From positions 13,910,466 to 13,974,465 of the forward strand of contig NC_092322.1 of assembly GCF_036785885.1 (NCBI RefSeq): DNA of 64,000 nt, read 5' to 3'. The DNA comes from Coffea arabica (lineage: Eukaryota; Streptophyta; Magnoliopsida; Gentianales; Rubiaceae). The position numbers were made by a program, and so were the translations under genes. Position 1 is the first letter of the stretch. Every line of letters starts with the position of its first letter. The notes beneath the pieces are model-generated. The model made no database searches. It had not been told where the DNA came from and was given only the letters and a program-made list of their open reading frames with translations. Positions 1-64,000 of this stretch are shown in pieces.

Positions 1-1339
1 ACATAGAAATGATTAATTTGTGATAAAGATATATACTCCATGAAATGCATGTATAACGTGGCCAGTTATTGTCTTAAGAATAGTGGTATCAAGATGTATG
101 AAAAAAAACTGCAATTATGAGGTTCAAGTTATATTTAAATAGTGGGGGTTTAAAATTCTCTAGTTTTGTCTTGAATTCATATGATCTCAGTCAAGCTTGA
201 GGTTTGCATTTTCACAAGCAATAAACGGTATTGATAATACATGAAAAAAAGGTTACATTGTCACCAAGGAAAAATTATATGCATGGATAATAGCTTTAGT
301 GGCTTGAAGTTGTGAAATATAAAGTTATTAGCCATATAATTCTCAACAACTCTATTCTCTTGACTTGTATTGTGTTAAAATTGTGAATATGAACTTTTGA
401 GTTGAAAATGTGATGTTGTACATTAAAAAATATGTATTCGAGTCAAAGGCCATCAATTTGCAGGCAACCAACAACTTTTGGATTTATATTAAATTATTTC
501 ATGTTGTTTGCTATGTGGTTGTCTTTGTATTTAATGCAAACTGGAATACTTAATTTCCTTACCAAGCATGACTATAGTGTGACTATGCTTAGATGGAAAC
601 GCGGACAGTGGATGTTGACTAAGCTAGTAGCTATGAATTTTGAAACCCTTGAAATTTTTCATTATAAGGCTTGCATTAGTTGCAGGTTGAATTTTGAGAT
701 TAAAGCATAATAGTGCATTGACTATTATATTTTTTGAATTTTCTTAATCTCTAATTTGAGTTGTGCAGATTAAAAAGTGAGGCATGATTTGGATAGAGTT
801 GAATTACTTTTGAAGTTTTCTTGCAAAAGAAAATTTATTGAGGATTATGAGAATGGCGGGTTACTAGATTACCAGCCATTGAGAAGATTACAGAAATGAT
901 GGAAATTAATGTGGCTTTGCTTGATGTGAGCAAATATATGCCCATTCTATTTGCTCAATTTATGAGTATGACATAATTATTGTTTTTTTAATCTATTCTA
1001 ACTTTATTTTGAGTTATGCAGACTAGCATTCACTGAAAAGTATGACCTGATGTGAAGGTACTTGAAATATTTTTTGATATTTTTGCAAAAGCAAAAATAA
1101 CCATGGAGTTTTTTGAGATTGGCTTCTAGTGCACCACTAGACTACTGGCCATGGAAAAAAAATTAAAAAATTACATATGAGTAAATATACGCCTACACTA
1201 TTTGGCAAAAATATATGGATGAGAAATTTTCTCATCGAAGATTGGTTCCATATATTTGGACCACTAAGAGATTATTTGAAAAAATTCGAGAATATCATAT
1301 CTTTGTTATTTTATTTGTGTTGAAAAATAAATCTCAAGC
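1..1339. other. AT-rich intergenic sequence, no gene seen
   Basis: No reading frame here resembles a known protein. Two blocks, about 760-960 and 1,015-1,215, look like diverged copies of one sequence: both begin with a GTT(G/A)TGCAGA-like stretch and end with a block resembling GAGCAAATATATGCC. This suggests an old tandem duplication. The short open frame at 432-710 has no recognisable domain and is probably chance. Confidence 0.5.
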
Positions 1340-1985
1340 TTGAGTCAAGGATATGATACACATCGAGGGTGATAAGACAAAAGTCTAATATATGTTAAAA
1401 ATCACCTATGAGGATACAACCACCTAGGGACTGGAGATCCCAAGAACTAGGTCGGAGACAAACGAATCATAGAGTGATTTGGTTGATTAATATGCACTAC
1501 TTTGATTATATTGTCTGTCCCTATGATGTAAGTGCATTTGTGATCCTATGACGATAAGAGAGGTTGGGATTTTTATTCCCTTAATGAGTTCTATAACCCT
1601 TATGGGTGGGATGTCTAAGTCATAGGAGCATCCTTGATAGACTCACCTATATGAGTGTGGAAGTAGGGCCGCTTCCTATGAGAATTTGTACTGGTTCTCT
1701 AGAGCACTCATGAAAACTGGGATAAAGCACAAGGCCATAAATGTGCTGGCTTATGAAACCTGTTTTAGAACACTGAAAGGTTCATGCGTGTGATACGATT
1801 TCACGTGCCCTCAAGTAGTCATCGTTTAAAGGCTAAGTCCACTTTGACTCTAGCACGGGAATTGTTGAGCACTAAGTGAAGGTTTAAAGGCATTGCCACC
1901 TTCATTATGCATGAATTTTTAATCTTTGCCTTATTAAGTGTTAAGTTTTGAATATTATATTTTTTTATTAAAATAAGTGGGGGAT
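1340..1985 (+). mobile_element. 3' internal region of a Copia-like LTR retrotransposon (partial)
   Basis: The sequence runs into a purine-rich polypurine tract (AAGTGGGGGA, about 1,975-1,984), followed directly by an LTR starting TGTTGG at 1,986. The 650 bp before it is non-coding and resembles the 3' untranslated internal part of plant Copia elements. No gag, integrase or reverse transcriptase is visible and no left LTR lies in the window. The copy is therefore truncated, non-autonomous, or continues beyond the window edge. Confidence 0.6.
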
Positions 1986-2691
1986 TGTTGGATATTTTAA
2001 TAAAAAATATCACATATTTATTTTGAATTCAAACTAAATAAATTACAAATTCTTTAAATAAATTTTCAGTTACAAATTAAAACATTTAAATGTGTAACTT
2101 ATGGGATTTATGTCTTGCATTTGTAACTTATGTAATAATTAGGTTTTATGAATTTTTTTAGTAATTTTTTACCGTTATACAATGAATCTAGACTTTTCAA
2201 TTTGTAACTGAAATATGAGGTGTTAATTCCTATTAATGTTGGAATTCTAATATTCCTAATTTCTTAGCCTATATATAAGGCATTTATCAACCAAACCAAA
2301 TATATACTTTGCTATCTCTATACTACCTTCTATTTTTTCTCCACTACTATAAGAGTTTATAGGGCAAAGAACAGTGTTAGTGTGAGGTTTCTGTCTTACT
2401 CCAGTAGTGTAGATTGGAGTAGACTACAGTGTGCAAAAGGCTGGGCTCTTGTATCCTAGAAGCGACGTGCTGAGACCTACTACACCGGAAGATACTCCGT
2501 AGGGGCGCGAATCGTCTTAAAGAGAGCGACCTAGTCTGCGCCTCAACCCATGCCAAATCAACATTTTTATGGTACAAATTATTTGCATTTTTAATGCAAG
2601 ATTAAGGTATGAATTTTTGTTAATTTATTTGTTAAATTTTATTAGAGAAATTATTGTGACTTATATGATTTATTTTGGTCTAGAACCAACA
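1986..2691 (+). repeat. Right LTR of the Copia-like element
   Basis: About 706 bp beginning TGTTGG and ending CCAACA, the inverted dinucleotide/hexamer ends expected of an LTR. It directly follows a polypurine tract. A TATA-like CTATATATAAGG lies near 2,270, followed by a GC-richer stretch that would be the R/U5 part. The five bases after it (ACTAC, 2,692-2,696) would be one half of the target duplication; the other half is not in view. Confidence 0.6.
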
Positions 2692-2907
2692 ACTACACTT
2701 GCATGTTTTCATTTAATTTAGCTTGAGCATGAAGTAGCAAGATCCATGCAGATACAGGCTACTGGCCTGTCTTTCTATATTTTTGATAGATTCACGTTTT
2801 TCAACAGCTGTTGAAACTTTATACTAAGGTTACTCTGGTATCTCTTATCTGTTACAAGGTACTAGTTACAAGATTCACTTTCTTTTTCTTTTTTTCTGCT
2901 GATAGAC

Positions 2908-2951
2908 ATTTGAAGAGAGGAAGGAAAAGCAAATTCGGCTCATCAACAGGT
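2908..2951 (+). other. Candidate small internal exon, product unknown
   Basis: A pyrimidine-rich tract ends in an AG acceptor (CTGATAG). It is followed by 44 bases reading TFEERKEKQIRLIN in one frame, then a possible GT donor (CAACAG/GTGG). The peptide is charged and coding-like but too short to identify. It may belong with the exon-like pieces downstream on the same strand. Confidence 0.25.
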
Positions 2952-3360
2952 GGATATAGTGGAGCACAAGGCAAATGAGCAGCAATTCTGAATCTGGAAC
3001 CTCTAAGACACGCCAAAACTATGATTCACTTTCCCTAGTTTAGGATTTCTTTGACGCAAATTATCGCCAGTTTTAATTACATAGAAGTGTCTGACTTTAA
3101 ACATACCTTGATTTATGTTGTTGGCATTCATTCTATCTCCTATCCTCTTGCTGTTCTGATGACAATCAGCTGAAACAGCCCCTTGTATCTTCTTGAAACG
3201 GCAGAGGTCACATTTGCTCTTTCTTGAAAAAATGGAGTACAAAGTTCTCCTGCTATTGACTGTAGATATATTAAAAAAAAAAAAAAAGACCACAAAAACA
3301 AGAACTGACTAATGAGGTCTTTCCTTGTGTTGGAATGTGTCATCTGATATTCAGTACGTG

Positions 3361-3489
3361 CAGCTGAGCTATATTATTCAACAAGTAAGATTCAGGAATG
3401 ACACTTATCGTCCTTCACCAATTCAGAAGATAAAGGAGGAGCATCGCAATGTCCTGTATGAATTGATGTGTCAAGTCACTCGATTTTAA
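3361..3489 (+). other. Candidate exon, product unknown
   Basis: An open stretch reads QLSYIIQQVRFRNDTY, then RPSPIQKIKEEHRNVL, then YELMCQVTRF, and ends at a TAA. It has no start codon and follows an AG (TACGTGCAG). Codon use and charged composition look coding, unlike the surrounding AT-rich DNA. I do not recognise the family. It could be the remains of a decayed gene. Confidence 0.3.
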
Positions 3490-3618
3490 ACTGAACTTTA
3501 GCGTGAAGTGATAGACTTCGTGGTTATAGAGGCTGCTAAACTCTAATTCTGACATTTTTGACAGTTTCATTTTTCTTTTTTTTAAGTAGATTTTCAAACC
3601 TTTAAGCTTCTTTTCCTT

Positions 3619-3620
<2 letters not shown>

Positions 3621-3654
<34 letters not shown>

Positions 3655-3817
3655 TCGAAGCGATAGGATTGTATTGATTGATCAAAAGTATATAGAAGCA
3701 ATCACTTGCTCGATACTTTCCAACGTGCATTTAGCACAGTAGGTTGGGATTAACCCACTCTACATCATGATAATTGCTCAATGCTTGAGCACTCGATTTT
3801 CCTAGACAAAAGGAGCA
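3621..3817 (-). mobile_element. 5'-truncated LINE copy with poly(A) tail and 13-bp TSD
   Basis: About 197 bp. On the minus strand it ends in ...TATCGCTTCGAC followed by a run of about 33 A (seen as poly-T at 3,622-3,654). TTCTTTTCCTTAG flanks both sides (3,608-3,620 and 3,818-3,830). The 3' end resembles that of the long LINE at 9,715-15,982: both encode a C-terminus with (D/E)EWVNP followed by a short UTR and CGACAAAA. Target-primed reverse transcription explains the structure. Confidence 0.75.
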
Positions 3818-3950
3818 TTCTTTTCCTTAGTTGAGTACTTCATTTCTTGCCACTTTCTGGGCTTAAACCAAAATGGACCACAATGTGAAGTGAACTTTAC
3901 ATGAACAATCTAGCTATAACTTGGAATATGCATACATAAATAAATAAATA

Positions 3951-3951
<1 letters not shown>

Positions 3952-3998
<47 letters not shown>
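3952..3998. repeat. TA dinucleotide microsatellite
   Basis: An uninterrupted run of TA repeats follows a short AAAT-type repeat. Such tracts are length-variable and would make a polymorphic marker. Confidence 0.9.
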
Positions 3999-3999
<1 letters not shown>

Positions 4000-6613
4000 C
4001 CGAGTTGTGATTCGGTCACAAAAAGCTAAGGCACACAAATCTCGGCATTTTCTGGTGTTGAAGGACAAACGTAGTATTTCTTTTCAACATAGCCGCAGTT
4101 CAGATGAGAATTGAAGAATGCGATTGAGATTTCACTGATGTTTGCTAGAAACAGTCCTAATTACCATACGAAAATATTAAGTTTTGAAGATTGATTTTAT
4201 CTCCATTGAAGACTGGTCTGCGGTTCATGCAGAACATTTTGAGATAGGTAATTTCAATATTATACTTTTGATGATTGTCTTTTATCTTTTACCAAATCAT
4301 TATAAGTTATTGTTGTATACGTTTTGTATATTAAAGTCATTGCAAATGTAGGTCCTTTTATTTGGATTTAGTTTCAAACCGTTTTTTGGATATTGAATTA
4401 GAATACTCCAATAACATTATCCATATCAATCCAGATGCATTTAAATTTCATTTAATTAAGAAGCACAATAAAAATTGAATTACTTCTTTTTTCTGCTCAG
4501 ATTAATAAACTCATGAAATATCTCAATTTATACATTTTTTAAATGAATTTACCTAGACCAATACACGATTTTCTTTTAGTCTTTCTGGAGTTAGGTCTAA
4601 TCTTAGGAGGTCTAGGAGTTTGAGGATTTAGTGATTTACTTTGTCTTTCCTAAAATGCCTTTATTAGTAACATTAATGACTTTCTTCTATTTTCCAACAT
4701 AAATGTAGTTATAAATATTATTGGGACTTTTTATGTACTACCAACCTTTTAAATTTTCTTTTAGAAGTAGAATTCCTTGTGGAATAGAGATTGATTTGGA
4801 AAGGTTATAAGTTATAGGATAATTTATTTGAAAAAGTTTTCATTAAAATTTAATGACTAGGCATTAGTTAGGCCATATTCTTAAAAATCTTGACTAATTT
4901 CGTAAATATCATCCTTCTTAAACTTATATAAATTCAATGTTTCATTATATTACATTACGTTAAATAAGTTGCATATCAGTGATACACATCAAGTATATAA
5001 GGTAGCCATACAAAGAACGTAGACATGCTAAATTTAGTTCAAGACCCTCAAAATCATATATTTTTTGCTTTTCTTTCCCCTGATGTTGCTGATTCCAAAA
5101 GATATGTCCAAGATGGACTTTTCCATTCTTTTTGCAGTTATTTATGTAATACTGGCCTTTAAATTTCATCTAAGAAAATAAACTTTCTGAACTGCATTTC
5201 CATATTGAATAGAGTTTAAATTGTTAGAATCAATAGGTCTTCAAATTGTTCATTTGAAAAAATTGAAAACCCTTCTTATTGGATGATCATGATACTTCCC
5301 AAAAATCCAAATTCTTGATCAATGGAGGAATAATATCACCATTTTTGTTCAATCAAATACCAAAGTGGATGGTTGACTCATTTCATATTAGAAATAATTG
5401 CAGGAAATCCTTTAATAAAATGGATTCCTATTTCTCAATGATATTCTAGAATTAGTGAAGAACAAGAAAGAAAACTTTAGGTGGATAATTTAGGAACTAA
5501 ACATGAATTGGAAAACAAAATTTATATAAATTAATTTTACATGGAATAAATAGGTGCCAATTGTGAAGAAATAAAAGAAAAGAGAAAAATAATAAAAATT
5601 GATGAAAAAGACAGATAGATTGAGCAAATCACCAATATGATTTGGTAATTTAGTGATTTAATTTTTCCGGTAATACCCTTACCATATACTCTCATTATAA
5701 TTAATTACGATGTCATATCTTGATATACTAATCCCTAAACAACAACTTTTGGGGTTTTTCTTATAATATTGACTTTGATTTTTTTTCTTAGGAATAAAAT
5801 TCTACTAAAGTAAACTTCCTTCAATAGAATTTCGTTTAAAAATGGAATTATGCAATTATGAAAGAAAATCGGTTATTGTAAACCTCTAGATTCCTTTGAA
5901 TTGCTCTTAGAATGTAAGATGAATAGGAAAGAAATTAATCTAACCTTTCAAGCAATAAGTGAACTTCCTTGAGGCACACAAAGGAAGAGTATATTCTGGA
6001 ATGATTTCTTCAGACTTTTCATGTAAGGTACTACCATCTCTGTGATATGTTTTCCTCAAAAAAAAAAATACTTTGAGATATTCTTTAGAAATATAATTTC
6101 ACTGAAACATTTTTAATACAAAAAATTTGATTCGGAATAAATTTCAAATGTAATGACTTTTGAAAACAAAATAATTACGAAAAGTAATTTCTTGCTACGA
6201 ACATTAGAAATTAAGCAGTAAAGTGACAAAATTTCTTGAAGAATACGCTAACTATTTTTACTTTTCATTCTATAACAAATTTAAAAAAAAATCAAGCTCT
6301 AAACCTCAAGCAAAATAAACAAATTAGCAAGAATAATCTGTGTACACATCTCTCTATATTTGGAAATTTTGGCTTGAGAAACACTATAAATTATGTTTCA
6401 ATCTAATTTCACAAGAACTATTGGTAAACCCAATCATATATACTTGTCTATCGTTGAACAAATACTTCATAAAATTGTAAGTATGAAATATAAAAGTTGT
6501 TTCTATTATCCACAACATGGGCCACTAGCTATTAGTGCAAACCAATAGCATTTATTTAGTAATAGTTACGCTTTGCCCAATCATTGAAGATAATCCGTGC
6601 ATTTTTGCTGCAG

Positions 6614-6715
6614 CTGCTGGCACAGAGATTAGCTGATGCTTATTTTCCAGACACGATCAGTGCTTATCTGAGAAAAGAAGTTCATGACATGGTGGGCCTT
6701 CTACCGCCTCCATGA
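6614..6715 (+). other. Candidate terminal exon, product unknown
   Basis: A good plant 3' splice site (ATTTTTGCTGCAG) precedes 102 bases that are open in one frame and read LLAQRLADAYFPDTIS, then AYLRKEVHDMVGLLPPP and TGA. The sequence then becomes UTR-like. It looks like the last coding exon of a gene, but no matching upstream exons can be joined with confidence. I do not recognise the protein. Confidence 0.35.
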
Positions 6716-7213
6716 TGAAATAAACACTACTGTCACTGGGTGTGATGCACCATGCAGTATGAATAACTGCAGCTGTTGACGCGAGGAGTACCTTCCATGA
6801 TTTCATGATGTTCGAGTGCATTCTGCATACTTAATGCATTTTGAGCTGCCTCTTTTGCTTAGCAGCTTCCATGGGGATACGGGGACTGTCAAACATGTTT
6901 GTTGCCACCTAAAGAACGCAGAGGGGGCTGCCAGGTGGAAACAAAAATCCGTGTCAAGAAGAACATAGACAAGCAATGAATGGGATAATCCCTCTTAAAC
7001 ATGAATTTCACAATCAGGTTTGCAATTTCAATTCTGAAACCATGATAGAGTTTGTCATGAATTCCTGCAGTTTATTAAGTCCAAAGCCCATTAAAGTCCT
7101 ATTGTCGTACTTCCAGATTAAAATCGTGAACATCAAGTAGGTACGGCTTATATTACTTGAAATTCAGCTTGAAGTGGAAGTCATCTTACTTCACTTTGAT
7201 TGGAATCATGCAG

Positions 7214-7328
7214 AGCTGCCCTGCTGTTAGTTGCCAAAAGTGGCCAAGAAAGTTTGGAACTCCTCTGGGCCTTGATTGCCTTCCTATTCATGGCTGCCTT
7301 GATAGTATTTGATAAGTGGTTTCTTTGA
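7214..7328 (+). other. Candidate terminal exon with a membrane segment
   Basis: Follows an AG (ATCATGCAG) and reads AALLLVAKSGQESLEL, then LWALIAFLFMAALIVF, then DKWFL and TGA. The middle part is a typical transmembrane helix of about 18 residues, so this may be the last exon of a C-terminally anchored membrane protein. The repeat copy at 7,333 begins five bases after the stop. Family unknown. It could be a decayed gene end. Confidence 0.35.
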
Positions 7329-7332
7329 AATG

Positions 7333-8049
7333 TCCCACAAGATGAAATGAAGTTAAACATGGAGATGTTAAAGTAACTTCTAGGACATGTTAAATTAACC
7401 CATACTCAAAAATCTTACAAGTAATATAGAATCCGGGGCATTTTCTTGCGATCTTGAAATGGTCGAGAAGATTGAAAAATTGGCACTAGATTACTATTGT
7501 TTCTGACCCAATAATTGTCAAGATGAGTCAGCTGAAGTGGTAGAGAAAAAAAAAGTTTTCGAATCCCATCTTCAATATCTTTTTCATAGTAGGCTATTTG
7601 GAGTTACAATCATATGATCCCATTGAAAATTTGTTGAAGATGTGAACTACCTTATTTTAGAGTGAAATAACTTCCCTTGTGCTTCTGTTCAATCATTCTT
7701 TGATTCCCTCTAAGAGCCTCATTTACACCTATTAATCAGTAGAAATTTCTCGAATATGATGCAGGAACATTTTTTATTTTTTCCTTTCCCAAAAGTAAAT
7801 GACTTTTTTCTTTTTTATTTGTTTTTTTGGGGAGAGTTTGAATTGATCATTGTGTATGCAAGGCTTTTTGGCAATGGAGATGTTCTATCATTGAGGAGAA
7901 AGTAGTAGTACTGTTATTGATAAGAAAGTGGATCTGTGAAAGTGCTCGTGAGTTTCCTAGCAGTGTAGTCGTACAATTATTGATTGTGATGGACCTATCT
8001 ATTAGAATTTTTCCAAGCAATGACATAAGAAATATAGTGAAATTACTGC
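7333..8049. repeat. Repeat copy 1: uninterrupted version of the giant element's target site
   Basis: This 717-bp stretch is closely similar to two separated pieces further on: 20,337-20,911 and 52,875-53,031. Here they are continuous, passing through GAGGAGAAA (7,893-7,901) once. In the other copy that 9-mer occurs on both sides of a roughly 32-kb insertion. This copy is therefore a relative empty site. It contains no convincing gene; short open frames on the minus strand are shared with the other copy only because the DNA is duplicated. Confidence 0.9.
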
Positions 8050-8436
8050 ATGACTTTTGAAGTTTGGAGAAAAACAATTTCCACTTCTATCAATGATCCA
8101 AACTTCAAACCTTTCCCTATGGAGGAAGTTTTAGGAGAGTTTTAGGCAATTTGGATTAAACAAATGTGGTCCTTTTAAAGCTTTGTTTAGATTATGAACA
8201 AGAATGAGAGGAAAAAAATTGAAAGTTACCAAAAAAAAAAAAAAAAAAAACCCGAATTCTCAAGGAAGCTGTATCTTCATATCCAAGACTCCGATTTAAT
8301 CCCGACATTTACAAGGTCTTCCAGGTAAATCTCCTAAAACATATGCAATGATACCCAAATCTGATGTTTGCTTTATCCTTTTTTTTTTCTTTTTTTTTTC
8401 TTTTTTTTTTTGCTTTTGGATAAAAAAAAAATTGCA

Positions 8437-9235
8437 GCCCTTAATTTTAGAAACCTTTCCTAAGGTTTTTGACAATTTCACTTAGCTCCTTTAAGGTTTT
8501 AAAAATTACATCAACCTCCCTTGCTCATTTAAAATGAAAATACTAAACTTAATATTTTAATAAAAGTCCCTTGTTGCCATGTTTATACAAGGGATGAATT
8601 TTATAATTTTTCCTTTTTTTCTTTTAGTCATTCTTTAACATTTCATTTAAAATATAGAAGGACTATCAATGTTGTACATTAAACGAGTTATATTTTTTGA
8701 TGACTTTTAATATCATCTTATTTTTTTAGCTCTTTTTTTTGGTATCAAATTCAAGAATAAATCAACAACATCTAAAAATAAATGGCTCAAAATCTTACCA
8801 AATTATGGTAGTTCCATCACTGAACTAGTTCATAAAGTTTTCTTCAAAATAATAAAAAAAAAGCTAGTCCATAAATTTTTTTTAAAAAAAAAGATAATAA
8901 TTTCTCTCTATCTTAAAAAGAATCTATATCCCCAATAAAGCACTATGAAAAATAGCCTATCAAAGAAAAATATTTATTGTTATTGTTAATTATCAAATAT
9001 TAAATATCGATAGGATTTCTTTTATAATTGTGCCAAATTACTTCATAATTATTCAGAAGAATAAATTAAATATTATAAGATAAGAGTATTTAGGGTATTC
9101 ATTAAAATTTTGACCATATTTGAAGATTTAATTACCAAAGTGTGAAATCAAGGGAGGTAAGTGTAATTTTTAAAATTTTAAGGGAATTAAGTGAAATAGT
9201 CAGAAACATCAGGATAGATTTCTGAAATTATCCCG
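8437..9235. mobile_element. Degenerate TIR element (MITE-like)
   Basis: The two ends are inverted copies of each other over roughly 95 bp. The left arm reads CCTAAGG...GACAATTTCAC...CCTCCCTT; the right arm reads AAGGGAGGTAAGTG...CAGAAAC...ATTATCCCG. The same terminus family (GGGATAATTTCAGAAACCTC) recurs inside the giant element near 26,516, 32,893, 37,502 and 47,722. I could not define a clean target-site duplication, so the borders are approximate. Confidence 0.6.
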
Positions 9236-9696
9236 TCTGATTTTTGATTCATGTAGTTTGTGTTTTGCATTTGGAAGTTGTAAATCTGCTGAAATTTTGG
9301 GGCGCAGAGTGTTGAATGGTTTGCTGGGGATAAAAATATTCGAGTCCAAATGAAAGAAAGAAATTAGCTTTATTACAGAAAATGTTTTGTGCCTTTTCGT
9401 AGACTACAGAAGTCAAAGTACGAAAACATCCGCCCTCGCTTGCCTTTGTTGGCTCGAGAGTCAGAATACTAAGGAAATGTTATTCAACCGAGTCTAGAAG
9501 AAACTAGAAAGCATCTGTGGCAATTTAACAAGCCAGAAGGGTGACGTGCCCTTCAAGAGCCACACAGTCCAGGGTCGGGAAATGGACCGGGTCCGTCCAA
9601 GAATTTGCCAATTAGGTGAATGCGGTGTTGACTCACTTGACTGGCGTTGTTGGTGGAGTAACTGTTTGCCACAGCACTCAGCAGGGCAAGAAAGAA
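9236..9696. other. Former upstream region of the NLR gene, now split off by the LINE
   Basis: Host sequence that joined 16,001 before the LINE inserted, so it is probably the original promoter-proximal DNA of the NLR gene. A GC-richer block lies at about 9,540-9,690. No gene is seen. Open frames here are short and without recognisable domains. Confidence 0.45.
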
Positions 9697-9714
9697 TGTT
9701 GCATATGTTTAACA
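9697..9714. repeat. Target-site duplication of the LINE, left copy
   Basis: TGTTGCATATGTTTAACA, repeated exactly at 15,983-16,000. An 18-bp perfect duplication next to the poly(A) end is the mark of LINE target-primed reverse transcription. Its identity suggests a recent insertion. Confidence 0.93.
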
Positions 9715-9827
9715 TTTTTTTTTTTTGTCGAAACGATAGCTTTTTTCATATAAATTGCACTTTAAACTGTACAAACTTTGGACAAAGGTCCAGAGAAAAG
9801 GACAGACGTCCTACAAAAACTTGGTGC

Positions 9828-12800
9828 CTAGCACCTAAGAGTGGGATTTACCCATTCTTCATCTATCCAGATGGTTAGAGCATGCAAGCTCAATTTAATA
9901 CTGCCTACTTTCCCTGTATTAGCAAACGAGAAAGAACACTTATGAAACTGATTACTAATGAACTGGATATCTTCTATTAGAGTAGCCATCATATGGTTGC
10001 AGTGCCTCGAGCCATTTATACACTCCATTAGCTCCTTGTTATCGAGCTCCACTCTGATACTGCTCCATCCTTGGCTGATAGCATTTAGTAACGCGAGTCT
10101 CACTGCTACCGCTTGATCTTGAATTGGCTCAGTTGATAGTCTTTCTCTTAGTGCCCAGCCCGCTTGGATTTGTCCCATAGAGTCAGTTGCAGTGATTCCA
10201 ATCCCTACTATTGCTTGACTTTTGTCTTGATGTGTATGAATCTTGATCATTAGGCTGGTATGGCTCTCATTTTGTCCTGGCTCTGGTTCAGTTCGTTGCT
10301 GTATTTCTGTTTCCTGAGTGTTCTTCCTTGCTACCTTGCCTTTGTTTGCCTCATCAAACTCTATCCACTCCTTCATGGCCCTTTGAATAATCTTGTGAGG
10401 TTCTCTTTCTTTGTGATTGAATTCTCTATCGTTCCTTGCTTTCCATATCTGCCAGAGGATATTAATGGTGAGGTTCACCTGGTCCTCCCTTCCTCTGTCT
10501 TGTTGAGCTTCCCCTATAGCTATCCACCACCTGATGAAGCAGTCTGACAGCTCCATAATTCCATCCCACTGCACCGGAGCCATCTTCCAAATTTCCTTAG
10601 CTTTTTTACACTGGATCAGTAGATGTTCAAGAGTTTCCTCCTTTTCTCCACACCCTGTACAAAAAGGATTCCCTTGTCTTGTTCTTCTGTGAATTTCTGC
10701 TCTCACAGGAAGACCACCATGCAGGCATTTCCAAATGAAGACTTTCAGCTTCTGGCTTACCTTTTGCTTCCATAGTGTTTTCCAGGTATTAGACATGGAC
10801 CCTTCATAGCTTGTTCCAGTATTCTCCCTCCTCCTTATGCCTTCCAGATTCTCTTCCTTCATCCAAATCTTATAGCCTGACTGGACTGTATATTGTCCAT
10901 TTTGTGAGTGCATCCAGTAGTAACTGTCCTCCTTTCCAGTTAAGCTTATAGGAATTTTCAGAATCCTCTCAGCATCTTGTGAGTTAAATATTCTGAATAT
11001 CAGCACTGTGTTCCATCTGCTGTTGATCATCAACTCTGATACAAACTGGAGGTGACATCCCTGAGGCTTTGCAGACGTTGGTTTCCCAGATGGTCTGTCT
11101 GGAATCCAGTTGTCATCCCATATACGTGTACTTTTACCATTCCCAACTTTCCTCCTACTTCCAATTTGGACATCTTTTATAGCAGTTGATAAACTTTGCC
11201 ACAGCCATGAAGCATTTCGAGGCACATTACAGTTGAATATGGGTTCTTTAGGATAATATTTCGCCTTTAAGACTTTACTGACCAACAAGTTAGGTTGTGT
11301 TATCAACCTCCACACTTGTTTGGCCAGTAGAGCTTTGTTAAACTTTTGCAAGTCCCTGAAACCCATTCCTCCTGTACTTTTCTTTTCAGTCATCTTCCTC
11401 CAGCCAATCCAATGCATCTTTTTCTTCCCTTCAGATTCACCCCACCAGTAGTCTGCCATTTTGGCACTGATATCTCTACAGAGCTTAGTGTGTAGTCTAA
11501 AACAGGACATAGTGTAGGTAGGCATAGCCATCGCCACCGCCTTTAGCATAATTTCCTTGCCAGCCTGACTCAGCAACTTGTTTTTCCATCCCAATAGTTT
11601 ATTATCAATTGAGTTCCTGATGAAACCAAACACCTGCTCTTTTGACTTTGTAATGATCATTGGTAATCCAAGGTATTTGCCTTGTCCTACCTGCTGGATT
11701 GCCCCCATTGTTTGACAGACTTCATGCCTCACTGGTTGGGTTGTATTTTTGCTAAAGAAAACAGAGGATTTATCCATATTGATAAGCGGTCCAGTAGCCT
11801 CTTCGTACACTTTTAGTATTTGCATTAACTTCCCAGCTTCTTGAGAGTTGGCTTTGCAGAATATTAGGGAATCATCCGCAAAGAATAGGTGAGTGATAGC
11901 AGGAGCTCCTCTACTGATCTTAACCCCTGTTAGCTCCTTCCCCCTCTTTGCTTTTTGCAGCAAGTGTGACAGTCCCTCAGAACATAGTAGAAACAGATAG
12001 GGGGATAGTGGGTCTCCTTGTCTGATGCCTCTTGAAGGAGTGATGTATTCCCTATGCTCTCCATTTATGTTGAAGGAATAGGTCACTGAGCTGATACAGG
12101 TTGTAATCCATTCTATCCACTTGGTACAGAAACCCATCTTGGCCATTATAGCTTTCAAGAAACCCCATTCCACCCTATCGTAGGCCTTGGACATATCCAG
12201 TTTCACAGCCATTGAGCCTACTCGACCATGTCTTTTGTTTTTCAGAAAGTGTATCAACTCATGAGAGAGCATGACATTGTCTAAAATTTGCCTACCAGGA
12301 ACGAAAGCTGATTGACTCTTGCTAATGCATCTACTGAGAAAAGGCTTTAGTCTGTTAACAAGAATTTTAGCTAGAGCTTTGTACACTACTTGGCAAAGAC
12401 TTATAGGCCTATACTGTTTAATCTCAGTGGGACAGCTCACTTTTGGAATCAAAGAGATAACAGTGTGGTTCATGGCTTTGAGAAGGACACTGTTATTAAA
12501 GAAACCTTGGATTGCACTTACAAGATCCTTGTGAATAATGCTCCAGAATTTTTGAAAAAAGAGAGGGGACATTCCATCATTCCCAGGAGCCTTATAAGGA
12601 TCCATAGAGAAGAAAGCAGCTTTTATTTCCTTTTCATCTACTCTTTTAGTTAGCTCCCTATTCATTTGTTCAGTTATAGAGACAGGAATCCCCTCTAAGA
12701 TTTCATCTAGTTCCCCTGACCCTGAACTCTTAAACAATTCCTTATAATAAGTGGCTACTTCCTTCCCCACCTCTTCTTCAGTTTCTGTCCACTCACCATT

Positions 12801-13955
12801 AGACTTTTTCATTTTCTGAAGCCTATTCCTTCTCCTTCTCCCCTTCACAGTTGCATGGAAGAACTGAGTGTTTTTGTTCCCTTCTTTTAACCATCTCACT
12901 CTTGCTTTCTGGATCCAGTAAGCTTCTTCCTCCTCATATGCTATTTTCAACATTCCTTTCACTTCCTGTATTTTTTGCCTCTTATTTTCTACTTCTGATT
13001 CCTTCAATTCCTCAATCTGGTTTTTGCACCATTTGATTCTTTCCATCGAATTCTCTTTCTTACTACTGCTCCACTTTAGTAGTTCAACTCTACAGTTCCT
13101 GATTTTCTGTTGCACCTTGAACCATTTAGTCCCCTCACAAGGTGTGTTCCATGCTTCCTTCACCACCTCCTGAATTCCATCATGCTGTAACCATCTTTTG
13201 TCAAACTGAAACCTTTTTTTCCTTTTCTTTCTATCCTTCAGTGTATCTAGTACCAGCATGCTGTGATCCGATGCATGTGATTCAATGTGTGAGCATTTGG
13301 CCTCCTCATAACACTGTGACCATTCAATCGAGCATAAGCATCTGTCTAGCCTCTCTTTAATTTCACCATTTCCGTTCCAGTTATTGGACCACGTCCATGG
13401 CTTGCCTTCAAAGCCAATATCCATCAATTGATTTTCATTTATGAACTTCTTAAAATCATGGAAGGTTCTGTTATCTCTCATCCTTCCACCCCATTTTTCT
13501 TCATTGGAGGTGATATCATTGAAGTCACCCATAATCATCCATTTGTCTCCCCATCCTGCCTTCCTCCTTTTTAACACCTCCCACTGACCTTTTCTTATCT
13601 GGCAATCGCAGCTTGCATATATACCAATAAACCACCAGCTTTCCTTTTTTTCCTCATCTTCCACTTTTGCTTCTATAGTAAAAGCTGTTCCTTGTACCTC
13701 TGAGATCTTGACATCATTAGTCCACAAAAGAGCCATACCTCCACTTTTGTTCATGGCTTCAACTATAAAGCTATTATCAAAATTCAACCTTTTTTTAACT
13801 TTTTCCATGTACCCTTTTCTGTTTTTTGTTTCGCTGAGAAAGATAATGCTTGGGGAGAGGAGTCTATTTTCCTCCTTCAAGTGGGGAACTGTCAAGGGGC
13901 TCCCTGCACCTTGGCAGTTCCACACTAGAACTCTCATGGATTGTTTAGAGACCAT
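9828..13955 (-). CDS. LINE ORF2: endonuclease, reverse transcriptase, RNase H-like protein
   Basis: A 1,375-residue open frame. In order: an apurinic-type endonuclease (about 1-235; starts MRVLVWNCQGAG, with GDFND near 143 and SDHSM near 230); reverse transcriptase (about 480-760; AFVPGRQILDN, KLDMSKAYDRVEW, GIRQGDPLSPYLF and the catalytic FADD in HLFFADDSLIFC, near 11,880); a zf-RVT domain (FIWKCLHGGLPV...CTGCG...EHLLIQC); and a C-terminal RNase H fold (about 1,230-1,340). The RNase H part seems to lack the usual first aspartate (DGA) and the glutamate, so it may be inactive. ORF2 nicks the target and reverse-transcribes LINE RNA in place. The start codon overlaps the end of ORF1 by 22 bp, which is typical. 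No stop breaks it. Confidence 0.93.
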   Translation of the reverse strand: MVSKQSMRVLVWNCQGAGSPLTVPHLKEENRLLSPSIIFLSETKNRKGYMEKVKKRLNFDNSFIVEAMNKSGGMALLWTNDVKISEVQGTAFTIEAKVEDEEKKESWWFIGIYASCDCQIRKGQWEVLKRRKAGWGDKWMIMGDFNDITSNEEKWGGRMRDNRTFHDFKKFINENQLMDIGFEGKPWTWSNNWNGNGEIKERLDRCLCSIEWSQCYEEAKCSHIESHASDHSMLVLDTLKDRKKRKKRFQFDKRWLQHDGIQEVVKEAWNTPCEGTKWFKVQQKIRNCRVELLKWSSSKKENSMERIKWCKNQIEELKESEVENKRQKIQEVKGMLKIAYEEEEAYWIQKARVRWLKEGNKNTQFFHATVKGRRRRNRLQKMKKSNGEWTETEEEVGKEVATYYKELFKSSGSGELDEILEGIPVSITEQMNRELTKRVDEKEIKAAFFSMDPYKAPGNDGMSPLFFQKFWSIIHKDLVSAIQGFFNNSVLLKAMNHTVISLIPKVSCPTEIKQYRPISLCQVVYKALAKILVNRLKPFLSRCISKSQSAFVPGRQILDNVMLSHELIHFLKNKRHGRVGSMAVKLDMSKAYDRVEWGFLKAIMAKMGFCTKWIEWITTCISSVTYSFNINGEHREYITPSRGIRQGDPLSPYLFLLCSEGLSHLLQKAKRGKELTGVKISRGAPAITHLFFADDSLIFCKANSQEAGKLMQILKVYEEATGPLINMDKSSVFFSKNTTQPVRHEVCQTMGAIQQVGQGKYLGLPMIITKSKEQVFGFIRNSIDNKLLGWKNKLLSQAGKEIMLKAVAMAMPTYTMSCFRLHTKLCRDISAKMADYWWGESEGKKKMHWIGWRKMTEKKSTGGMGFRDLQKFNKALLAKQVWRLITQPNLLVSKVLKAKYYPKEPIFNCNVPRNASWLWQSLSTAIKDVQIGSRRKVGNGKSTRIWDDNWIPDRPSGKPTSAKPQGCHLQFVSELMINSRWNTVLIFRIFNSQDAERILKIPISLTGKEDSYYWMHSQNGQYTVQSGYKIWMKEENLEGIRRRENTGTSYEGSMSNTWKTLWKQKVSQKLKVFIWKCLHGGLPVRAEIHRRTRQGNPFCTGCGEKEETLEHLLIQCKKAKEIWKMAPVQWDGIMELSDCFIRWWIAIGEAQQDRGREDQVNLTINILWQIWKARNDREFNHKEREPHKIIQRAMKEWIEFDEANKGKVARKNTQETEIQQRTEPEPGQNESHTSLMIKIHTHQDKSQAIVGIGITATDSMGQIQAGWALRERLSTEPIQDQAVAVRLALLNAISQGWSSIRVELDNKELMECINGSRHCNHMMATLIEDIQFISNQFHKCSFSFANTGKVGSIKLSLHALTIWIDEEWVNPTLRC

Positions 13956-15406
13956 GATGGGCTGGTCTCTTCCACCCTGTACATCTGTCCATTATCTTCC
14001 CCTTCTTCTCCTAATTTGTTCCTTTTAGCCATCTGTTCAGTAGATCCCAAATCAGGCATTTCCTCATCAGTAATATTCAGCTTCCTTTTAGTGCACAATC
14101 CTTTCCTATGTTCCAAGCTTTGAATCTCCTGCAGAGCTTGTCTACCTCTTCCATTCTTCCTGTTTAGAAGTCTTACTTTTCGCTCACTTTTTATTCCACC
14201 TTTCATGACCTATTCTGGCGCCTCCTCTTCCTCTTGCATAACTATGTTCATCACCACATCTTCATCCACTTTAGAACCTATATGTCTATGCTCACTCACT
14301 CCAGGCACTGATGATAATCCATCTGTTAAAACCTCATTCACCCTTCTATCCACTTCAGAACCTGTATCCTGAAACACCTCTTGCGTATCTCCATCTCCTT
14401 CCTTAACTCCCTTATCCTCTTGTGCATTTATGATCTCCACATCTTCCTGATCACAGTTCTGTATACTCTCCTTGAACACATCCTTGCGACCTTGCGAGGT
14501 GTCAGCGCTCTCAGTCAAAGCCATACCTCTACTACTTTCAGGTCTGACTGGTTTGGACCCCTGTTCACTGCTTTTCCCGTATTTTTTCTTTATCCATTCC
14601 CCATTTTAAAAACCCCACACTTGTCTATCTGGATGGTAAGAGTTGGGTTTGCCATCCTTTTGTGGGGAAACTTTCCCAGTCTGGGCTCGTAACCAGGGTC
14701 CGTACTGATTCTCTTGCTGACCTTTTTTGATATTCACCTCATTCTTGCACTTCCTCTCACTATGACCAATTATACCACACTTGTAACAGAAATCAGGCAC
14801 TCTTTCATACCTAAAGTTGATCCATTTTGACACTCCATTCATTTTAACTGCTGTGCCTCTTAACAGAGGTTGGGTCATGTCAGCACTCACAAGCAGCTTA
14901 AGATGCTTCCCTTCCTTGCCCCCAGAATGGGGAATTAAAACCTCTTTTACCTCTTTGAAAACTTTCCCTATTTTTTTCCCCACATCTTTAGAAATCCAAT
15001 GGATGGGCAAGTTCCATACCTGTACCCACAGAGGAGCAAACCTGAAAGCCTCAGTGTTTTCCTCGATTCCAACCTCCCACTTATTGAGTACAAGAATTTG
15101 ATTATCTATCAACCACGGCCCACCTTTAAGTATTCTTAATCTGCTCTCTTCATCTGGAATAAAGAACTGAAACAAGTTAGGCCCAAGCTCAGCCATGTTA
15201 AGTTCTTTGGGGTAACCCCAGGCTGCAGTCACGAAATTCTTTACTCCAGTAAAATTAGCCACTTTTTCACCCCTTATCTTCCCTATTATGCTGTTCCTAC
15301 ACTCATTAACTCCAGGGCCTATATCGTCCAACTCAAGCCAAGCTCCATCCTGTTCTAGGTTAGACAGGGCGAATTTTTTAAGCACTTCCTCCAGTTCATC
15401 CGCCAT
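13934..15406 (-). pseudogene. LINE ORF1: DUF4283/CCHC RNA-binding protein, two internal stops
   Basis: One frame runs from ATG 15,406 to the stop at 13,934 but is broken by TAA at 14,606-14,608 and TAG at 14,210-14,212. The first 266 residues form a DUF4283-type domain (GGPWLIDNQILVLNKW; PLWVQVWNLPIHW) followed by a zinc knuckle CYKCGIIGHSERKC (about 14,750-14,790). This is the usual ORF1 layout of plant LINEs, which coats the RNA. The acidic and then basic tail after the stops is also typical. The full frame would be about 490 residues. With these stops the copy probably could not make full ORF1 itself. Confidence 0.85.
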
Positions 15407-15982
15407 GGAAACACGTAAATCTAAAGGGGATTCCTCTAGCTATAGTTAAGAACAAATAAAAGACGCTAACGAAACCAGAGAGAAAGGGAAAAACAGACTG
15501 AAATCTTCCCTAATTAAGTACACTACCTGGTAGGCAAAAACACCCTACTTGTGCAAATGCATGTGCAAACTGAGACATGGTTGAGTAGTTAATGCACTGA
15601 TACCTGGTTCATTAAGGCTCCTTGAGAATAGAAATTGTGAAAAAGAGGGAGGTGTTGCACTGTCTGCTTTCCGACCAATTTATTGAACTTCTGTCTAGTT
15701 TTCCTCCATTTGTCTGATCATACTTAAAGGCTTAAAGGTACTTCATTTTCGTCTCTGCATCTACCTCGACTTCACTACTTTAGCAACCCGATATCTTGCA
15801 CCGAGTGTTGGTTAATATGTTAAAGAATCACTGGAAGTGTTTTGTTTTCCGACAATCTTGGAATTTTGCTTAAGGATGGTTCAGAGTTTTGAGCGGGATT
15901 TTTTGAAATTTTCAATCTCCCACTCAGTGGAGAGAAAGCTCCCAGTTAGAGAGAGAAAGCTCCCAGTTAGAGAGTTTTGGAG

Positions 15983-16000
15983 TGTTGCATATGTTTAACA
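15983..16000. repeat. Target-site duplication of the LINE, right copy
   Basis: Exact repeat of the 18 bases at 9,697-9,714. The sequence after it (CCACCATAAAAATACAG) is the host DNA leading into the NLR gene. Confidence 0.93.
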
Positions 16001-16113
16001 CCACCATAAAAATACAGCAAGAAAAAAGGAGTCCTGAACTAAGTTCATTCGGCATCATTTGCTACACTATAATGACAGAGATCTGACATCAGAGTGAAAG
16101 AGAAGACACCATA

Positions 16114-19100
16114 ATGAAGATGGCCTCCAGTGGTAGCCGCACTAGTGCCTTTGAGTCTATCTTAGAGCATCTGGACTGGCTTTTGAAGAGGGGGCCCAAG
16201 TTCGATGGTGAAGTCCAGTTCAAATGGAATGATCAAATCCGGGAGATGTGGAAGGAGGTACTCGTATTGCTCCCCTTTGATCTGTATGTTACAAATTGCA
16301 GGAGGAACCAGGAAATGTGTTGGGAACACGATCTGGCGGAGAAGGGTAACACTGAGTCCGACAGTTTGAGACTTTAGTATTATTTTGTCGAAGATTCAAG
16401 ATCGGGAGGAAATGTCTGCTGTTTTTTACATATATTCAGTCTGGTGCATCAAGTCTTAATGACATCACAACTGAGCTCATCAGATTTAAGGAAAAAATCA
16501 GGTTATTTTTTGAGACAGAAATCCGACCATCGTGCATCATCAGTTTGTTGCACCACTACTCACTGGGAGATCCACGACTGGATACAAATTTGACTGACTC
16601 CGTTTTAAATAATCTGGAGTGGCTTACCCGTTTGAATTACGGATTTGACAATGCTCTGCGTATTGTAATGAGAACCCTTCAAGCGAAGCTATTGTTCTTG
16701 CAGAGTTTCGTTTGCTTTGCCACAGTGCAAGGCGTTGAGGGTAAGGGATTGATCGATCTGTTGATCCACGCTGAAGTTGTGGCAGTCAAAGCTGCACGCC
16801 TGATTTCTATATGTTGGTTTGACCGAAACAGTGAACAAGTGCGCAATGAAATGGAATTTCAAATTTCCCAATTGATACGCAAGGAGATTGATCCCGTTGA
16901 TCCCCAAGTCCAAGAAACTTATATCCATGTCCTGACTGCTTCAAAGTTATCAAGATCGTCACGCACTTTAGTGCTGGAGAAGAACAAGCATCTATTGACC
17001 AACTTTATTGATTGTCTCCTGTATAATGTTATGGAGCTACTAGAACATTTTCCCAGTTTCTCGGTACTGGTGAAGGATCGAATGCTAATACTCCACGAGG
17101 GAGTAAGGTTCCTGAGTGTCCTCTTCGGGCAGCAGCAAGAGAAATTCGACGGGTTACACGATCAAATGAAGGATCTTATTGGATTTGTGGCCTGTGATGC
17201 AGGAATTGTGATTTTATCCCTTTCAGCAACTGAAATGAAAGAAGGTTTGGCCAAGGAAACAGATCTGGCGCTTTATCATTTGGTCAAAGTGCTCAAGTTT
17301 ATTACGACAGAATTTGCACAAATTTATCCGTCACCATCACAAAGCTTTCCTTGGACCAATGAGTTGGGCTGCTTTGATTTCCTCCTAGAAAGTCTTCAAG
17401 ATTTATCAAATTCTGAAGCTGATTCAATTGATTTACCACAGGATCATATCCACAAAGTGCAAGAGGATCTCATATTCTTAAGATCTTTCCTCAAGAATAT
17501 TGTCGGGCAGCGCAACCAGAACCAAAAACTCCAAGCTCTTTGGGATCGTGGTATGGAGGTGGCCTATAAGGCAAAGTTACTCGTCAACTCTATTGTATCT
17601 CGGAATAAACCTGAATGTTTGGATACCCTAGCTGGAGATATAGAGCTGATGAGGATTGAGGCCCATGGAATCTTTGCCAGGCACAGCAATGGCACTGATG
17701 CTCTGAGAGTTACCAACAATTCAGCCCATACGTCATCAAAACTCAGTAGCCCAGCATTGAATGAAGCTACGGTGGGGCTTCATGAAGCGGTGAAGACAAT
17801 CACCTGTAGACTTACCGGAGGTTTAAAGCAGCTGGATATTATTTCAATTGTTGGGATGGCAGGACTTGGTAAGACAACATTAACAAACACAGTTTACCAC
17901 CATATGCAAAATTCAGTTTCTCGCCACTTTCATATTCATGCTTGGTGTACTGTTTCTCAAGCATACAGCAAGCACAATTTGTTAGCCCAGATTTTGTGCA
18001 GTATTCATCGTGATAGTCCTGGCGAATGTCTTAACAAAGATGAAGATGAATTGGCTGAAGAGCTAAGAAAGGTTTTGTTGAGCAATAGGTATCTCATAGT
18101 TTTGGATGACTTATGGGACATTGAGGCATGGAATTTGTTGGAGAGATCATTTCCAAATGATGCAAATGGAAGCAGGATTCTCTTAACCAGTAGAATTCAC
18201 AGTTTGCCATTGCAATTAAAACATGCTAGTGAACCTTACCATCTTCGCCAACTTACTGACAAAGACAGTTGGGCATTGCTGCAAAATAAGCTATTTGGCA
18301 AAGAAAGTTGTCCTCCAACACTGAATGAAGTTGGATTCCAAATTGCAAAAAATTGTAAGGGACTACCTCTTACAATTGTCCTTGTTGCTGGAATTCTTGC
18401 AACTACCGAGCAAGATTGCTGGAAAGAAGCTGCACAAACTCTATGTTCTAGCACCATTGTTGAGACTGAACAATGCAAGAGGACACTGGAGTTGAGTTAC
18501 AGTAATTTACCAGGTCATCTGAGGCCATGCCTTCTTTACTTCGGAGCATTCCCGGAAGATGCAGACGTCCCTGTCCGAAAATTGATCTGGCTTTGGAGCT
18601 CTGAAGGATTTCTGCAAAAGACTGAAGGAAAAATCTTAGAGGATATGGTCGCTGAGTACTTGACCGATCTGGTCCAAAGAAGTTTAGTTATGGTCACCCA
18701 ACAAAGATCTATAGGTGGTGCCAAAGCTTGCCGAATTCATGATTTGATACATGAGTTTTGTGTGGAAAAAGCCAAAGAAGAAAGTTTCTACAGATTTCTC
18801 ATGGGGAAAATGATCTTTTTACTCTGACTGGACTGCACAACCTTCACCGACTATGTATTTACAATTCCAAGCCAGAGAAGCTTAAGAAGTTAAAGGTATT
18901 CTTTCCCACTTTACGTTCTTTGCACTTCTCTGCTAAGTGGGATGGGGTGCTTTATTTTCCAATCGGGGTTCTGTTATTTAAACTTCTTAGAGTGTTGGAT
19001 TTGGGACGGTTTGATTTTACCTATGAATTTCCGATGGAAGTGGTATTGCTTGTTCACTTGAGATACTTGGCGATTCGGAGCGTTAAGTCCGTGCCATCTG

Positions 19101-19963
19101 ACATAGCTAACCTCTCAAGTTTAGAAACTTTCTTCTTGATACAAAGCTGGGATGATGTTGTGCTACCGAACACTATCTGGAACATTCAGACATTGAGGCA
19201 TCTATTCATTAAAAGTTCCCGGTGTGGTTTTCGTTTTCCTGCTGACAGTCTTGCGGGCTCCCCGGATTTAAAACATTTAGAGACTTTAAGCCTTGCAATT
19301 GATTCCTCTTCTCAAAGCTTGCAGAAGATATTGACAAAGTTACCAAGCATCCGCAGGCTAAAATGCTTGCCATTAAGGGGTTCTAGTTCTTCCAGAAACT
19401 GGATTCTCGTGCTGGATGGTCTGAGTCAACTAGAGTCACTTAAAGTGAGAAATCTTGCTCCGTTGGGAATTAAATTCCCACTTTATTTGAAAAAGTTGAC
19501 TCTCTCACGTACTCGTGTGCCATGGACTGAAATTTCAACGATTGGAAAGCTGCCGAGTCTTGAAGTGCTTAAATTACGGCATGAAGCCTTTGTAGGGGAA
19601 AAATGGGAAATGAAAGCAGGGGAGTTCCTTAACCTCCGATTCTTGGAATTGACAAAATTGGACCTCCGAAGTTGGACTGCCCCTTCTGACAATTTTTCCC
19701 GTCTTGAGAAGTTAGTTGTCCAAGACTGCTATGTACTGGAAGAGGTCCCTTTTTGTTTAGGGGAATGTTCAAATCTTGAAATGATAGAGCTCACATGGTG
19801 CTGTAAGTCTGCTGTGACTTCTGTAAAGCAAATTCAACAAGAACAGATGGATGCAGGAAATGATGATCTAAAGGTCATTCTTGAAGATAATTGGGACTTC
19901 CCGATTGAATTAACTCTTCTCATCACTTGTGGCAATTGTGAACCAATTCATGTCTCTTCTTGA
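16114..19963 (+). pseudogene. R1-type CC-NB-ARC-LRR resistance gene with two frame breaks
   Basis: Encodes an intracellular immune receptor of the potato late-blight R1 group, about 1,280 residues if the frames were joined, the normal size. Part 1 (from ATG 16,114, MKMASSGSRTSAFESILEHL) is the R1 N-terminal domain and stops at 16,377. Frame 0 takes over near 16,356 and runs to 18,827. It holds the coiled-coil/R1 region and the NB-ARC: P-loop GMAGLGKTTL (about 17,855), AWCTVSQ, kinase-2 YLIVLDDLWD (about 18,090), GSRILLTSR, CKGLPL, LLYFGAFPED and MHD-like RIHDLIHEF (about 18,730). The LRR part follows in another frame from about 18,790 (LHNLHRLCIYN) to 19,963. A single-base loss near 18,790 explains the second break; the first is a shift or an unrecognised intron. 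All NB-ARC motifs look intact, so the damage is recent, or the breaks are sequencing errors. A LINE has replaced its upstream region. Confidence 0.9.
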
Positions 19964-20336
19964 ATTCGTTTAAGGGTCAATTCAGCGTGGGAACCGACGA
20001 TGTAATTTTATATTCATGTTTCTGGAAGCAATTTCTGGAGTTCTTTGGCTTCAATTTGGTGCAGCTGTAACATTATTGTGATTGCAGTCATAAGAAAAAT
20101 AATGCATTTACGAAGTCAACATTGTCTATCATTATTTTTTTTTTTCCATTCACGATTTTTTTGGACAATTTTTTCATTCAAGATTTATTAGTGTTCACAA
20201 TCTATCATCCCAATTTATTTATTTATTTACTTTTTTGTCTTCGCACCTCTCCCTACGCACTTCCAACCCTCAACTAACAATTTCTTAAATCCTCTTCCAC
20301 GTGAGTTACACAAGTATTTCTCCAAATTAAAGAAAC
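19964..20336. other. 3' flank of the NLR gene
   Basis: AT-rich with poly-T and TTTA runs. It would hold the NLR 3' UTR and poly(A) site (AATAATGCATTT near 20,100 is a possible signal). No gene is seen. Confidence 0.4.
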
Positions 20337-20911
20337 CCACAAGATGAAATGAAGTTAAATATGGAGATGTTAAAATAACTTCTGGGACATGTTAAATTAA
20401 CCCATACTCAAAAATCTTACAATTAATATAGAATTCGGGGCATTTTCTTGCGATCTTGAAATGATTGAGAAGATTGAAAAATTGGCACTAGATTGCTATT
20501 GTTTCTGGCCCAATAATTGTCAAGAATCTTGCGATCGTCAGCTGGCTCATCTTCAGCTCAAGATGAGCCAGCTGAAATAGTAGAGAGAAAAAAAAGTTTT
20601 CGAATCCCATCTTCAATATTTTTTTCATAGTTACAATCATATGATCCCATTGAAAATTTGTTGAGGATGTGAAATATGAAATAACTTCCCTTGTGTTTCT
20701 GTTCAATCATTCTCTGATTCCCTCTAAGAGCCTCATTTACACCTATTAATCAATAGAAATTTCTCAAATATGATGCAGGAACATTTTTAATTTTTTCCTT
20801 TCCCAAAAGTAAATGACTTTTTTCTTTTTAATTTGTTTTGTGGACAGTTTGAAATTGATCATTGTATCCAAGGCTTTATGGCAATGGAGATTGTCTATTA
20901 TTGAGGAGAAA
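20337..20911. repeat. Repeat copy 2, left part, ending in the giant element's TSD
   Basis: Closely similar to 7,333-7,901, with scattered substitutions and small indels. One indel is an extra hairpin-forming insert at about 20,523-20,558. It ends in GAGGAGAAA (20,903-20,911), where similarity to copy 1 stops and the inserted element begins. The rest of this copy resumes at 52,875. Confidence 0.92.
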
Positions 20912-20947
20912 GGGATGTTGTTGCGGTATGTTTACAAGTCAAAACAG

Positions 20948-20959
20948 AGGTGTGGAAAG
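20948..20959 (+). repeat. Inverted terminal 12-mer, left
   Basis: AGGTGTGGAAAG, 36 bp inside the left border; its exact inverse is 36 bp inside the right border (52,827-52,838). Probably the conserved core of short, diverged terminal inverted repeats, and a candidate transposase-binding site. Confidence 0.7.
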
Positions 20960-21267
20960 TTAAGGGAAAAGACATTCAAGCATTTTGGGCCACAAACGCT
21001 AGGGGAAGCGTGTTGGGCGGGCACGTGGAAAGGGCTTTTGTGACGTGCAATCGGAAGATGTATTGGGCATTGAAGGGACTCCAGCCGCGCATGTGAAATG
21101 TGGAGGGGCCGAAATTAAGCAACCGGAAAAGTGAGGGTTTGTACGCGAAAGTACGGCAGGGAAAAAAGGCGCGAAGCTTACTGGACAAGCTAAAGAGTGT
21201 AGGCGTATTAGAAAGGAAGAAGCGCCAAAACCGGAGCAGGAGGAATAGCAGAAGATAGGGATTTGTT

Positions 21268-24200
21268 ATGGAGCTGGCGGCGGAAATAGATGCTTCGGAT
21301 ATGCAGTGGGACAGTGAAGGAGAAAGCGAAAATGTAGTATCGCCGATGCATGAGAGTGGAGCACCTTCAAATTTTAAAAGTTGCAGCCGTGAAAGGAAGG
21401 CCATTCGTCGGACGGCGGAAACAATGGTAGTATCGCTGATGCATGAGAGTGGAACACCTTCGAATTATAAAAGTTGCAGCAGTGAAAAGAAGGCCATTCG
21501 TCGGACGGCGGAAACAATGGTAAGCCACTCAACTCATTCCGTGAAGAATATGGTGGATTGGATCTCGGATGAGCAGCGGCAGGCTGTCAGAGAGTTTGGA
21601 TTCGGGTCAATTTTGAATGTGAAGGGAGTAGAGGTTGACGAAGAGATGTTGAAGTGGCTGGTGGATAACTTTGATGTAGATCGGAGGACACTGAACGTTC
21701 ATGGGTACTGTCTACAGGTGACAGGCGAGGATGTGGAATGTGCACTTGGCTTGAGCAGCCGTGGGAAAGATATTGAAAGCGAAAAGCGAAGGCAAGAGAT
21801 GGATACAGAGTTGGAAAGAGAATTGAATATCAGAATAAATAGCGGTGAAATTGTAGTGGAGGAATTGAGGCACAGTATATGTAGTTTGCATAAAGAAGGC
21901 TTAGAATTCAAAGTGAAGTTCGTACTGTTTGTTGTTGGTAGGTTGTTAGCACCAAGTTTGGATGACACAGTGAGCCGGGCTCTGGTGGGTGTAGTGGCTA
22001 CAGAGGAGAATATGGAAAATTTGAACTGGTCGAAATTCATACTTGACAATTTGGTGAAGAGCATCCGTGATAGAGACGGCAACGGAATAGCGGGATGTGC
22101 ACTTTTCTTGATGGTATAAGAAAGACGCACCATTTTGTATTAGAGATAGGAATTGCTGGAATAATGAAATTAAACTTTGATAGAAAAGACCCGTAAATGA
22201 TGGTAGGCGTTTTTGTCCGTGCAGATTTACTATCTGAAACGATTCTATATCGAGGGTGAGGACGAGTTTCGCAAGTTCCAGCCGAGAGGGCCGAGGCTAA
22301 GATTTTGGGGAAGGTACGAGATTAATGAAAGCGTGCGAATATTGAGGAGGAATCACATATTTGAGGGGGAACAGGTAATGTAAAATCCTTTCGTGTGAAT
22401 TGTTGTTGAAATTGCAATCTGCATTTTGTGACGTTACTAGTAGTACAAAACTGAAGGCTTATAGTGACAGGGCAATGTGCAGTTTTACAGTAACATAAGC
22501 TGTAGAGAAGACATTGATAGAAGACTGATTGAAATTGAATGTGGTAATAAAGATGTGAAGGATAGTATTGGTATGTGAAGGATAGTATTGATAGAATGGA
22601 AGCAATGATTGAATGTCGTTTTGAAAGGCTGAGGAGCATGTATGAAAGTGGAAGGGTGTGCAAAACAAACCGGGCAGTTGGTGTGGAGGGTGGGCAGAAG
22701 GACGATTGGCGCGGTAATGTTAAAAGAGGGAGTGAGTTACATAAATTTAGTCCTACAACGCCAGATGTTAGGTCCAAAAGCAGGAGTGAAAATGATAGAG
22801 TCACTACGAATAGTACTGTAATTGGTGAAAAGAGTGCATCGAAAATTACAAAGTGGAGGAGTAGAAAGAGACTAAGGATGGACAATACGGAGAAGCCTGT
22901 GGGGGAAGACAAACAAAACAGAAGGCAAGGTAAAAGAATAAAGGTATGCATCGGTTTGTGCCAAGGTATTTGTAGCATTAGAAAAGTAAAGTATAAATTG
23001 TAGTTTTATGTACAGATGGATAGCAGTGCGATGAACAAGTGTCAAACGAAGATCGTTGCTTTATTGGCAAAGGTGAGTATTCCAACGTTCCAGAATTACT
23101 GAAGTATGGGAAATTATAGACAATGAAAGATGACATATTTTTGTGGTAGCAGGAAACAAGGCTGGCATCTATCGGGGAAAAATTGAGTGAGGGACGAGCA
23201 AAAATACTGAAGTTCTTGTTTGACACTCAGCTGTCGCAAGGGTATGTACTGGAACATGGATTTGTTAAATCAATAGTTCTATTTTGTTTTATCCTTTATT
23301 TGAAATTGCAATGGGAAAGGGGACAGAAAAGTATTTGCAATTATAAGGTTGACTAAATATGTAGTATGATTATCCCCATAGGGGAGAGGGCATAGGAACG
23401 AAAATCTTCGAAACAGTTAAAATTGGTTTACAAGTGAGCATAAAACTTACAATTTGTGTGCTGTCAATCATGCCACCTTATATAAAAAGCAAGGGTAGGT
23501 AACATGGTTGCATATAGAATAAAAGGTGAGTATTCCAGAAGTTTGAGAATGGAAGTACAATGATAACTGAATGACCCTTATGGTGAGTACATAACCGCCT
23601 TAGGCTAACTCAATGACCGTAAGGACCGATTGGGTCATTGAAACCGTGATTGCTGGTTGTATTAGTGAGGAAGAGCGAACCTACTCTGGCCGTTTTAACT
23701 CGAGTGATTGAAAATGATGATATCAAATTTGTAGATTATGAAACTGTAATACACATAGGGAAAAGATTAATGTACGCTGTTGTAATGACAGGGAAGTACT
23801 GGTGTCAATTAAGGGGCAGACAGCAAGTCGGGATGCAATGGGGTCCTTGCTTCCTGAAAAACCCATGGCATGTGATGTGAGTAAATCGAGGGATTGAAAT
23901 TGGGTGGTGTTGTGTGGACTGTTTCACGGAGGACGAAATGATGTGAGTTGAGTTTGGTGCAGATAATCAATTGCTATTGTGCGATGAAAACAGCAAGGCA
24001 GCAAAGGCGTCCTGACGATCAGTCAATGCGATGGTGGTTCATGCCAACTTGGTTTCAGGTACAAGTGTTCGGCCAAAGTTGGGGGGTGTGAGTACGTACA
24101 TTCATATTAAAATGTCATATTTGACTGTCGTGTTGTAGCAAGAGATTTTGGAGTTCAACAAATCAGCAGACGAACTGTACTGTACATATCTACAGGAATG

Positions 24201-25067
24201 TAAAGTAGGAGGTAATATAAAAAAGTGTGAGAAGGTACGAGCAGCTGCCCTGTTATGTAGCATAATGGAATAGATACAGATGCCACGATGATGACTAACT
24301 AACCGCTGCTATGCTTCAGATATTCGTGCCAATGTGGCACGATGAGCATTGGTATATGTGTGTGGTGGACATGGGAAGCGAAGAAGTATTAATTTATGAT
24401 TCAATGAGAGGAGACGAGCAAACGGATATGAATAGGCGCAGCTCCGTGGAGACAGTGGTAAACTAAGTTGGTTTGTCAAATATTTCATGAACACGACCAT
24501 CACCTTTACAATTGGTGGCAGTAAACTTAAAATTGCATATGTTTTTCTTGTATGGTCGTCAGATTGAAAGGTTGGAAGCAGCGCTGACTTATGGTTTGGA
24601 GGGGCAGTATTCGTCATGCCTTTGGCTGTACAAAATAAAAGCTGCAGCCACATGTCCACAGCAAATGAATGCGTAAGTTGCACCTGCATAGTTTTGGAAG
24701 TTTTTTCCATAGTTCAGCAACGGTTGTGTCTAAATTTGTGGTTATGGTTTGTAATGCAGGTGGGATTGTGGATTATTCATGCTGAAGTACATGGATATGT
24801 TATCAAGTGGAATTGGAAGCTGGAAATAGAATCAGGTAAGCAAAAAGGAATGGCGTCGTGTGCTGTAACAGTAAGTGTGTTTGCTTGCTTTGGTTACGAA
24901 CGATGGAGATAGTAACAAATTTATCGGCGCAGTACAATTCGGAGCAGGAGCGGCGCAAAGTAGCACTGTCTTTGGTTTTGGATGATGCCAACGTTGTCCG
25001 TCATCAAATTATGCGGAAAGCGAACATCCACAGGAGGTTGGAGATGAATAAAGTTGAGGTTGGATGA
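21268..25067 (+). CDS. Ulp1-type (C48) cysteine peptidase gene A, spliced
   Basis: A multi-exon gene. Exon 1 (ATG 21,268 to about 22,119) encodes the N-terminal domain usual in plant Ulp1-like transposon passengers (VDNFDVDRRTLNVHGYCL; DVECALGLSSRG). It contains a 31-residue tandem repeat. Later exons cover YYLKRFYIEGEDEFRKF (22.2 kb), a basic linker (22.58-22.95 kb), ETRLASIGEKLSEGRAK (23.15 kb) and the peptidase: WFMPTWFQ (about 24.04 kb), catalytic His and Asp in MWHDEHWYMC...IYDSM (24.33-24.41 kb), and Gln and Cys in CPQQMNA/WDCGLFMLKYMD across an intron (GCGTAAG...GCAG, 24,676-24,759). C48 enzymes cleave SUMO or similar Ub-like modifiers. All four catalytic residues are present. An in-frame TAG (24,827-24,829) precedes the last exon (YNSEQERRKVALSL...), so the C-terminus of about 45 residues may be lost. 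Confidence 0.8.
21334..21519 (+). repeat. 93-bp in-frame tandem duplication in peptidase gene A
   Basis: Two adjacent 93-bp copies (21,334-21,426 and 21,427-21,519) each encode VVS(P/L)MHESG(A/T)PSN(F/Y)KSCS, then a basic stretch ending RRTAETMV. They keep the frame and differ by only a few bases, so this is a recent duplication that lengthens the N-terminus. Confidence 0.9.
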
Positions 25068-25599
25068 AGGTGGCAAGATAGAGAGACAAAGTAGCGGCAT
25101 TCTGTGGAAAGGGGCATGTAATAGGGGCTGTCATACTCGGATGCACGTCGTCGTAACCGAAAATGTAGAAGACGGAAACAGAGAGTCCAAAAGCTGCCAT
25201 AGTAAGGCAAGCGGTTGGTGTGTATCTGAGTTTCATTTGGGATATTGGTTCAACCGAGCAAACTCACCGGCGGTGGTGTGGGGAGACCTTGCCATGGGGA
25301 TAACGAGTACCACAATCTTCATGTGGTCGGGAGTTAAGAGAAGATTTGTGGTTGGTTATGACTAGCGTACAGTGATCCATGGTATGAACTGATTAGAAAT
25401 AAATGAAAAAAGATTGAAAATTTTGATTTGTGGTAATTAATAATAAACGCGTTTAAATTGATGTTTCGCGAGAGTTTATGAATTAGGTGTGTTGACGTAT
25501 CCGAAACAATCTGTCTTAAAACGGAGTTTAAACCTGCAATAGGTTAGTTTGTTGGTTTGCATTCTATGCTAACGGGTAAATGACACTCTAGTATAATAT

Positions 25600-26270
25600 C
25601 GATCCGATTTGATCGAACAAATAAATTAGCCATACATAGCTGGTGTTTTATTGCAAACCGTGTTCAATTAAATTTTATCCGATAAGTGACTTTGTAAGTA
25701 TGGGATATTGGTACTCTGTTGTCATAGTGGAGGAAATTCATAAAGAACCGGTGTTTTATTGGAAAACGGGTTTAATTTACATTAAGCTGATAAATGAATA
25801 TTTTTTTAACGGAGAATGGTTACCTTGTACTTATAACAGATGTTACAATTAAAGAGTTGGTGTTTTATTCGACAACGGGTTTAAGTACATTTCATCCGGT
25901 AAATACATGTGTTTAAGGCAGCAGGATACTTTATCAGTGTAACACGGTCGCAAGCCATAAAGAGCTGATCTTTATTCAACAACGGCTTTAACTATATTTC
26001 ATCCGATTTAAATACATTTGTATTTGATGCACGTTGGGGAGTGTGTCAGTTTAACGGATGAAAGCCTTAAAGAGCTACTGTGTTATGAACTACGGGTCTA
26101 TTTTTTTGGTTTTCGAAAAATGAATTTGTATTTGAGGAACTTGGGTACTGGTGCCCGTATGAAGGAAGAAAGGCATAAAGAGGTTGACTTTTATAACACA
26201 ACGCCTTCAACTAAATTTTGTGTGATACAAAAATTCATTATTCGCACTATATCATAAAATAAATTTCTAA
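25600..26270 (+). repeat. Array of about 108-bp tandem repeats (plus orientation)
   Basis: About six diverged units. Each holds a core like GCCATAAAGAGCTGGT followed by TTTTATT, then AACGGGTTTAA, TTTATCCGATAAATA and GGTACTCTGTT. The cores lie near 25,631, 25,738, 25,848, 25,955, 26,063 and 26,170. Open frames across the units are short and not conserved. The same unit recurs at 26.56-26.83, 32.93-33.43, 36.3 and 52.1-52.6 kb in this orientation and at 40.1-40.6 kb inverted. Confidence 0.85.
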
Positions 26271-26454
26271 ATGCACTGCAAAGCTTTGTCGGTGGCCCTG
26301 TGTCATGTACTTTGTGGGATTTCCAGCAAGTTGACAAATCAGAAAACTGGACTTTCTTCCGTTCTTCACCCATAATTCATCAATAACTAATATTTTTCCT
26401 CTCTTCACCCATAATTCACCCGTAATTCTCTTGTTCCGTTCTTCACCCATAACT

Positions 26455-26850
26455 AATATTTTATATAATTATAATTATATAATTTATTAATATTATATAC
26501 ACATATATATTATACAGGATAATTTCACAAACCTCCCCTGAAATAGCGTTTGAAAAAATGGGAAACTGGATAATTTATGGAGGAAAGCCATAAAGAGCTG
26601 GTGTTTTATTAGAGAACTGATTTATTTTATTATTTTTCGATAAATAAATTTTTTTTATGGAAAAGGGTACTCTGTTGTTATAATGGAGAAAAACCATTAT
26701 TGGAAAACGAGTTTTTATATATTTTATCCGATAAATAAATGTATTGGTGGAAAAATGGGTGCTTTGTTCTTATAATGGAGGAAGGTCAAAAAGAGCTGGT
26801 CTTTTATTGGAAAGTGATACATTCTGCTGTTATACGCAAACCAGAATATA
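26455..26850 (+). repeat. AT-rich block, MITE-type terminus and three tandem units
   Basis: ATAATTATATAATTTATT-type DNA leads into GGATAATTTCACAAACCTCC (26,517 on), then three units of the 108-bp family (cores near 26,586, 26,690 and 26,785). The whole block is similar to 32,820-33,310, so it is a duplicated module of the element. Confidence 0.7.
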
Positions 26851-26959
26851 ATAGCAGTATTTGCTGCAGGGATCATAGAATCCAGCCAATTACATTTTCT
26901 AATTGAAACCGTTCGGCAATAAACGCATCGCTTGCACTGTCTACACAAACAGGCATTAT

Positions 26960-27255
26960 CTGGTCAAACCACGAACTTCCCATGAAGTTTCTCCTGTTTC
27001 AATATTCCAATAATAGACTGAACCATTTTCTTCAAGCAAGACAACCTTCCAGCCTGAAGTCACATCCAAAACAAGGGGTATGTCCAAGCTGCTGGGTATG
27101 TTACCTGTTCCGTCAAACCATTTGCATGATGGGAAACATCTGTGCCTGCATCATGTGCATCCCTTCAATAACGTAGTCCAACGAATGCATGAATACAGGC
27201 CCACTAAAGTATTGTAAGTTCTCCAAGCCTGTCAGCAGCTTAGACATCCCCATTC
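26960..27255 (-). pseudogene. WW-domain gene fragment
   Basis: On the minus strand about 27,125-26,960 reads FDGTGNIPSSLDIPLVL, then DVTSGWKVVLLEENGSV, then YYWNIETGETSWEVRGL and a stop. W, the YYWN aromatic triplet and TGETSWE are the signature of a WW domain, which binds proline-rich ligands. An upstream stretch (about 27,255-27,110: MGMSKLLTGLENLQYFSG...) looks coding in another frame and may be a neighbouring exon. Only a small part of a gene is present, between tandem arrays and the phosphatase gene, so it is best read as a fragment captured by the element. The parent protein is not identified. Confidence 0.6.
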
Positions 27256-27832
27256 AAAAGTGAGGCAATCTTAAGCTGCTAGTCCAGCAGCTAATTTTCA
27301 CTATCCAATGACATATTCAACCAGGGGTTAGGTAAAGGAATACATTACTCATACAGACTTGGTGTTGGTTAACAGATTCCATTGCTGGACTTTATTTTGG
27401 TACAGACGCAAAGCAAGGAGCCTAGCTCAATTAATGTCAACCATTGCTCCCTGACGCACTGTTAGTATTGCACGTATCCGAGAGGATAACTAGACGGACA
27501 GATTTAGTGAGTGACATTTAGATCCTTAATGTTTAGACGAGAAGTTGCCAACAACCATCTGCAATGAAAACAGGCTAAACTCACTACATGCCAACGTTTG
27601 TAGCAGGAGTATATGGCTGACGCATCCTGCATTTGACAGCAATTACAGGCATTATCTGATAATTTTTCCTCATGTGCATTCCGGAACCTCAAAGACAACA
27701 TACGTCATTCCAAACTTCGACATTTTTAGAATTTGTATAAAAAAACTCAGCGACGGGCCTTTGCAAACAAAAACACAAGTAAGGGAAGAAAGTAGTACCA
27801 ACATATATGAATTTGACAGGCCCAATGTCTCA

Positions 27833-29193
27833 CTAAAGCACAAAAGTTTTGGTTGTGTGTCCCATCAGAAGAGAGGTACTCGCCTTCCAAAGGTTTGGAG
27901 AAGCTTCCGTACACTGAACAATGATCTTCCTCATGCTTTCAAATTTTCCTTTTTTTCTTGGTCTGTGCATATGAGCAGACGCAATTTTAGCTATCATAAC
28001 GAGGTGTTGAACTATTGTGAACATATTCCTGAACATGAATGCAATGGATACCTCCGGATAATATCTGTTTGGGGCTTCCCGTTTGCGCGTCACTCGCTTT
28101 GCTGTGTTCTGCAGTCCAAGCTTGCTGACAACATTAACATAAAAGTTCCACTCCACACTGCCTTCTGTTACGGGTGATTGTCCAAAACGGTTTCGCTTAA
28201 TGAAATCTTGTACATTATCGGCACTGGCCAATTTCTTCAGGTGTCGTACAAAATCTCCTTCAGGATCTGCAAATAAGTTTTGTGTCAGGCCAATCTTTCA
28301 CCCTGTGTAAACCTAGCAAAAGCCACATTTGAAAGCATCGCGAACCGCGTCTTACCCAAATAATTGTCTTCTACAGTGTAACATGTATAAGAGGTGGGGA
28401 AGATGGCATTGTACGGTTGAAGAATGAGTAATACGGAAACAGTTAGCCCTGATCATGTTGTTTGTGCATACCGGAACATATACAACATAACGATCAGCGG
28501 GTATGGTGCACTTACAGAATTAAGGAAGGATTTATACGGAGAATCATCGACTAATATCGTGTTAGAGCTGTTGTTCGACTTATATTCTCCCCACACATGT
28601 TGAAGGTCCTTAAACATCACCTTTTTGTCTGGATTTTCCCCAAGGCTAGTTTGTGTCATAGTGCACCGCGACTGATCCTGCGCAATATTGATTGTTCCCG
28701 ACTTTCATTTATGAGAAGTCTTACACACGGACTGACTACACACAATCGAAGTAATTTGTGAATGACATCTCACCCAAACAAATAACAGTCTCTGCTCCAA
28801 ACGTTCATTCATTTTTTCGGATAGCCTGTCCAACACTGGTTGAATGTTGTGGCTGCAGAAAGCACAGCTGTGTTGATTTAAGAACATAACAGAAAAACTT
28901 GTGGACGTTGTAGTTAACGAAGCAATTCAAATATAGGTTGGCGGATACCTTAGCTTTGATGACCAAACAGCCACCTCAAAATATGACAGACAGACCTGCA
29001 AAAATTCAAAGCAACGTGGTCTGAAGTTAAAGTCCCGATTTCTGGTCATCCTTGTAAATGGACTGCCCAGAAGCACTCCATTCAAATCAAGAATAAGAAG
29101 CTTCTTCTTTGAATCATTGGCGGACGCAAGTTCTGGCGGGCTTGTTTTCACCCTTGTACCTTCGGCTGGGGAAAAATTGAAGGCATACAGCAT
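27833..29193 (-). CDS. NLI/FCP1-like HAD phosphatase, five exons, apparently complete
   Basis: Start ATG at 29,193 (MLYAFNFSPAEG). Exons: 29,193-28,949 (KKLLILDLNGVLLG, motif I; ends VAVWSSKL), 28,852-28,774 (HNIQPVLDRLSEKMNE...LLFVW), 28,677-28,516 (DQSRCTM...KDLQHVWGEY...ILVDDSPYKSFLN, the motif III/IV DD), about 28,440-28,356 (AIFPTSYTCYTVEDNYL) and 28,266-27,833 (GDFVRHLKKLASADNV...). Most introns have GT-AG borders; the acceptor of exon 4 is unclear. The frame joins without stops, about 330 residues. The family holds protein Ser/Thr phosphatases of the SCP/NIF type. Motif I is DLNG rather than DxDx(T/V), so the second Asp is Asn; I recall this from plant homologues and it may weaken catalysis. 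It is a captured host gene, since introns are kept. Confidence 0.8.
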
Positions 29194-29801
29194 TTCAGCA
29201 CACGGATTTTGCATGTGAGATCCAATTTGAATGTCATAATGCGAAATCAAACAAGCGGAATTGGAAAGTGTAAAGCAAAGTTGTGGGCTCGAGAATATAT
29301 TAGCCAGATTTGTGAGCAGCAGCCCTGCAATAATATTATAGCTGGAGTAGAAAAGCAATTTGTGACCGCGATGGTCACGAGGAGATGCATCGGCACAGAG
29401 GTACATACACTTTTTATGGTTTCGTCTAAACAATGATTAATTTCGTACCAACAATTTGCTACAGCCCTAAAGAATTTAAAATTTAATATTGCCTTCATTC
29501 AGCACACGGATTTTGCATGTGAGATCCAATTTGAATGTCATAATGCGAAATCAAACAAGCGGAATTGGAAAGTGTAAAGCAAAGTTATGGGCTCGAGAAT
29601 ATATTAGCCAGATTTGTGAGCAGCAGCCCTGCAATAATATTATAGCTGGAGTAGAAAAGCAATTTGTGACCGCGATGGTCACGAGGAGATGCATCGGCAC
29701 AGAGGTACATACACTTTTTATGGTTTCGTCTAAACAATGATTAATTTCGTACCAACAATTTGCTACAGCCCTAAAGAATTTAAAATTTAATATTGCCTTC
29801 A
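29194..29801. repeat. Tandem duplication, 304 bp, two nearly identical copies
   Basis: Copy 1 29,194-29,497, copy 2 29,498-29,801. I see one substitution (GTTGTGGGC against GTTATGGGC). The repeat starts directly upstream of the phosphatase start codon and ends just past the 3' end of peptidase gene B, so the presumed upstream region of the phosphatase is doubled. The open frames within it are identical only because the DNA is. Confidence 0.93.
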
Positions 29802-29816
29802 TATGCAACGAACCAA

Positions 29817-32540
29817 TTACAGTACAGGCAGACAAAATGTACCGTTCCCTGTTTCCTGATGCCCCACATCCTTGGTAGCATCATCTTGCAAATCTCCTCT
29901 GGTTACAGCCTCATGTGCCTGTTTATTTTCTATCAGGAAAGCAGCATAAGCGAACGGGTCCGCAAGTTTCCCCAAAGCGATCTCCCAGGCAATAAATTTT
30001 CTAGCAATGACAACATCAAGCTGTACATACATTCAGAAACAATGTCAGACGCAATAGAGGTGATGTTGCCACAAGGGGTTGTCCATTTGTGCACTTACAA
30101 ATTGTGGCCGACACCCCTTTGCCCAACATTGCGCAAACTTCAAAGTGAAAACCCCGCAACTCGCCGCGTCTGTCTGTTTTAGTTTGTGTTTTACAACAAT
30201 AAAGGTCCAGGGGTGATTTTCATGGAAAATTTCCATCAAAATCCATTCCTAAAAAAGGAAATAAATACAGCAAGTATGGAATGTTAGAAATATGTTACCT
30301 TGTACGCAAATGAAGCTAAGGTACGCTTTTGAAGTTTACTCACCACAGATTGCATCAAACCTTGGTAGAAGGTTTTGTAATTGTCCATAGAATCAACAAT
30401 GTACACTTGTTTGTCCTTGACATGTGCAATCATGAGCAACCAATGATTTGAATAAACGATTGGAAAAAAAATCTGCAATCGCATACAACAAGCAATGTTG
30501 AATGTGTTAAAAGCTAAGGCATGTTAGGCTGAATCCAATTCCACTAACATGCAGGTGCAACTCATATTGTATAAGAATGTAAAGGCGAGAATGATAGCTA
30601 ATGTTTACCTTTTCAGGATTTGTCATGGAGTCGTCATTGCTCTGTTCAACGAATATTTTTTTGGTTGCGGGAGATATGCATGGATAGTCTAACACGCATT
30701 TCAGCTACAACGAAGTGATTGAGAAGCAAGTATTAGGTCCACATTTTGCAAGGCACAACAGCACATACAATAATTTTCGTTACGTACCCAAAACATAGGA
30801 TTGAAGAAAACAAATTGCTTATATTCTTTCTGGAGTAAGTGAAGGTACTGGGTCACAACCTTCACAGAATGGAACAAATTCAAACATTCAACATTCAGTT
30901 ATTAATTTTAGCGACATTAGTGAACAAGGTACGCCTGTGCAATCGCATAAAAAACTTACTCTGTCACTGAGACATGTCTCCAGAAGCATCACTTGCTCCA
31001 GTTCTTCTCTTGTAATATCAAAGAGATGCTGCCTATCTAGTGTACTGACACAGCTGTGAACAATGATTGACATGAATGCAATAATCAGATGAAAGCGAGA
31101 TCAGTGTTTGCCATTGACAGTACCGATATTTTAACATACATCTGCGGGACGAGTTGTCTGACATGAAAGCATACGGCTTCTTTCAATTCATCAGGTGCTA
31201 CACCGGAGGCTTGTGGTACACACTGGACAATAAAGGTATTAGCATATATAAAGTAGATTACAGGAGAGCGCAAGAGCATGTCTTACATCTCGTAGAAATG
31301 GCAATTCCTCAAATCTCCTGTCCATCACTTCGTTGGCACCAACCCGTTGTAAAATTTGTGTCACTTTATCCACAACCTATTGATACAAATATTGGGTTAT
31401 GCTCTTGTGTTGCCATCGAGATGAAGAAACAAAAAGCAGTACAATAACATTGTTACATACACTTGCCCCTTTTGTGGTTTGTTCAGATAGTATGACAACA
31501 TCTTCAAGGTGTGCCTTTTCCCCCACAACCGGCCTCACCTCGACCCCATCACACTTCCCCCCCTTATCCATCTCTTTTATTTCTGAAACTTTTGTATTCG
31601 CGTCCCCAGTCGGACCATTGACAGCATAAGAGGTATAGGATTTCTTCCATATCCAACCACCATCTTCAGATTTGAATGCCAGTTTTTTTAAGTACGATAC
31701 TCCCATTTTTTGGGCGTAAAATCCTTTGTCACCATGGTCAGCCAAGAATGGCACATTAAAGCGCCTAAAGAGCCTGGTCAGCAACATACCAAAAGGGAGA
31801 TGTGTTCTCTTATTCTCCCTGCTCCTAATCTTCCTAATCCTGTTCAGCATTGTTGCAATGATCAAATTGCCTATGTTGACGGGTTGTTTGTGTAACATAT
31901 GCCACAATATAACTCTTTCTAATGCACTAACGGAAGTGATACTTCCGGCTTTGGGTAAAATGTTATGAGTTATTATCAGATGTAACAGCCGTGGCAACAC
32001 TTTCATATACGGCCCATAAAACTTAGTTTTTTTCCTCATGTTCATAACTCTGTCACCATTTTGCCTAATCTCTCCAAGAAATTGTAGGTCATTGTACCCC
32101 TTCATAGCAACCTTATCTACATTCTTTGCGCTAATCCGTTTATAGTCAACCGTGTATCCACTGTCAACCAACCCAAACTCTGAACACAAAACCTCAGTAG
32201 ACAATTCCATGTGTACATTCCTAACCACTGAACGCAGAACAGACTTCTGCTTATTTGCCCTACAGTTAGCATAGAATTCCCTAACCATCGCAGCATAGCA
32301 CTTGTCATTATGTGCCAGCAAATTTAACAAATTTTGGGCATTAAGATATTCCGTGATATCCATAGACTCACCAGCGAGAGCTTCTACGTCGACCCACATG
32401 CCTGCATAAACTGGAAGACTCATACAGGCCTCCATGTTACTGGCTATGCCTGCTTCGGGATGCGATTCGAGTGTTGAGTAGTTTGAGCAACAGAGGAAGC
32501 GAACGCGATAAATCCGATTTATTTGGACCTTGGCGCCCAA
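29817..32540 (-). CDS. Ulp1-type (C48) cysteine peptidase gene B, spliced
   Basis: Exon 1 (ATG 32,540 to about 31,460) encodes the plant transposon-protein domain (FYANCRANKQKSVLRS; GPYMKVLPRLLHLIIT; THLPFGMLLTRLF). Smaller exons follow at about 31.38-31.28 (VTQILQRVGANEVMDRRF), 31.2, 31.06-30.96, 30.87-30.79, 30.7-30.6, 30.48-30.34, 30.25-30.10 and 30.03-29.82 kb. The peptidase core is visible: His in YSNHWLLMIAH, Asp in VYIVDSMDNY, Gln and Cys in KQTDAASCGVFTLKF. All four catalytic residues are kept. It differs clearly from gene A, so it is not a local duplicate. Expected activity is removal of SUMO-like modifiers; real function unknown. The exact splice sites of the middle exons are my estimate. 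It lies head-to-tail with the phosphatase on the same strand. Confidence 0.78.
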
Positions 32541-32819
32541 AACTGTTCGAAATGCTCCAAATTTCAGAAGGGGGGAAGTTTAAACCGAAGCTGTTCAGTG
32601 TGTTCACACAACAAGGGAAGCAATATTTGATGGCTTAACAGGAGAAACGATGAGAAGGTAAAGAAAGACAAGCTTTTTGTGGGATAATTGATCAGGCGGG
32701 GACGGGCGTGGAGTGAGGCAAAACCCGATTTAGTCAAACGAAAATCAACCCGATTCCGTATTGGAGCGTGTATTCCGGAGCGGGTTATGCGGAAGCCAAA
32801 CCCGCAAGGGGTTACATTA

Positions 32820-33430
32820 CAATCTATTCATAATAACAAATGTAATTATGTATTTATATAATTTATTAATATTAATTACACATATATTATAAGGGATACT
32901 TTCAGAAACCTCCCCTGAATTAGCTTATGGAAAAATCAGAAAATGAATAATTTATGGACGATAGCCAAAAAGAGCTGGCGTTTTATTCAAGAACTTGTTT
33001 AATTTCATTTAATCCCATAAATAAATTTGTTGACGTAAATCGATTTTATTGTAAAGGGAAGCCATAAAAAGCTGTTCTTATATTGTACTGGAGTTTATTT
33101 TTATAAATTTATCCGATAAATAAATTTAGTTATAGCAAAAAGGATTCTCTGTTGTTGCCTGGAGGAAAGCCATAAAGAGTTCAGAAACATTAACGTAAAT
33201 CGATTTGCTTTTATTTTAGGCCATAAATAAAATTTTATTTACGCAAAAATGGGTACTCTGTTCTTATAATAGAGGAAAGCCATAAAGAGCTGGTCAATTA
33301 ACGTAAATCGATTTTATTGTACTTTTACCCGATAAAAAAAATTAATTTATGGCAAAACGGGTACTCTGTTCTTATCTATTTCCAGGAAAGCCATAAAGAG
33401 CTGGGCTTTTACGAGAAAGTGATACTTTGC
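32820..33430 (+). repeat. AT-rich block, MITE-type terminus and five 108-bp units
   Basis: Begins with the ATTTATATAATTTATTAATATTA-like block and GGGATACTTTCAGAAACCTC (32,893 on). Units with cores near 32,963, 33,063, 33,170, 33,282 and 33,390 follow. It parallels 26,455-26,850. Array units also contain ACGTAAATCGATTTTATT variants. Confidence 0.8.
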
Positions 33431-33950
33431 AGAACATACAAGGGCCAAACCTATTGTTAGGGACTCAAACCAGTAATATTAAGAGAGTACGAAGTTTAGG
33501 CTGTTGAGTAGGACCGAAATAGCAAGCAAGGTACAATTCTTGTGAACCAAGTTCTCAAAGAGATGGGGATCATTTGAAAATAAATCTTAATGAAAAATTA
33601 TTTCTGGTTTCTACGTCAACATCTCCGGTGGTTATGTATTGAGAGTTGGAGGTACATGAGATTTTAGTGCATCCAATTGCAGTTCTTTTACTTATTGGCT
33701 CATTAAATTTTATCTCTATGAAGTTTATTAAAAGTTTTATTACGACTTCTTGGAATACATGTAATTGATCAATGGCTAACACAGCTAATCATCTAAAGCA
33801 ATGCAACGGGTACTCTGTTCTTATCTATTTCCAGCAAAGCCATAAAGAGTTGGGCTTTTACGAGAAAGTCATACTTTGCAGAACATACAAGGACCAACAT
33901 AAGCTATTGTTAGGGACTCAAACCAGTAATATTAAGAGAGTACGAAGTAG
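33352..33950. repeat. Direct repeats flanking a 300-bp unique segment
   Basis: 33,352-33,497 and 33,803-33,950 are near-identical (both run from ACGGGTACTCTGTTCTTATC to ATTAAGAGAGTACGAAGT). Between them lies about 305 bp found nowhere else in the window. Its minus strand has an open frame of 70 residues without a recognisable domain. The unique piece may have been captured during repair between array units. Confidence 0.75.
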
Positions 33951-34041
33951 CGGTCAATTCAGTGAAAAAACATAATTAATTGGTACACACTGGTGACAAA
34001 TTTGTTCAGTAAAAGGAGTTATGAACATTGTATCTTATACA

Positions 34042-35710
34042 CTAACGGTTCGGTAGGGCGGCACAAATTGCTGCAATTTCTTCATCGCAAGCGCAGCCTT
34101 CACATGTACTCTCCTCCACGTCATCGGCATCCATAGGCCATGAAGATGTTTTCCTCTCGTGTGTCATGGCACAACAAATGGGCGTTGGGTTTAGAAACAC
34201 AGGATTCTTGACCCATATCACTCTCAGCAGCGCTCGCAAATTTTCACGACAAAGTTTCAATCTGGATTTCTGCAACCCGCTGAGCAGTCACATGCCTCTG
34301 CGCTTTAACTCGTCGGTACCAACAAAGAGGTAAATGATTCCCAACGCATATGCAGCGTCGGGGTGGCCTGAATCGGCAGCCTCTTCGAGGCATTCCAATG
34401 CAGAGTCCAAATGCTTGTCCGAAAAATAGTCAACCTAAGCAGTGCAAGGATACTCTTGCGTCAAACTGATTGAAATAGTAACGAAAAAGTCAAAAAGTCC
34501 AGGCGGACCAATGGCAGCGGGACAAGAATTATGTAGTCATGACCAAAGCACCACAGTGATGAGTGGGGGTAAGGCTAATCTAGCTAAACTTAGACCCTAA
34601 ACTTAAATTAACCACAAAATAAAGAACTATCCATCTTAACCATTTTTGACCAAGAATAAGACGCATTCTCTTCTATGTTCAAAGTCTGATCTTTTTCACT
34701 GACAAACAGGGGCACTGTTTACCCATCAAACTCAAATTGGTATTGCCACACTGATCTATTTAATCACCTCGTGTATCTCAATTTCTCTACTGCCAGATTT
34801 GCCAAAATGTTCCTACAAATGTTCATAATGTGCAAAAAGATGGGCCGCAAATGAGCATGTATGAGGTTGTTTTCTACATTCCGAGTTTGTAAACTTTCTT
34901 TTGTAACTTTCTCTGCTACTCAGAATTCTTGAAGTTATCTTCAGAAGCACTGCTAGCCAGACAAAATTTCACATAATAGCAATTTTTTGTGAAATAAAAA
35001 AGTTGAGTAAAATGTAAAGAATTGGCAATATAGAATATTCATGTCATTGATGCTGAGATAATTCTGCCCCAATACTATGATAACATATTCTTAACCAGAC
35101 ATGAACTTCTTTTTGACCAAAAAATGTTCAGCAGAAGCAAGGCAAGCATCTATGAAGATTCAAGGTCATAAACAGGTTGTGCACGTCATCTTAAAGTATG
35201 GGTTGTATATATCTTTTGGGGGTAAAGTTTGCAGACCAAAATCAGAATGAAGTTGAAATGAAAGAGATGATGTGAGCTTAGTCTACATATTTTCAAGCAA
35301 ACGGGACATCGGCGCGATGCTTACCACGGCTTTCCGATACATCGCTTCTGAATTTTTGCATTGTCTGCACTTCTTCAGGAACCTGGATACTTTGTCGTTT
35401 TTGTGCCAGGGGACGATTTCAAACTTCTGCAGTGACACCCGCTGGTATATGGTGTCTGCGTCGGACACCTCGTTAAACAACTTACATCTGCAAAATAAGA
35501 GAAATGATCCATTAAACTCAAACGAAAAGCACATGTCAAACAAGAATAGGCCTCTTCCTGTGTGTATTAAGAGAGTATAACCAACCATAGTTTTGCGCTA
35601 AAAAGATCAGTCGAGGAAGATGATCCGACACGTGCAAGCACCTCCGATAGCACATCGGTCGGAAGGGAGAGGATGGAGGTAGTTGATTTCCATTGTTGTT
35701 GGTTGGCCAT
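34042..35710 (-). pseudogene. F-box gene of the At1g67623 type, one in-frame stop
   Basis: Exon 1 (ATG 35,710 to about 35,593) reads MANQQQWKSTTSILSL, then PTDVLSEVLARVGSSSS, the start of an F-box. Exon 2 (35,487-35,325) gives KLFNEVSDADTIYQRVS...VSRFLKKCRQCKNSEAM. Exon 3 (34,434-34,042, acceptor TGCTTAG) gives VDYFSDKHLDSALECL...AAYALGIIYLF, Sel1-like, and ends with a Cys-rich tail (CCAMTHERK...STCEGCACDEEI). F-box proteins select substrates for SCF ubiquitin ligases. TGA at 34,290-34,288 interrupts exon 3, and the exon 1/2 junction is not clean. So this captured copy is probably dead or shortened before the Cys-rich part. The intron of about 0.9 kb (34,435-35,324) is kept. Confidence 0.7.
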
Positions 35711-36289
35711 GTCCGGTTAACACCTTTTACTGCCAACAGTTGAGTGAATCCGTCAAAACCCCAACCATGGAGTAAACTTCAAACAACACGTACTTCCTAA
35801 TAAAATGCAATAACGATTAATACGGTTATATTGGAGTTCCCCAATTTCTGGGACACCGACTAACCGTAGCGAAAAACGAATAGAAATGGGACAGTGGCGC
35901 CTTCTCCTGCAACCGACGCAACATTCTGTCGTCAAAAAACAGTCATCCGAAACAATTTATTAAACCCAACAACGTATATGTCAATACGGTATAATCATTG
36001 TAGCCGTAACAATACACCGATAGCAAGGGAACATGAACAGTCAGGAAGTACACGTTCATCGTAAATTGACGGACATTCATCGCAGACCAAAGGAGCTTCG
36101 ACAGTGATAAACATTCGGAGACATACTTCGTACCTGTAATGGGTCGTCAACCAGCTTCTACAAGTCGCTAGCACAGATATGGCAGACAGGTCCGGCGGGG
36201 TAAATGGCAACCAAAAGGTCGCGTCCGATGCATATACTCCCGCTACACTGACTCCTCGTATGCTGCCACGGATGTCCCAACTGTAACCC

Positions 36290-37424
36290 ATTAATTGACA
36301 AGAGCCATAAAGAGCTGGTGTTTAGTCGCCAACTGGGGTAAAAGGCATAAAGAGCTGATGTTTATCCTCTGTAAGGGTTTTCTCTATTATAATATGCTTA
36401 TGTATTATTTTTTGTTATAAACAAATTAAATTAAAACTATAATTCAATTGAAATATGAGAGAAAATGAGTAGACGATTGTACCTGTAATGGATTGTAACT
36501 TGTATACATCCTTGTAATCATAAATCAAGAATTAATACTCTTGGGAATACAAAGGGACATCCACATTTGTAGTTGTTTCATAACAATTTTTTTTTATGTA
36601 ACTTTCACATATTTGATTTATGTTACACAGAACACATACTAGGTTTCCTTGGCCTGCTATTTAACCAAAATTTTCCTATACAGACCCGGTATGTTTCCCA
36701 TAAAAATCCGGTACAATGCATACCCTACAAACCCTGTCAATTTCGCACAAAGAGTTGGTATGTTATGCGCTATTTCTTTCTCTTTTTTGAAATAATCAAC
36801 ATACTAAATTTATGTTAAATACATAAATTTAACTTTCAGAAATTGGCGCCAAATAACTTCGTCTATTGCAGCCTAGGAGTAATAATTTTTTAATCACCTT
36901 CATTACATATTAAACTTGTGTTATTCTAGTTAAGTGTAATTACCAACCACCAGATACATTTGTCAATCAGTTAACGTACGTAAATTTAAAACGTGATATA
37001 ATAATATTTTTACGAAAGGAAAACAAATAGGTTTTGTATTTAACATAAATTAAATACGTCAAAGTTTAAAAAAAAAGGTGATTGCCCAGTATGTTATCCG
37101 TTTTGTATAGGTTTCCTCTATTACCAGTTTCTTCCATATAATTTGTTTAATTAGTTACTTATTTTATGTTAAATAGCTAACATACTAGTTGACCTAAAAT
37201 TTATGAAAATCCGCATTTTTCCTGGCACAGCAAGGGAACTCCCCAATTTTTTGTATTGTACTTACAACCCCTCAACTGTAGTAATCATTCTAATAATTTA
37301 ATCTTCTTTCAAACTTCTACCAATACAAGGACCAAAGGGGCATCCACGGAATAAAAATACCTTGTCACAGATGAAAAAAATTGTAATCAGATTTTGATTG
37401 CTGTGTTACAAAAAAACTCAAAAG
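36290..37424. other. Array remnant and AT-rich spacer
   Basis: Two cores of the 108-bp family (GCCATAAAGAGCTGGTG at 36,304 and GGCATAAAGAGCTGATG at 36,347) are followed by about 1 kb of AT-rich DNA without a gene. Confidence 0.5.
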
Positions 37425-37509
37425 TAAGGGAGGTAAGTGAAATTTTGTGAAGCTCAGTGGATGCCAGTGAAAGTATCAGAAACCTCAGGGGAGGTTTGTG
37501 ACATTATTC
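37425..37509 (-). repeat. MITE-type terminus, inverted orientation
   Basis: GGGAGGTAAGTG...AGTATCAGAAACCTCAGG...GAGGTTTGTGAC is the inverse of the GGGATAATTTCAGAAACCTC terminus seen at 26,517 and 32,893, and resembles the right arm of the element at 8,437-9,235. It may be the partner end of one of the left-type termini. Confidence 0.5.
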
Positions 37510-37713
37510 ATATTTATTATTGTATTCGTTCCGAAACATCAACTAAATAAGCAAGCAAACAAATGTGTTGACTACTGTTCGGGAAAACCTATTCCCTCCA
37601 ACCCCCCAAATTCGTGTTAAAGGACCTGTCCGTGGACACCGTGGGAAGGCAGTGTCCTTGTGTTTGGCAGGGATAAAGTTAGGCGGTGTACCGGAGGAGA
37701 TTAACCTTTGCGA

Positions 37714-38136
37714 ATGGCTTCTTCCTCTTCGGCCGAATCGGCCAATAGCACGGTCTGGCCTACATTATATTGTAATTGTGGTCGAAGCTGTGCAGTTCGT
37801 GCTGTCTGGAAGTCTGAAGCAAACAGGGGGCGCCACTACTATCGCTGCGCTAACGCCGTGGTAAGTTCTTCGGTATAACTGATACTACAAATATTTCGGA
37901 TTGCTAAGGTAGTTGTATTGCAGAGGCCCTGTCGAACGTTCATTGGCTGGTGTGATGAGTTTGCAAGAGCAACGGGGTTTCAAGTTCCCGATCCCGCCCC
38001 CGTCACCAATACATCCGCGGCAGAGGTGTCTGCCGTCATACATGAACTCAGAAGCATGCAAAGGAACGTGACGATCCTTAACATTGCTGTGGTAGCTGTG
38101 GTGGCGGTTGTCCTTGTTCTGGTTCTGAAACCGTGA
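37714..38136 (+). CDS. Small GRF-type zinc-finger protein with C-terminal membrane anchor
   Basis: Two exons: 37,714-37,860 (donor GTG/GTAAGT) and 37,924-38,136 (acceptor TATTGCAG), 119 residues. Residues about 18-63 carry the GRF zinc-ribbon pattern: YCNCGRSCAVRAVW, NRGRHYYRC, then after the intron RPCRTFIGWCDEF. The C-terminus has a run of about 17 small hydrophobic residues (IAVVAVVAVVLVLVL) ending KP, a likely single membrane span. Plants have many such short GRF-TM proteins of unknown role, often near transposons. Both exons are open and the splice sites are good, so it may be functional. GRF domains bind single-stranded nucleic acid in larger proteins; I infer nothing firmer here. Confidence 0.75.
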
Positions 38137-38262
38137 ATTAATGTGTTGCCGTTGATTGCATTCCCTCCGAACCCCCCCCTGTACAGTACTGGACTATGGT
38201 GTCCATAAGGATAGAATGGGCATTTAGGCTCGTTTAAAGGGTCTTGTAATTTTGGTTGCTGG

Positions 38263-38766
38263 ATGAAAAGGCATTGCCTTTTGTCCATCCGTTGTAAACC
38301 GGTGGTTGCCGCATGTGCGACTAAGTTGGCCCAACCGACGGAGTGTTACTGTGTAAATGGTGATTTTGCGTTATATAACATACTAGGTTTCCGTATTTGG
38401 TTTTTGTTTACATTGTGCATTATGTGGTTTTCCGAAATGCATGTTCCCTTTGTCCCCCGAAATGTCTGTGCGGATGACGTACTAGGGATCATTGATTCAT
38501 CGATGAACAACATTAGTCACTGCGATGGCAACCGCTGCGTTGTTAAGTATGAACTTCAGCTTAGTCAGCCAACTGAACACCCTGAAGCTTACGTACAACC
38601 AATTGGGATGTGGCACAGAATTGTGTTGTTTTATCACAGCGAAATGTGTGGAGTTGAACGACGAAACAACTTCTTACTTATATATTTCGATTTAAGTACC
38701 TCCGCTTACATATCCGACAAACGGTGCACTCCTAATTTTCACGCCTTGCATATTATCATCCCCTAA
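38263..38766 (+). CDS. Hypothetical protein, 167 residues
   Basis: An open frame downstream of the GRF gene on the same strand. One hydrophobic stretch (IWFLFTLCIMWF, residues about 45-56) could cross a membrane. The rest is polar with several Cys and His. I recognise no domain. It may be an exon of a larger captured gene or a chance open frame in relatively GC-balanced cargo DNA. Confidence 0.35.
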   Translation: MKRHCLLSIRCKPVVAACATKLAQPTECYCVNGDFALYNILGFRIWFLFTLCIMWFSEMHVPFVPRNVCADDVLGIIDSSMNNISHCDGNRCVVKYELQLSQPTEHPEAYVQPIGMWHRIVLFYHSEMCGVERRNNFLLIYFDLSTSAYISDKRCTPNFHALHIIIP

Positions 38767-38907
38767 CCCCTACCCTTCATACGCTTACAATCAAAACCAT
38801 GCATGGTACGTCCAACAACAGCAAGGGCCATGAACAAGAAACCACCCACCATCCAAATATGATGTTGAACAAAAAAATTAAAAGCACACCGTTGTACCTG
38901 CGACCGT

Positions 38908-39468
38908 TCACTCGAAACGCTCCACAATAAGACCAAACATAGGGTTTAACGAGGCAACCGTGGTAGCTACCCTGAGAAAACTGCGGTATTTTTTGCGCCG
39001 CACAGTGAGGAGAAGGCTGTCAATAGCATCTCTGTCTTCAAACGTGATCTCTACAGCTGATGGATTCCAGGAAATGATTGCGGTGTGAAGGTTATCTGCA
39101 ATGGCAACGTTGCGTGTCATACTGACGGGATACCCCTGTTCAGCCAGAAACCGTGTTACAGACCAGTCTTGAAAGTTGGCGCCAAATAGGATCCACACGT
39201 CCGTATGGAGCAGGGGTTTTACCCCGAGGAAATGTGCAACAAATTCCTCCTTGCCCACAAACCAGGCATTGTAGGTCATGATGTAAAACGCCTTCAGGTT
39301 CTGCATAAGGGGGAGTGGACGACGGCGCCACTTGACCAGCGACCGGAATACTTCCTCGTTCGCAATGGGGTTGCGAACGGGGATGCAAGACACCAGCATC
39401 GACTGCGGAAACTCCGCTCCGGGAAACCTGTCTAACCGAACCAGCGCTTCCTCAACGATCCACTTCAC
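38908..39468 (-). CDS. Hypothetical protein, 186 residues
   Basis: An open frame starting MKWIVEEALVRLDRFP, with WILFGANFQDWSVTRF in the middle and a basic patch (TVRRKKYRSFLR) near the end. Coding-looking sequence continues upstream in another frame (about 39,560-39,470: WHLDDFLKYMSSTTEA), so this is probably the 3' part of a longer gene with a frame break. Convergent with the preceding plus-strand ORF. I do not recognise the family; it may be a transposon-borne protein. Confidence 0.4.
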   Translation of the reverse strand: MKWIVEEALVRLDRFPGAEFPQSMLVSCIPVRNPIANEEVFRSLVKWRRRPLPLMQNLKAFYIMTYNAWFVGKEEFVAHFLGVKPLLHTDVWILFGANFQDWSVTRFLAEQGYPVSMTRNVAIADNLHTAIISWNPSAVEITFEDRDAIDSLLLTVRRKKYRSFLRVATTVASLNPMFGLIVERFE

Positions 39469-39929
39469 TCCAATGTGGTGAAGTGGTAAGACCTCATCTT
39501 AAAAGTAGCCGACCATGCCTCCGTTGTTGAGGACATGTATTTCAGGAAGTCGTCCAAGTGCCATGAGTCAGTCTGCAAAAGCATTATGTTACATGAACTC
39601 AGATGGTCGGTTCAGGGGTTACAACATACAGAACGAAGCGAATCTTTCGTATAGTTACATGTTACAGGTGGTAAAGAAAGATGCGAACCTTATAGAACGT
39701 GGCTGTAGAAGCTGAAGCGGCATGCAATAGCGAAGGCTGTTGTGCGAAACCAATGCGGGGCTGAATGGGCATGCAAGGAAGATGTTTAGTTGTGTGAAAC
39801 TTTTATAGGAGGAGAAATGGATGACGGAGCTGAGTTTAAATGGAGGAGATTGCAGTGCATCGACTGAGTGGTTAACAGCAGTTTGGCCTCTATAATGATT
39901 CCTTTTCCGGACTACGGTTAACCAACCAA

Positions 39930-40600
39930 AGTTAGGTTAGTGCGATAATAAGTCACAGTTGGCATTGCATCTAAATTTTTATTTGGGATAAATACAAGAA
40001 CCAAATCGCATGGATATTTCTGAATTGCACTACTCCGCTGTAGAAGACCAGCTGTGGACGGGTTCGGTAGGGATATGAGAACAGATGACCCATTAACGTA
40101 AACAGACATGTTTTTACGAAAACAATAATAACAATGATTTTTCGAAGAAAATACCAGCCTTTTATGTGTTTCCGCCATTACAACAACAGGGTACACGGAT
40201 GTCCCTTCTACAAAAACATTTGGTCGAATAACAATGCAACCGTTTTCGAAGAAAATAGCAGCTGGATGAAAAGCATTCCTCCATTACAACAAAAGAGTAC
40301 CCATTGTTCCATACACAAGAACAATGGAAGGGATAAAAAAAAACATTTTTTGAATAAAACACCAGCTCTTATAGAATTCGGAGTATCGTCCCTCTAAATT
40401 AATTTTAGAAGGTTAAAAGACCAGCTCTTTAAGTAGTTCCTACTGCAGTAAGTGTTGACTACCCGTTTTCCGAAAACACGTTATGAAGTTGGGATAACAT
40501 AAAATGCCAGGCAGTTCTCGCATAAAATACCGGCCATACTTGGCTTTCCTCCATTCAAGTCAACAAATATGTTTCCTAATCTAGGTCGAATGGGGCCATG
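39930..40600 (-). repeat. Array of about 105-bp tandem repeats, inverted orientation
   Basis: Units are the inverse of the family at 25.6-26.3 kb: the core appears as ACCAGCTCTT or variants near 40,150, 40,258, 40,362, 40,424 and 40,530, with inverse GTTTTC and GAGTACCC segments between. This is the only clear inverted array in the element. Confidence 0.7.
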
Positions 40601-43600
40601 CAAGAGACATTTTTTTTTATCAGTTACTGTATCTTTTCCTCTCTATGTTGGATGGGAGCCTATGGAAGCGGTAGTACGAGTTAGTGGGTTAATAAGACCC
40701 AACTAGGTTCAACAACTGGTGTAAGGCACAGCTGTTTTATTTTTTAAGGCCGCATAAAATTTGGCTCCGGTGATCATACGAGCCACATGGCTTACAAGGA
40801 GCTCATGTTAGACAGCAAAATTGCCTCGCTTGGTGTGTGCGGTTGGAGAAGCCTTCACAATGGAGCTCATGACAAGACTGGCGCCAGTCTTGCTTATTAG
40901 ACAAGCCTTGACAGAGTTGTACGGTTGGCAGATGAAGAACGGTCGAACGTCAAAGTTGGCCCAGCTTTAACTCACATTCCAATGTCAGATTTCTTAGTTT
41001 TTCAATGACTACTGAGCATGGCCCTTCACATATGCTTTGGGGTGGAACACTGGCGCCTGGCGGACGAAATCGCCATTGGACTATGGCGAAAGGACGAAAC
41101 CATTTCCCCCCCTTCAAATTTAGTCCGATATTTACTCGCCATATGCACTGTGCAACACATCAGCAAATTCTTTTTCTTTACATTTGATAAACGTAAGTGT
41201 TAGTATTTCACATTTCGCACCTTGTGCAGATTAGCGAAAGACTTAAAGAGTTGGGTTCATTGGTGAAATGGGTTTCTGTAACACAGATGTTTGCAAGGGT
41301 AGAATGAGGGATGTTGTTCATTTTACTTTGTCATGGTCCCCAACGAGTTGACTCCGTAAATTGAAATTTACAAATTCGCCTGCTCAATCAAAAAAAAAAG
41401 TTTCATTATGCTCCTTAATTATCCAATTAACACGTTCTAGGCCCGGGATTGTATTGAAAATGAAAATAATAATTTTACATCTTTTTATATTGTGGTACGG
41501 AATAATAAATAAAATATATATACAGAAAATTTGAAATAAGTGATGCATGGCATGCTTAAAAAAATGTAATGTATAATGATTTCGGGTCAACCCGTGGTGA
41601 CCCGACATGACCGATTTACGAATTAAAACTAATTTAATAAACACATCTTCATTTTCTTCTTCGTTTATCATGGTACAACTCTCACTAAATATGCGAAGTT
41701 GGTTTGAAGTTGACAAGTGGAAGGGTAAATAATAGGAAAGCATTGTCAAACTTATTAGTAACAGAAAAAACTTAGCTGTTAATATTTGTAGAAGTTAACT
41801 TAATCATCTTAAATAAAAGAATATTGTTAAACTAGCAAATAAAAGGGAAATAATGTCATGCATTTAAAAGATCAAGAAACATGGCAGTATTAAAATCCAA
41901 AGTAGTGCGTACAATAGTGTCATAAAACTAATATTGGTATGGAAAGAATTTAAAAATGGTACCATTAGAGAACATTATAGATCGGTACAGAGAGATTATA
42001 CACTCCACATTCAAAAAAGTAACATTATACTTTAAGAGAAAGATTCATATTTCTTCTACTTTTAATGTCTCTTTTGGGTATATACTATTTGATAATTTTT
42101 TTTGTCATTTTTTGCGTCTTCATCCGCAACATTTGCTTATTGGTTTTCTCACCTATTTCTTCTTCATCTGACTTTCTTTTTTGCCCAAAAGAGGTATGTG
42201 ATGCTGTGAAAATTTTTCACCAAATCTAAACAAACAATTTTTTAGTGTTTTATTTTATATTTTTCCTGTCACTACTTTTTGATATTTTAATTTTTGGGAA
42301 AATAATAAACTAAGGTTGACAACAAGACGAGTGGTGATTACATGAACAATTTTTAGGCTAACAATGAAAGAATTGTAACTACTTTTCCCTCATAAAATAA
42401 ATAACACCATTATGCAGATTACCAACCCTTTTTTTTAAAAATTGTTATTTGATAATAGGGTGATAGTACTACAATAGAGGACAACAAAATCTAATAAATG
42501 AAAATCGAAGGTAAACGAGGATCAAGAAGAAAAAAATGATGCTTATTAAATTAAAAAATAATCATAATCTCTTAATTTATGGATAGGTAATTATATTTTA
42601 ATTTATATAAAGTTTATTAATTGTGAAAATTGCTTACAAAATGGATAAGGTGGATGACGTGTAAAATAATTGTTAGGGCTAGCGATTTAGAATTCGAAGA
42701 TAATATTTTATATCTCTTCATTCAACATTTTCAATCACTAGCTTGTATCCATGATAGGTAGTTAATTTTCATGGTTTTACTTTTAGCAAATGATAGTTTC
42801 GACATAAAAGAAGTGCAAAATTATATTTCAGAATCTTTTACTTAAACTGGTTCTATATGACTTACTCTTATCCTTTTCTATTGCCCATAATGATAGATAA
42901 TGTAATTAGAGTTTGAGCTGATTGTTAGGCATAGAAATGGACACGTCATTACTTTTTGGCTAAAGAAGTTAATCATATTTTGTTCATTTGACTAGCTAAA
43001 ACAATTGCAGTTTTCAAAGGAATGCATTTGGCGGTGGAAGTTAGTATTGAGGCTTTCAGCTTAGAGTGTCACTCTACAAAATATTATTACAAAATTCAAT
43101 TTTGATTAAGAACACATATTTGCAATCAAACTAATTGTTGGATTTCAAATTGCATATGTAGATTTACAAATATGCCAATTCATGTTTTCATTTAAACTTG
43201 CTATACATATTCTATAACTATTTCGTTAGATAATGTTTTCATCTATTTGTAATGCTATTAGACATGATTTAAATGGATAGATTAACTCGCTATTTCTCTC
43301 AAAAAACAAACAAAAATATGCAAGTTTGTAATTTTTTTTTTTATGTTGGAGATAGTGATAGGTTTTTTGTGGCTTTGTATATAGTTTCTAATTATTAAAA
43401 TTTTGGAAACATTAGCGCTACTCTTCATTTAATTACAACTAAAACTATGCTACTATTAAACGGATAATGCACTCATAATGGATTCCCCATCTTTTCTGGG
43501 TTGGTATCATTACGTACACATAATATTGGTTAAAATTTCTTTTTCCAAATATGATATACTTGGGTTAACTTTATATATGAAATTTCTTTTCACAGCAAAT

Positions 43601-44518
43601 TGTAATTGTTTTTATACTTATTATTTTTCCTATATTTCTATTCATTATGTACTTTAACATTTGTTGCTATGTATTTAACTAATGTTGTACACGTCCCTGG
43701 CTGTGCGTTGCACAGCCGAGTACCTCTACTATGAAATTATGTGGAATGTTATTTTGATTTCAAATATTAACCCGTGTCACATAGTAGTGTCATTGGAGCT
43801 GTGGCAACCCGTATTCGTTTATCGTCCGGACCATCCATTACAGGTTGCTTTTCAATTTTAGCTGTTAATGTCCCAAAATTGCGGTTTGTGTTTTTAAATT
43901 CAAAATTTTTCATCTTTTCTTTCTAATCCCCAATTTCCCCCTTGCTATAATGAAACGTTCGGAGACATTTAATTGCTTACGACGCGCAGGTTGGCCACCT
44001 GTTTCCTTAGGCGTCCAAGTAAAACTGAAAGGCCAATGAAAACATGCTTAGCACACGCGCCGTCCGTCACTGTAACACATATTTCCCAATGTGCAACCCT
44101 ACTTAGAAAGTACAAGGGCATTGCACGCCCAACCTGGCCACAGCCGTTCAAATTTCTCGCGAAGAAAGACGCCTACGCACCTACAAGGCCGCAACACTTA
44201 ACGGCAAAGCTGTTCATAATCGCGGGTGGGGCGACAGGGATTTTGTGATAGGCTGCGCCGTCACAATATTCGTCCAAAATCCAACTCCAACAGCCGTGCG
44301 ATGGGCAGGCTCCATCGCTACCGGCCACCGCGTGATGAAGAACACTCGCAAGAACTGCTGGTTGATCGGAAAAATCACATATCACACATTTTCCTTGCAC
44401 AGGGGGTAAATGTTGCAGAATCAATGTCCACAATTACTTGTGCTTATTTTGCCCTAACTCCTCATTTGGTTTATACATACATATAAATGGCTGAATTGGT
44501 TCTACATTAATGCACAGG
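40601..44518. other. Long stretch without a recognisable gene
   Basis: 40.6-41.2 kb is moderately GC-balanced with short open frames on the plus strand (41,005-41,203) and no domain. One array-like core (TTAAAGAGTTGGG) lies near 41,240. 41.4-43.7 kb is strongly AT-rich. At 43,704-43,722 a perfect 8-bp-stem hairpin (GGCTGTGC-GTT-GCACAGCC) stands out. 43.9-44.45 kb has short open frames that might be upstream exons of the PMD gene; I cannot show it. Confidence 0.4.
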
Positions 44519-46540
44519 AAGTCTATTCAATTTATCCTAGAGGGTCGTCAGTCGAAATTATGGAGTGGTGGAAGAGGCTGCCTCGTAAGGTGGCCGCGAA
44601 AGTTGTTAGTGCTGGGTTTGGGGATTTTCTGAGCCACTTGCCCCTGGCCGATAGGGATAGGAAGTTGCCTGTCGCACTTGCGGAGCGATGGTGGGACTCA
44701 ACAAACTCCTTCCACTTGCCTTTCGGAGAGATGACACTGACACCCTTGGACTTCACCTGTATAACCGGTGTTGCAGTGGGAGGCTTGCCCATTCCGTGGG
44801 ATTACAATGTTAGGGAAAATGCCAATTACATCAAGGAGCAATTGGGTTGGGTGCCAACTTTTGCTTCTGCCGGTGCCATCAGAGTTACCGATATATTGTC
44901 ATTCTACAAAGACAAGGCGATTGACGAGAACGACGACGTCCAGCTGGCACATCTGACTAGAGCTTTCTTTCTACACATGCTTGGCCGCACTTTACTTAGC
45001 AACACGGCCGAAACAATTAACCTGTGCTGTCTGCCTGCGCTGGAGGACGTAGATCGTATAGGGGATTATAACTGGGGAGGGGCGGGGATGGCAACCTTGT
45101 ACAGATTTATGTCCGCCGTCTCCCGACGCCTGACGAAAAGCCTTGGCGGCTACAGCTTCGTTTGGGAGGTAAGTCCAGAATTGCCTTCACTCTGTGTCAA
45201 TTCGACATTTCCATGTTCCGTTACATAAACTTTTCTGTCAGTTAGTGTTCATCTCCAACGGTGGACATAATTTGTACGACCACGTATAGGTGTGGGCTTA
45301 TGAAATTCTTCAGTTAAATCCGTATAAACTGAAACAGGACGAGAGGGACATATTGCCCACAATGTGGCGATGGTGCTCGTGTAATAGAGCCAACCGACAA
45401 TCACCGTCTACGGTCGAACATTTTCGCCGCGCAATTGACACCATTAACCCGGAAGACGTTAGTTCCCGTACTTAGAACATCCATTAGTTTCTACCGCTGA
45501 AGTGTTATTTTGATGTTATGAATTTGTTCCGCCTGTTGAACAAATCAAAGGTACTTACGCTTGTTAATTGTGTGTCATAGGTCAACTGGCTGCCCTTCCC
45601 TGCAATGGCATTGCCGAGTCGGTATCTCAAATCCAAGGAACTAACTGCAACGAGATTGCTTTTGGATGGCCCCATGGGAAGATTTTACTACCTGGGCGAG
45701 AGGGTTATTAGGCAGGTGTATGCAGGTGTATGTGCAAAGCAACCTCCCCATCGGCCATCAGATATGTACAGCACTGATACAATTTCGGGAAACAGGCTAC
45801 ATGATGTGCTTCATGGACTGCCCATTGCAAGCCTATACCCTGATCCCCCTCCATATGCTACGTATGACGAGTTTGTGCGCAGCAGGCTAATGAAACCAAT
45901 GACTTCCTCCACGTTGGCACCCAGTGGGAAGGAGTGCGTAATTCATATGTGTGACCAGTTGCCACTAAGTGAGGCTACAACACCGTCACTGAAACATCCA
46001 ATTAATTACCCTCCCTGGTCTGTTTTGTGCATACAAACTGATGGATCACTGGAGCAAGAGGGCATTCACAGAGTTGGTGGTGATGTAATAGGGTTGCCTC
46101 TTCCATGTGCTGTTGGTGATGTGGTATGGCATTCTTCGTATTGTACTTCACCCGCCATTTAATTTGCGCAATTTGTGTTAATACACCCATTTGTTTCCGC
46201 TTAGGTGCCTAGACACTGGTACGAGGACCTGCTTGTTCAGTGCATGGGCCTGAGAAAGAAAATCTTAGAAAAAAGTGCAGAAATATTTCGTTTGGCATCC
46301 AATGTGTCGGACAACTCACAAGTGCTGGACCAAAGGCTACGTCAAATACAGGTAATTTTGGAAACTGCATTCAAGCTCCAAAAGGCGACAGGGAAACGCT
46401 GCCTTCGCGGTGGAGTTGGTGGACGGGAATCATGTGTTTGTAAGCGTCCGAACACAAGTGCCGGGACGCAGACATTTACGGATGAGCTTGGTAGAGGCAA
46501 AGCTCACGAATGTCAGGGAATTCATAATGCCAAAGACTGA
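44519..46540 (+). CDS. Plant mobile domain (PMD) protein, four exons
   Basis: Exon borders: 44,519 (acceptor CACAG) to 45,168 (donor GGAG/GTAAG), 45,290-45,457, 45,581 to about 46,162, and 46,205-46,540. Exon 1 encodes the core of the PMD fold (MEWWKRLPRKVAAKVV; WDSTNSFHLPFGEMTL; CITGVAVGGLPIPWD; YNWGGAGMATLYRFMS). Exon 2 gives VWAYEILQLNPYK and exon 3 VNWLPFPAMALPSRYL. Exon 4 is a coiled-coil-like tail (LRKKILEKSAEIFRLA). PMD proteins occur both in host genes (MAIL1/MAIN type, heterochromatin silencing) and in plant transposons; their biochemical role is unsettled. First in-frame ATG is 44,560; an earlier exon may exist. No internal stop is seen in exons 1-3. The end of exon 3 is uncertain. 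Confidence 0.78.
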
Positions 46541-48994
46541 GCACCCATGGCCCCTAACCGCAAACAAGGTTGTGTAGTCGGAGGAATGAGTATGCAAACT
46601 ACTTGGGAGTCCCCACCAACAAAGCCAAGCTGTGAGCAATCGCCACGTGTGTTGTGTAATTCTGACAATTTTAAACTTTAACACAGAATATGTTAACAGT
46701 TGACAGATAATTCCTACAACTAATTTAGTCCTGTTCTTATTTTTCGTCTGTCCCAGATTGTTCTTCACCTGCAATTGAAGTTTGCAGTGAAATTAAATAT
46801 TTACAACAAAACAATTTAAATGGAACTTGTTGTTACTATAAATCTTCACATTTAATGCATTAAGTTTTTCCAACTTATTTATATCATGACACAAAAGCCT
46901 TTTGTATGAATGCAACACGATATATAAGCAGGGTTTCAATTCACTACGCTAGTTAACCAATTTTTCATATATAAACAAATTTACTAAAATTAAAATAGCG
47001 TATTTCAAAGTTGCGCTTCTATTTCGAAGTCAATTACTCTTAAACAGCTAGTACTTAACTCATATAATGGAACAAACCCGTAAAGAACTGGTATATTATA
47101 GCAAACAATTTATTTTGTTTACTTTAAAATGTTTCATTTATATTAAATAATTCAAAAAATGCTAGTTTTCCTTTCGTAAACATGTCTCATTCCATTATTT
47201 CAATTGTATTTGCAAATTTTTAAGTATTTAACAAAATACTTAAAATATTTATAATGAAATGTTCATACAAAACGTGGTACTTCATTCATGTAATACACAA
47301 AAGCCATAAAGAGTTGGTACTTTATGGGACATTTTCTTTTTAAACTATTGTTGACTTATATTACGTAGATAACCTACCATTTTTTTGTTTCATAACAAAT
47401 TACTGTACCATTTTTTAAAAATGGTGCCTTACTCCCTAATCCAGCTTTACTTCATGTATTACTCTCTAAGTTTGTGACATTGTTGTTAGGCTTCATTAAT
47501 CACTGTAGATGCCTTTTTCTCCAACTAAATGGTAAATAATAAACCCCAACATCACTAATAAATCCCAACTTCATACCATATATTTGTAATTTTGGCCTTC
47601 ATGATGTCAGCTAAGGGACCCAATAACTCAAAGGCAACGGAGGTCAGTCAAATTTTGACAACCTCAGGGGGTGCCACTGAAAGTGTCAGAAATCTCAGGG
47701 GAGGTTTCTTAAATTATCCCTAATAAATATATTACAAACCACATCGTAATTGATAGTTATTGGCTAATTAAATATATTAGTACAAATGTATTAGTAAAGT
47801 TACTCGAACTAATTAATAATTTCTATTAGTACATTTGTATAATTAGTAGTATAATTTATAATATTAATTATATTACATAAATTAATATACATATATACAT
47901 ATAACTGATAATACCATTGTTATTGGTGCACTGAAGAGACGCATAAGCATTGTGAGCAATGAAAGTAGATGGGGAGAAACAGATGTTACTGTTCCAACAC
48001 CTGAATGGAACGATGGGCAAGAGAAAAGGCGTTGGGCCTTTTCGGTCATTGGTTAGGATAGCAAGGAGAGAAACAAACAGCCCATATCGTAAAAGCAGTT
48101 TATAGCAGCAGCGTAAGGCACCAGTTTACAAAAGCTGGGCAACTGAAGCTGATTCCCAAGTACCCACTAAGGAAACGTCTATCCCACCAAGAGATTTTGC
48201 GCAACATACGCTTCCACTTAATTTCCTATTTACAAAAAAGGAACAACTTTGGTTCCTCTAATAAACAATTTGTCAACTACTTACTCTCCTATTAACCTAT
48301 AAACAAGAGTTACCGGCTTCTGAGGGTTGCTCGGGGTTAAGGTTCGTATAAACTGTCAAAAAGTCTTACTGGCTTGACACAAAAAATATTAACCAAGTGC
48401 AGTAGCACTATTTGCTACTGCAGTGCTTACGACGCAACCTTCGGTGGAACTACAATGACTTACCCATGGCCTAGCAACCTTCAATACTCTTCACCCCACC
48501 AATACATAACAAAAGACAATCCCTCAAGCCGGTGTTGCTCTGTAACCTGTCTGTCGTCACGGCTGCTACTTCCATGCACAACCATACCATCTCTTTCAAC
48601 CTCTGCATTTCACACATTGTATAAGAATATATAATAGGATTTACACACGCAACAGCAGTGAAATAAGAACAACAAAGCCATTTACCAACAGGTACTGCAT
48701 CAGTACAATGACTGTTTACTACCTTTCAGTGGCTGTGGTCATAACAGCTTACAATGGCCCATGACACATTCAAACTTACATTATTTACACTTCAATGGTA
48801 ACGGAATCAAATTTTTTTAAACACCACCACAACCTGTACCCAGCATACCCCACATTCACGAATACCTTGTAGCCTTCTCATGCTCAAAACAAATTAATGC
48901 GAAGGAAAGATACAAACCGTTCCCCTTCTACAGTTTCGTACTTGTTTCATGGAAACACTACTCTTGCACCTCTACTCACCAAAACCTGCCTTAT
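46541..48994. other. AT-rich spacer with repeat remnants
   Basis: Single cores of the 108-bp family lie near 47,083 (CCCGTAAAGAACTGG) and 47,292 (GCCATAAAGAGTTGG). A MITE-type right terminus lies at 47,632-47,723 (GGAGGTCAGTC...CAGGGGAGGTTTC...ATTATCCCT). Beyond it is AT-rich DNA, then mixed sequence to 48,994 with no recognisable gene. Confidence 0.45.
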
Positions 48995-51795
48995 TTATTG
49001 CGTAACTGCAAACCGAAGCAAGGCCTCCAGTAGTGCCTCATCTTTCTCTTGGGCTTCTTTGTTGGTCACCTGTGTCCCTTCCACCGCTACCCTGTGGTTG
49101 TGGTACAAATGCTTGTCCTCTCCATTCGCCTGAGTCACTCCAGCCCGTACCAATTTCAAATGATTTTTCCAGCGAGTCATCCAAACAATTTTCCATATAA
49201 TCATCATTAACTGCTGTTGTTGTGCGAATTCTTTTTGTATGGGCATGTTCGTTGGTTGTGCCCTGCCTGCAATCTTCTACCCATATATCACATGTCAAAT
49301 AATTTGTGACTACAACTAATCACGTCAACTAAGCACAATGCTAACATTACACCACTTCAACTTTCTTGCATTGCCAATAACTTTGGATGCACTTTTAATT
49401 ATGTTTTTATTTGCTACTGTTGATAATAAGAACGAAAAATACCCACTTCTTCATTATTACCTTCACTGTCCACTTCATGTATTATATCAATTAACTACTG
49501 TATAACTACGTATGCAATTCCGATAGTACCTGCAATGACCACACTTTCTTTTCTTCTTTGCTTCTGCATGCTTGTGATCACCTTTACACCATGACACCCT
49601 GGGATCTAACAGCCCGAATGTTCTTCTACTTCTATCGTTCCTCACTCTTGAATCCATTGCAAATCCGTCTCCCCCATATCCCCTGTCAATCCACTTCTCC
49701 TTTAGGTCCACAGAATGCTTGTCAAACATCTGCTGCAGGTCATTAAACGCGTCATCCATGTAGGAGGTATAGTAACACATAGTATTACAGCTAGACTTTA
49801 AAGTGCCATATCTGGCCATTTGTGTCAGTTTTTCGTCTGCAACAAATGCGTTCATTCCATTATTAGTACAGTAAACTCCCTTTGTCCACCGCTTCGAAAT
49901 GCATGCTTCTGGGATCCTGTTCATTCCTTCTACCACCATCACGCGAAACATGTGAGCACAAGGAATCCCCTTTGACTCGAATTTCATGCAAGAGCAGATT
50001 AGATTCTCCATTGACCTATCATAATCCACCTTCCAACTTATTCCGTGTCCACCATATTTCGAGTAATAATACGTACGACTCCCTCCATCCTCGCTCTAGC
50101 CCTCAGAAATTAGAAGTCCTTGCCTGTTCAAATGCTTCCTCACCATGAAGAACACATTCCTTGTAAACACCTCCGCTGCGCTCCACTCTAATTCGGGCAG
50201 GATTGTGGTTAAGACTGGTTTTGTGTTTTCGCTTGTGTGAATTGCTTTGCTCTCAGTATGTCGAAGCCATGCTATTGCCAAATCAAAATTCTAACGAATT
50301 CATATAGTCGCATTTTTTCATTCAAGTACTCATTCAAAAAAGCATTCATTTTCTCACACCTTTGAGTACTTCTCATACCTGCAAAAAAATGACCGCGTAA
50401 ATAGGCCTCTGCCCATAACCTTCTCCTACGGTACAACTTCTTCACCCACTCATTCTCTACCACCCCACATTCATTAACCAACCTAGCCCACCGATCCTCA
50501 AACTCAAGAGTGCTACACTTTCTCTCCATCAGGTTATACAACCTGTTATTAAACTCCTCGCAGCGAATATTACTCCGTGCATTTCTATGCAAGTGCCACG
50601 AACATAGCCTGTGACAAGCATCTGGGAGAAGATTCTTTATGGCTCTTCGCATTGCACTGTCCCCATCTGTCATCACTGCTACTGGCTTTCTACCTTTCAT
50701 AGCCTCTACAAATGTACTTAGCACCCATTCATATGTTTGAATCCTCTCATCTGATAGCAGGGCACAGCCAAAAATAGTACTGTTCAAATGGTTGTTTACC
50801 CCTGCAAGTACAACTAGTGGCTTGCGGTATTTATTTGTTTTGTATGTTGTATCAAACACCAATACATCTCCAAATACACTGAAGTCCGCACGAGATTTAG
50901 AATCTGCCCAAAACAACCTTGCCAATCTTCCTTCGTTATCTACATGATATTTATAAAAGAACATCTCATCGGCATCCTTCTTCGCTGCCAAGAACCCAAG
51001 TGCCCCTTCTGCATCGCCATTAAAAATATCTTTTCTACGTTCCTCGTCCATTCGGTTATACAGATCCTTAATGCAAAATCCCACGTTACTATACCCTCCA
51101 GCTTTGATAACAAAATGTTTCATTATCTGGCATATTCTGACCCCAACCAACTTTAGACTTTTTGCCTGCGCATATTCTGCATCGCTCACTTTTCTATGCG
51201 ACCTAATGTGTTGCACACTTGCCTCTGATGCCAGCGGGTGATTGTGCTCCATAATGAAGCGTGTCACCACATACTTTACCGATTCTATGTCATATTTCAC
51301 GCGAAAGCAAGCCCCACACCCGGTTCTTGTGATTGGTTTTGCTTCTCTTTTCCGGTCTTCATAATTAAACCACTTTTCATTCCTATAATCTTCACAGCAA
51401 CATACCCATTTTCTAAATCTTGAAATGCCATCTGCATCTCGTTTGGCATTACTTTTACGAATCCCAAATCCGCTTAGTTTCGCATACAAATTATAGAATT
51501 CCCCAGCTTCTTCTTCCGTGTCAAATGTTAATTTCATTACGTCATCCACGCCTATTGCGCCCACCAATTCATTGGCCTCCTCATCTTCGTGTCCTCCTAT
51601 TGAACCACCGCTTTCTTCAATGAATGTGTGTCGGTCACACTCAGGTTCTTGGTTAAGGTCAAATGACCTTAACCTGCCGCAACCATCCATCCCCATTCTT
51701 CCGTTCTCTGTTTCCTGCACCATGTCATGAGTTTCAAAGTTATGGACAAAAGTACTCACCTTTGATTTCTCTACTTCTGTTCCGCGCCGCTGCAT
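48995..51795 (-). pseudogene. FAR1-type MULE transposase, one frameshift and one stop
   Basis: Starts at ATG 51,795. Order: acidic N-terminus; FAR1 DNA-binding WRKY-GCM1 zinc-finger domain (about residues 95-180: FYNLYAKLSGFGIRKS...KWVCCCEDY...CGACFRVKY...EHNHPLAS); MULE DDE transposase domain (about 270-500) with Asp in LVFDTTYKTNKY, Asp in VMTDGDSAMRRAI, CSWHLHRNA, and Glu in STQRCEKMNAFL. One base is missing near 50,285 (frame passes from FVRILIW to NFDLAIAWLRH), and TAG 50,098-50,096 follows. The frame then resumes through a SWIM zinc finger (CSCMKFESKGIPCAHMFRV). The C-terminus KKRKCGHC appears spliced (intron about 49,515-49,283) to a last exon (TTNEHAHTKRIR...), a degenerate zinc knuckle. 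This is the enzyme expected to move the element; this copy is inactive unless the two lesions are sequence errors. Confidence 0.88.
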
Positions 51796-52089
51796 TCTTT
51801 CACCACAGCTTCGGAAGGGCCTTCCTCAGATATATCTACCGTCACCGCCTGCGCCTGAATTTACGCCAGTAGACACCACCTCTGTCTATTCCGCCTTGAC
51901 TTCTTCTTTACCAAATTTTTGCCTTCGATTCCGACCTCACCACCTGTCTGCAAACACACCCATCACTGCGGGCCCCAACATGGCTGTGTGTTTAGTACCT
52001 AATACGCTTCCTCTTCGGTGGCCCCACCATGGCTTTGTTTAGTACACAAAGCTTCGTCTTCGATGTTTTATACAACACAACCGGCACCG

Positions 52090-52660
52090 ACGTGTTAATT
52101 TTTATGCTTTCCGATAAATAATTTTGTATTCAACGAAATTGGGGTCTCCTGACTGTCTGATGGACGAATGCCGTAAAGAGCTGGTCCTTTATAAGACAAC
52201 CGTTTTAACTAAATTTTATCCCATAACCCAACATTTGTATTTAAGGCACGTTGGCAACTCTGTCACTGTAATGGTTGACAGGCACAAAGAGCTGGTCTTT
52301 TACTCACCAACGGGTTTTGTTTCATTTTATCCTATAAATCAGTCTGTCTATATGGCACCGTCGGTATTATGTTGTTGTAATGGAAGAAAGCCAAGGGGAG
52401 CTCAAACTTTTAAACTGACACACCCGTTTGAATATAATAATGGTCCTCAAAATGGATTTAATCTTTAGTTGTAGTGCAGGAAAGCCATAAAGAGTTGGCT
52501 CTTTATTCAAAAATGCATTTGTATTTAAAATTTTCTATTTGCTAACATTTGTATTCGACGAAAATGGGTAGTCCGTTGTTATTATGGACGAAAGTGTTCA
52601 AAATTGGGGTTGTTTTAATAAAGTTAACGGGTTTATTTTTACTCCTTAGGCCATTATATT
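52090..52660 (+). repeat. Array of about 108-bp tandem repeats near the right end
   Basis: Cores near 52,170 (GCCGTAAAGAGCTGGTCC), 52,280 (GGCACAAAGAGCTGGTC), 52,390 (diverged) and 52,486 (GCCATAAAGAGTTGGC), with TTTATCCNATAA segments between. Same family and orientation as 25.6-26.3 kb. It lies between the transposase and the right terminus, where MULE subterminal repeats would be expected. Confidence 0.8.
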
Positions 52661-52826
52661 TATGTTAATTCCATTTCATCCCAATGCATTTTCAGCTTGT
52701 GCAGTACGCTACATTTCCAATGTCCAAACCGCGGTTATAGGTCATCACTTCCTTTCCTACAATTATTACCTTTCGCGTCCGTACTTGTCAGATTGCAACG
52801 TGGAGGCTTCTTTGCCATATTTTTTG

Positions 52827-52838
52827 CTTTCCACACCT
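52827..52838 (-). repeat. Inverted terminal 12-mer, right
   Basis: CTTTCCACACCT, the exact inverse of 20,948-20,959, ending 36 bp before the right border at 52,874. The matching distance from each end supports the border call. Confidence 0.7.
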
Positions 52839-52874
52839 GTTTTCTGAAGTTGCGAATGCACTACAGAAATTACC

Positions 52875-53031
52875 GAGGAGAAAGTAGTAGTACTGTTATT
52901 GATAAGAAAGTAGACCTGTGAAAGAGCCTGTGAGTTTCCTAGCAGTGTAGTCGTACAATTATTGATTGTGATGGATCTATAGCTTAGCATTTTTCCAAGC
53001 AATGACATAAGAAATATAGTGAAATTACTGC
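52875..53031. repeat. Repeat copy 2, right part, starting with the TSD
   Basis: GAGGAGAAA (52,875-52,883) then TAGTAGTACTGTTATTGATA and onward match 7,893-8,049 closely, ending where both copies read AAATTACTGCA. With 20,337-20,911 it rebuilds the whole repeat once the element and one TSD are removed. Confidence 0.92.
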
Positions 53032-54862
53032 ACGTGAAGCTGTGTGGTAATAACTTTTGGATTGCTACTTTTAAAATTTTTGTAAAAAAATATACTATAA
53101 TGATTTGATGCATATGAGATCAAAAATTGATTAAAAATATATTTATGAAAAACTTAAAATTTTTTCTACAAAAAATCACTGTCTAAACAAAACCGTTCTA
53201 TGTAAGAGTAATGAAATCATTGAAGCTGATTTTGAAAATATGACTTCAAAGTTGGTTTTGACTTCTTGGATAGATGGTTAATTGTGCACTTAATTTGTGA
53301 ATATTTTGCCTTTTATTTTACCAAAACATGATGTTAATTATTAGATTATACTCATATATGATTTTTGGTGTTGTTTCTCGAAATTTATAGTGAAAATAGA
53401 GTAAAAAGTGCATTAATAAGAAATATGCACAAGATTATATTCTACAAGGCGCAACCATATCTTAATCTGGTGAGAAGTCCGAATGTCGTGGAATTTGAAA
53501 TGGCCCTGCTCGATATTTCTACTTATCGATTCAGAATGGAATTACTTTCCTTACGAAGCCAGACTTTGTGATTAATTTTTAAGAACAGTTGATAATCCTC
53601 TGGTAAAATCCCAAAATTTCCTCAAATAAATAAAAAAAATGCTACACACGTTTCTACACGATAAAAATAAAATGAAAATGGCCAACTTTTTTGATTTTAG
53701 GAATTCTTACATTTATGTCTGTTGCTTAGGCATGTAGTAATTTTCAGTCGCTTTTGTACGGTTATCCCAAATAAATATATGAAAAGCATTAATCTAAGCC
53801 TGCTGATCATAGAGCATGCCTGTTACAATTTATGAATACTCAATCAAAGCGGAGGAGGGGGATTGGTGTTGATTTTTTTTTTCTCACCTTTAAACTTATT
53901 TTCTTAGCCTCACAAGTCACAACAAAGGGAAAATGTTCACTCCACTTGAAATAATATTGGGTAAACTACTAATAACCTCCCGTAATTTTACATATTGCCT
54001 CACGATCTTCTTAACATTTCAAAATATTCATCTAATTTGAAATGCAAATTAATAGTGCCTCCGACTATAGTGATTGATTCAAATGTGCTCTAAAATTTAT
54101 TTTGTAAAATTATAACATCCACTTAACCATGGCCGGAACCATTAAAGGGTGGAAAGTGGCACACCCCTCCTCCCCTTCCTGAAGTTCGAAAAATCTTATT
54201 TTGCACTAATATGTTACCTTAGTTAACCAAAAAAAAAAAAAAAGTTACCTTAGTAAATTATTTCATATTAAGATTTTGCCTCCCTTACCCTCCCCTTAAA
54301 AACTTGTTATTAAGTCCATTCTAATCTAATCTTGAGAATCAGTGACTTTACTAGTGATTAATTGCTTTGCTCTTGAGTAAATTATTTTGCAAGTTAAAAT
54401 TCTTAAAGATGTATAATAGCTAAAATTTTAGGTTTTATGTTATATGATACAGTTTTAATGTAATTTATTTAACTTTGATAGTTTTACTATCATAAAATAT
54501 TTCAATGTTATATATCCCCAATTCCACATATAAAATAATCTTTACTCTTGGGAAAGAAATTTCTATAGTTCACATAAATTTAAGGCAAATGAAAATTGAA
54601 TCTGGAATAAATGAGCGCACTAAGATCAAGTTAGTAGGGCAAAAACTAAAAGTGCTTCACTGTCATCCTTACAAATACGTACATTTCTTTTTTATAAATT
54701 AGAAGAAACGCAAAAATCTGTGTATTAACTTTTTGTCATTATGCACTTCATTGGAATCATTAAATTCTAAGTTGCTGCTTGTTAATTCTATGTTCAGATT
54801 AATCAAAAATTAAAACAAAAAAAAAAAAGAGAAAAGCCAACATTTTCATTTTCAATATAGAA
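53032..54862. other. AT-rich intergenic sequence, no gene seen
   Basis: No domain-bearing frame is visible. The open frame at 53,365-53,571 is short and unrecognised. A poly-A run lies near 54,230. Confidence 0.5.
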
Positions 54863-54871
54863 TTAAAAAAA

Positions 54872-55918
54872 GGGTTATTATCACTTTACCCCCTTAAACT
54901 ATATCACTACTATCAATTTACCCCCTAACGTTATCTTTTAGTCACTTTACCCCCACAAGTAATTCAACTCAACATATTAACAAATTTGGGACAAAAATAC
55001 CTTTTTATTTTATAGCATTACTACATTATTATTATCACTTTATTCGTTTAGATTATAGTGATACAATCACTTTAGTTCCTAACATTATTTTTTAGGCATT
55101 TTACTTCATCGTTAATCTAACTAGTATGGTCAAAAAATTTTAAATATATTTACCCTTTTTTATATATAATTAAAAATAAAAAAGTTGGAATGGTTATTCT
55201 TCTTTTTTTTCACTTTAAGAGATACAAAAACATAAAAATAAAAGAGTTTTCTCAAATTTCTTTTTTTCACATTTATTAATACTCAAAAAAGAAAAAGAGA
55301 TGGGAAAGAAGGAGATAGAAAATTAGATTTTGCAAAGAAAGGAAATAAAGAAAAGTATAACATTATCATATTACCTTAAGGTTGTCGAGATTAGGATTGG
55401 AATTTGGTAGTAAACAGAAAAGTGAAATAATTTTAAAATAATAAAAGTATTCAATTTTTTCTTATTTGTAATTTAAAAAAAAAAAGAATTGAGCTCTCTC
55501 TCCCCCTCTCTATCTTTCTATTTTTTTCAATATTAATAAGATTGCCAAGAAGAAACAAATGAATTCTTTGACTTTTTTTTCTTGATATTAAAAAGGAGAA
55601 GAACCACTTTAAATTTTTTATTATTTTTATTATGCAAAGAGGAGGGTATTTGCTTCTAAAGTTTTTTAACTTGATAAGTTGGTTTAATGGTAAGATAAAT
55701 TGCCTAAAATATAACTCTAGTGGATAAATTGATAATGAGACTATAGTTTATGGAGGTAAAGTAATAATCATTTTAAGGGTTAAACATGTCTTTTTACTTT
55801 AATTAACAAATTCCGTTAAGTTTGACCGTTAGTCTTGGGGGTAAAGTGACTAAAAGATAACATTAAGGGAAAATTGATAGTGACACCAGACGTTGAGGGG
55901 ATAAAGTAATAATAACCC
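54872..55918. mobile_element. Non-autonomous MULE-type TIR element, 1,047 bp
   Basis: Ends are inverted repeats over roughly 80 bp: GGGTTATTATCACTTTACCC at the left, and the right end inverted gives GGGTTATTATTACTTTATCC. Both continue with a block like AACGTTATCTTTTAGTCACT. The 9-bp TTAAAAAAA lies on both sides (54,863-54,871 and 55,919-55,927), as for MULEs. The interior has no coding capacity. The TSD is low-complexity, so the TIR is the stronger evidence. Confidence 0.85.
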
Positions 55919-55927
55919 TTAAAAAAA

Positions 55928-56998
55928 TTATAATTAATCTTTCCTTCACTTAGCAGAAAAGGAGACCAAAGGGTAAGCTGCGTGTGAAGGAAGCCACTCC
56001 AAACTGAGATGCCTGCTGGGCCTATGAACACTATTCCTAAGACAGGAGATTGGACTTGGAAATGTGCTTAGTCTAGAAGCATAATAAGTAATTTCATTTG
56101 AACTTGAATTTTAATTCTACTAATGTGACAAGTATCTAAATCTATTAGTGTACATATTATTAGTATATAAAAAATTAATCTTAAAAAATAAAATTAATTT
56201 TTTATATACTGATATATATAGCAGCATTGCATGCCACGTAATCTCAATATAAATTTAAAAATTTATTTTTTTAATTGTGTGGTATGTATCCAATGGAGTT
56301 GGTGTATACAAGATTCAAAACAAATTGCTACTTGCTAGCTCAATGCAACTAAGAGCTAACTGCATCTAATTTGGAGGAGGGTTGGATTGAATTGGACAGT
56401 GGAAGAAATTGTAAGTAAAATATTTTGAGTTCAAATTCTCTCACTTATAAAAAGGAAAAAAAGTAAAAGAAAAATTGTGTCTAATCTTTAACGAGCTTTA
56501 GGAATAAAGAATGGTTATTAAGATTAAAAAGCTCAAATAAAAATGAAGGTGACGATCTTCTCATTTGAAATTTGTATAGTTAAAACAAAAATTTTAAAAA
56601 TTAAAATTGCCATAGCTCCCGGCCAATTAGTACTACCAATAATTATCGAGGCCCATGATGCAATCAGGCGACCAGCCTAAGATAAAAAAAACCTCAAAAA
56701 AAAAAACGCAAAACGACATGTGTTTCTGGCTGAAAGGTGCAACAAAAGGTTTCTTGAAAAGCACCACCACTGAGCGGTGTGGACTCTGGATTGGAGGTGG
56801 AAAGCATCTTCATAGTGAAATCTTTTTGTTTATTTGTAAAAAATAATTAAAAAAAACAAAAGGAAAACAGCATTATTGTGGGCAAAAAGATGAAAAGCAT
56901 AATCTTCACAATAGCTTTAGTTTTGTCGGCAAGAAAGTGGAGGCTTGCTGCTTTGAAGAGTGTTAGCAATTATATTTTATACGGATACATATCCGTGT
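55928..56998. other. Intergenic sequence, no gene seen
   Basis: AT-rich, with a few short purine-rich runs. No supported gene or repeat. Confidence 0.5.
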
Positions 56999-57007
56999 TT
57001 AAATTTT

Positions 57008-57473
57008 GGACAAATTACATTTTACCTCCTATAGTTTAGTATTTTTACATAATCCCCTATAGTTTCAAAAGCTATGCATAACCCCCTCATAATTTAGATT
57101 AAAGTGTCAAAGTGATAGAAATAGTTATTCGTAACGGAACTTCTAAAAATGTCGAAATTACCCTTATAAATACATGATACACTAACCCAGTATAATTTTT
57201 ATGTTTTACTATATAACCCCTTTATGGTTTAATACTTTACCATATAACTCCCTTATAGTTTTCAAAATATACACATAACCCCCTTGGTTAATAAATAATT
57301 TTCAACTTTACATAAGAGTATTTTTGACATTTTAGATGACTCCATTACGAATGATCATTTCCGTCACTTTAACATTGTAATTCAAATCATTATGGGGTTA
57401 TGTATAACTTTTGAAACTATAGAGGGTTATGTAAAAAACACTAAACCACAAAGCAGCAAAGTGAAATTTGTCC
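57008..57473. mobile_element. Non-autonomous MULE-type MITE, 466 bp
   Basis: Begins GGACAAATTACATTTTACCT and ends with a diverged inverse (GTGAAATTTGTCC). The inner arms also pair (CCTATAGTTTCAAAAG... against ...CTTTTGAAACTATAG). TTAAATTTT flanks both sides exactly (56,999-57,007 and 57,474-57,482), a 9-bp TSD. No coding capacity. Confidence 0.88.
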
Positions 57474-57589
57474 TTAAATTTTTAGCGTATAAAAATATTA
57501 TAATATTATATTAAATTTTATTTATATATATTGCTTTTATTTAGAACGTAATCATATATTAAATGATATAAAATATACAATAATCGGAT

Positions 57590-57693
57590 GGAACCGTACT
57601 GGCCCCTCTCCCCTCTTTTTAAATGTTTAGCGAGTCTTGAAAGTCTGCTTTTCTTGTCTTTCTGCGTCTCTTCTTAAATCTTTAGGGTGACTT
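57590..57693. repeat. Diverged direct repeat, copy 1 (interrupted by the LTR element)
   Basis: ACTGGCCCCTCTCCCCTCTT...TCTTTAGGGTGACTT is similar to 63,070-63,168 (ACTAGCCCTTCTACCCTTTT...TCTTTAGGGTGACTT). The LTR element inserted at the end of this first unit, so an older tandem duplication was present before it. Confidence 0.75.
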
Positions 57694-58027
57694 TGTTAGG
57701 AGCCCATCAAATAAGTCATTGTCGTTTTGTTCGTATGATTTAGCGTTTGCCACACACAAGGCACAGACCAAGAAACGTTGTCGTCCCACTAAGTGACAGT
57801 TAGTAGTAATTGTAGTCGGTTAAGGCATAAATTGCATAAATACCCCCTAATCATTGTAACAAAATTAGTTAGGATCTTGTCTGAATACACCATTCCCAAT
57901 TCTTTCTATCTTTCTGTTATTTCTTTTTCTCTCTCTCCCTCTCGTCCTATCTTTTTTCTTCCCTTTCTGTTAACTTTCTGGCCACCATTGAAGCACCATT
58001 GAGGCAGTGCAAGCTCAGGGTCTGACA
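57694..58027 (+). repeat. Left LTR of the chromovirus
   Basis: 334 bp, TGTTAGG...TCTGACA. It carries a pyrimidine-rich stretch (CTCTCTCTCCCTCTCG) in its 3' half. Confidence 0.93.
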
Positions 58028-58029
58028 GT

Positions 58030-58041
58030 TGGTATCAGAGC
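58030..58041 (+). promoter_or_regulatory. Primer-binding site (initiator Met tRNA)
   Basis: TGGTATCAGAGC, two bases after the left LTR, complementary to the 3' end of plant initiator methionyl tRNA, which primes minus-strand DNA. Confidence 0.9.
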
Positions 58042-58075
58042 AGTCGATCCTTGGCTGCTGAGGGGAAGGATTGCC

Positions 58076-61000
58076 ATGGTGGAGAGCACCAGATACCGAT
58101 CCTTGGAAGACCAACTGAAGAAGCAGGAGAGTAGACTCCAGGAATTGGGCGAGTCCATGGCTGCGCTATACTCCTCCGGGCAGAATGAGTCACGGTAGAG
58201 ACTCCAGGAGGAGATGGAGAAGAGTAACTCGCGATTGGAGGCAGTGGTAGGAAACCTGGACAAGAAGTTTTGCAAGTTGGAGCAAAAGTTCAACGCGCTA
58301 ATGAAAGTGATGTTGAAGGACAAAGGAATCCAAGAGAACGAAGGAGGAACATCTGAACCTCTTCTGCCCACACCACCCTCGCATTTCCGACTGCCGACTC
58401 AAGCTGAAACAATAGGCAACCAGCAAGAGTCCAGAGGTAGGATATTCACTCCAAATTTCCCTAGACTAGAACTGCCAATGTTCTCGGTTGGGAATCCTAG
58501 GGAATGGCTTAGGAAATGTCATAAGCATTTTTTGAACTACCAGATACCTGCTTGCCGGAAAGTAGATTTAGTGGAAATGTTCTTAGAAGGCAAAGTTGAC
58601 AACTGGTTCCAAGGGGTGAAACTAGCTAAGTTTGGACTGAATTGGGAGGAATTTAGCAAAATGTTATGTGAGAGGTTCTCGGGAAAAGGATCACTCGACA
58701 TAATAGAGGAATTTAATAAACTGCAGCAAGTGGGGACAGTGGAGGAAAATGAGGAAAAATTTGAAGAACTAAAAACCTTGATGCTGACTAAGAACCCCAA
58801 ACTAGATGAATCCTATTTCATTTCCAGCTTTACTAGTGGGTTGAAAGAAGAGATCAAACCCATGGTGAAGATGTTCAAACCCCAGACATTGTCCAAAGCC
58901 TTTGAAGTGGCGGACTTGCAAGAGTATGCATTGGAGGTGCAATGTAAACAGACTAAAATTTCCAGCAAGATTGCACTAGAGCCTAAGTTTGGGATGTACA
59001 AGGGCCAAACTGGTGGACAGAACTTACCTAGTCCTTATAAGCTACCTGCAATCATTGCCAATGCCAGGAAGACTGAATCTGTACACAAAGAGGTTGGGAG
59101 ACTTTCAGCAGAAGAACTACAGTACAGACGTAAAAATAGCCTGTGCTACAGGTGTGGGGAGAAGTTTGGAATGGGGCATCAATGTAGGACAAAAGGTCTG
59201 AACTGCCTAAGTGTTGAGGAAGAGGAGGAGACTGATTTTGAGGATGCAGTAGGGGAACAGGATGAGTTCACTGGTAGAGTTGGGGAGTTGGCTGAGGTAT
59301 CATTAAATGCCTTATTTGGTGCCATTCAGAGGAAGTCAATTATGCTGATTGGCAGTGTAGGAGGCCTACCAGTCAAAATCCTAGTGGATACTGGGAGTTC
59401 TGACAGCTTCATCAACCACAGGCTGGTTACCTTGCTGCATCTACCTCATCAAGCAGTAAGTCCTTTCACTGTGACCCTAGCATATGGTACAGACATAACC
59501 AGTGGGGCTGCTTGTCCTAAGGTGGCTTGGAGGATACAAGACTACCAGTTTCAGTTCGACATGAAAATAATGGAGCTAGGTAGTTGGGATATCATCCTGG
59601 AGGTGGATTGGATGTGCTAGTTCAGTCCAATCACCTTTGACTTCCACACCCTCAATATTGCACTCAGCAACAAAGGGGAGTTACTTCACCTCCAAGGGTT
59701 CATCAATCAACCTACAATGGAGTTGGTGAGAGGAAGGGATCTCAGATCCTTTATCCAGGAGAAAAAGAGGAGCTGTGCACACCTGTAGGCAAACTCTACC
59801 AAAGATCTTAAGAAGAACATTCCAGAATTGGTAGAACAAGTCCTGCAATAGTTTCTTCAGGTATTTGCTACTCCAACAGGACTACTTCCAGAAAGAGAAC
59901 TAGATCACCAAATCATTCTCAAACCAGGAGCAGAGCCATTTAAACTTAAACCGTACAGGTACCCTCACTCCCATAAAGCAGAAATTGAAAAGCAGGAAGC
60001 AGAAATTGAAAAGCAGGTTGCAGAAATGCTTACAAATGGGATTGTTAAACACAGTACCAGTCCTTTTGCTTCTCCTGTCTTGCTGGTTAAAAAGAAGGAT
60101 AATACTTGGAGACTATGTATAGATTACAGAAAACTGAATGAAGTGACTATCAAGGATAGATTTCCTATTCCTAACATTGATGAACTCCTAGATGAGTTGC
60201 ATGGCACCAAATATATGTCTAAGTTAGACCTCAGAGCTGGATACCATCAGTTGAGGGTCAAGGTAGCTGACACTCACAAGACTGCATTCCAAACACACCA
60301 TGGGCACTTTGAATTTCTGGTGATGCCTTTTGGTCTAACAAATACCCCAGCCACATTTCAGGCTTTGATGAATAGAATTTTCCAGTCGTTCTTGAGAAAG
60401 TTTGTATTAGTTTTTTTCGATGATATCTTGATCTATAGTCCCATTCTAGAGTCACATGCACAACACCTAAAAATTGTGCTCCAGGTCCTAGCTGAAAATC
60501 AGCTTTATTGCAAAAAATCCAAATGCTCTTTTGCTCAAACATCCATGGAATACTTGGGGCATGTGATTTCTGATGTAGGGGTCAGCATGGATCCAGATAA
60601 GATGGAATGCATCCTGTCGTGGCCTACTCCTAACTCAGTTAAGGAGCTAAGGGTTTCTTGGGACTGACTGGATATTACAGAAGATTTATAAGGGGGTATG
60701 GCATGATTTGCAAACCTTTAACTCAACTACTGAAGAAAGAGAGCTTTGGGTGGAATCACCATGCTCAGATGGCTTTTGAAGACCTCAAAAGAGCTATGAC
60801 CACAGCTCCAGTACTGAGCATGCCAGACTTTGAAATTCCTTTCGTAATAGAGACTGATGCTTGTGGAGTGGGAATTGGGGCAGTGCTGATGCAACAGGGA
60901 CATCCTATAGCATTTCTCAGCAAGGCTCTATCCAGCCAGAATTTGGAGTTGTCTGTTTATGAGAAGGAATTATTTGCCTTAGTGCTAGCTGTGACCAAGT

Positions 61001-62668
61001 GGAAACACTACTTGGTAGGTCATCATTTTGTCATCAAGATTGATCACCAGGCTCTCAAACATCTGCTGGAGCAAAAGCTCACTCATCCATTGCAGCACAA
61101 ATGGCTCACCAAATTATCGGAGTTGGATTATGAAATCCAGTACAAGAAGGGAGCAGACAATGGGGTGGCAGATGCTTTATCAAAGAGGAGATTTGAAGGA
61201 CCCTACAAGGACCTTGCAGCAAACCATAATGTTTGTGCAATCTCCACAGTACAACCAACATGGATGCAGGAGTTGGTTGATAGCTATGAGGAAGATACTG
61301 AAGTGCAGCAGAAGATAACTTAGCTCATGTTAGACCCCAATGCTGTTTCAGACTATCATTTGGATAAGGGAATGCTTAAATTTAAGGATAAATTATATGT
61401 AGGATCTGCTAACAGTATTCGTAGCAAGGTGATCAAGGCCCTGCATGACTCAGCGAGGACATTCTGGCCAAAGGGGATGCTTACATAGGATACAAACTTT
61501 ATTCCACTGACCTGGAATCAAGCAGGATGTTATCACGTTTGTCAGATCTTGTGATGTGTGACAAAGGAGCAAATATGAGAATGTTCCATATCCTGGACTC
61601 TTGCAACCTATTCCAGTGCCCCAACAGGCATGGTCTCACATATCCATGGACTTCATTGAGCAACTGCCCTTATCTCATGGTTTTGATACTATTTTGGTAG
61701 TGGTTGATCGATTGACAAAGTTCAGTCACTTCATACGTCTCACACATCCTTTTACTGCTCAGCAGATAGCTCAGGCTTTCCTTGATCATGTATATAGGCT
61801 ACATGGATTACCAGAATCTGTAATTTCTGATAGGGACAGGATTTTTATTAGCAGATTCTGGCAGGAGTTGTTCTATCTATTGGGGGTTGGCCTGCACGAC
61901 AGTTCATCCTACCATCCCCAGTCTGATGGCCAAAGTGAGTGAGTGAATCAGTGTTTGGAAAACTATCTTAGATGCATGTGCAGTGAACACCCTTCTCATT
62001 GGAGTAACTGGCTACCCACAGCTGAGTTTTGGTACAACACCAATTTCCACACTAGTCTGCAAATTACTCCATTTGAGGCATTATATGGATACAAGCCCAA
62101 CCACATCCTATTGGGACCCTTCCATGATAGTATTATACCAGCTGCAGTAAATCTGGTGCAGGATAGGCTCAAGGTCATAACGCTCATCAAGGAAAACTTG
62201 GCGAGGGCACAGAGTCGCATGAAACACTTTACTAACAGACACAGGATTGAACGAACACTCCAAGTGGGTGACTGGGTGTTTCTTAAACTGCAACCTTATA
62301 GACAACAAACAGTGGCTATTCGAAAGAGCTTAAAACTCATAGCAAAATATTATGGACCATTCCAGATCATTGCTAAGGTAGGGGCAATGGCCTCTACGTT
62401 GCAGTTACCTGATGGAGCTAGGATCCATCCTGTGTTCCATGTCTCTTTACTTAAGAAGAAGATTGGAACTACTTAGAGTATTGATCCTATGTTGCCTACT
62501 TGGGACTCATCTGATCAATGCTTACTCCAACCAGAGAAGATCTTGAAAAGAAGAGCTACCATGCGCAATTCCCAAGTGGTCATCTAGTACTTGGTGAAGT
62601 GGGATCAGTTACCTGAATCAGAATCATCGTGGAAGGATAAAGACTTCATGGACAAACAATTTCCATAA
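58076..62668 (+). pseudogene. Chromovirus gag-pol, several stops and a frameshift
   Basis: One frame from MVESTRYRSLEDQL (58,076), broken by stops near 58,196, 59,618, 59,786 and 59,848. In order: gag with zinc knuckle CYRCGEKFGMGHQC (about 59,140); protease LVDTGSSDSF (about 59,390); reverse transcriptase (59.9-60.65 kb; RLCIDYRKLN, SKLDLRAGYHQ, catalytic FFDDIL); after a frameshift near 60,650, RNase H (IETDACGVGIGAVL); damaged HHCC zinc finger (61.4-61.6 kb); integrase core (61.6-62.0 kb; SMDFIE, SDRDRIF, QSDGQSE with a TGA right after the catalytic Glu); and a C-terminal chromodomain (YLVKWDQLPESESSWKD, with a TAG before it, about 62,590-62,640). A 21-bp tandem duplication lies at 59,979-60,020 (AEIEKQE/AEIEKQV). 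It cannot be translated as one protein. Confidence 0.92.
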
Positions 62669-62708
62669 TTTCAAGCTTGAGGACAAGCTTTGCTTAAGGG
62701 GGAGGGAT

Positions 62709-63041
62709 TGTCAGGAGCCCATCAAATAAGTCATTGTCGTTTTGTTCGTATGATTTAGCGTTTGGCACACACAAGGCACAGACCAAGAAACGGTGTCATC
62801 CCACTAAGTGATAGTTAGTAGTAATTGTAGTCGGTTAAGGCATAAATTGCATAAATACCCCCTAATCATTGTAACAGAATTAGTTAGGATCTTGTCTGAA
62901 TACACCATTCCCAATTCTTTCTATCTTTCTGTTATTTCTTTTTCTCTCTCTCCCTCTCGTCCTATCTTTTTTCTTCCCTTTCTGTTAACTTCCGGCCACC
63001 ATTGAAGCACCATTGAGGCGGTGCAAGCTCAGGGTCTGACA
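62709..63041 (+). repeat. Right LTR of the chromovirus
   Basis: 333 bp, TGTCAGG...TCTGACA, preceded by the polypurine tract and followed by GACTT. Confidence 0.93.
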
Positions 63042-63587
63042 GACTTCTCGTGTTAAACCCAAACTGCACTAGCCCTTCTACCCTTTTCTTAGATGTTGGT
63101 GAGTCTCGAAAATCTGCTTATCTTTTCTTTTTTTTTTTCTCCTCTTTGTAAATCTTTAGGGTGACTTCTTGTGATTAACCATTGCTATATTACATTTATA
63201 CTATTACAAGATCAAGTTCATTACTTCTCACTTTTAGATTCACACTATTTTCACAAACTTCCTCCCAAGCACGCCCCACTAATGTGCAATGAATGCACTT
63301 TTAGGAGTGGATCTTTTGATATTAAAAACACTTTTAGTAAAATTTTAAATTTGGTACTTTTAAAATAATTTTTATGAATTTAAAAATAAAATAAAACATT
63401 AAATTTAATCATTTTATCCTATATTATGAACTAAATAAAGAGATAAATATATTTAAAAAATTTCAAACTATACATTATTCAATATAATAAGTACTTATTA
63501 AACTATATTTCCAAACAATATATTCTAAAACACTTAAAATTTAATATAAGTACTTTTATTAAAACGTCCATTGGAAAAGTATTTTTC
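63042..63587. other. Intergenic sequence with direct-repeat copy 2
   Basis: About 63,070-63,168 is the second copy of the older direct repeat noted at 57,590. The rest is AT-rich, with no gene seen. Confidence 0.5.
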
Positions 63588-63605
63588 AATAAAGTAGAGC
63601 AACTC

Positions 63606-63835
63606 AGCCATTAGGCCTTTGGCCTGGTAGCCACCACACAAGACTTAAGTCTTGGTGATGTGGAAGGTCAAGGGTTGAACCCTTGCTTCCCCCCAATTTG
63701 CCGCTATATGTGACAGTCTTAATTGGTCATCTTTGATGTAGTCTCTACTCACATCGAGTTCCCCTCCCCCTACCCCTAGATTAGGTTAGATTAACTTATA
63801 GGAATTCTATCATTGTGGCAAATAATAAATAAATA
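63606..63835 (+). mobile_element. SINE with 18-bp TSD
   Basis: About 230 bp. A tRNA-like head has an A-box-like TTGGCCTGGTAGCC (63,619-63,632) and a B-box-like GGTCAAGGGTTGAACCC (63,666-63,682), the internal RNA polymerase III promoter. The tail ends in AATAAATAAATA. AATAAAGTAGAGCAACTC flanks both sides (63,588-63,605 and 63,836-63,853). SINEs depend on LINE enzymes for movement. Confidence 0.85.
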
Positions 63836-64000
63836 AATAAAGTAGAGCAACTCCAAACGAGCCCTAAGCAAGAAACAAATTAAAGATAATCCACCTCTAA
63901 GTTTAGAGATTCCCATGCTCACCTCCTTGATTTAGAAATTCTTATAATTGTGTGTATCTCTCAAGAACATCAAGATTTAGAGTTATTTTTTGCAGGTGGG

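Follow-up and report, generated by a model that had tools for sequence, protein, structure and literature searches.

Organization of the Locus

The window analysed here, a 64-kb stretch of the Coffea arabica genome, contains an NLR gene region and, adjoining it, a large element with a transposase gene, about eight further gene modules and arrays of a ~110-bp tandem repeat (Table 1). The original prediction of at least eight cargo genes held as to number, with the qualifications that in none of five fetched copies did the alignments reach the WW domain and that two genes are broken here.

Table 1. Features of the element, its target site and the neighboring gene, with positions in the window.
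Feature	Position	Strand	Evidence
Whole paralogous copy of 717-bp target repeat (empty-site sequence)	7334..8050	+	self-alignment; 91% copy on C14
NLR gene region adjoining insertion	16032..20334	+	NB-ARC E=1.4e-55 (Pfam); orthologous on C14
Split target repeat, left part	20336..20912	+	self-alignment
Left target site duplication GAGGAGAAAG, 10 bp	20903..20912	+	self-alignment and junction reading
Whole element, 31,962 bp, start GGATGTTG..., end ...AATTACC	20913..52874		split repeat, ends common to other copies, homeologous empty site
Subterminal 12-mer AGGTGTGGAAAG, left copy, candidate transposase site	20948..20959	+	in pattern finding 61 left ends
ULP1-type gene, borders approximate	21262..24912	+	weakly DUF7745-like exon 21,262-22,116 and Peptidase_C48 exon 24,299-24,463
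Array 1, tandem ~110-bp repeat, 9 units	25628..26884	+	repeat-unit search
WW-domain fragment	26959..27150	-	Pfam E=3.8e-8
NIF/FCP1-like phosphatase gene, exons split by intron-like gaps	28130..29433	-	Pfam E=1.3e-5; second exon E=0.018, below cut-off
PF20167 (Transposase_32) gene and downstream Peptidase_C48 exons	30048..32423	-	PF20167 E=7.9e-23; 93% to P0125
Array 2, 6 units, upstream of PF20167 gene	32952..33937	+	repeat-unit search
F-box/TPR_27 gene	34291..35707	-	TPR_27 E=2.8e-10 and 2.9e-12; F-box E=0.084, below cut-off
Array 3, 2 units	36292..36419	+	repeat-unit search
GRF zinc-finger gene	37705..38133	+	Pfam E=6e-8, domain in first ORF
Single-exon orphan gene (218-aa protein), premature stop here	38911..39564	-	dN/dS 0.23
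Array 4, 2 units at E<=1e-3, opposite strand	40079..40370	-	repeat-unit search
Single repeat unit	41233..41319	+	repeat-unit search
Plant mobile domain (PMD) gene	44461..46537	+	Pfam E=4e-26; second stretch E=0.04, below cut-off
Array 5, 2 units	47064..47339	+	repeat-unit search
Transposase gene (FAR1 + MULE + SWIM), frame change near 50,290 here	49028..51738	-	Pfam; 95% to Coffea arabica P0001
Array 6, 3 units, upstream of transposase gene	52157..52590	+	repeat-unit search
Subterminal 12-mer AGGTGTGGAAAG, right copy, inverted	52827..52838	-	complement in pattern finding 87 right ends
Split target repeat, right part	52875..53032	+	self-alignment
Right target site duplication GAGGAGAAAG	52875..52884	+	self-alignment and junction reading

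With MULE (PF10551, E=5.4e-26) and FAR1 (E=1.5e-16) domains, and a SWIM domain just below the Pfam cut-off (E=0.0016), the transposase gene has the domain set of the Jittery/FAR1 type. It encodes a MULE-type DDE transposase, is broken in the window copy, and has close homologs that carry the name FAR1-RELATED SEQUENCE 5-like; the predicted Mutator-like nature of the element is supported by this FAR1 + MULE gene. The element is not a Pack-MULE, which would have no transposase of its own and captured gene fragments only, and none of 35 element ORF references scanned with Pfam contained a tyrosine-recombinase domain, as in the Starship captain.

In the left ULP1-type gene, the C48 exon reached E=5e-7 and the N-terminal exon is weakly DUF7745-like (E=0.002, below cut-off; Pfam). 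The C48 exons downstream of PF20167 scored E=4.5e-6 and, below cut-off, 7.5e-4 (Pfam), and probably form one gene with it. The second ORF of the GRF gene is probably joined to the first, and the PMD gene appears to consist of several exons. A piece of the F-box/TPR gene (~34,549-35,202) is absent from many scored copies and was found alone elsewhere.

The element shares with KIU/VANDAL elements both a ULP1 (C48) gene and tandem motif arrays in non-coding DNA. Units of ~110 bp numbered 21-35 in six giant copies, and 5 and 16 in two small relatives; none were found in 32 kb of flanks or in 30 kb around the empty site. The genome contains 555 occurrences of their 18-mer core and none of its reversed control; many of the 100 listed of these 555 lie outside paired giants, so the repeats are not limited to giant copies.

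Insertion Site

Self-alignment of the window showed that the predicted 717-bp repeat, with its whole copy, split copy and shared flanking sequence, is real: the whole copy matches the left part as two segments, with identities of 95% and 87%, and the right part at 94% identity. The predicted right end was retained, but the left boundary lies one base further in, at 20,913 instead of 20,912; base 20,912 is assigned to the target because the base preceding GGATG varies among other copies. The target duplication also exists as predicted, but by comparison with other copies it is 10 bp long (GAGGAGAAAG), not 9, and falls within the ~9-11 bp typical of the MULE superfamily. The 64-kb window has four + strand copies of the 9-mer GAGGAGAAA, at 7,893, 20,903, 39,809 (an extra copy within the element) and 52,875; its single - strand copy is at 63,136.

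Homeologous chromosome C14 aligns to 16,032-20,334, 20,324-20,911 and 52,876-54,871, the last two without the element between them. This is the orthologous empty site, adjoining the same NLR gene; such a site had been proposed as a check, and no piece of the element is present there. The insertion lies ~950 bp beyond the last LRR ORF (end, 19,963), in agreement with the position first given relative to the NLR gene.

Ends and Copies of the Element

There are just two copies of AGGTGTGGAAAG in the 64-kb window, inverted relative to each other; one lies 35 bp inside the left end as corrected, the other 36 bp inside the right end. When 200,000 pairs of 60-bp stretches were drawn at random from the element, 2 had a run this long at one offset; this test used the uncorrected coordinates (36 and 36 bp from the ends). 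Between the outermost kilobases, inverted matches were no better than E of about 0.5; the sole better one was internal (26.5 and 47.7 kb). The long terminal inverted repeats (TIRs) of TIR-MULEs are therefore lacking, and a 12-bp inverted identity is present near the ends; non-TIR MULEs are by definition without long TIRs.

Exact end patterns were matched by 61 left and 87 right ends in the genome (0 for the reversed-pattern controls), and by 69 and 98 after similarity matches were added. These formed 38 left-right pairs, 26 of which, the window copy included, span 28-40 kb (30.4-38.6 kb); seven same-ended pairs are short (5.0-11.9 kb). Pairing on the wrong strand or in the wrong order succeeded for 2 of 69 left ends each, and 31 of 69 left ends, like most right ends, have no partner. 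Exact 9-10-bp duplications flank 13 of the 23 junction pairs read; two pairs have displaced ones, one has 8 bp only (displaced) and seven have none. When left flanks were combined with right flanks of different copies, none of the 506 cross-pairings had an exact match of at least 9 bp at the ends (longest, 8). Five fetched copies at unrelated sites are colinear with the window element and cover 25.4-30.7 kb of its 31,962 bp.

The two ends thus do occur together and the orthologous site is free of element pieces, so that neither of the refuting outcomes named beforehand was observed. Relatives with the same ends and other duplications, for which a search had been suggested, exist at unrelated sites. 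The idea of one mobile unit is borne out by the empty site, the 26 long end pairs, the duplications at unrelated sites and the five colinear copies, but what was presented as a single insertion is not a one-off: it belongs to a multicopy family.

Cargo Linkage and Selection

The best 40 candidates scored gave 40 genome matches each for PMD (95-100% identity) and NIF (92-100%), and the best candidates for the orphan gave 40 near-full matches (94-100%) and one partial; the window is included in each set. Among these best candidates, PMD lies inside an end pair in 29 of 40 cases, beside a listed single end in 10 and elsewhere in 1; the corresponding numbers are 27, 10 and 3 for the orphan (n = 40), 21, 14 and 5 for NIF (n = 40), and 23, 12 and 2 for F-box/TPR (n = 37). 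None of these four was on the wrong strand inside end pairs. The cargo travels together with the element ends.

Ratios of dN/dS were calculated for six copies, with all pairs pooled and without a tree. They were 0.23 (0.14-0.35) for the orphan, 0.31 (0.21-0.47) for F-box/TPR, which is stop-free in all six copies, 0.37 (0.22-0.65) and 0.45 (0.24-0.91) for the PMD exons, and 0.58 (0.40-0.87) for the transposase exon. Judged by these ratios, the four genes show apparent purifying selection among the six copies, and the other tested regions do not clearly do so. Indistinguishable from neutral were PF20167 (0.71, to 1.12), its C48 exons (0.81), NIF (0.77, 0.41-1.71), GRF (upper limit 1.09) and the left ULP1 gene (0.73), the C48 exon of which gave 1.78 on 37 codons and the N-terminal exon 0.50 when read in another frame. 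In-frame stops occur, for example, in the transposase exon (3/6 copies), the orphan (2/6) and the first PMD exon (1/6). Values of dS are several-fold unequal among modules (0.05 for the transposase vs. 0.29 for F-box); therefore, either the copies are mosaic or some estimates are off.

Interpretation

Based on these results, we are highly confident that the window copy is a member of a giant Mutator-like transposon family in Coffea arabica, inserted as a unit with a 10-bp duplication and having 30-38-kb same-ended relatives at unrelated sites. In transposition, the FAR1/MULE (Jittery-type) transposase would bind AGGTGTGGAAAG, conserved at 35-36 bp from each end, and mobilize everything between the ends through a cut-and-paste mechanism with cuts staggered by 10 bp. 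The window copy should now depend on other copies, because its transposase and orphan genes are broken.

The PMD, orphan and F-box/TPR proteins, and perhaps the ULP1 proteases, may serve the element and not be chance captures, since the first three show purifying selection among copies; we consider such resident cargo probable. More speculatively, one element protein might recognize the tandem 110-bp repeats and protect the family from silencing, like VANC for Arabidopsis VANDAL, and small relatives sharing its ends and repeats might thereby be helped too. This parallel is drawn from two VANDAL papers (PMC5735166, PMC10398659), and the anti-silencing role is proposed tentatively. Equally tentative is the full model of an autonomous 30-38-kb MULE family as the plant counterpart of fungal giant cargo transposons. 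In it, selected resident genes for host manipulation (ULP1 proteases, a PMD protein akin to those used by the host in silencing, F-box/TPR and the orphan) would be combined with 110-bp arrays as an address tag, by which an encoded protein would lift silencing only from family members, small relatives included.

It is also conceivable, at a probability short of even, that the repeats are transposase-binding or structural sequences needed for transposition and not anti-silencing targets. Their presence in two small same-ended relatives without a tblastn match to the transposases tried is consistent with this; however, several arrays are distributed through the interior, as much as ~15 kb away from the closer end, the number of units varies among copies, and the end 12-mer AGGTGTGGAAAG is a better candidate transposase site.

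That the cargo consists of passive captures with no role for the element, as in Pack-MULE-like transduplication, appears unlikely. Host genes commonly contain domains of the NIF, WW, GRF and F-box/TPR kinds, the NIF exons have kept intron-like gaps, and constraint on NIF is unclear, all of which would fit capture. Against it stand the purifying selection on the orphan, F-box/TPR and PMD, and the mostly element-linked DNA matches of F-box, PMD, NIF and orphan, with no evident host donor among the best 40 candidates of each.

Growth of an ordinary 10-15-kb MULE to 32 kb at this locus by nested insertions or captures, with only the frame having moved, is very improbable. Small repeats inside (36.6-37.1 and 47.1-47.7 kb), the ~650-bp piece within the F-box gene, the uncovered WW domain and the seven short end pairs point in this direction, but the five copies at unrelated sites, colinear over 25-31 kb, refute it for most of the length, and the 26 long end pairs and the cargo matches, in or beside elements and oriented as expected, also argue against it; the WW region alone may be a later addition. 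Multiplication of a segmental duplication or genomic island by unequal recombination is the least credible explanation: local repeats do contain some of the copies (e.g., C9 left ends at 31.3-kb steps) and seven junction pairs lack duplications, but 13 of 23 have exact 9-10-bp duplications, the flanks are unrelated, and the clean empty site and duplication refute it for the window copy.

Comparison With Known Elements

Giant transposons that carry cargo are rare in plants, and the element is one such case; instead of the new kind of transposon originally claimed, it is better described as a giant variant of the known ULP1-carrying FAR1-type MULEs. Jittery transposases are of the FAR1/MULE type, VANDALs are mudrA-like and CACTA elements have another transposase; to our knowledge, Helitrons make no target duplications. 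The coffee element differs from KIU/VANDAL in its FAR1-type transposase and larger number of genes, from Helitrons, which are rolling-circle elements carrying fragments, in its target duplications, from CACTA elements in its transposase, and from Pack-MULEs in having a transposase gene on board and three cargo genes under apparent purifying selection.

In transposase type it resembles the grapevine Jittery-like MULEs Jitvine-1 (11.9 kb) and Jitvine-2 (14.4 kb), with no TIR length listed; some Jittery-like families, unnamed in the relevant passage, carry ULP sequences (PMC2528002). The coffee elements are 30-38 kb long, mostly with 10-bp duplications, in contrast to the 9 bp reported whenever duplications were found in that survey, where the longest family in the table is 17.7 kb (PMC2528002), and have two ULP1 genes together with PMD, F-box/TPR, NIF, GRF and orphan genes. 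Arabidopsis KIU/KAONASHI and VANDAL elements are described as non-TIR MULEs with a ULP1-type gene and one-orientation tandem motif arrays in non-coding DNA, units of which are gained or lost between copies (PMC13317346, PMC5735166, PMC10398659), resembling the coffee element; their motif is of 8-9 bases, whereas the coffee unit is ~110 bp with an 18-bp core.

According to one review (PMC6431247), Pack-MULEs likewise have host-type gene sequences between MULE ends, use transposase in trans and did not exceed 7 kb in a 2004 report. DNA elements of such size, or with multiple genes, are already on record there for plants and algae: maize Helitrons, which transpose by rolling circle, reach 39 kb and carry up to nine gene fragments, and Chondrus CACTA elements of 16-20 kb have 4-5 ORFs (PMC6431247). 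Fungal Starships are likewise giant, discrete, multi-gene cargo elements, but their class is described as set by a tyrosine recombinase (PMC12134995), whereas the coffee element has a MULE transposase and target duplications.

Overall, as our analysis shows, a MULE is able to move 30-38 kb and about eight genes, roughly twice the length of the longest MULE family tabulated in the grapevine survey (PMC2528002) and well above the 6 kb of cargo beyond which DNA transposition falls off, as given in the review (PMC6431247). In the window, this large and possibly methylation-changing insertion has an NLR gene as its neighbor. The selected-looking cargo, with dozens of element copies available in a single crop genome, makes the reason for the presence of ULP1 and PMD genes in MULEs testable.

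Insertion Site and Element Ends

According to our analysis, the 32-kb stretch adjoining the NLR gene is a real transposing unit, and its place in a multicopy family is well supported. Self-alignment of the window confirmed that a 717-bp repeat is present once as a whole and once interrupted by the element (see the table). The original prediction of an insertion with a target site duplication (TSD) held; comparison with other copies, however, corrected the TSD length from 9 bp to 10 bp (GAGGAGAAAG) and adjusted the element limits. The 12-mer AGGTGTGGAAAG is found 35 bp in from the left end, and an inverted copy 36 bp in from the right end; when 60-bp stretches of the element were paired at random 200,000 times, an equally long run at one offset (offsets from 20,912) appeared twice. 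Besides the two termini, no site in the window carried this 12-mer with fewer than two mismatches. Because the motif is thus confined to the two termini in the window, the interior repeat arrays are not ends of fused elements, and a compound origin was rejected for most of the length.

The homeologous chromosome C14 carries the same NLR gene as window 16,032-20,334 (91.6%), followed by a match to 20,324-20,911 (84.6%) that continues unbroken into 52,876-54,871 (91.6%), and a sequence similar to the target is present there once. On C14, the NLR match is separated from the target repeat by about 2 kb of sequence absent from the window. Judged by sequence, we regard this locus as the orthologous empty site, so that the insertion would most simply be younger than the split of the two subgenomes. 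Segmental duplication was rejected for most of the length on the evidence of the empty site and the TSDs.

Coordinates of features in the window and at other loci (C numbers denote contigs of the C. arabica assembly)
Feature	Location	Remark
717-bp repeat, whole	window 7,334-8,050	
717-bp repeat, interrupted	window 20,336-20,912 / 52,875-53,032	
Element	window 20,913-52,874	limits by comparison with other copies; predicted as 20912..52874
Mirrored GC skew	window 21,000-25,500 vs 48,500-52,000	positive at left end, negative at right end
304-bp tandem duplication	window 29,194-29,802	nearly perfect; immediately upstream of NIF domain exon
Piece in F-box/TPR gene	window ~34,549-35,202	probably a nested repeat; absent from many scored copies; solitary copies at C2:5.79 Mb, C1:4.99 Mb
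Related short MITE-like repeats	window 36,587-37,085; 37,412-37,520; 47,101-47,730; 9,149-9,234	in and outside the element
LINE-like ORF	window 9,828-13,991	1,387 aa; by sight
LTR retrotransposon, as read from its repeats	window 57,693-62,991	direct repeats of 284 bp (98% alike) at a distance of 5.0 kb; gag-pol-like ORFs by sight
Small element L062	C14:17,575,348-17,580,375	5.0 kb
Small element L063	C8:26,941,998-26,950,780	8.8 kb
End pairs without TSD	C10:9.69 Mb; C7:7.80 Mb; C3:24.9 Mb; C1:50.3 Mb; C11:22.2 Mb; C22:13.6 Mb; C22:45.1 Mb	
Four same-strand left ends	C9:8,890,285; 9,002,302; 9,033,632; 9,064,974	last three spaced at 31.33-31.34 kb
Four NIF-gene copies	C10:26.33-26.43 Mb	94%; within 100 kb; no mapped element end adjoining

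A Multicopy Family With Paired Ends

The genome searches covered the 1.198-Gb assembly, in which the window occupies C13:13,910,466-13,974,465. Exact end patterns were found at 61 left and 87 right sites (reversed-pattern controls, 0), and their combination with similarity matches gave at least 69 left and at least 98 right ends, which are lower bounds, as the best 40 of 183 left-end and the best 40 of 466 right-end candidates were scored. When a right end was required downstream of a left end, on the same strand and within 80 kb, 38 of the 69 left ends were paired and 31 had no partner, while the wrong-strand and wrong-order controls each paired 2 of 69. With the window copy counted, 26 of the 38 pairs were spaced at 28-40 kb (actual values 30.4-38.6 kb), and the remainder at 5.0-11.9 kb (seven pairs), 23.9 kb (one) and 48-77 kb (four).

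Junctions were examined in 23 of these pairs (the window, 20 others of at least 30 kb and 2 small ones). Exact TSDs of 10 bp were present in ten and of 9 bp in three; displaced TSDs of 10 bp (by 4 bases), 9 bp (by 1) and 8 bp (by 2) were also seen, and seven pairs had no TSD. None of the 506 cross-pairings of flanks from different copies reached 9 bp, and no flank was common to two copies at E 1e-5 among the 250-bp flanks, those of the two small elements being mostly too short. Four of the seven TSD-less pairs span 35.3-35.7 kb; in one such copy the left flank, the single one examined, is itself a repeat.

The four left ends on C9 are accompanied by NIF and orphan matches, with no right end or PMD match among those listed; from its sequence, this locus looks like a tandem array of the element without its right part.

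The Interior Travels With the Ends

Five copies fetched from the 37 other pairs were colinear with 30.7, 27.0, 25.4, 28.5, and 27.2 kb of the 31,962-bp element. In alignments of at least 150 bp, the closest copy was about 98% identical to the window element and the others mostly 82-97%; the WW domain was covered in none of the five. Growth by nesting at the window site was rejected for most of the length, given these colinear copies and the end-pair spacing.

The placement of cargo genes was evaluated against the 30 pairs of at least 30 kb and 25 unpaired ends (11 right, 14 left), a match being counted as beside an unpaired end when it lay within 45 kb in the right orientation. The best 40 candidates of each search were scored, and a diverged host donor could escape such a search. 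PMD matches fell inside pairs in 29 cases, beside unpaired ends in 10 and elsewhere in 1 (best 40); the corresponding numbers were 21, 14, and 5 for NIF (best 40), 27, 10, and 3 for the orphan gene (best 40; one partial match of 41 omitted), and 23, 12, and 2 for the 37 F-box/TPR places. The latter derive from 51 of 95 matches (>500 bits), two that matched only the lone 34,549-35,202 piece having been dropped. For these four genes, no wrong-strand cargo was found inside a pair. Counted by pair, PMD was present in 29 of 30 and F-box in 23 of 30, and the C11 copy scored without PMD does contain PMD sequence. The NIF matches lying elsewhere comprise the four on C10 listed in the table and one on C18.

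Gene Content and Selection

The Pfam scan covered 35 ORF references from the element. Above the cut-off were the transposase domains FAR1, MULE, and ZSWIM1-3_RNaseH-like, Peptidase_C48 twice (in the left gene and the PF20167 gene), Transposase_32 (PF20167), PMD, NIF, TPR_27 (twice), WW, and a GRF zinc finger; SWIM, F-box, DUF7745, DUF1985 (PMD exon), and further C48, NIF, and PMD stretches matched below it. F-box, WW, GRF, and NIF are protein kinds usual among host genes. The transposase is 95% identical to the C. arabica protein P0001 (representing 71 member sequences), relative to which the window copy has a frame change near 50,290. In Rhododendron, the gene model P0031 has a FAR1/MULE transposase joined to PF20167, and this suggests that the association of the two may be older than coffee.

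In the window copy, the orphan gene is interrupted by a premature stop; the orphan protein has four database relatives, all unnamed (best 96%). Predicted structures had a mean pLDDT of 34 for the orphan and 32 for the PF20167 protein, and profile comparison of the two gave a probability of 0.05%. A PDB search with two NIF ORFs returned one chance-like match (E = 0.68) for one and none for the other, and viral contigs queried with the orphan protein yielded nothing informative.

The dN/dS values were pooled, tree-free, over non-independent pairs of six copies (the window copy and five others). They amounted to 0.23 (95% 0.14-0.35) for the orphan, 0.31 (0.21-0.47) for F-box/TPR, 0.31 (0.08-1.09) for GRF, 0.37 (0.22-0.65) and 0.45 (0.24-0.91) for two PMD stretches, 0.58 (0.40-0.87) for the transposase exon, 0.71 (0.49-1.12) for PF20167, 0.77 (0.41-1.71) for NIF, and 0.81 (0.38-2.54) for the C48 exons of the PF20167 gene; the left ULP1 gene gave 0.73 (0.39-1.87) for the N-terminal exon and 1.78 (0.32-3.41) for the C48 exon. 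Read in its two alternative frames, the orphan gene yielded 1.58 and 1.67; the corresponding values for the left ULP1 exon were 0.89 and 0.50. Over all frames, the three non-coding controls ranged from 0.73 to 1.49. Stops interrupted the transposase exon in three of the six copies, the orphan and NIF in two each, and the first PMD exon, PF20167, the C48 exons of its gene, and the left N-terminal exon in one each; none occurred in F-box/TPR, the second PMD stretch, GRF, or the left C48 exon.

Comparison With Known Elements

Jittery elements are of the FAR1 type, CACTA elements have a transposase of another kind, and Helitrons, to our knowledge, make no target duplication. In a grapevine survey, the longest MULE family measures 17.7 kb, two multicopy Jittery-like families 11.9 and 14.4 kb, and ULP sequences occur in MuDR-like and some Jittery-like families (PMC2528002). 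A review gives at most 7 kb for the Pack-MULEs of a 2004 report, sizes reaching 39 kb and as many as nine gene fragments for maize Helitrons, and 16-20 kb for algal CACTA elements (PMC6431247); the last two sizes imply that size alone is not unheard of among plant DNA elements. The coffee element works like a ULP1-carrying non-TIR MULE but stands apart from such elements in size, in the number of its genes, and in existing as a multicopy giant; it is a giant form of this type. No title or abstract opening in the retrieved Coffea MULE, Mutator, and transposable-element literature described it, within a coverage thin for subscription journals and preprints, and giant-MULE phrases retrieved nothing from literature mostly outside subscription journals and bioRxiv.

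Repeat Arrays and a Putative Anti-silencing Role

A unit of about 110 bp with the core AAAGCCATAAAGAGCTGG is repeated 25 times in the window element, 21, 23, 31, 35, and 28 times in five other giant copies, and 5 and 16 times in two small elements. At E <= 1e-3, no unit was found in the window flanks or the C14 region; a laxer limit added one flank match (E = 6.1) and weak units near 40 kb. An exact search for the core, allowing C or T at a single position, found 555 sites genome-wide (reversed control, 0), and many of the first 100 lie outside paired giant elements. The small elements L062 and L063 share the ends of the giants, 10-bp TSDs, and the same arrays, and tblastn against six proteins (four of them transposases) gave no match; they are candidate non-autonomous relatives.

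VANDALs are mudrA-like elements. Arabidopsis VANC proteins bind motifs that lie in a single orientation within tandem repeats of non-coding VANDAL DNA (PMC5735166, PMC10398659), ULP1-bearing VANC genes are termed KIU (PMC13317346), and TE-encoded PMD proteins have been proposed as counter-silencing factors (PMC8616336). Because the design of the coffee element matches these VANC/VANDAL, KIU, and TE-encoded PMD cases, we hypothesize that the element may have an anti-silencing role.
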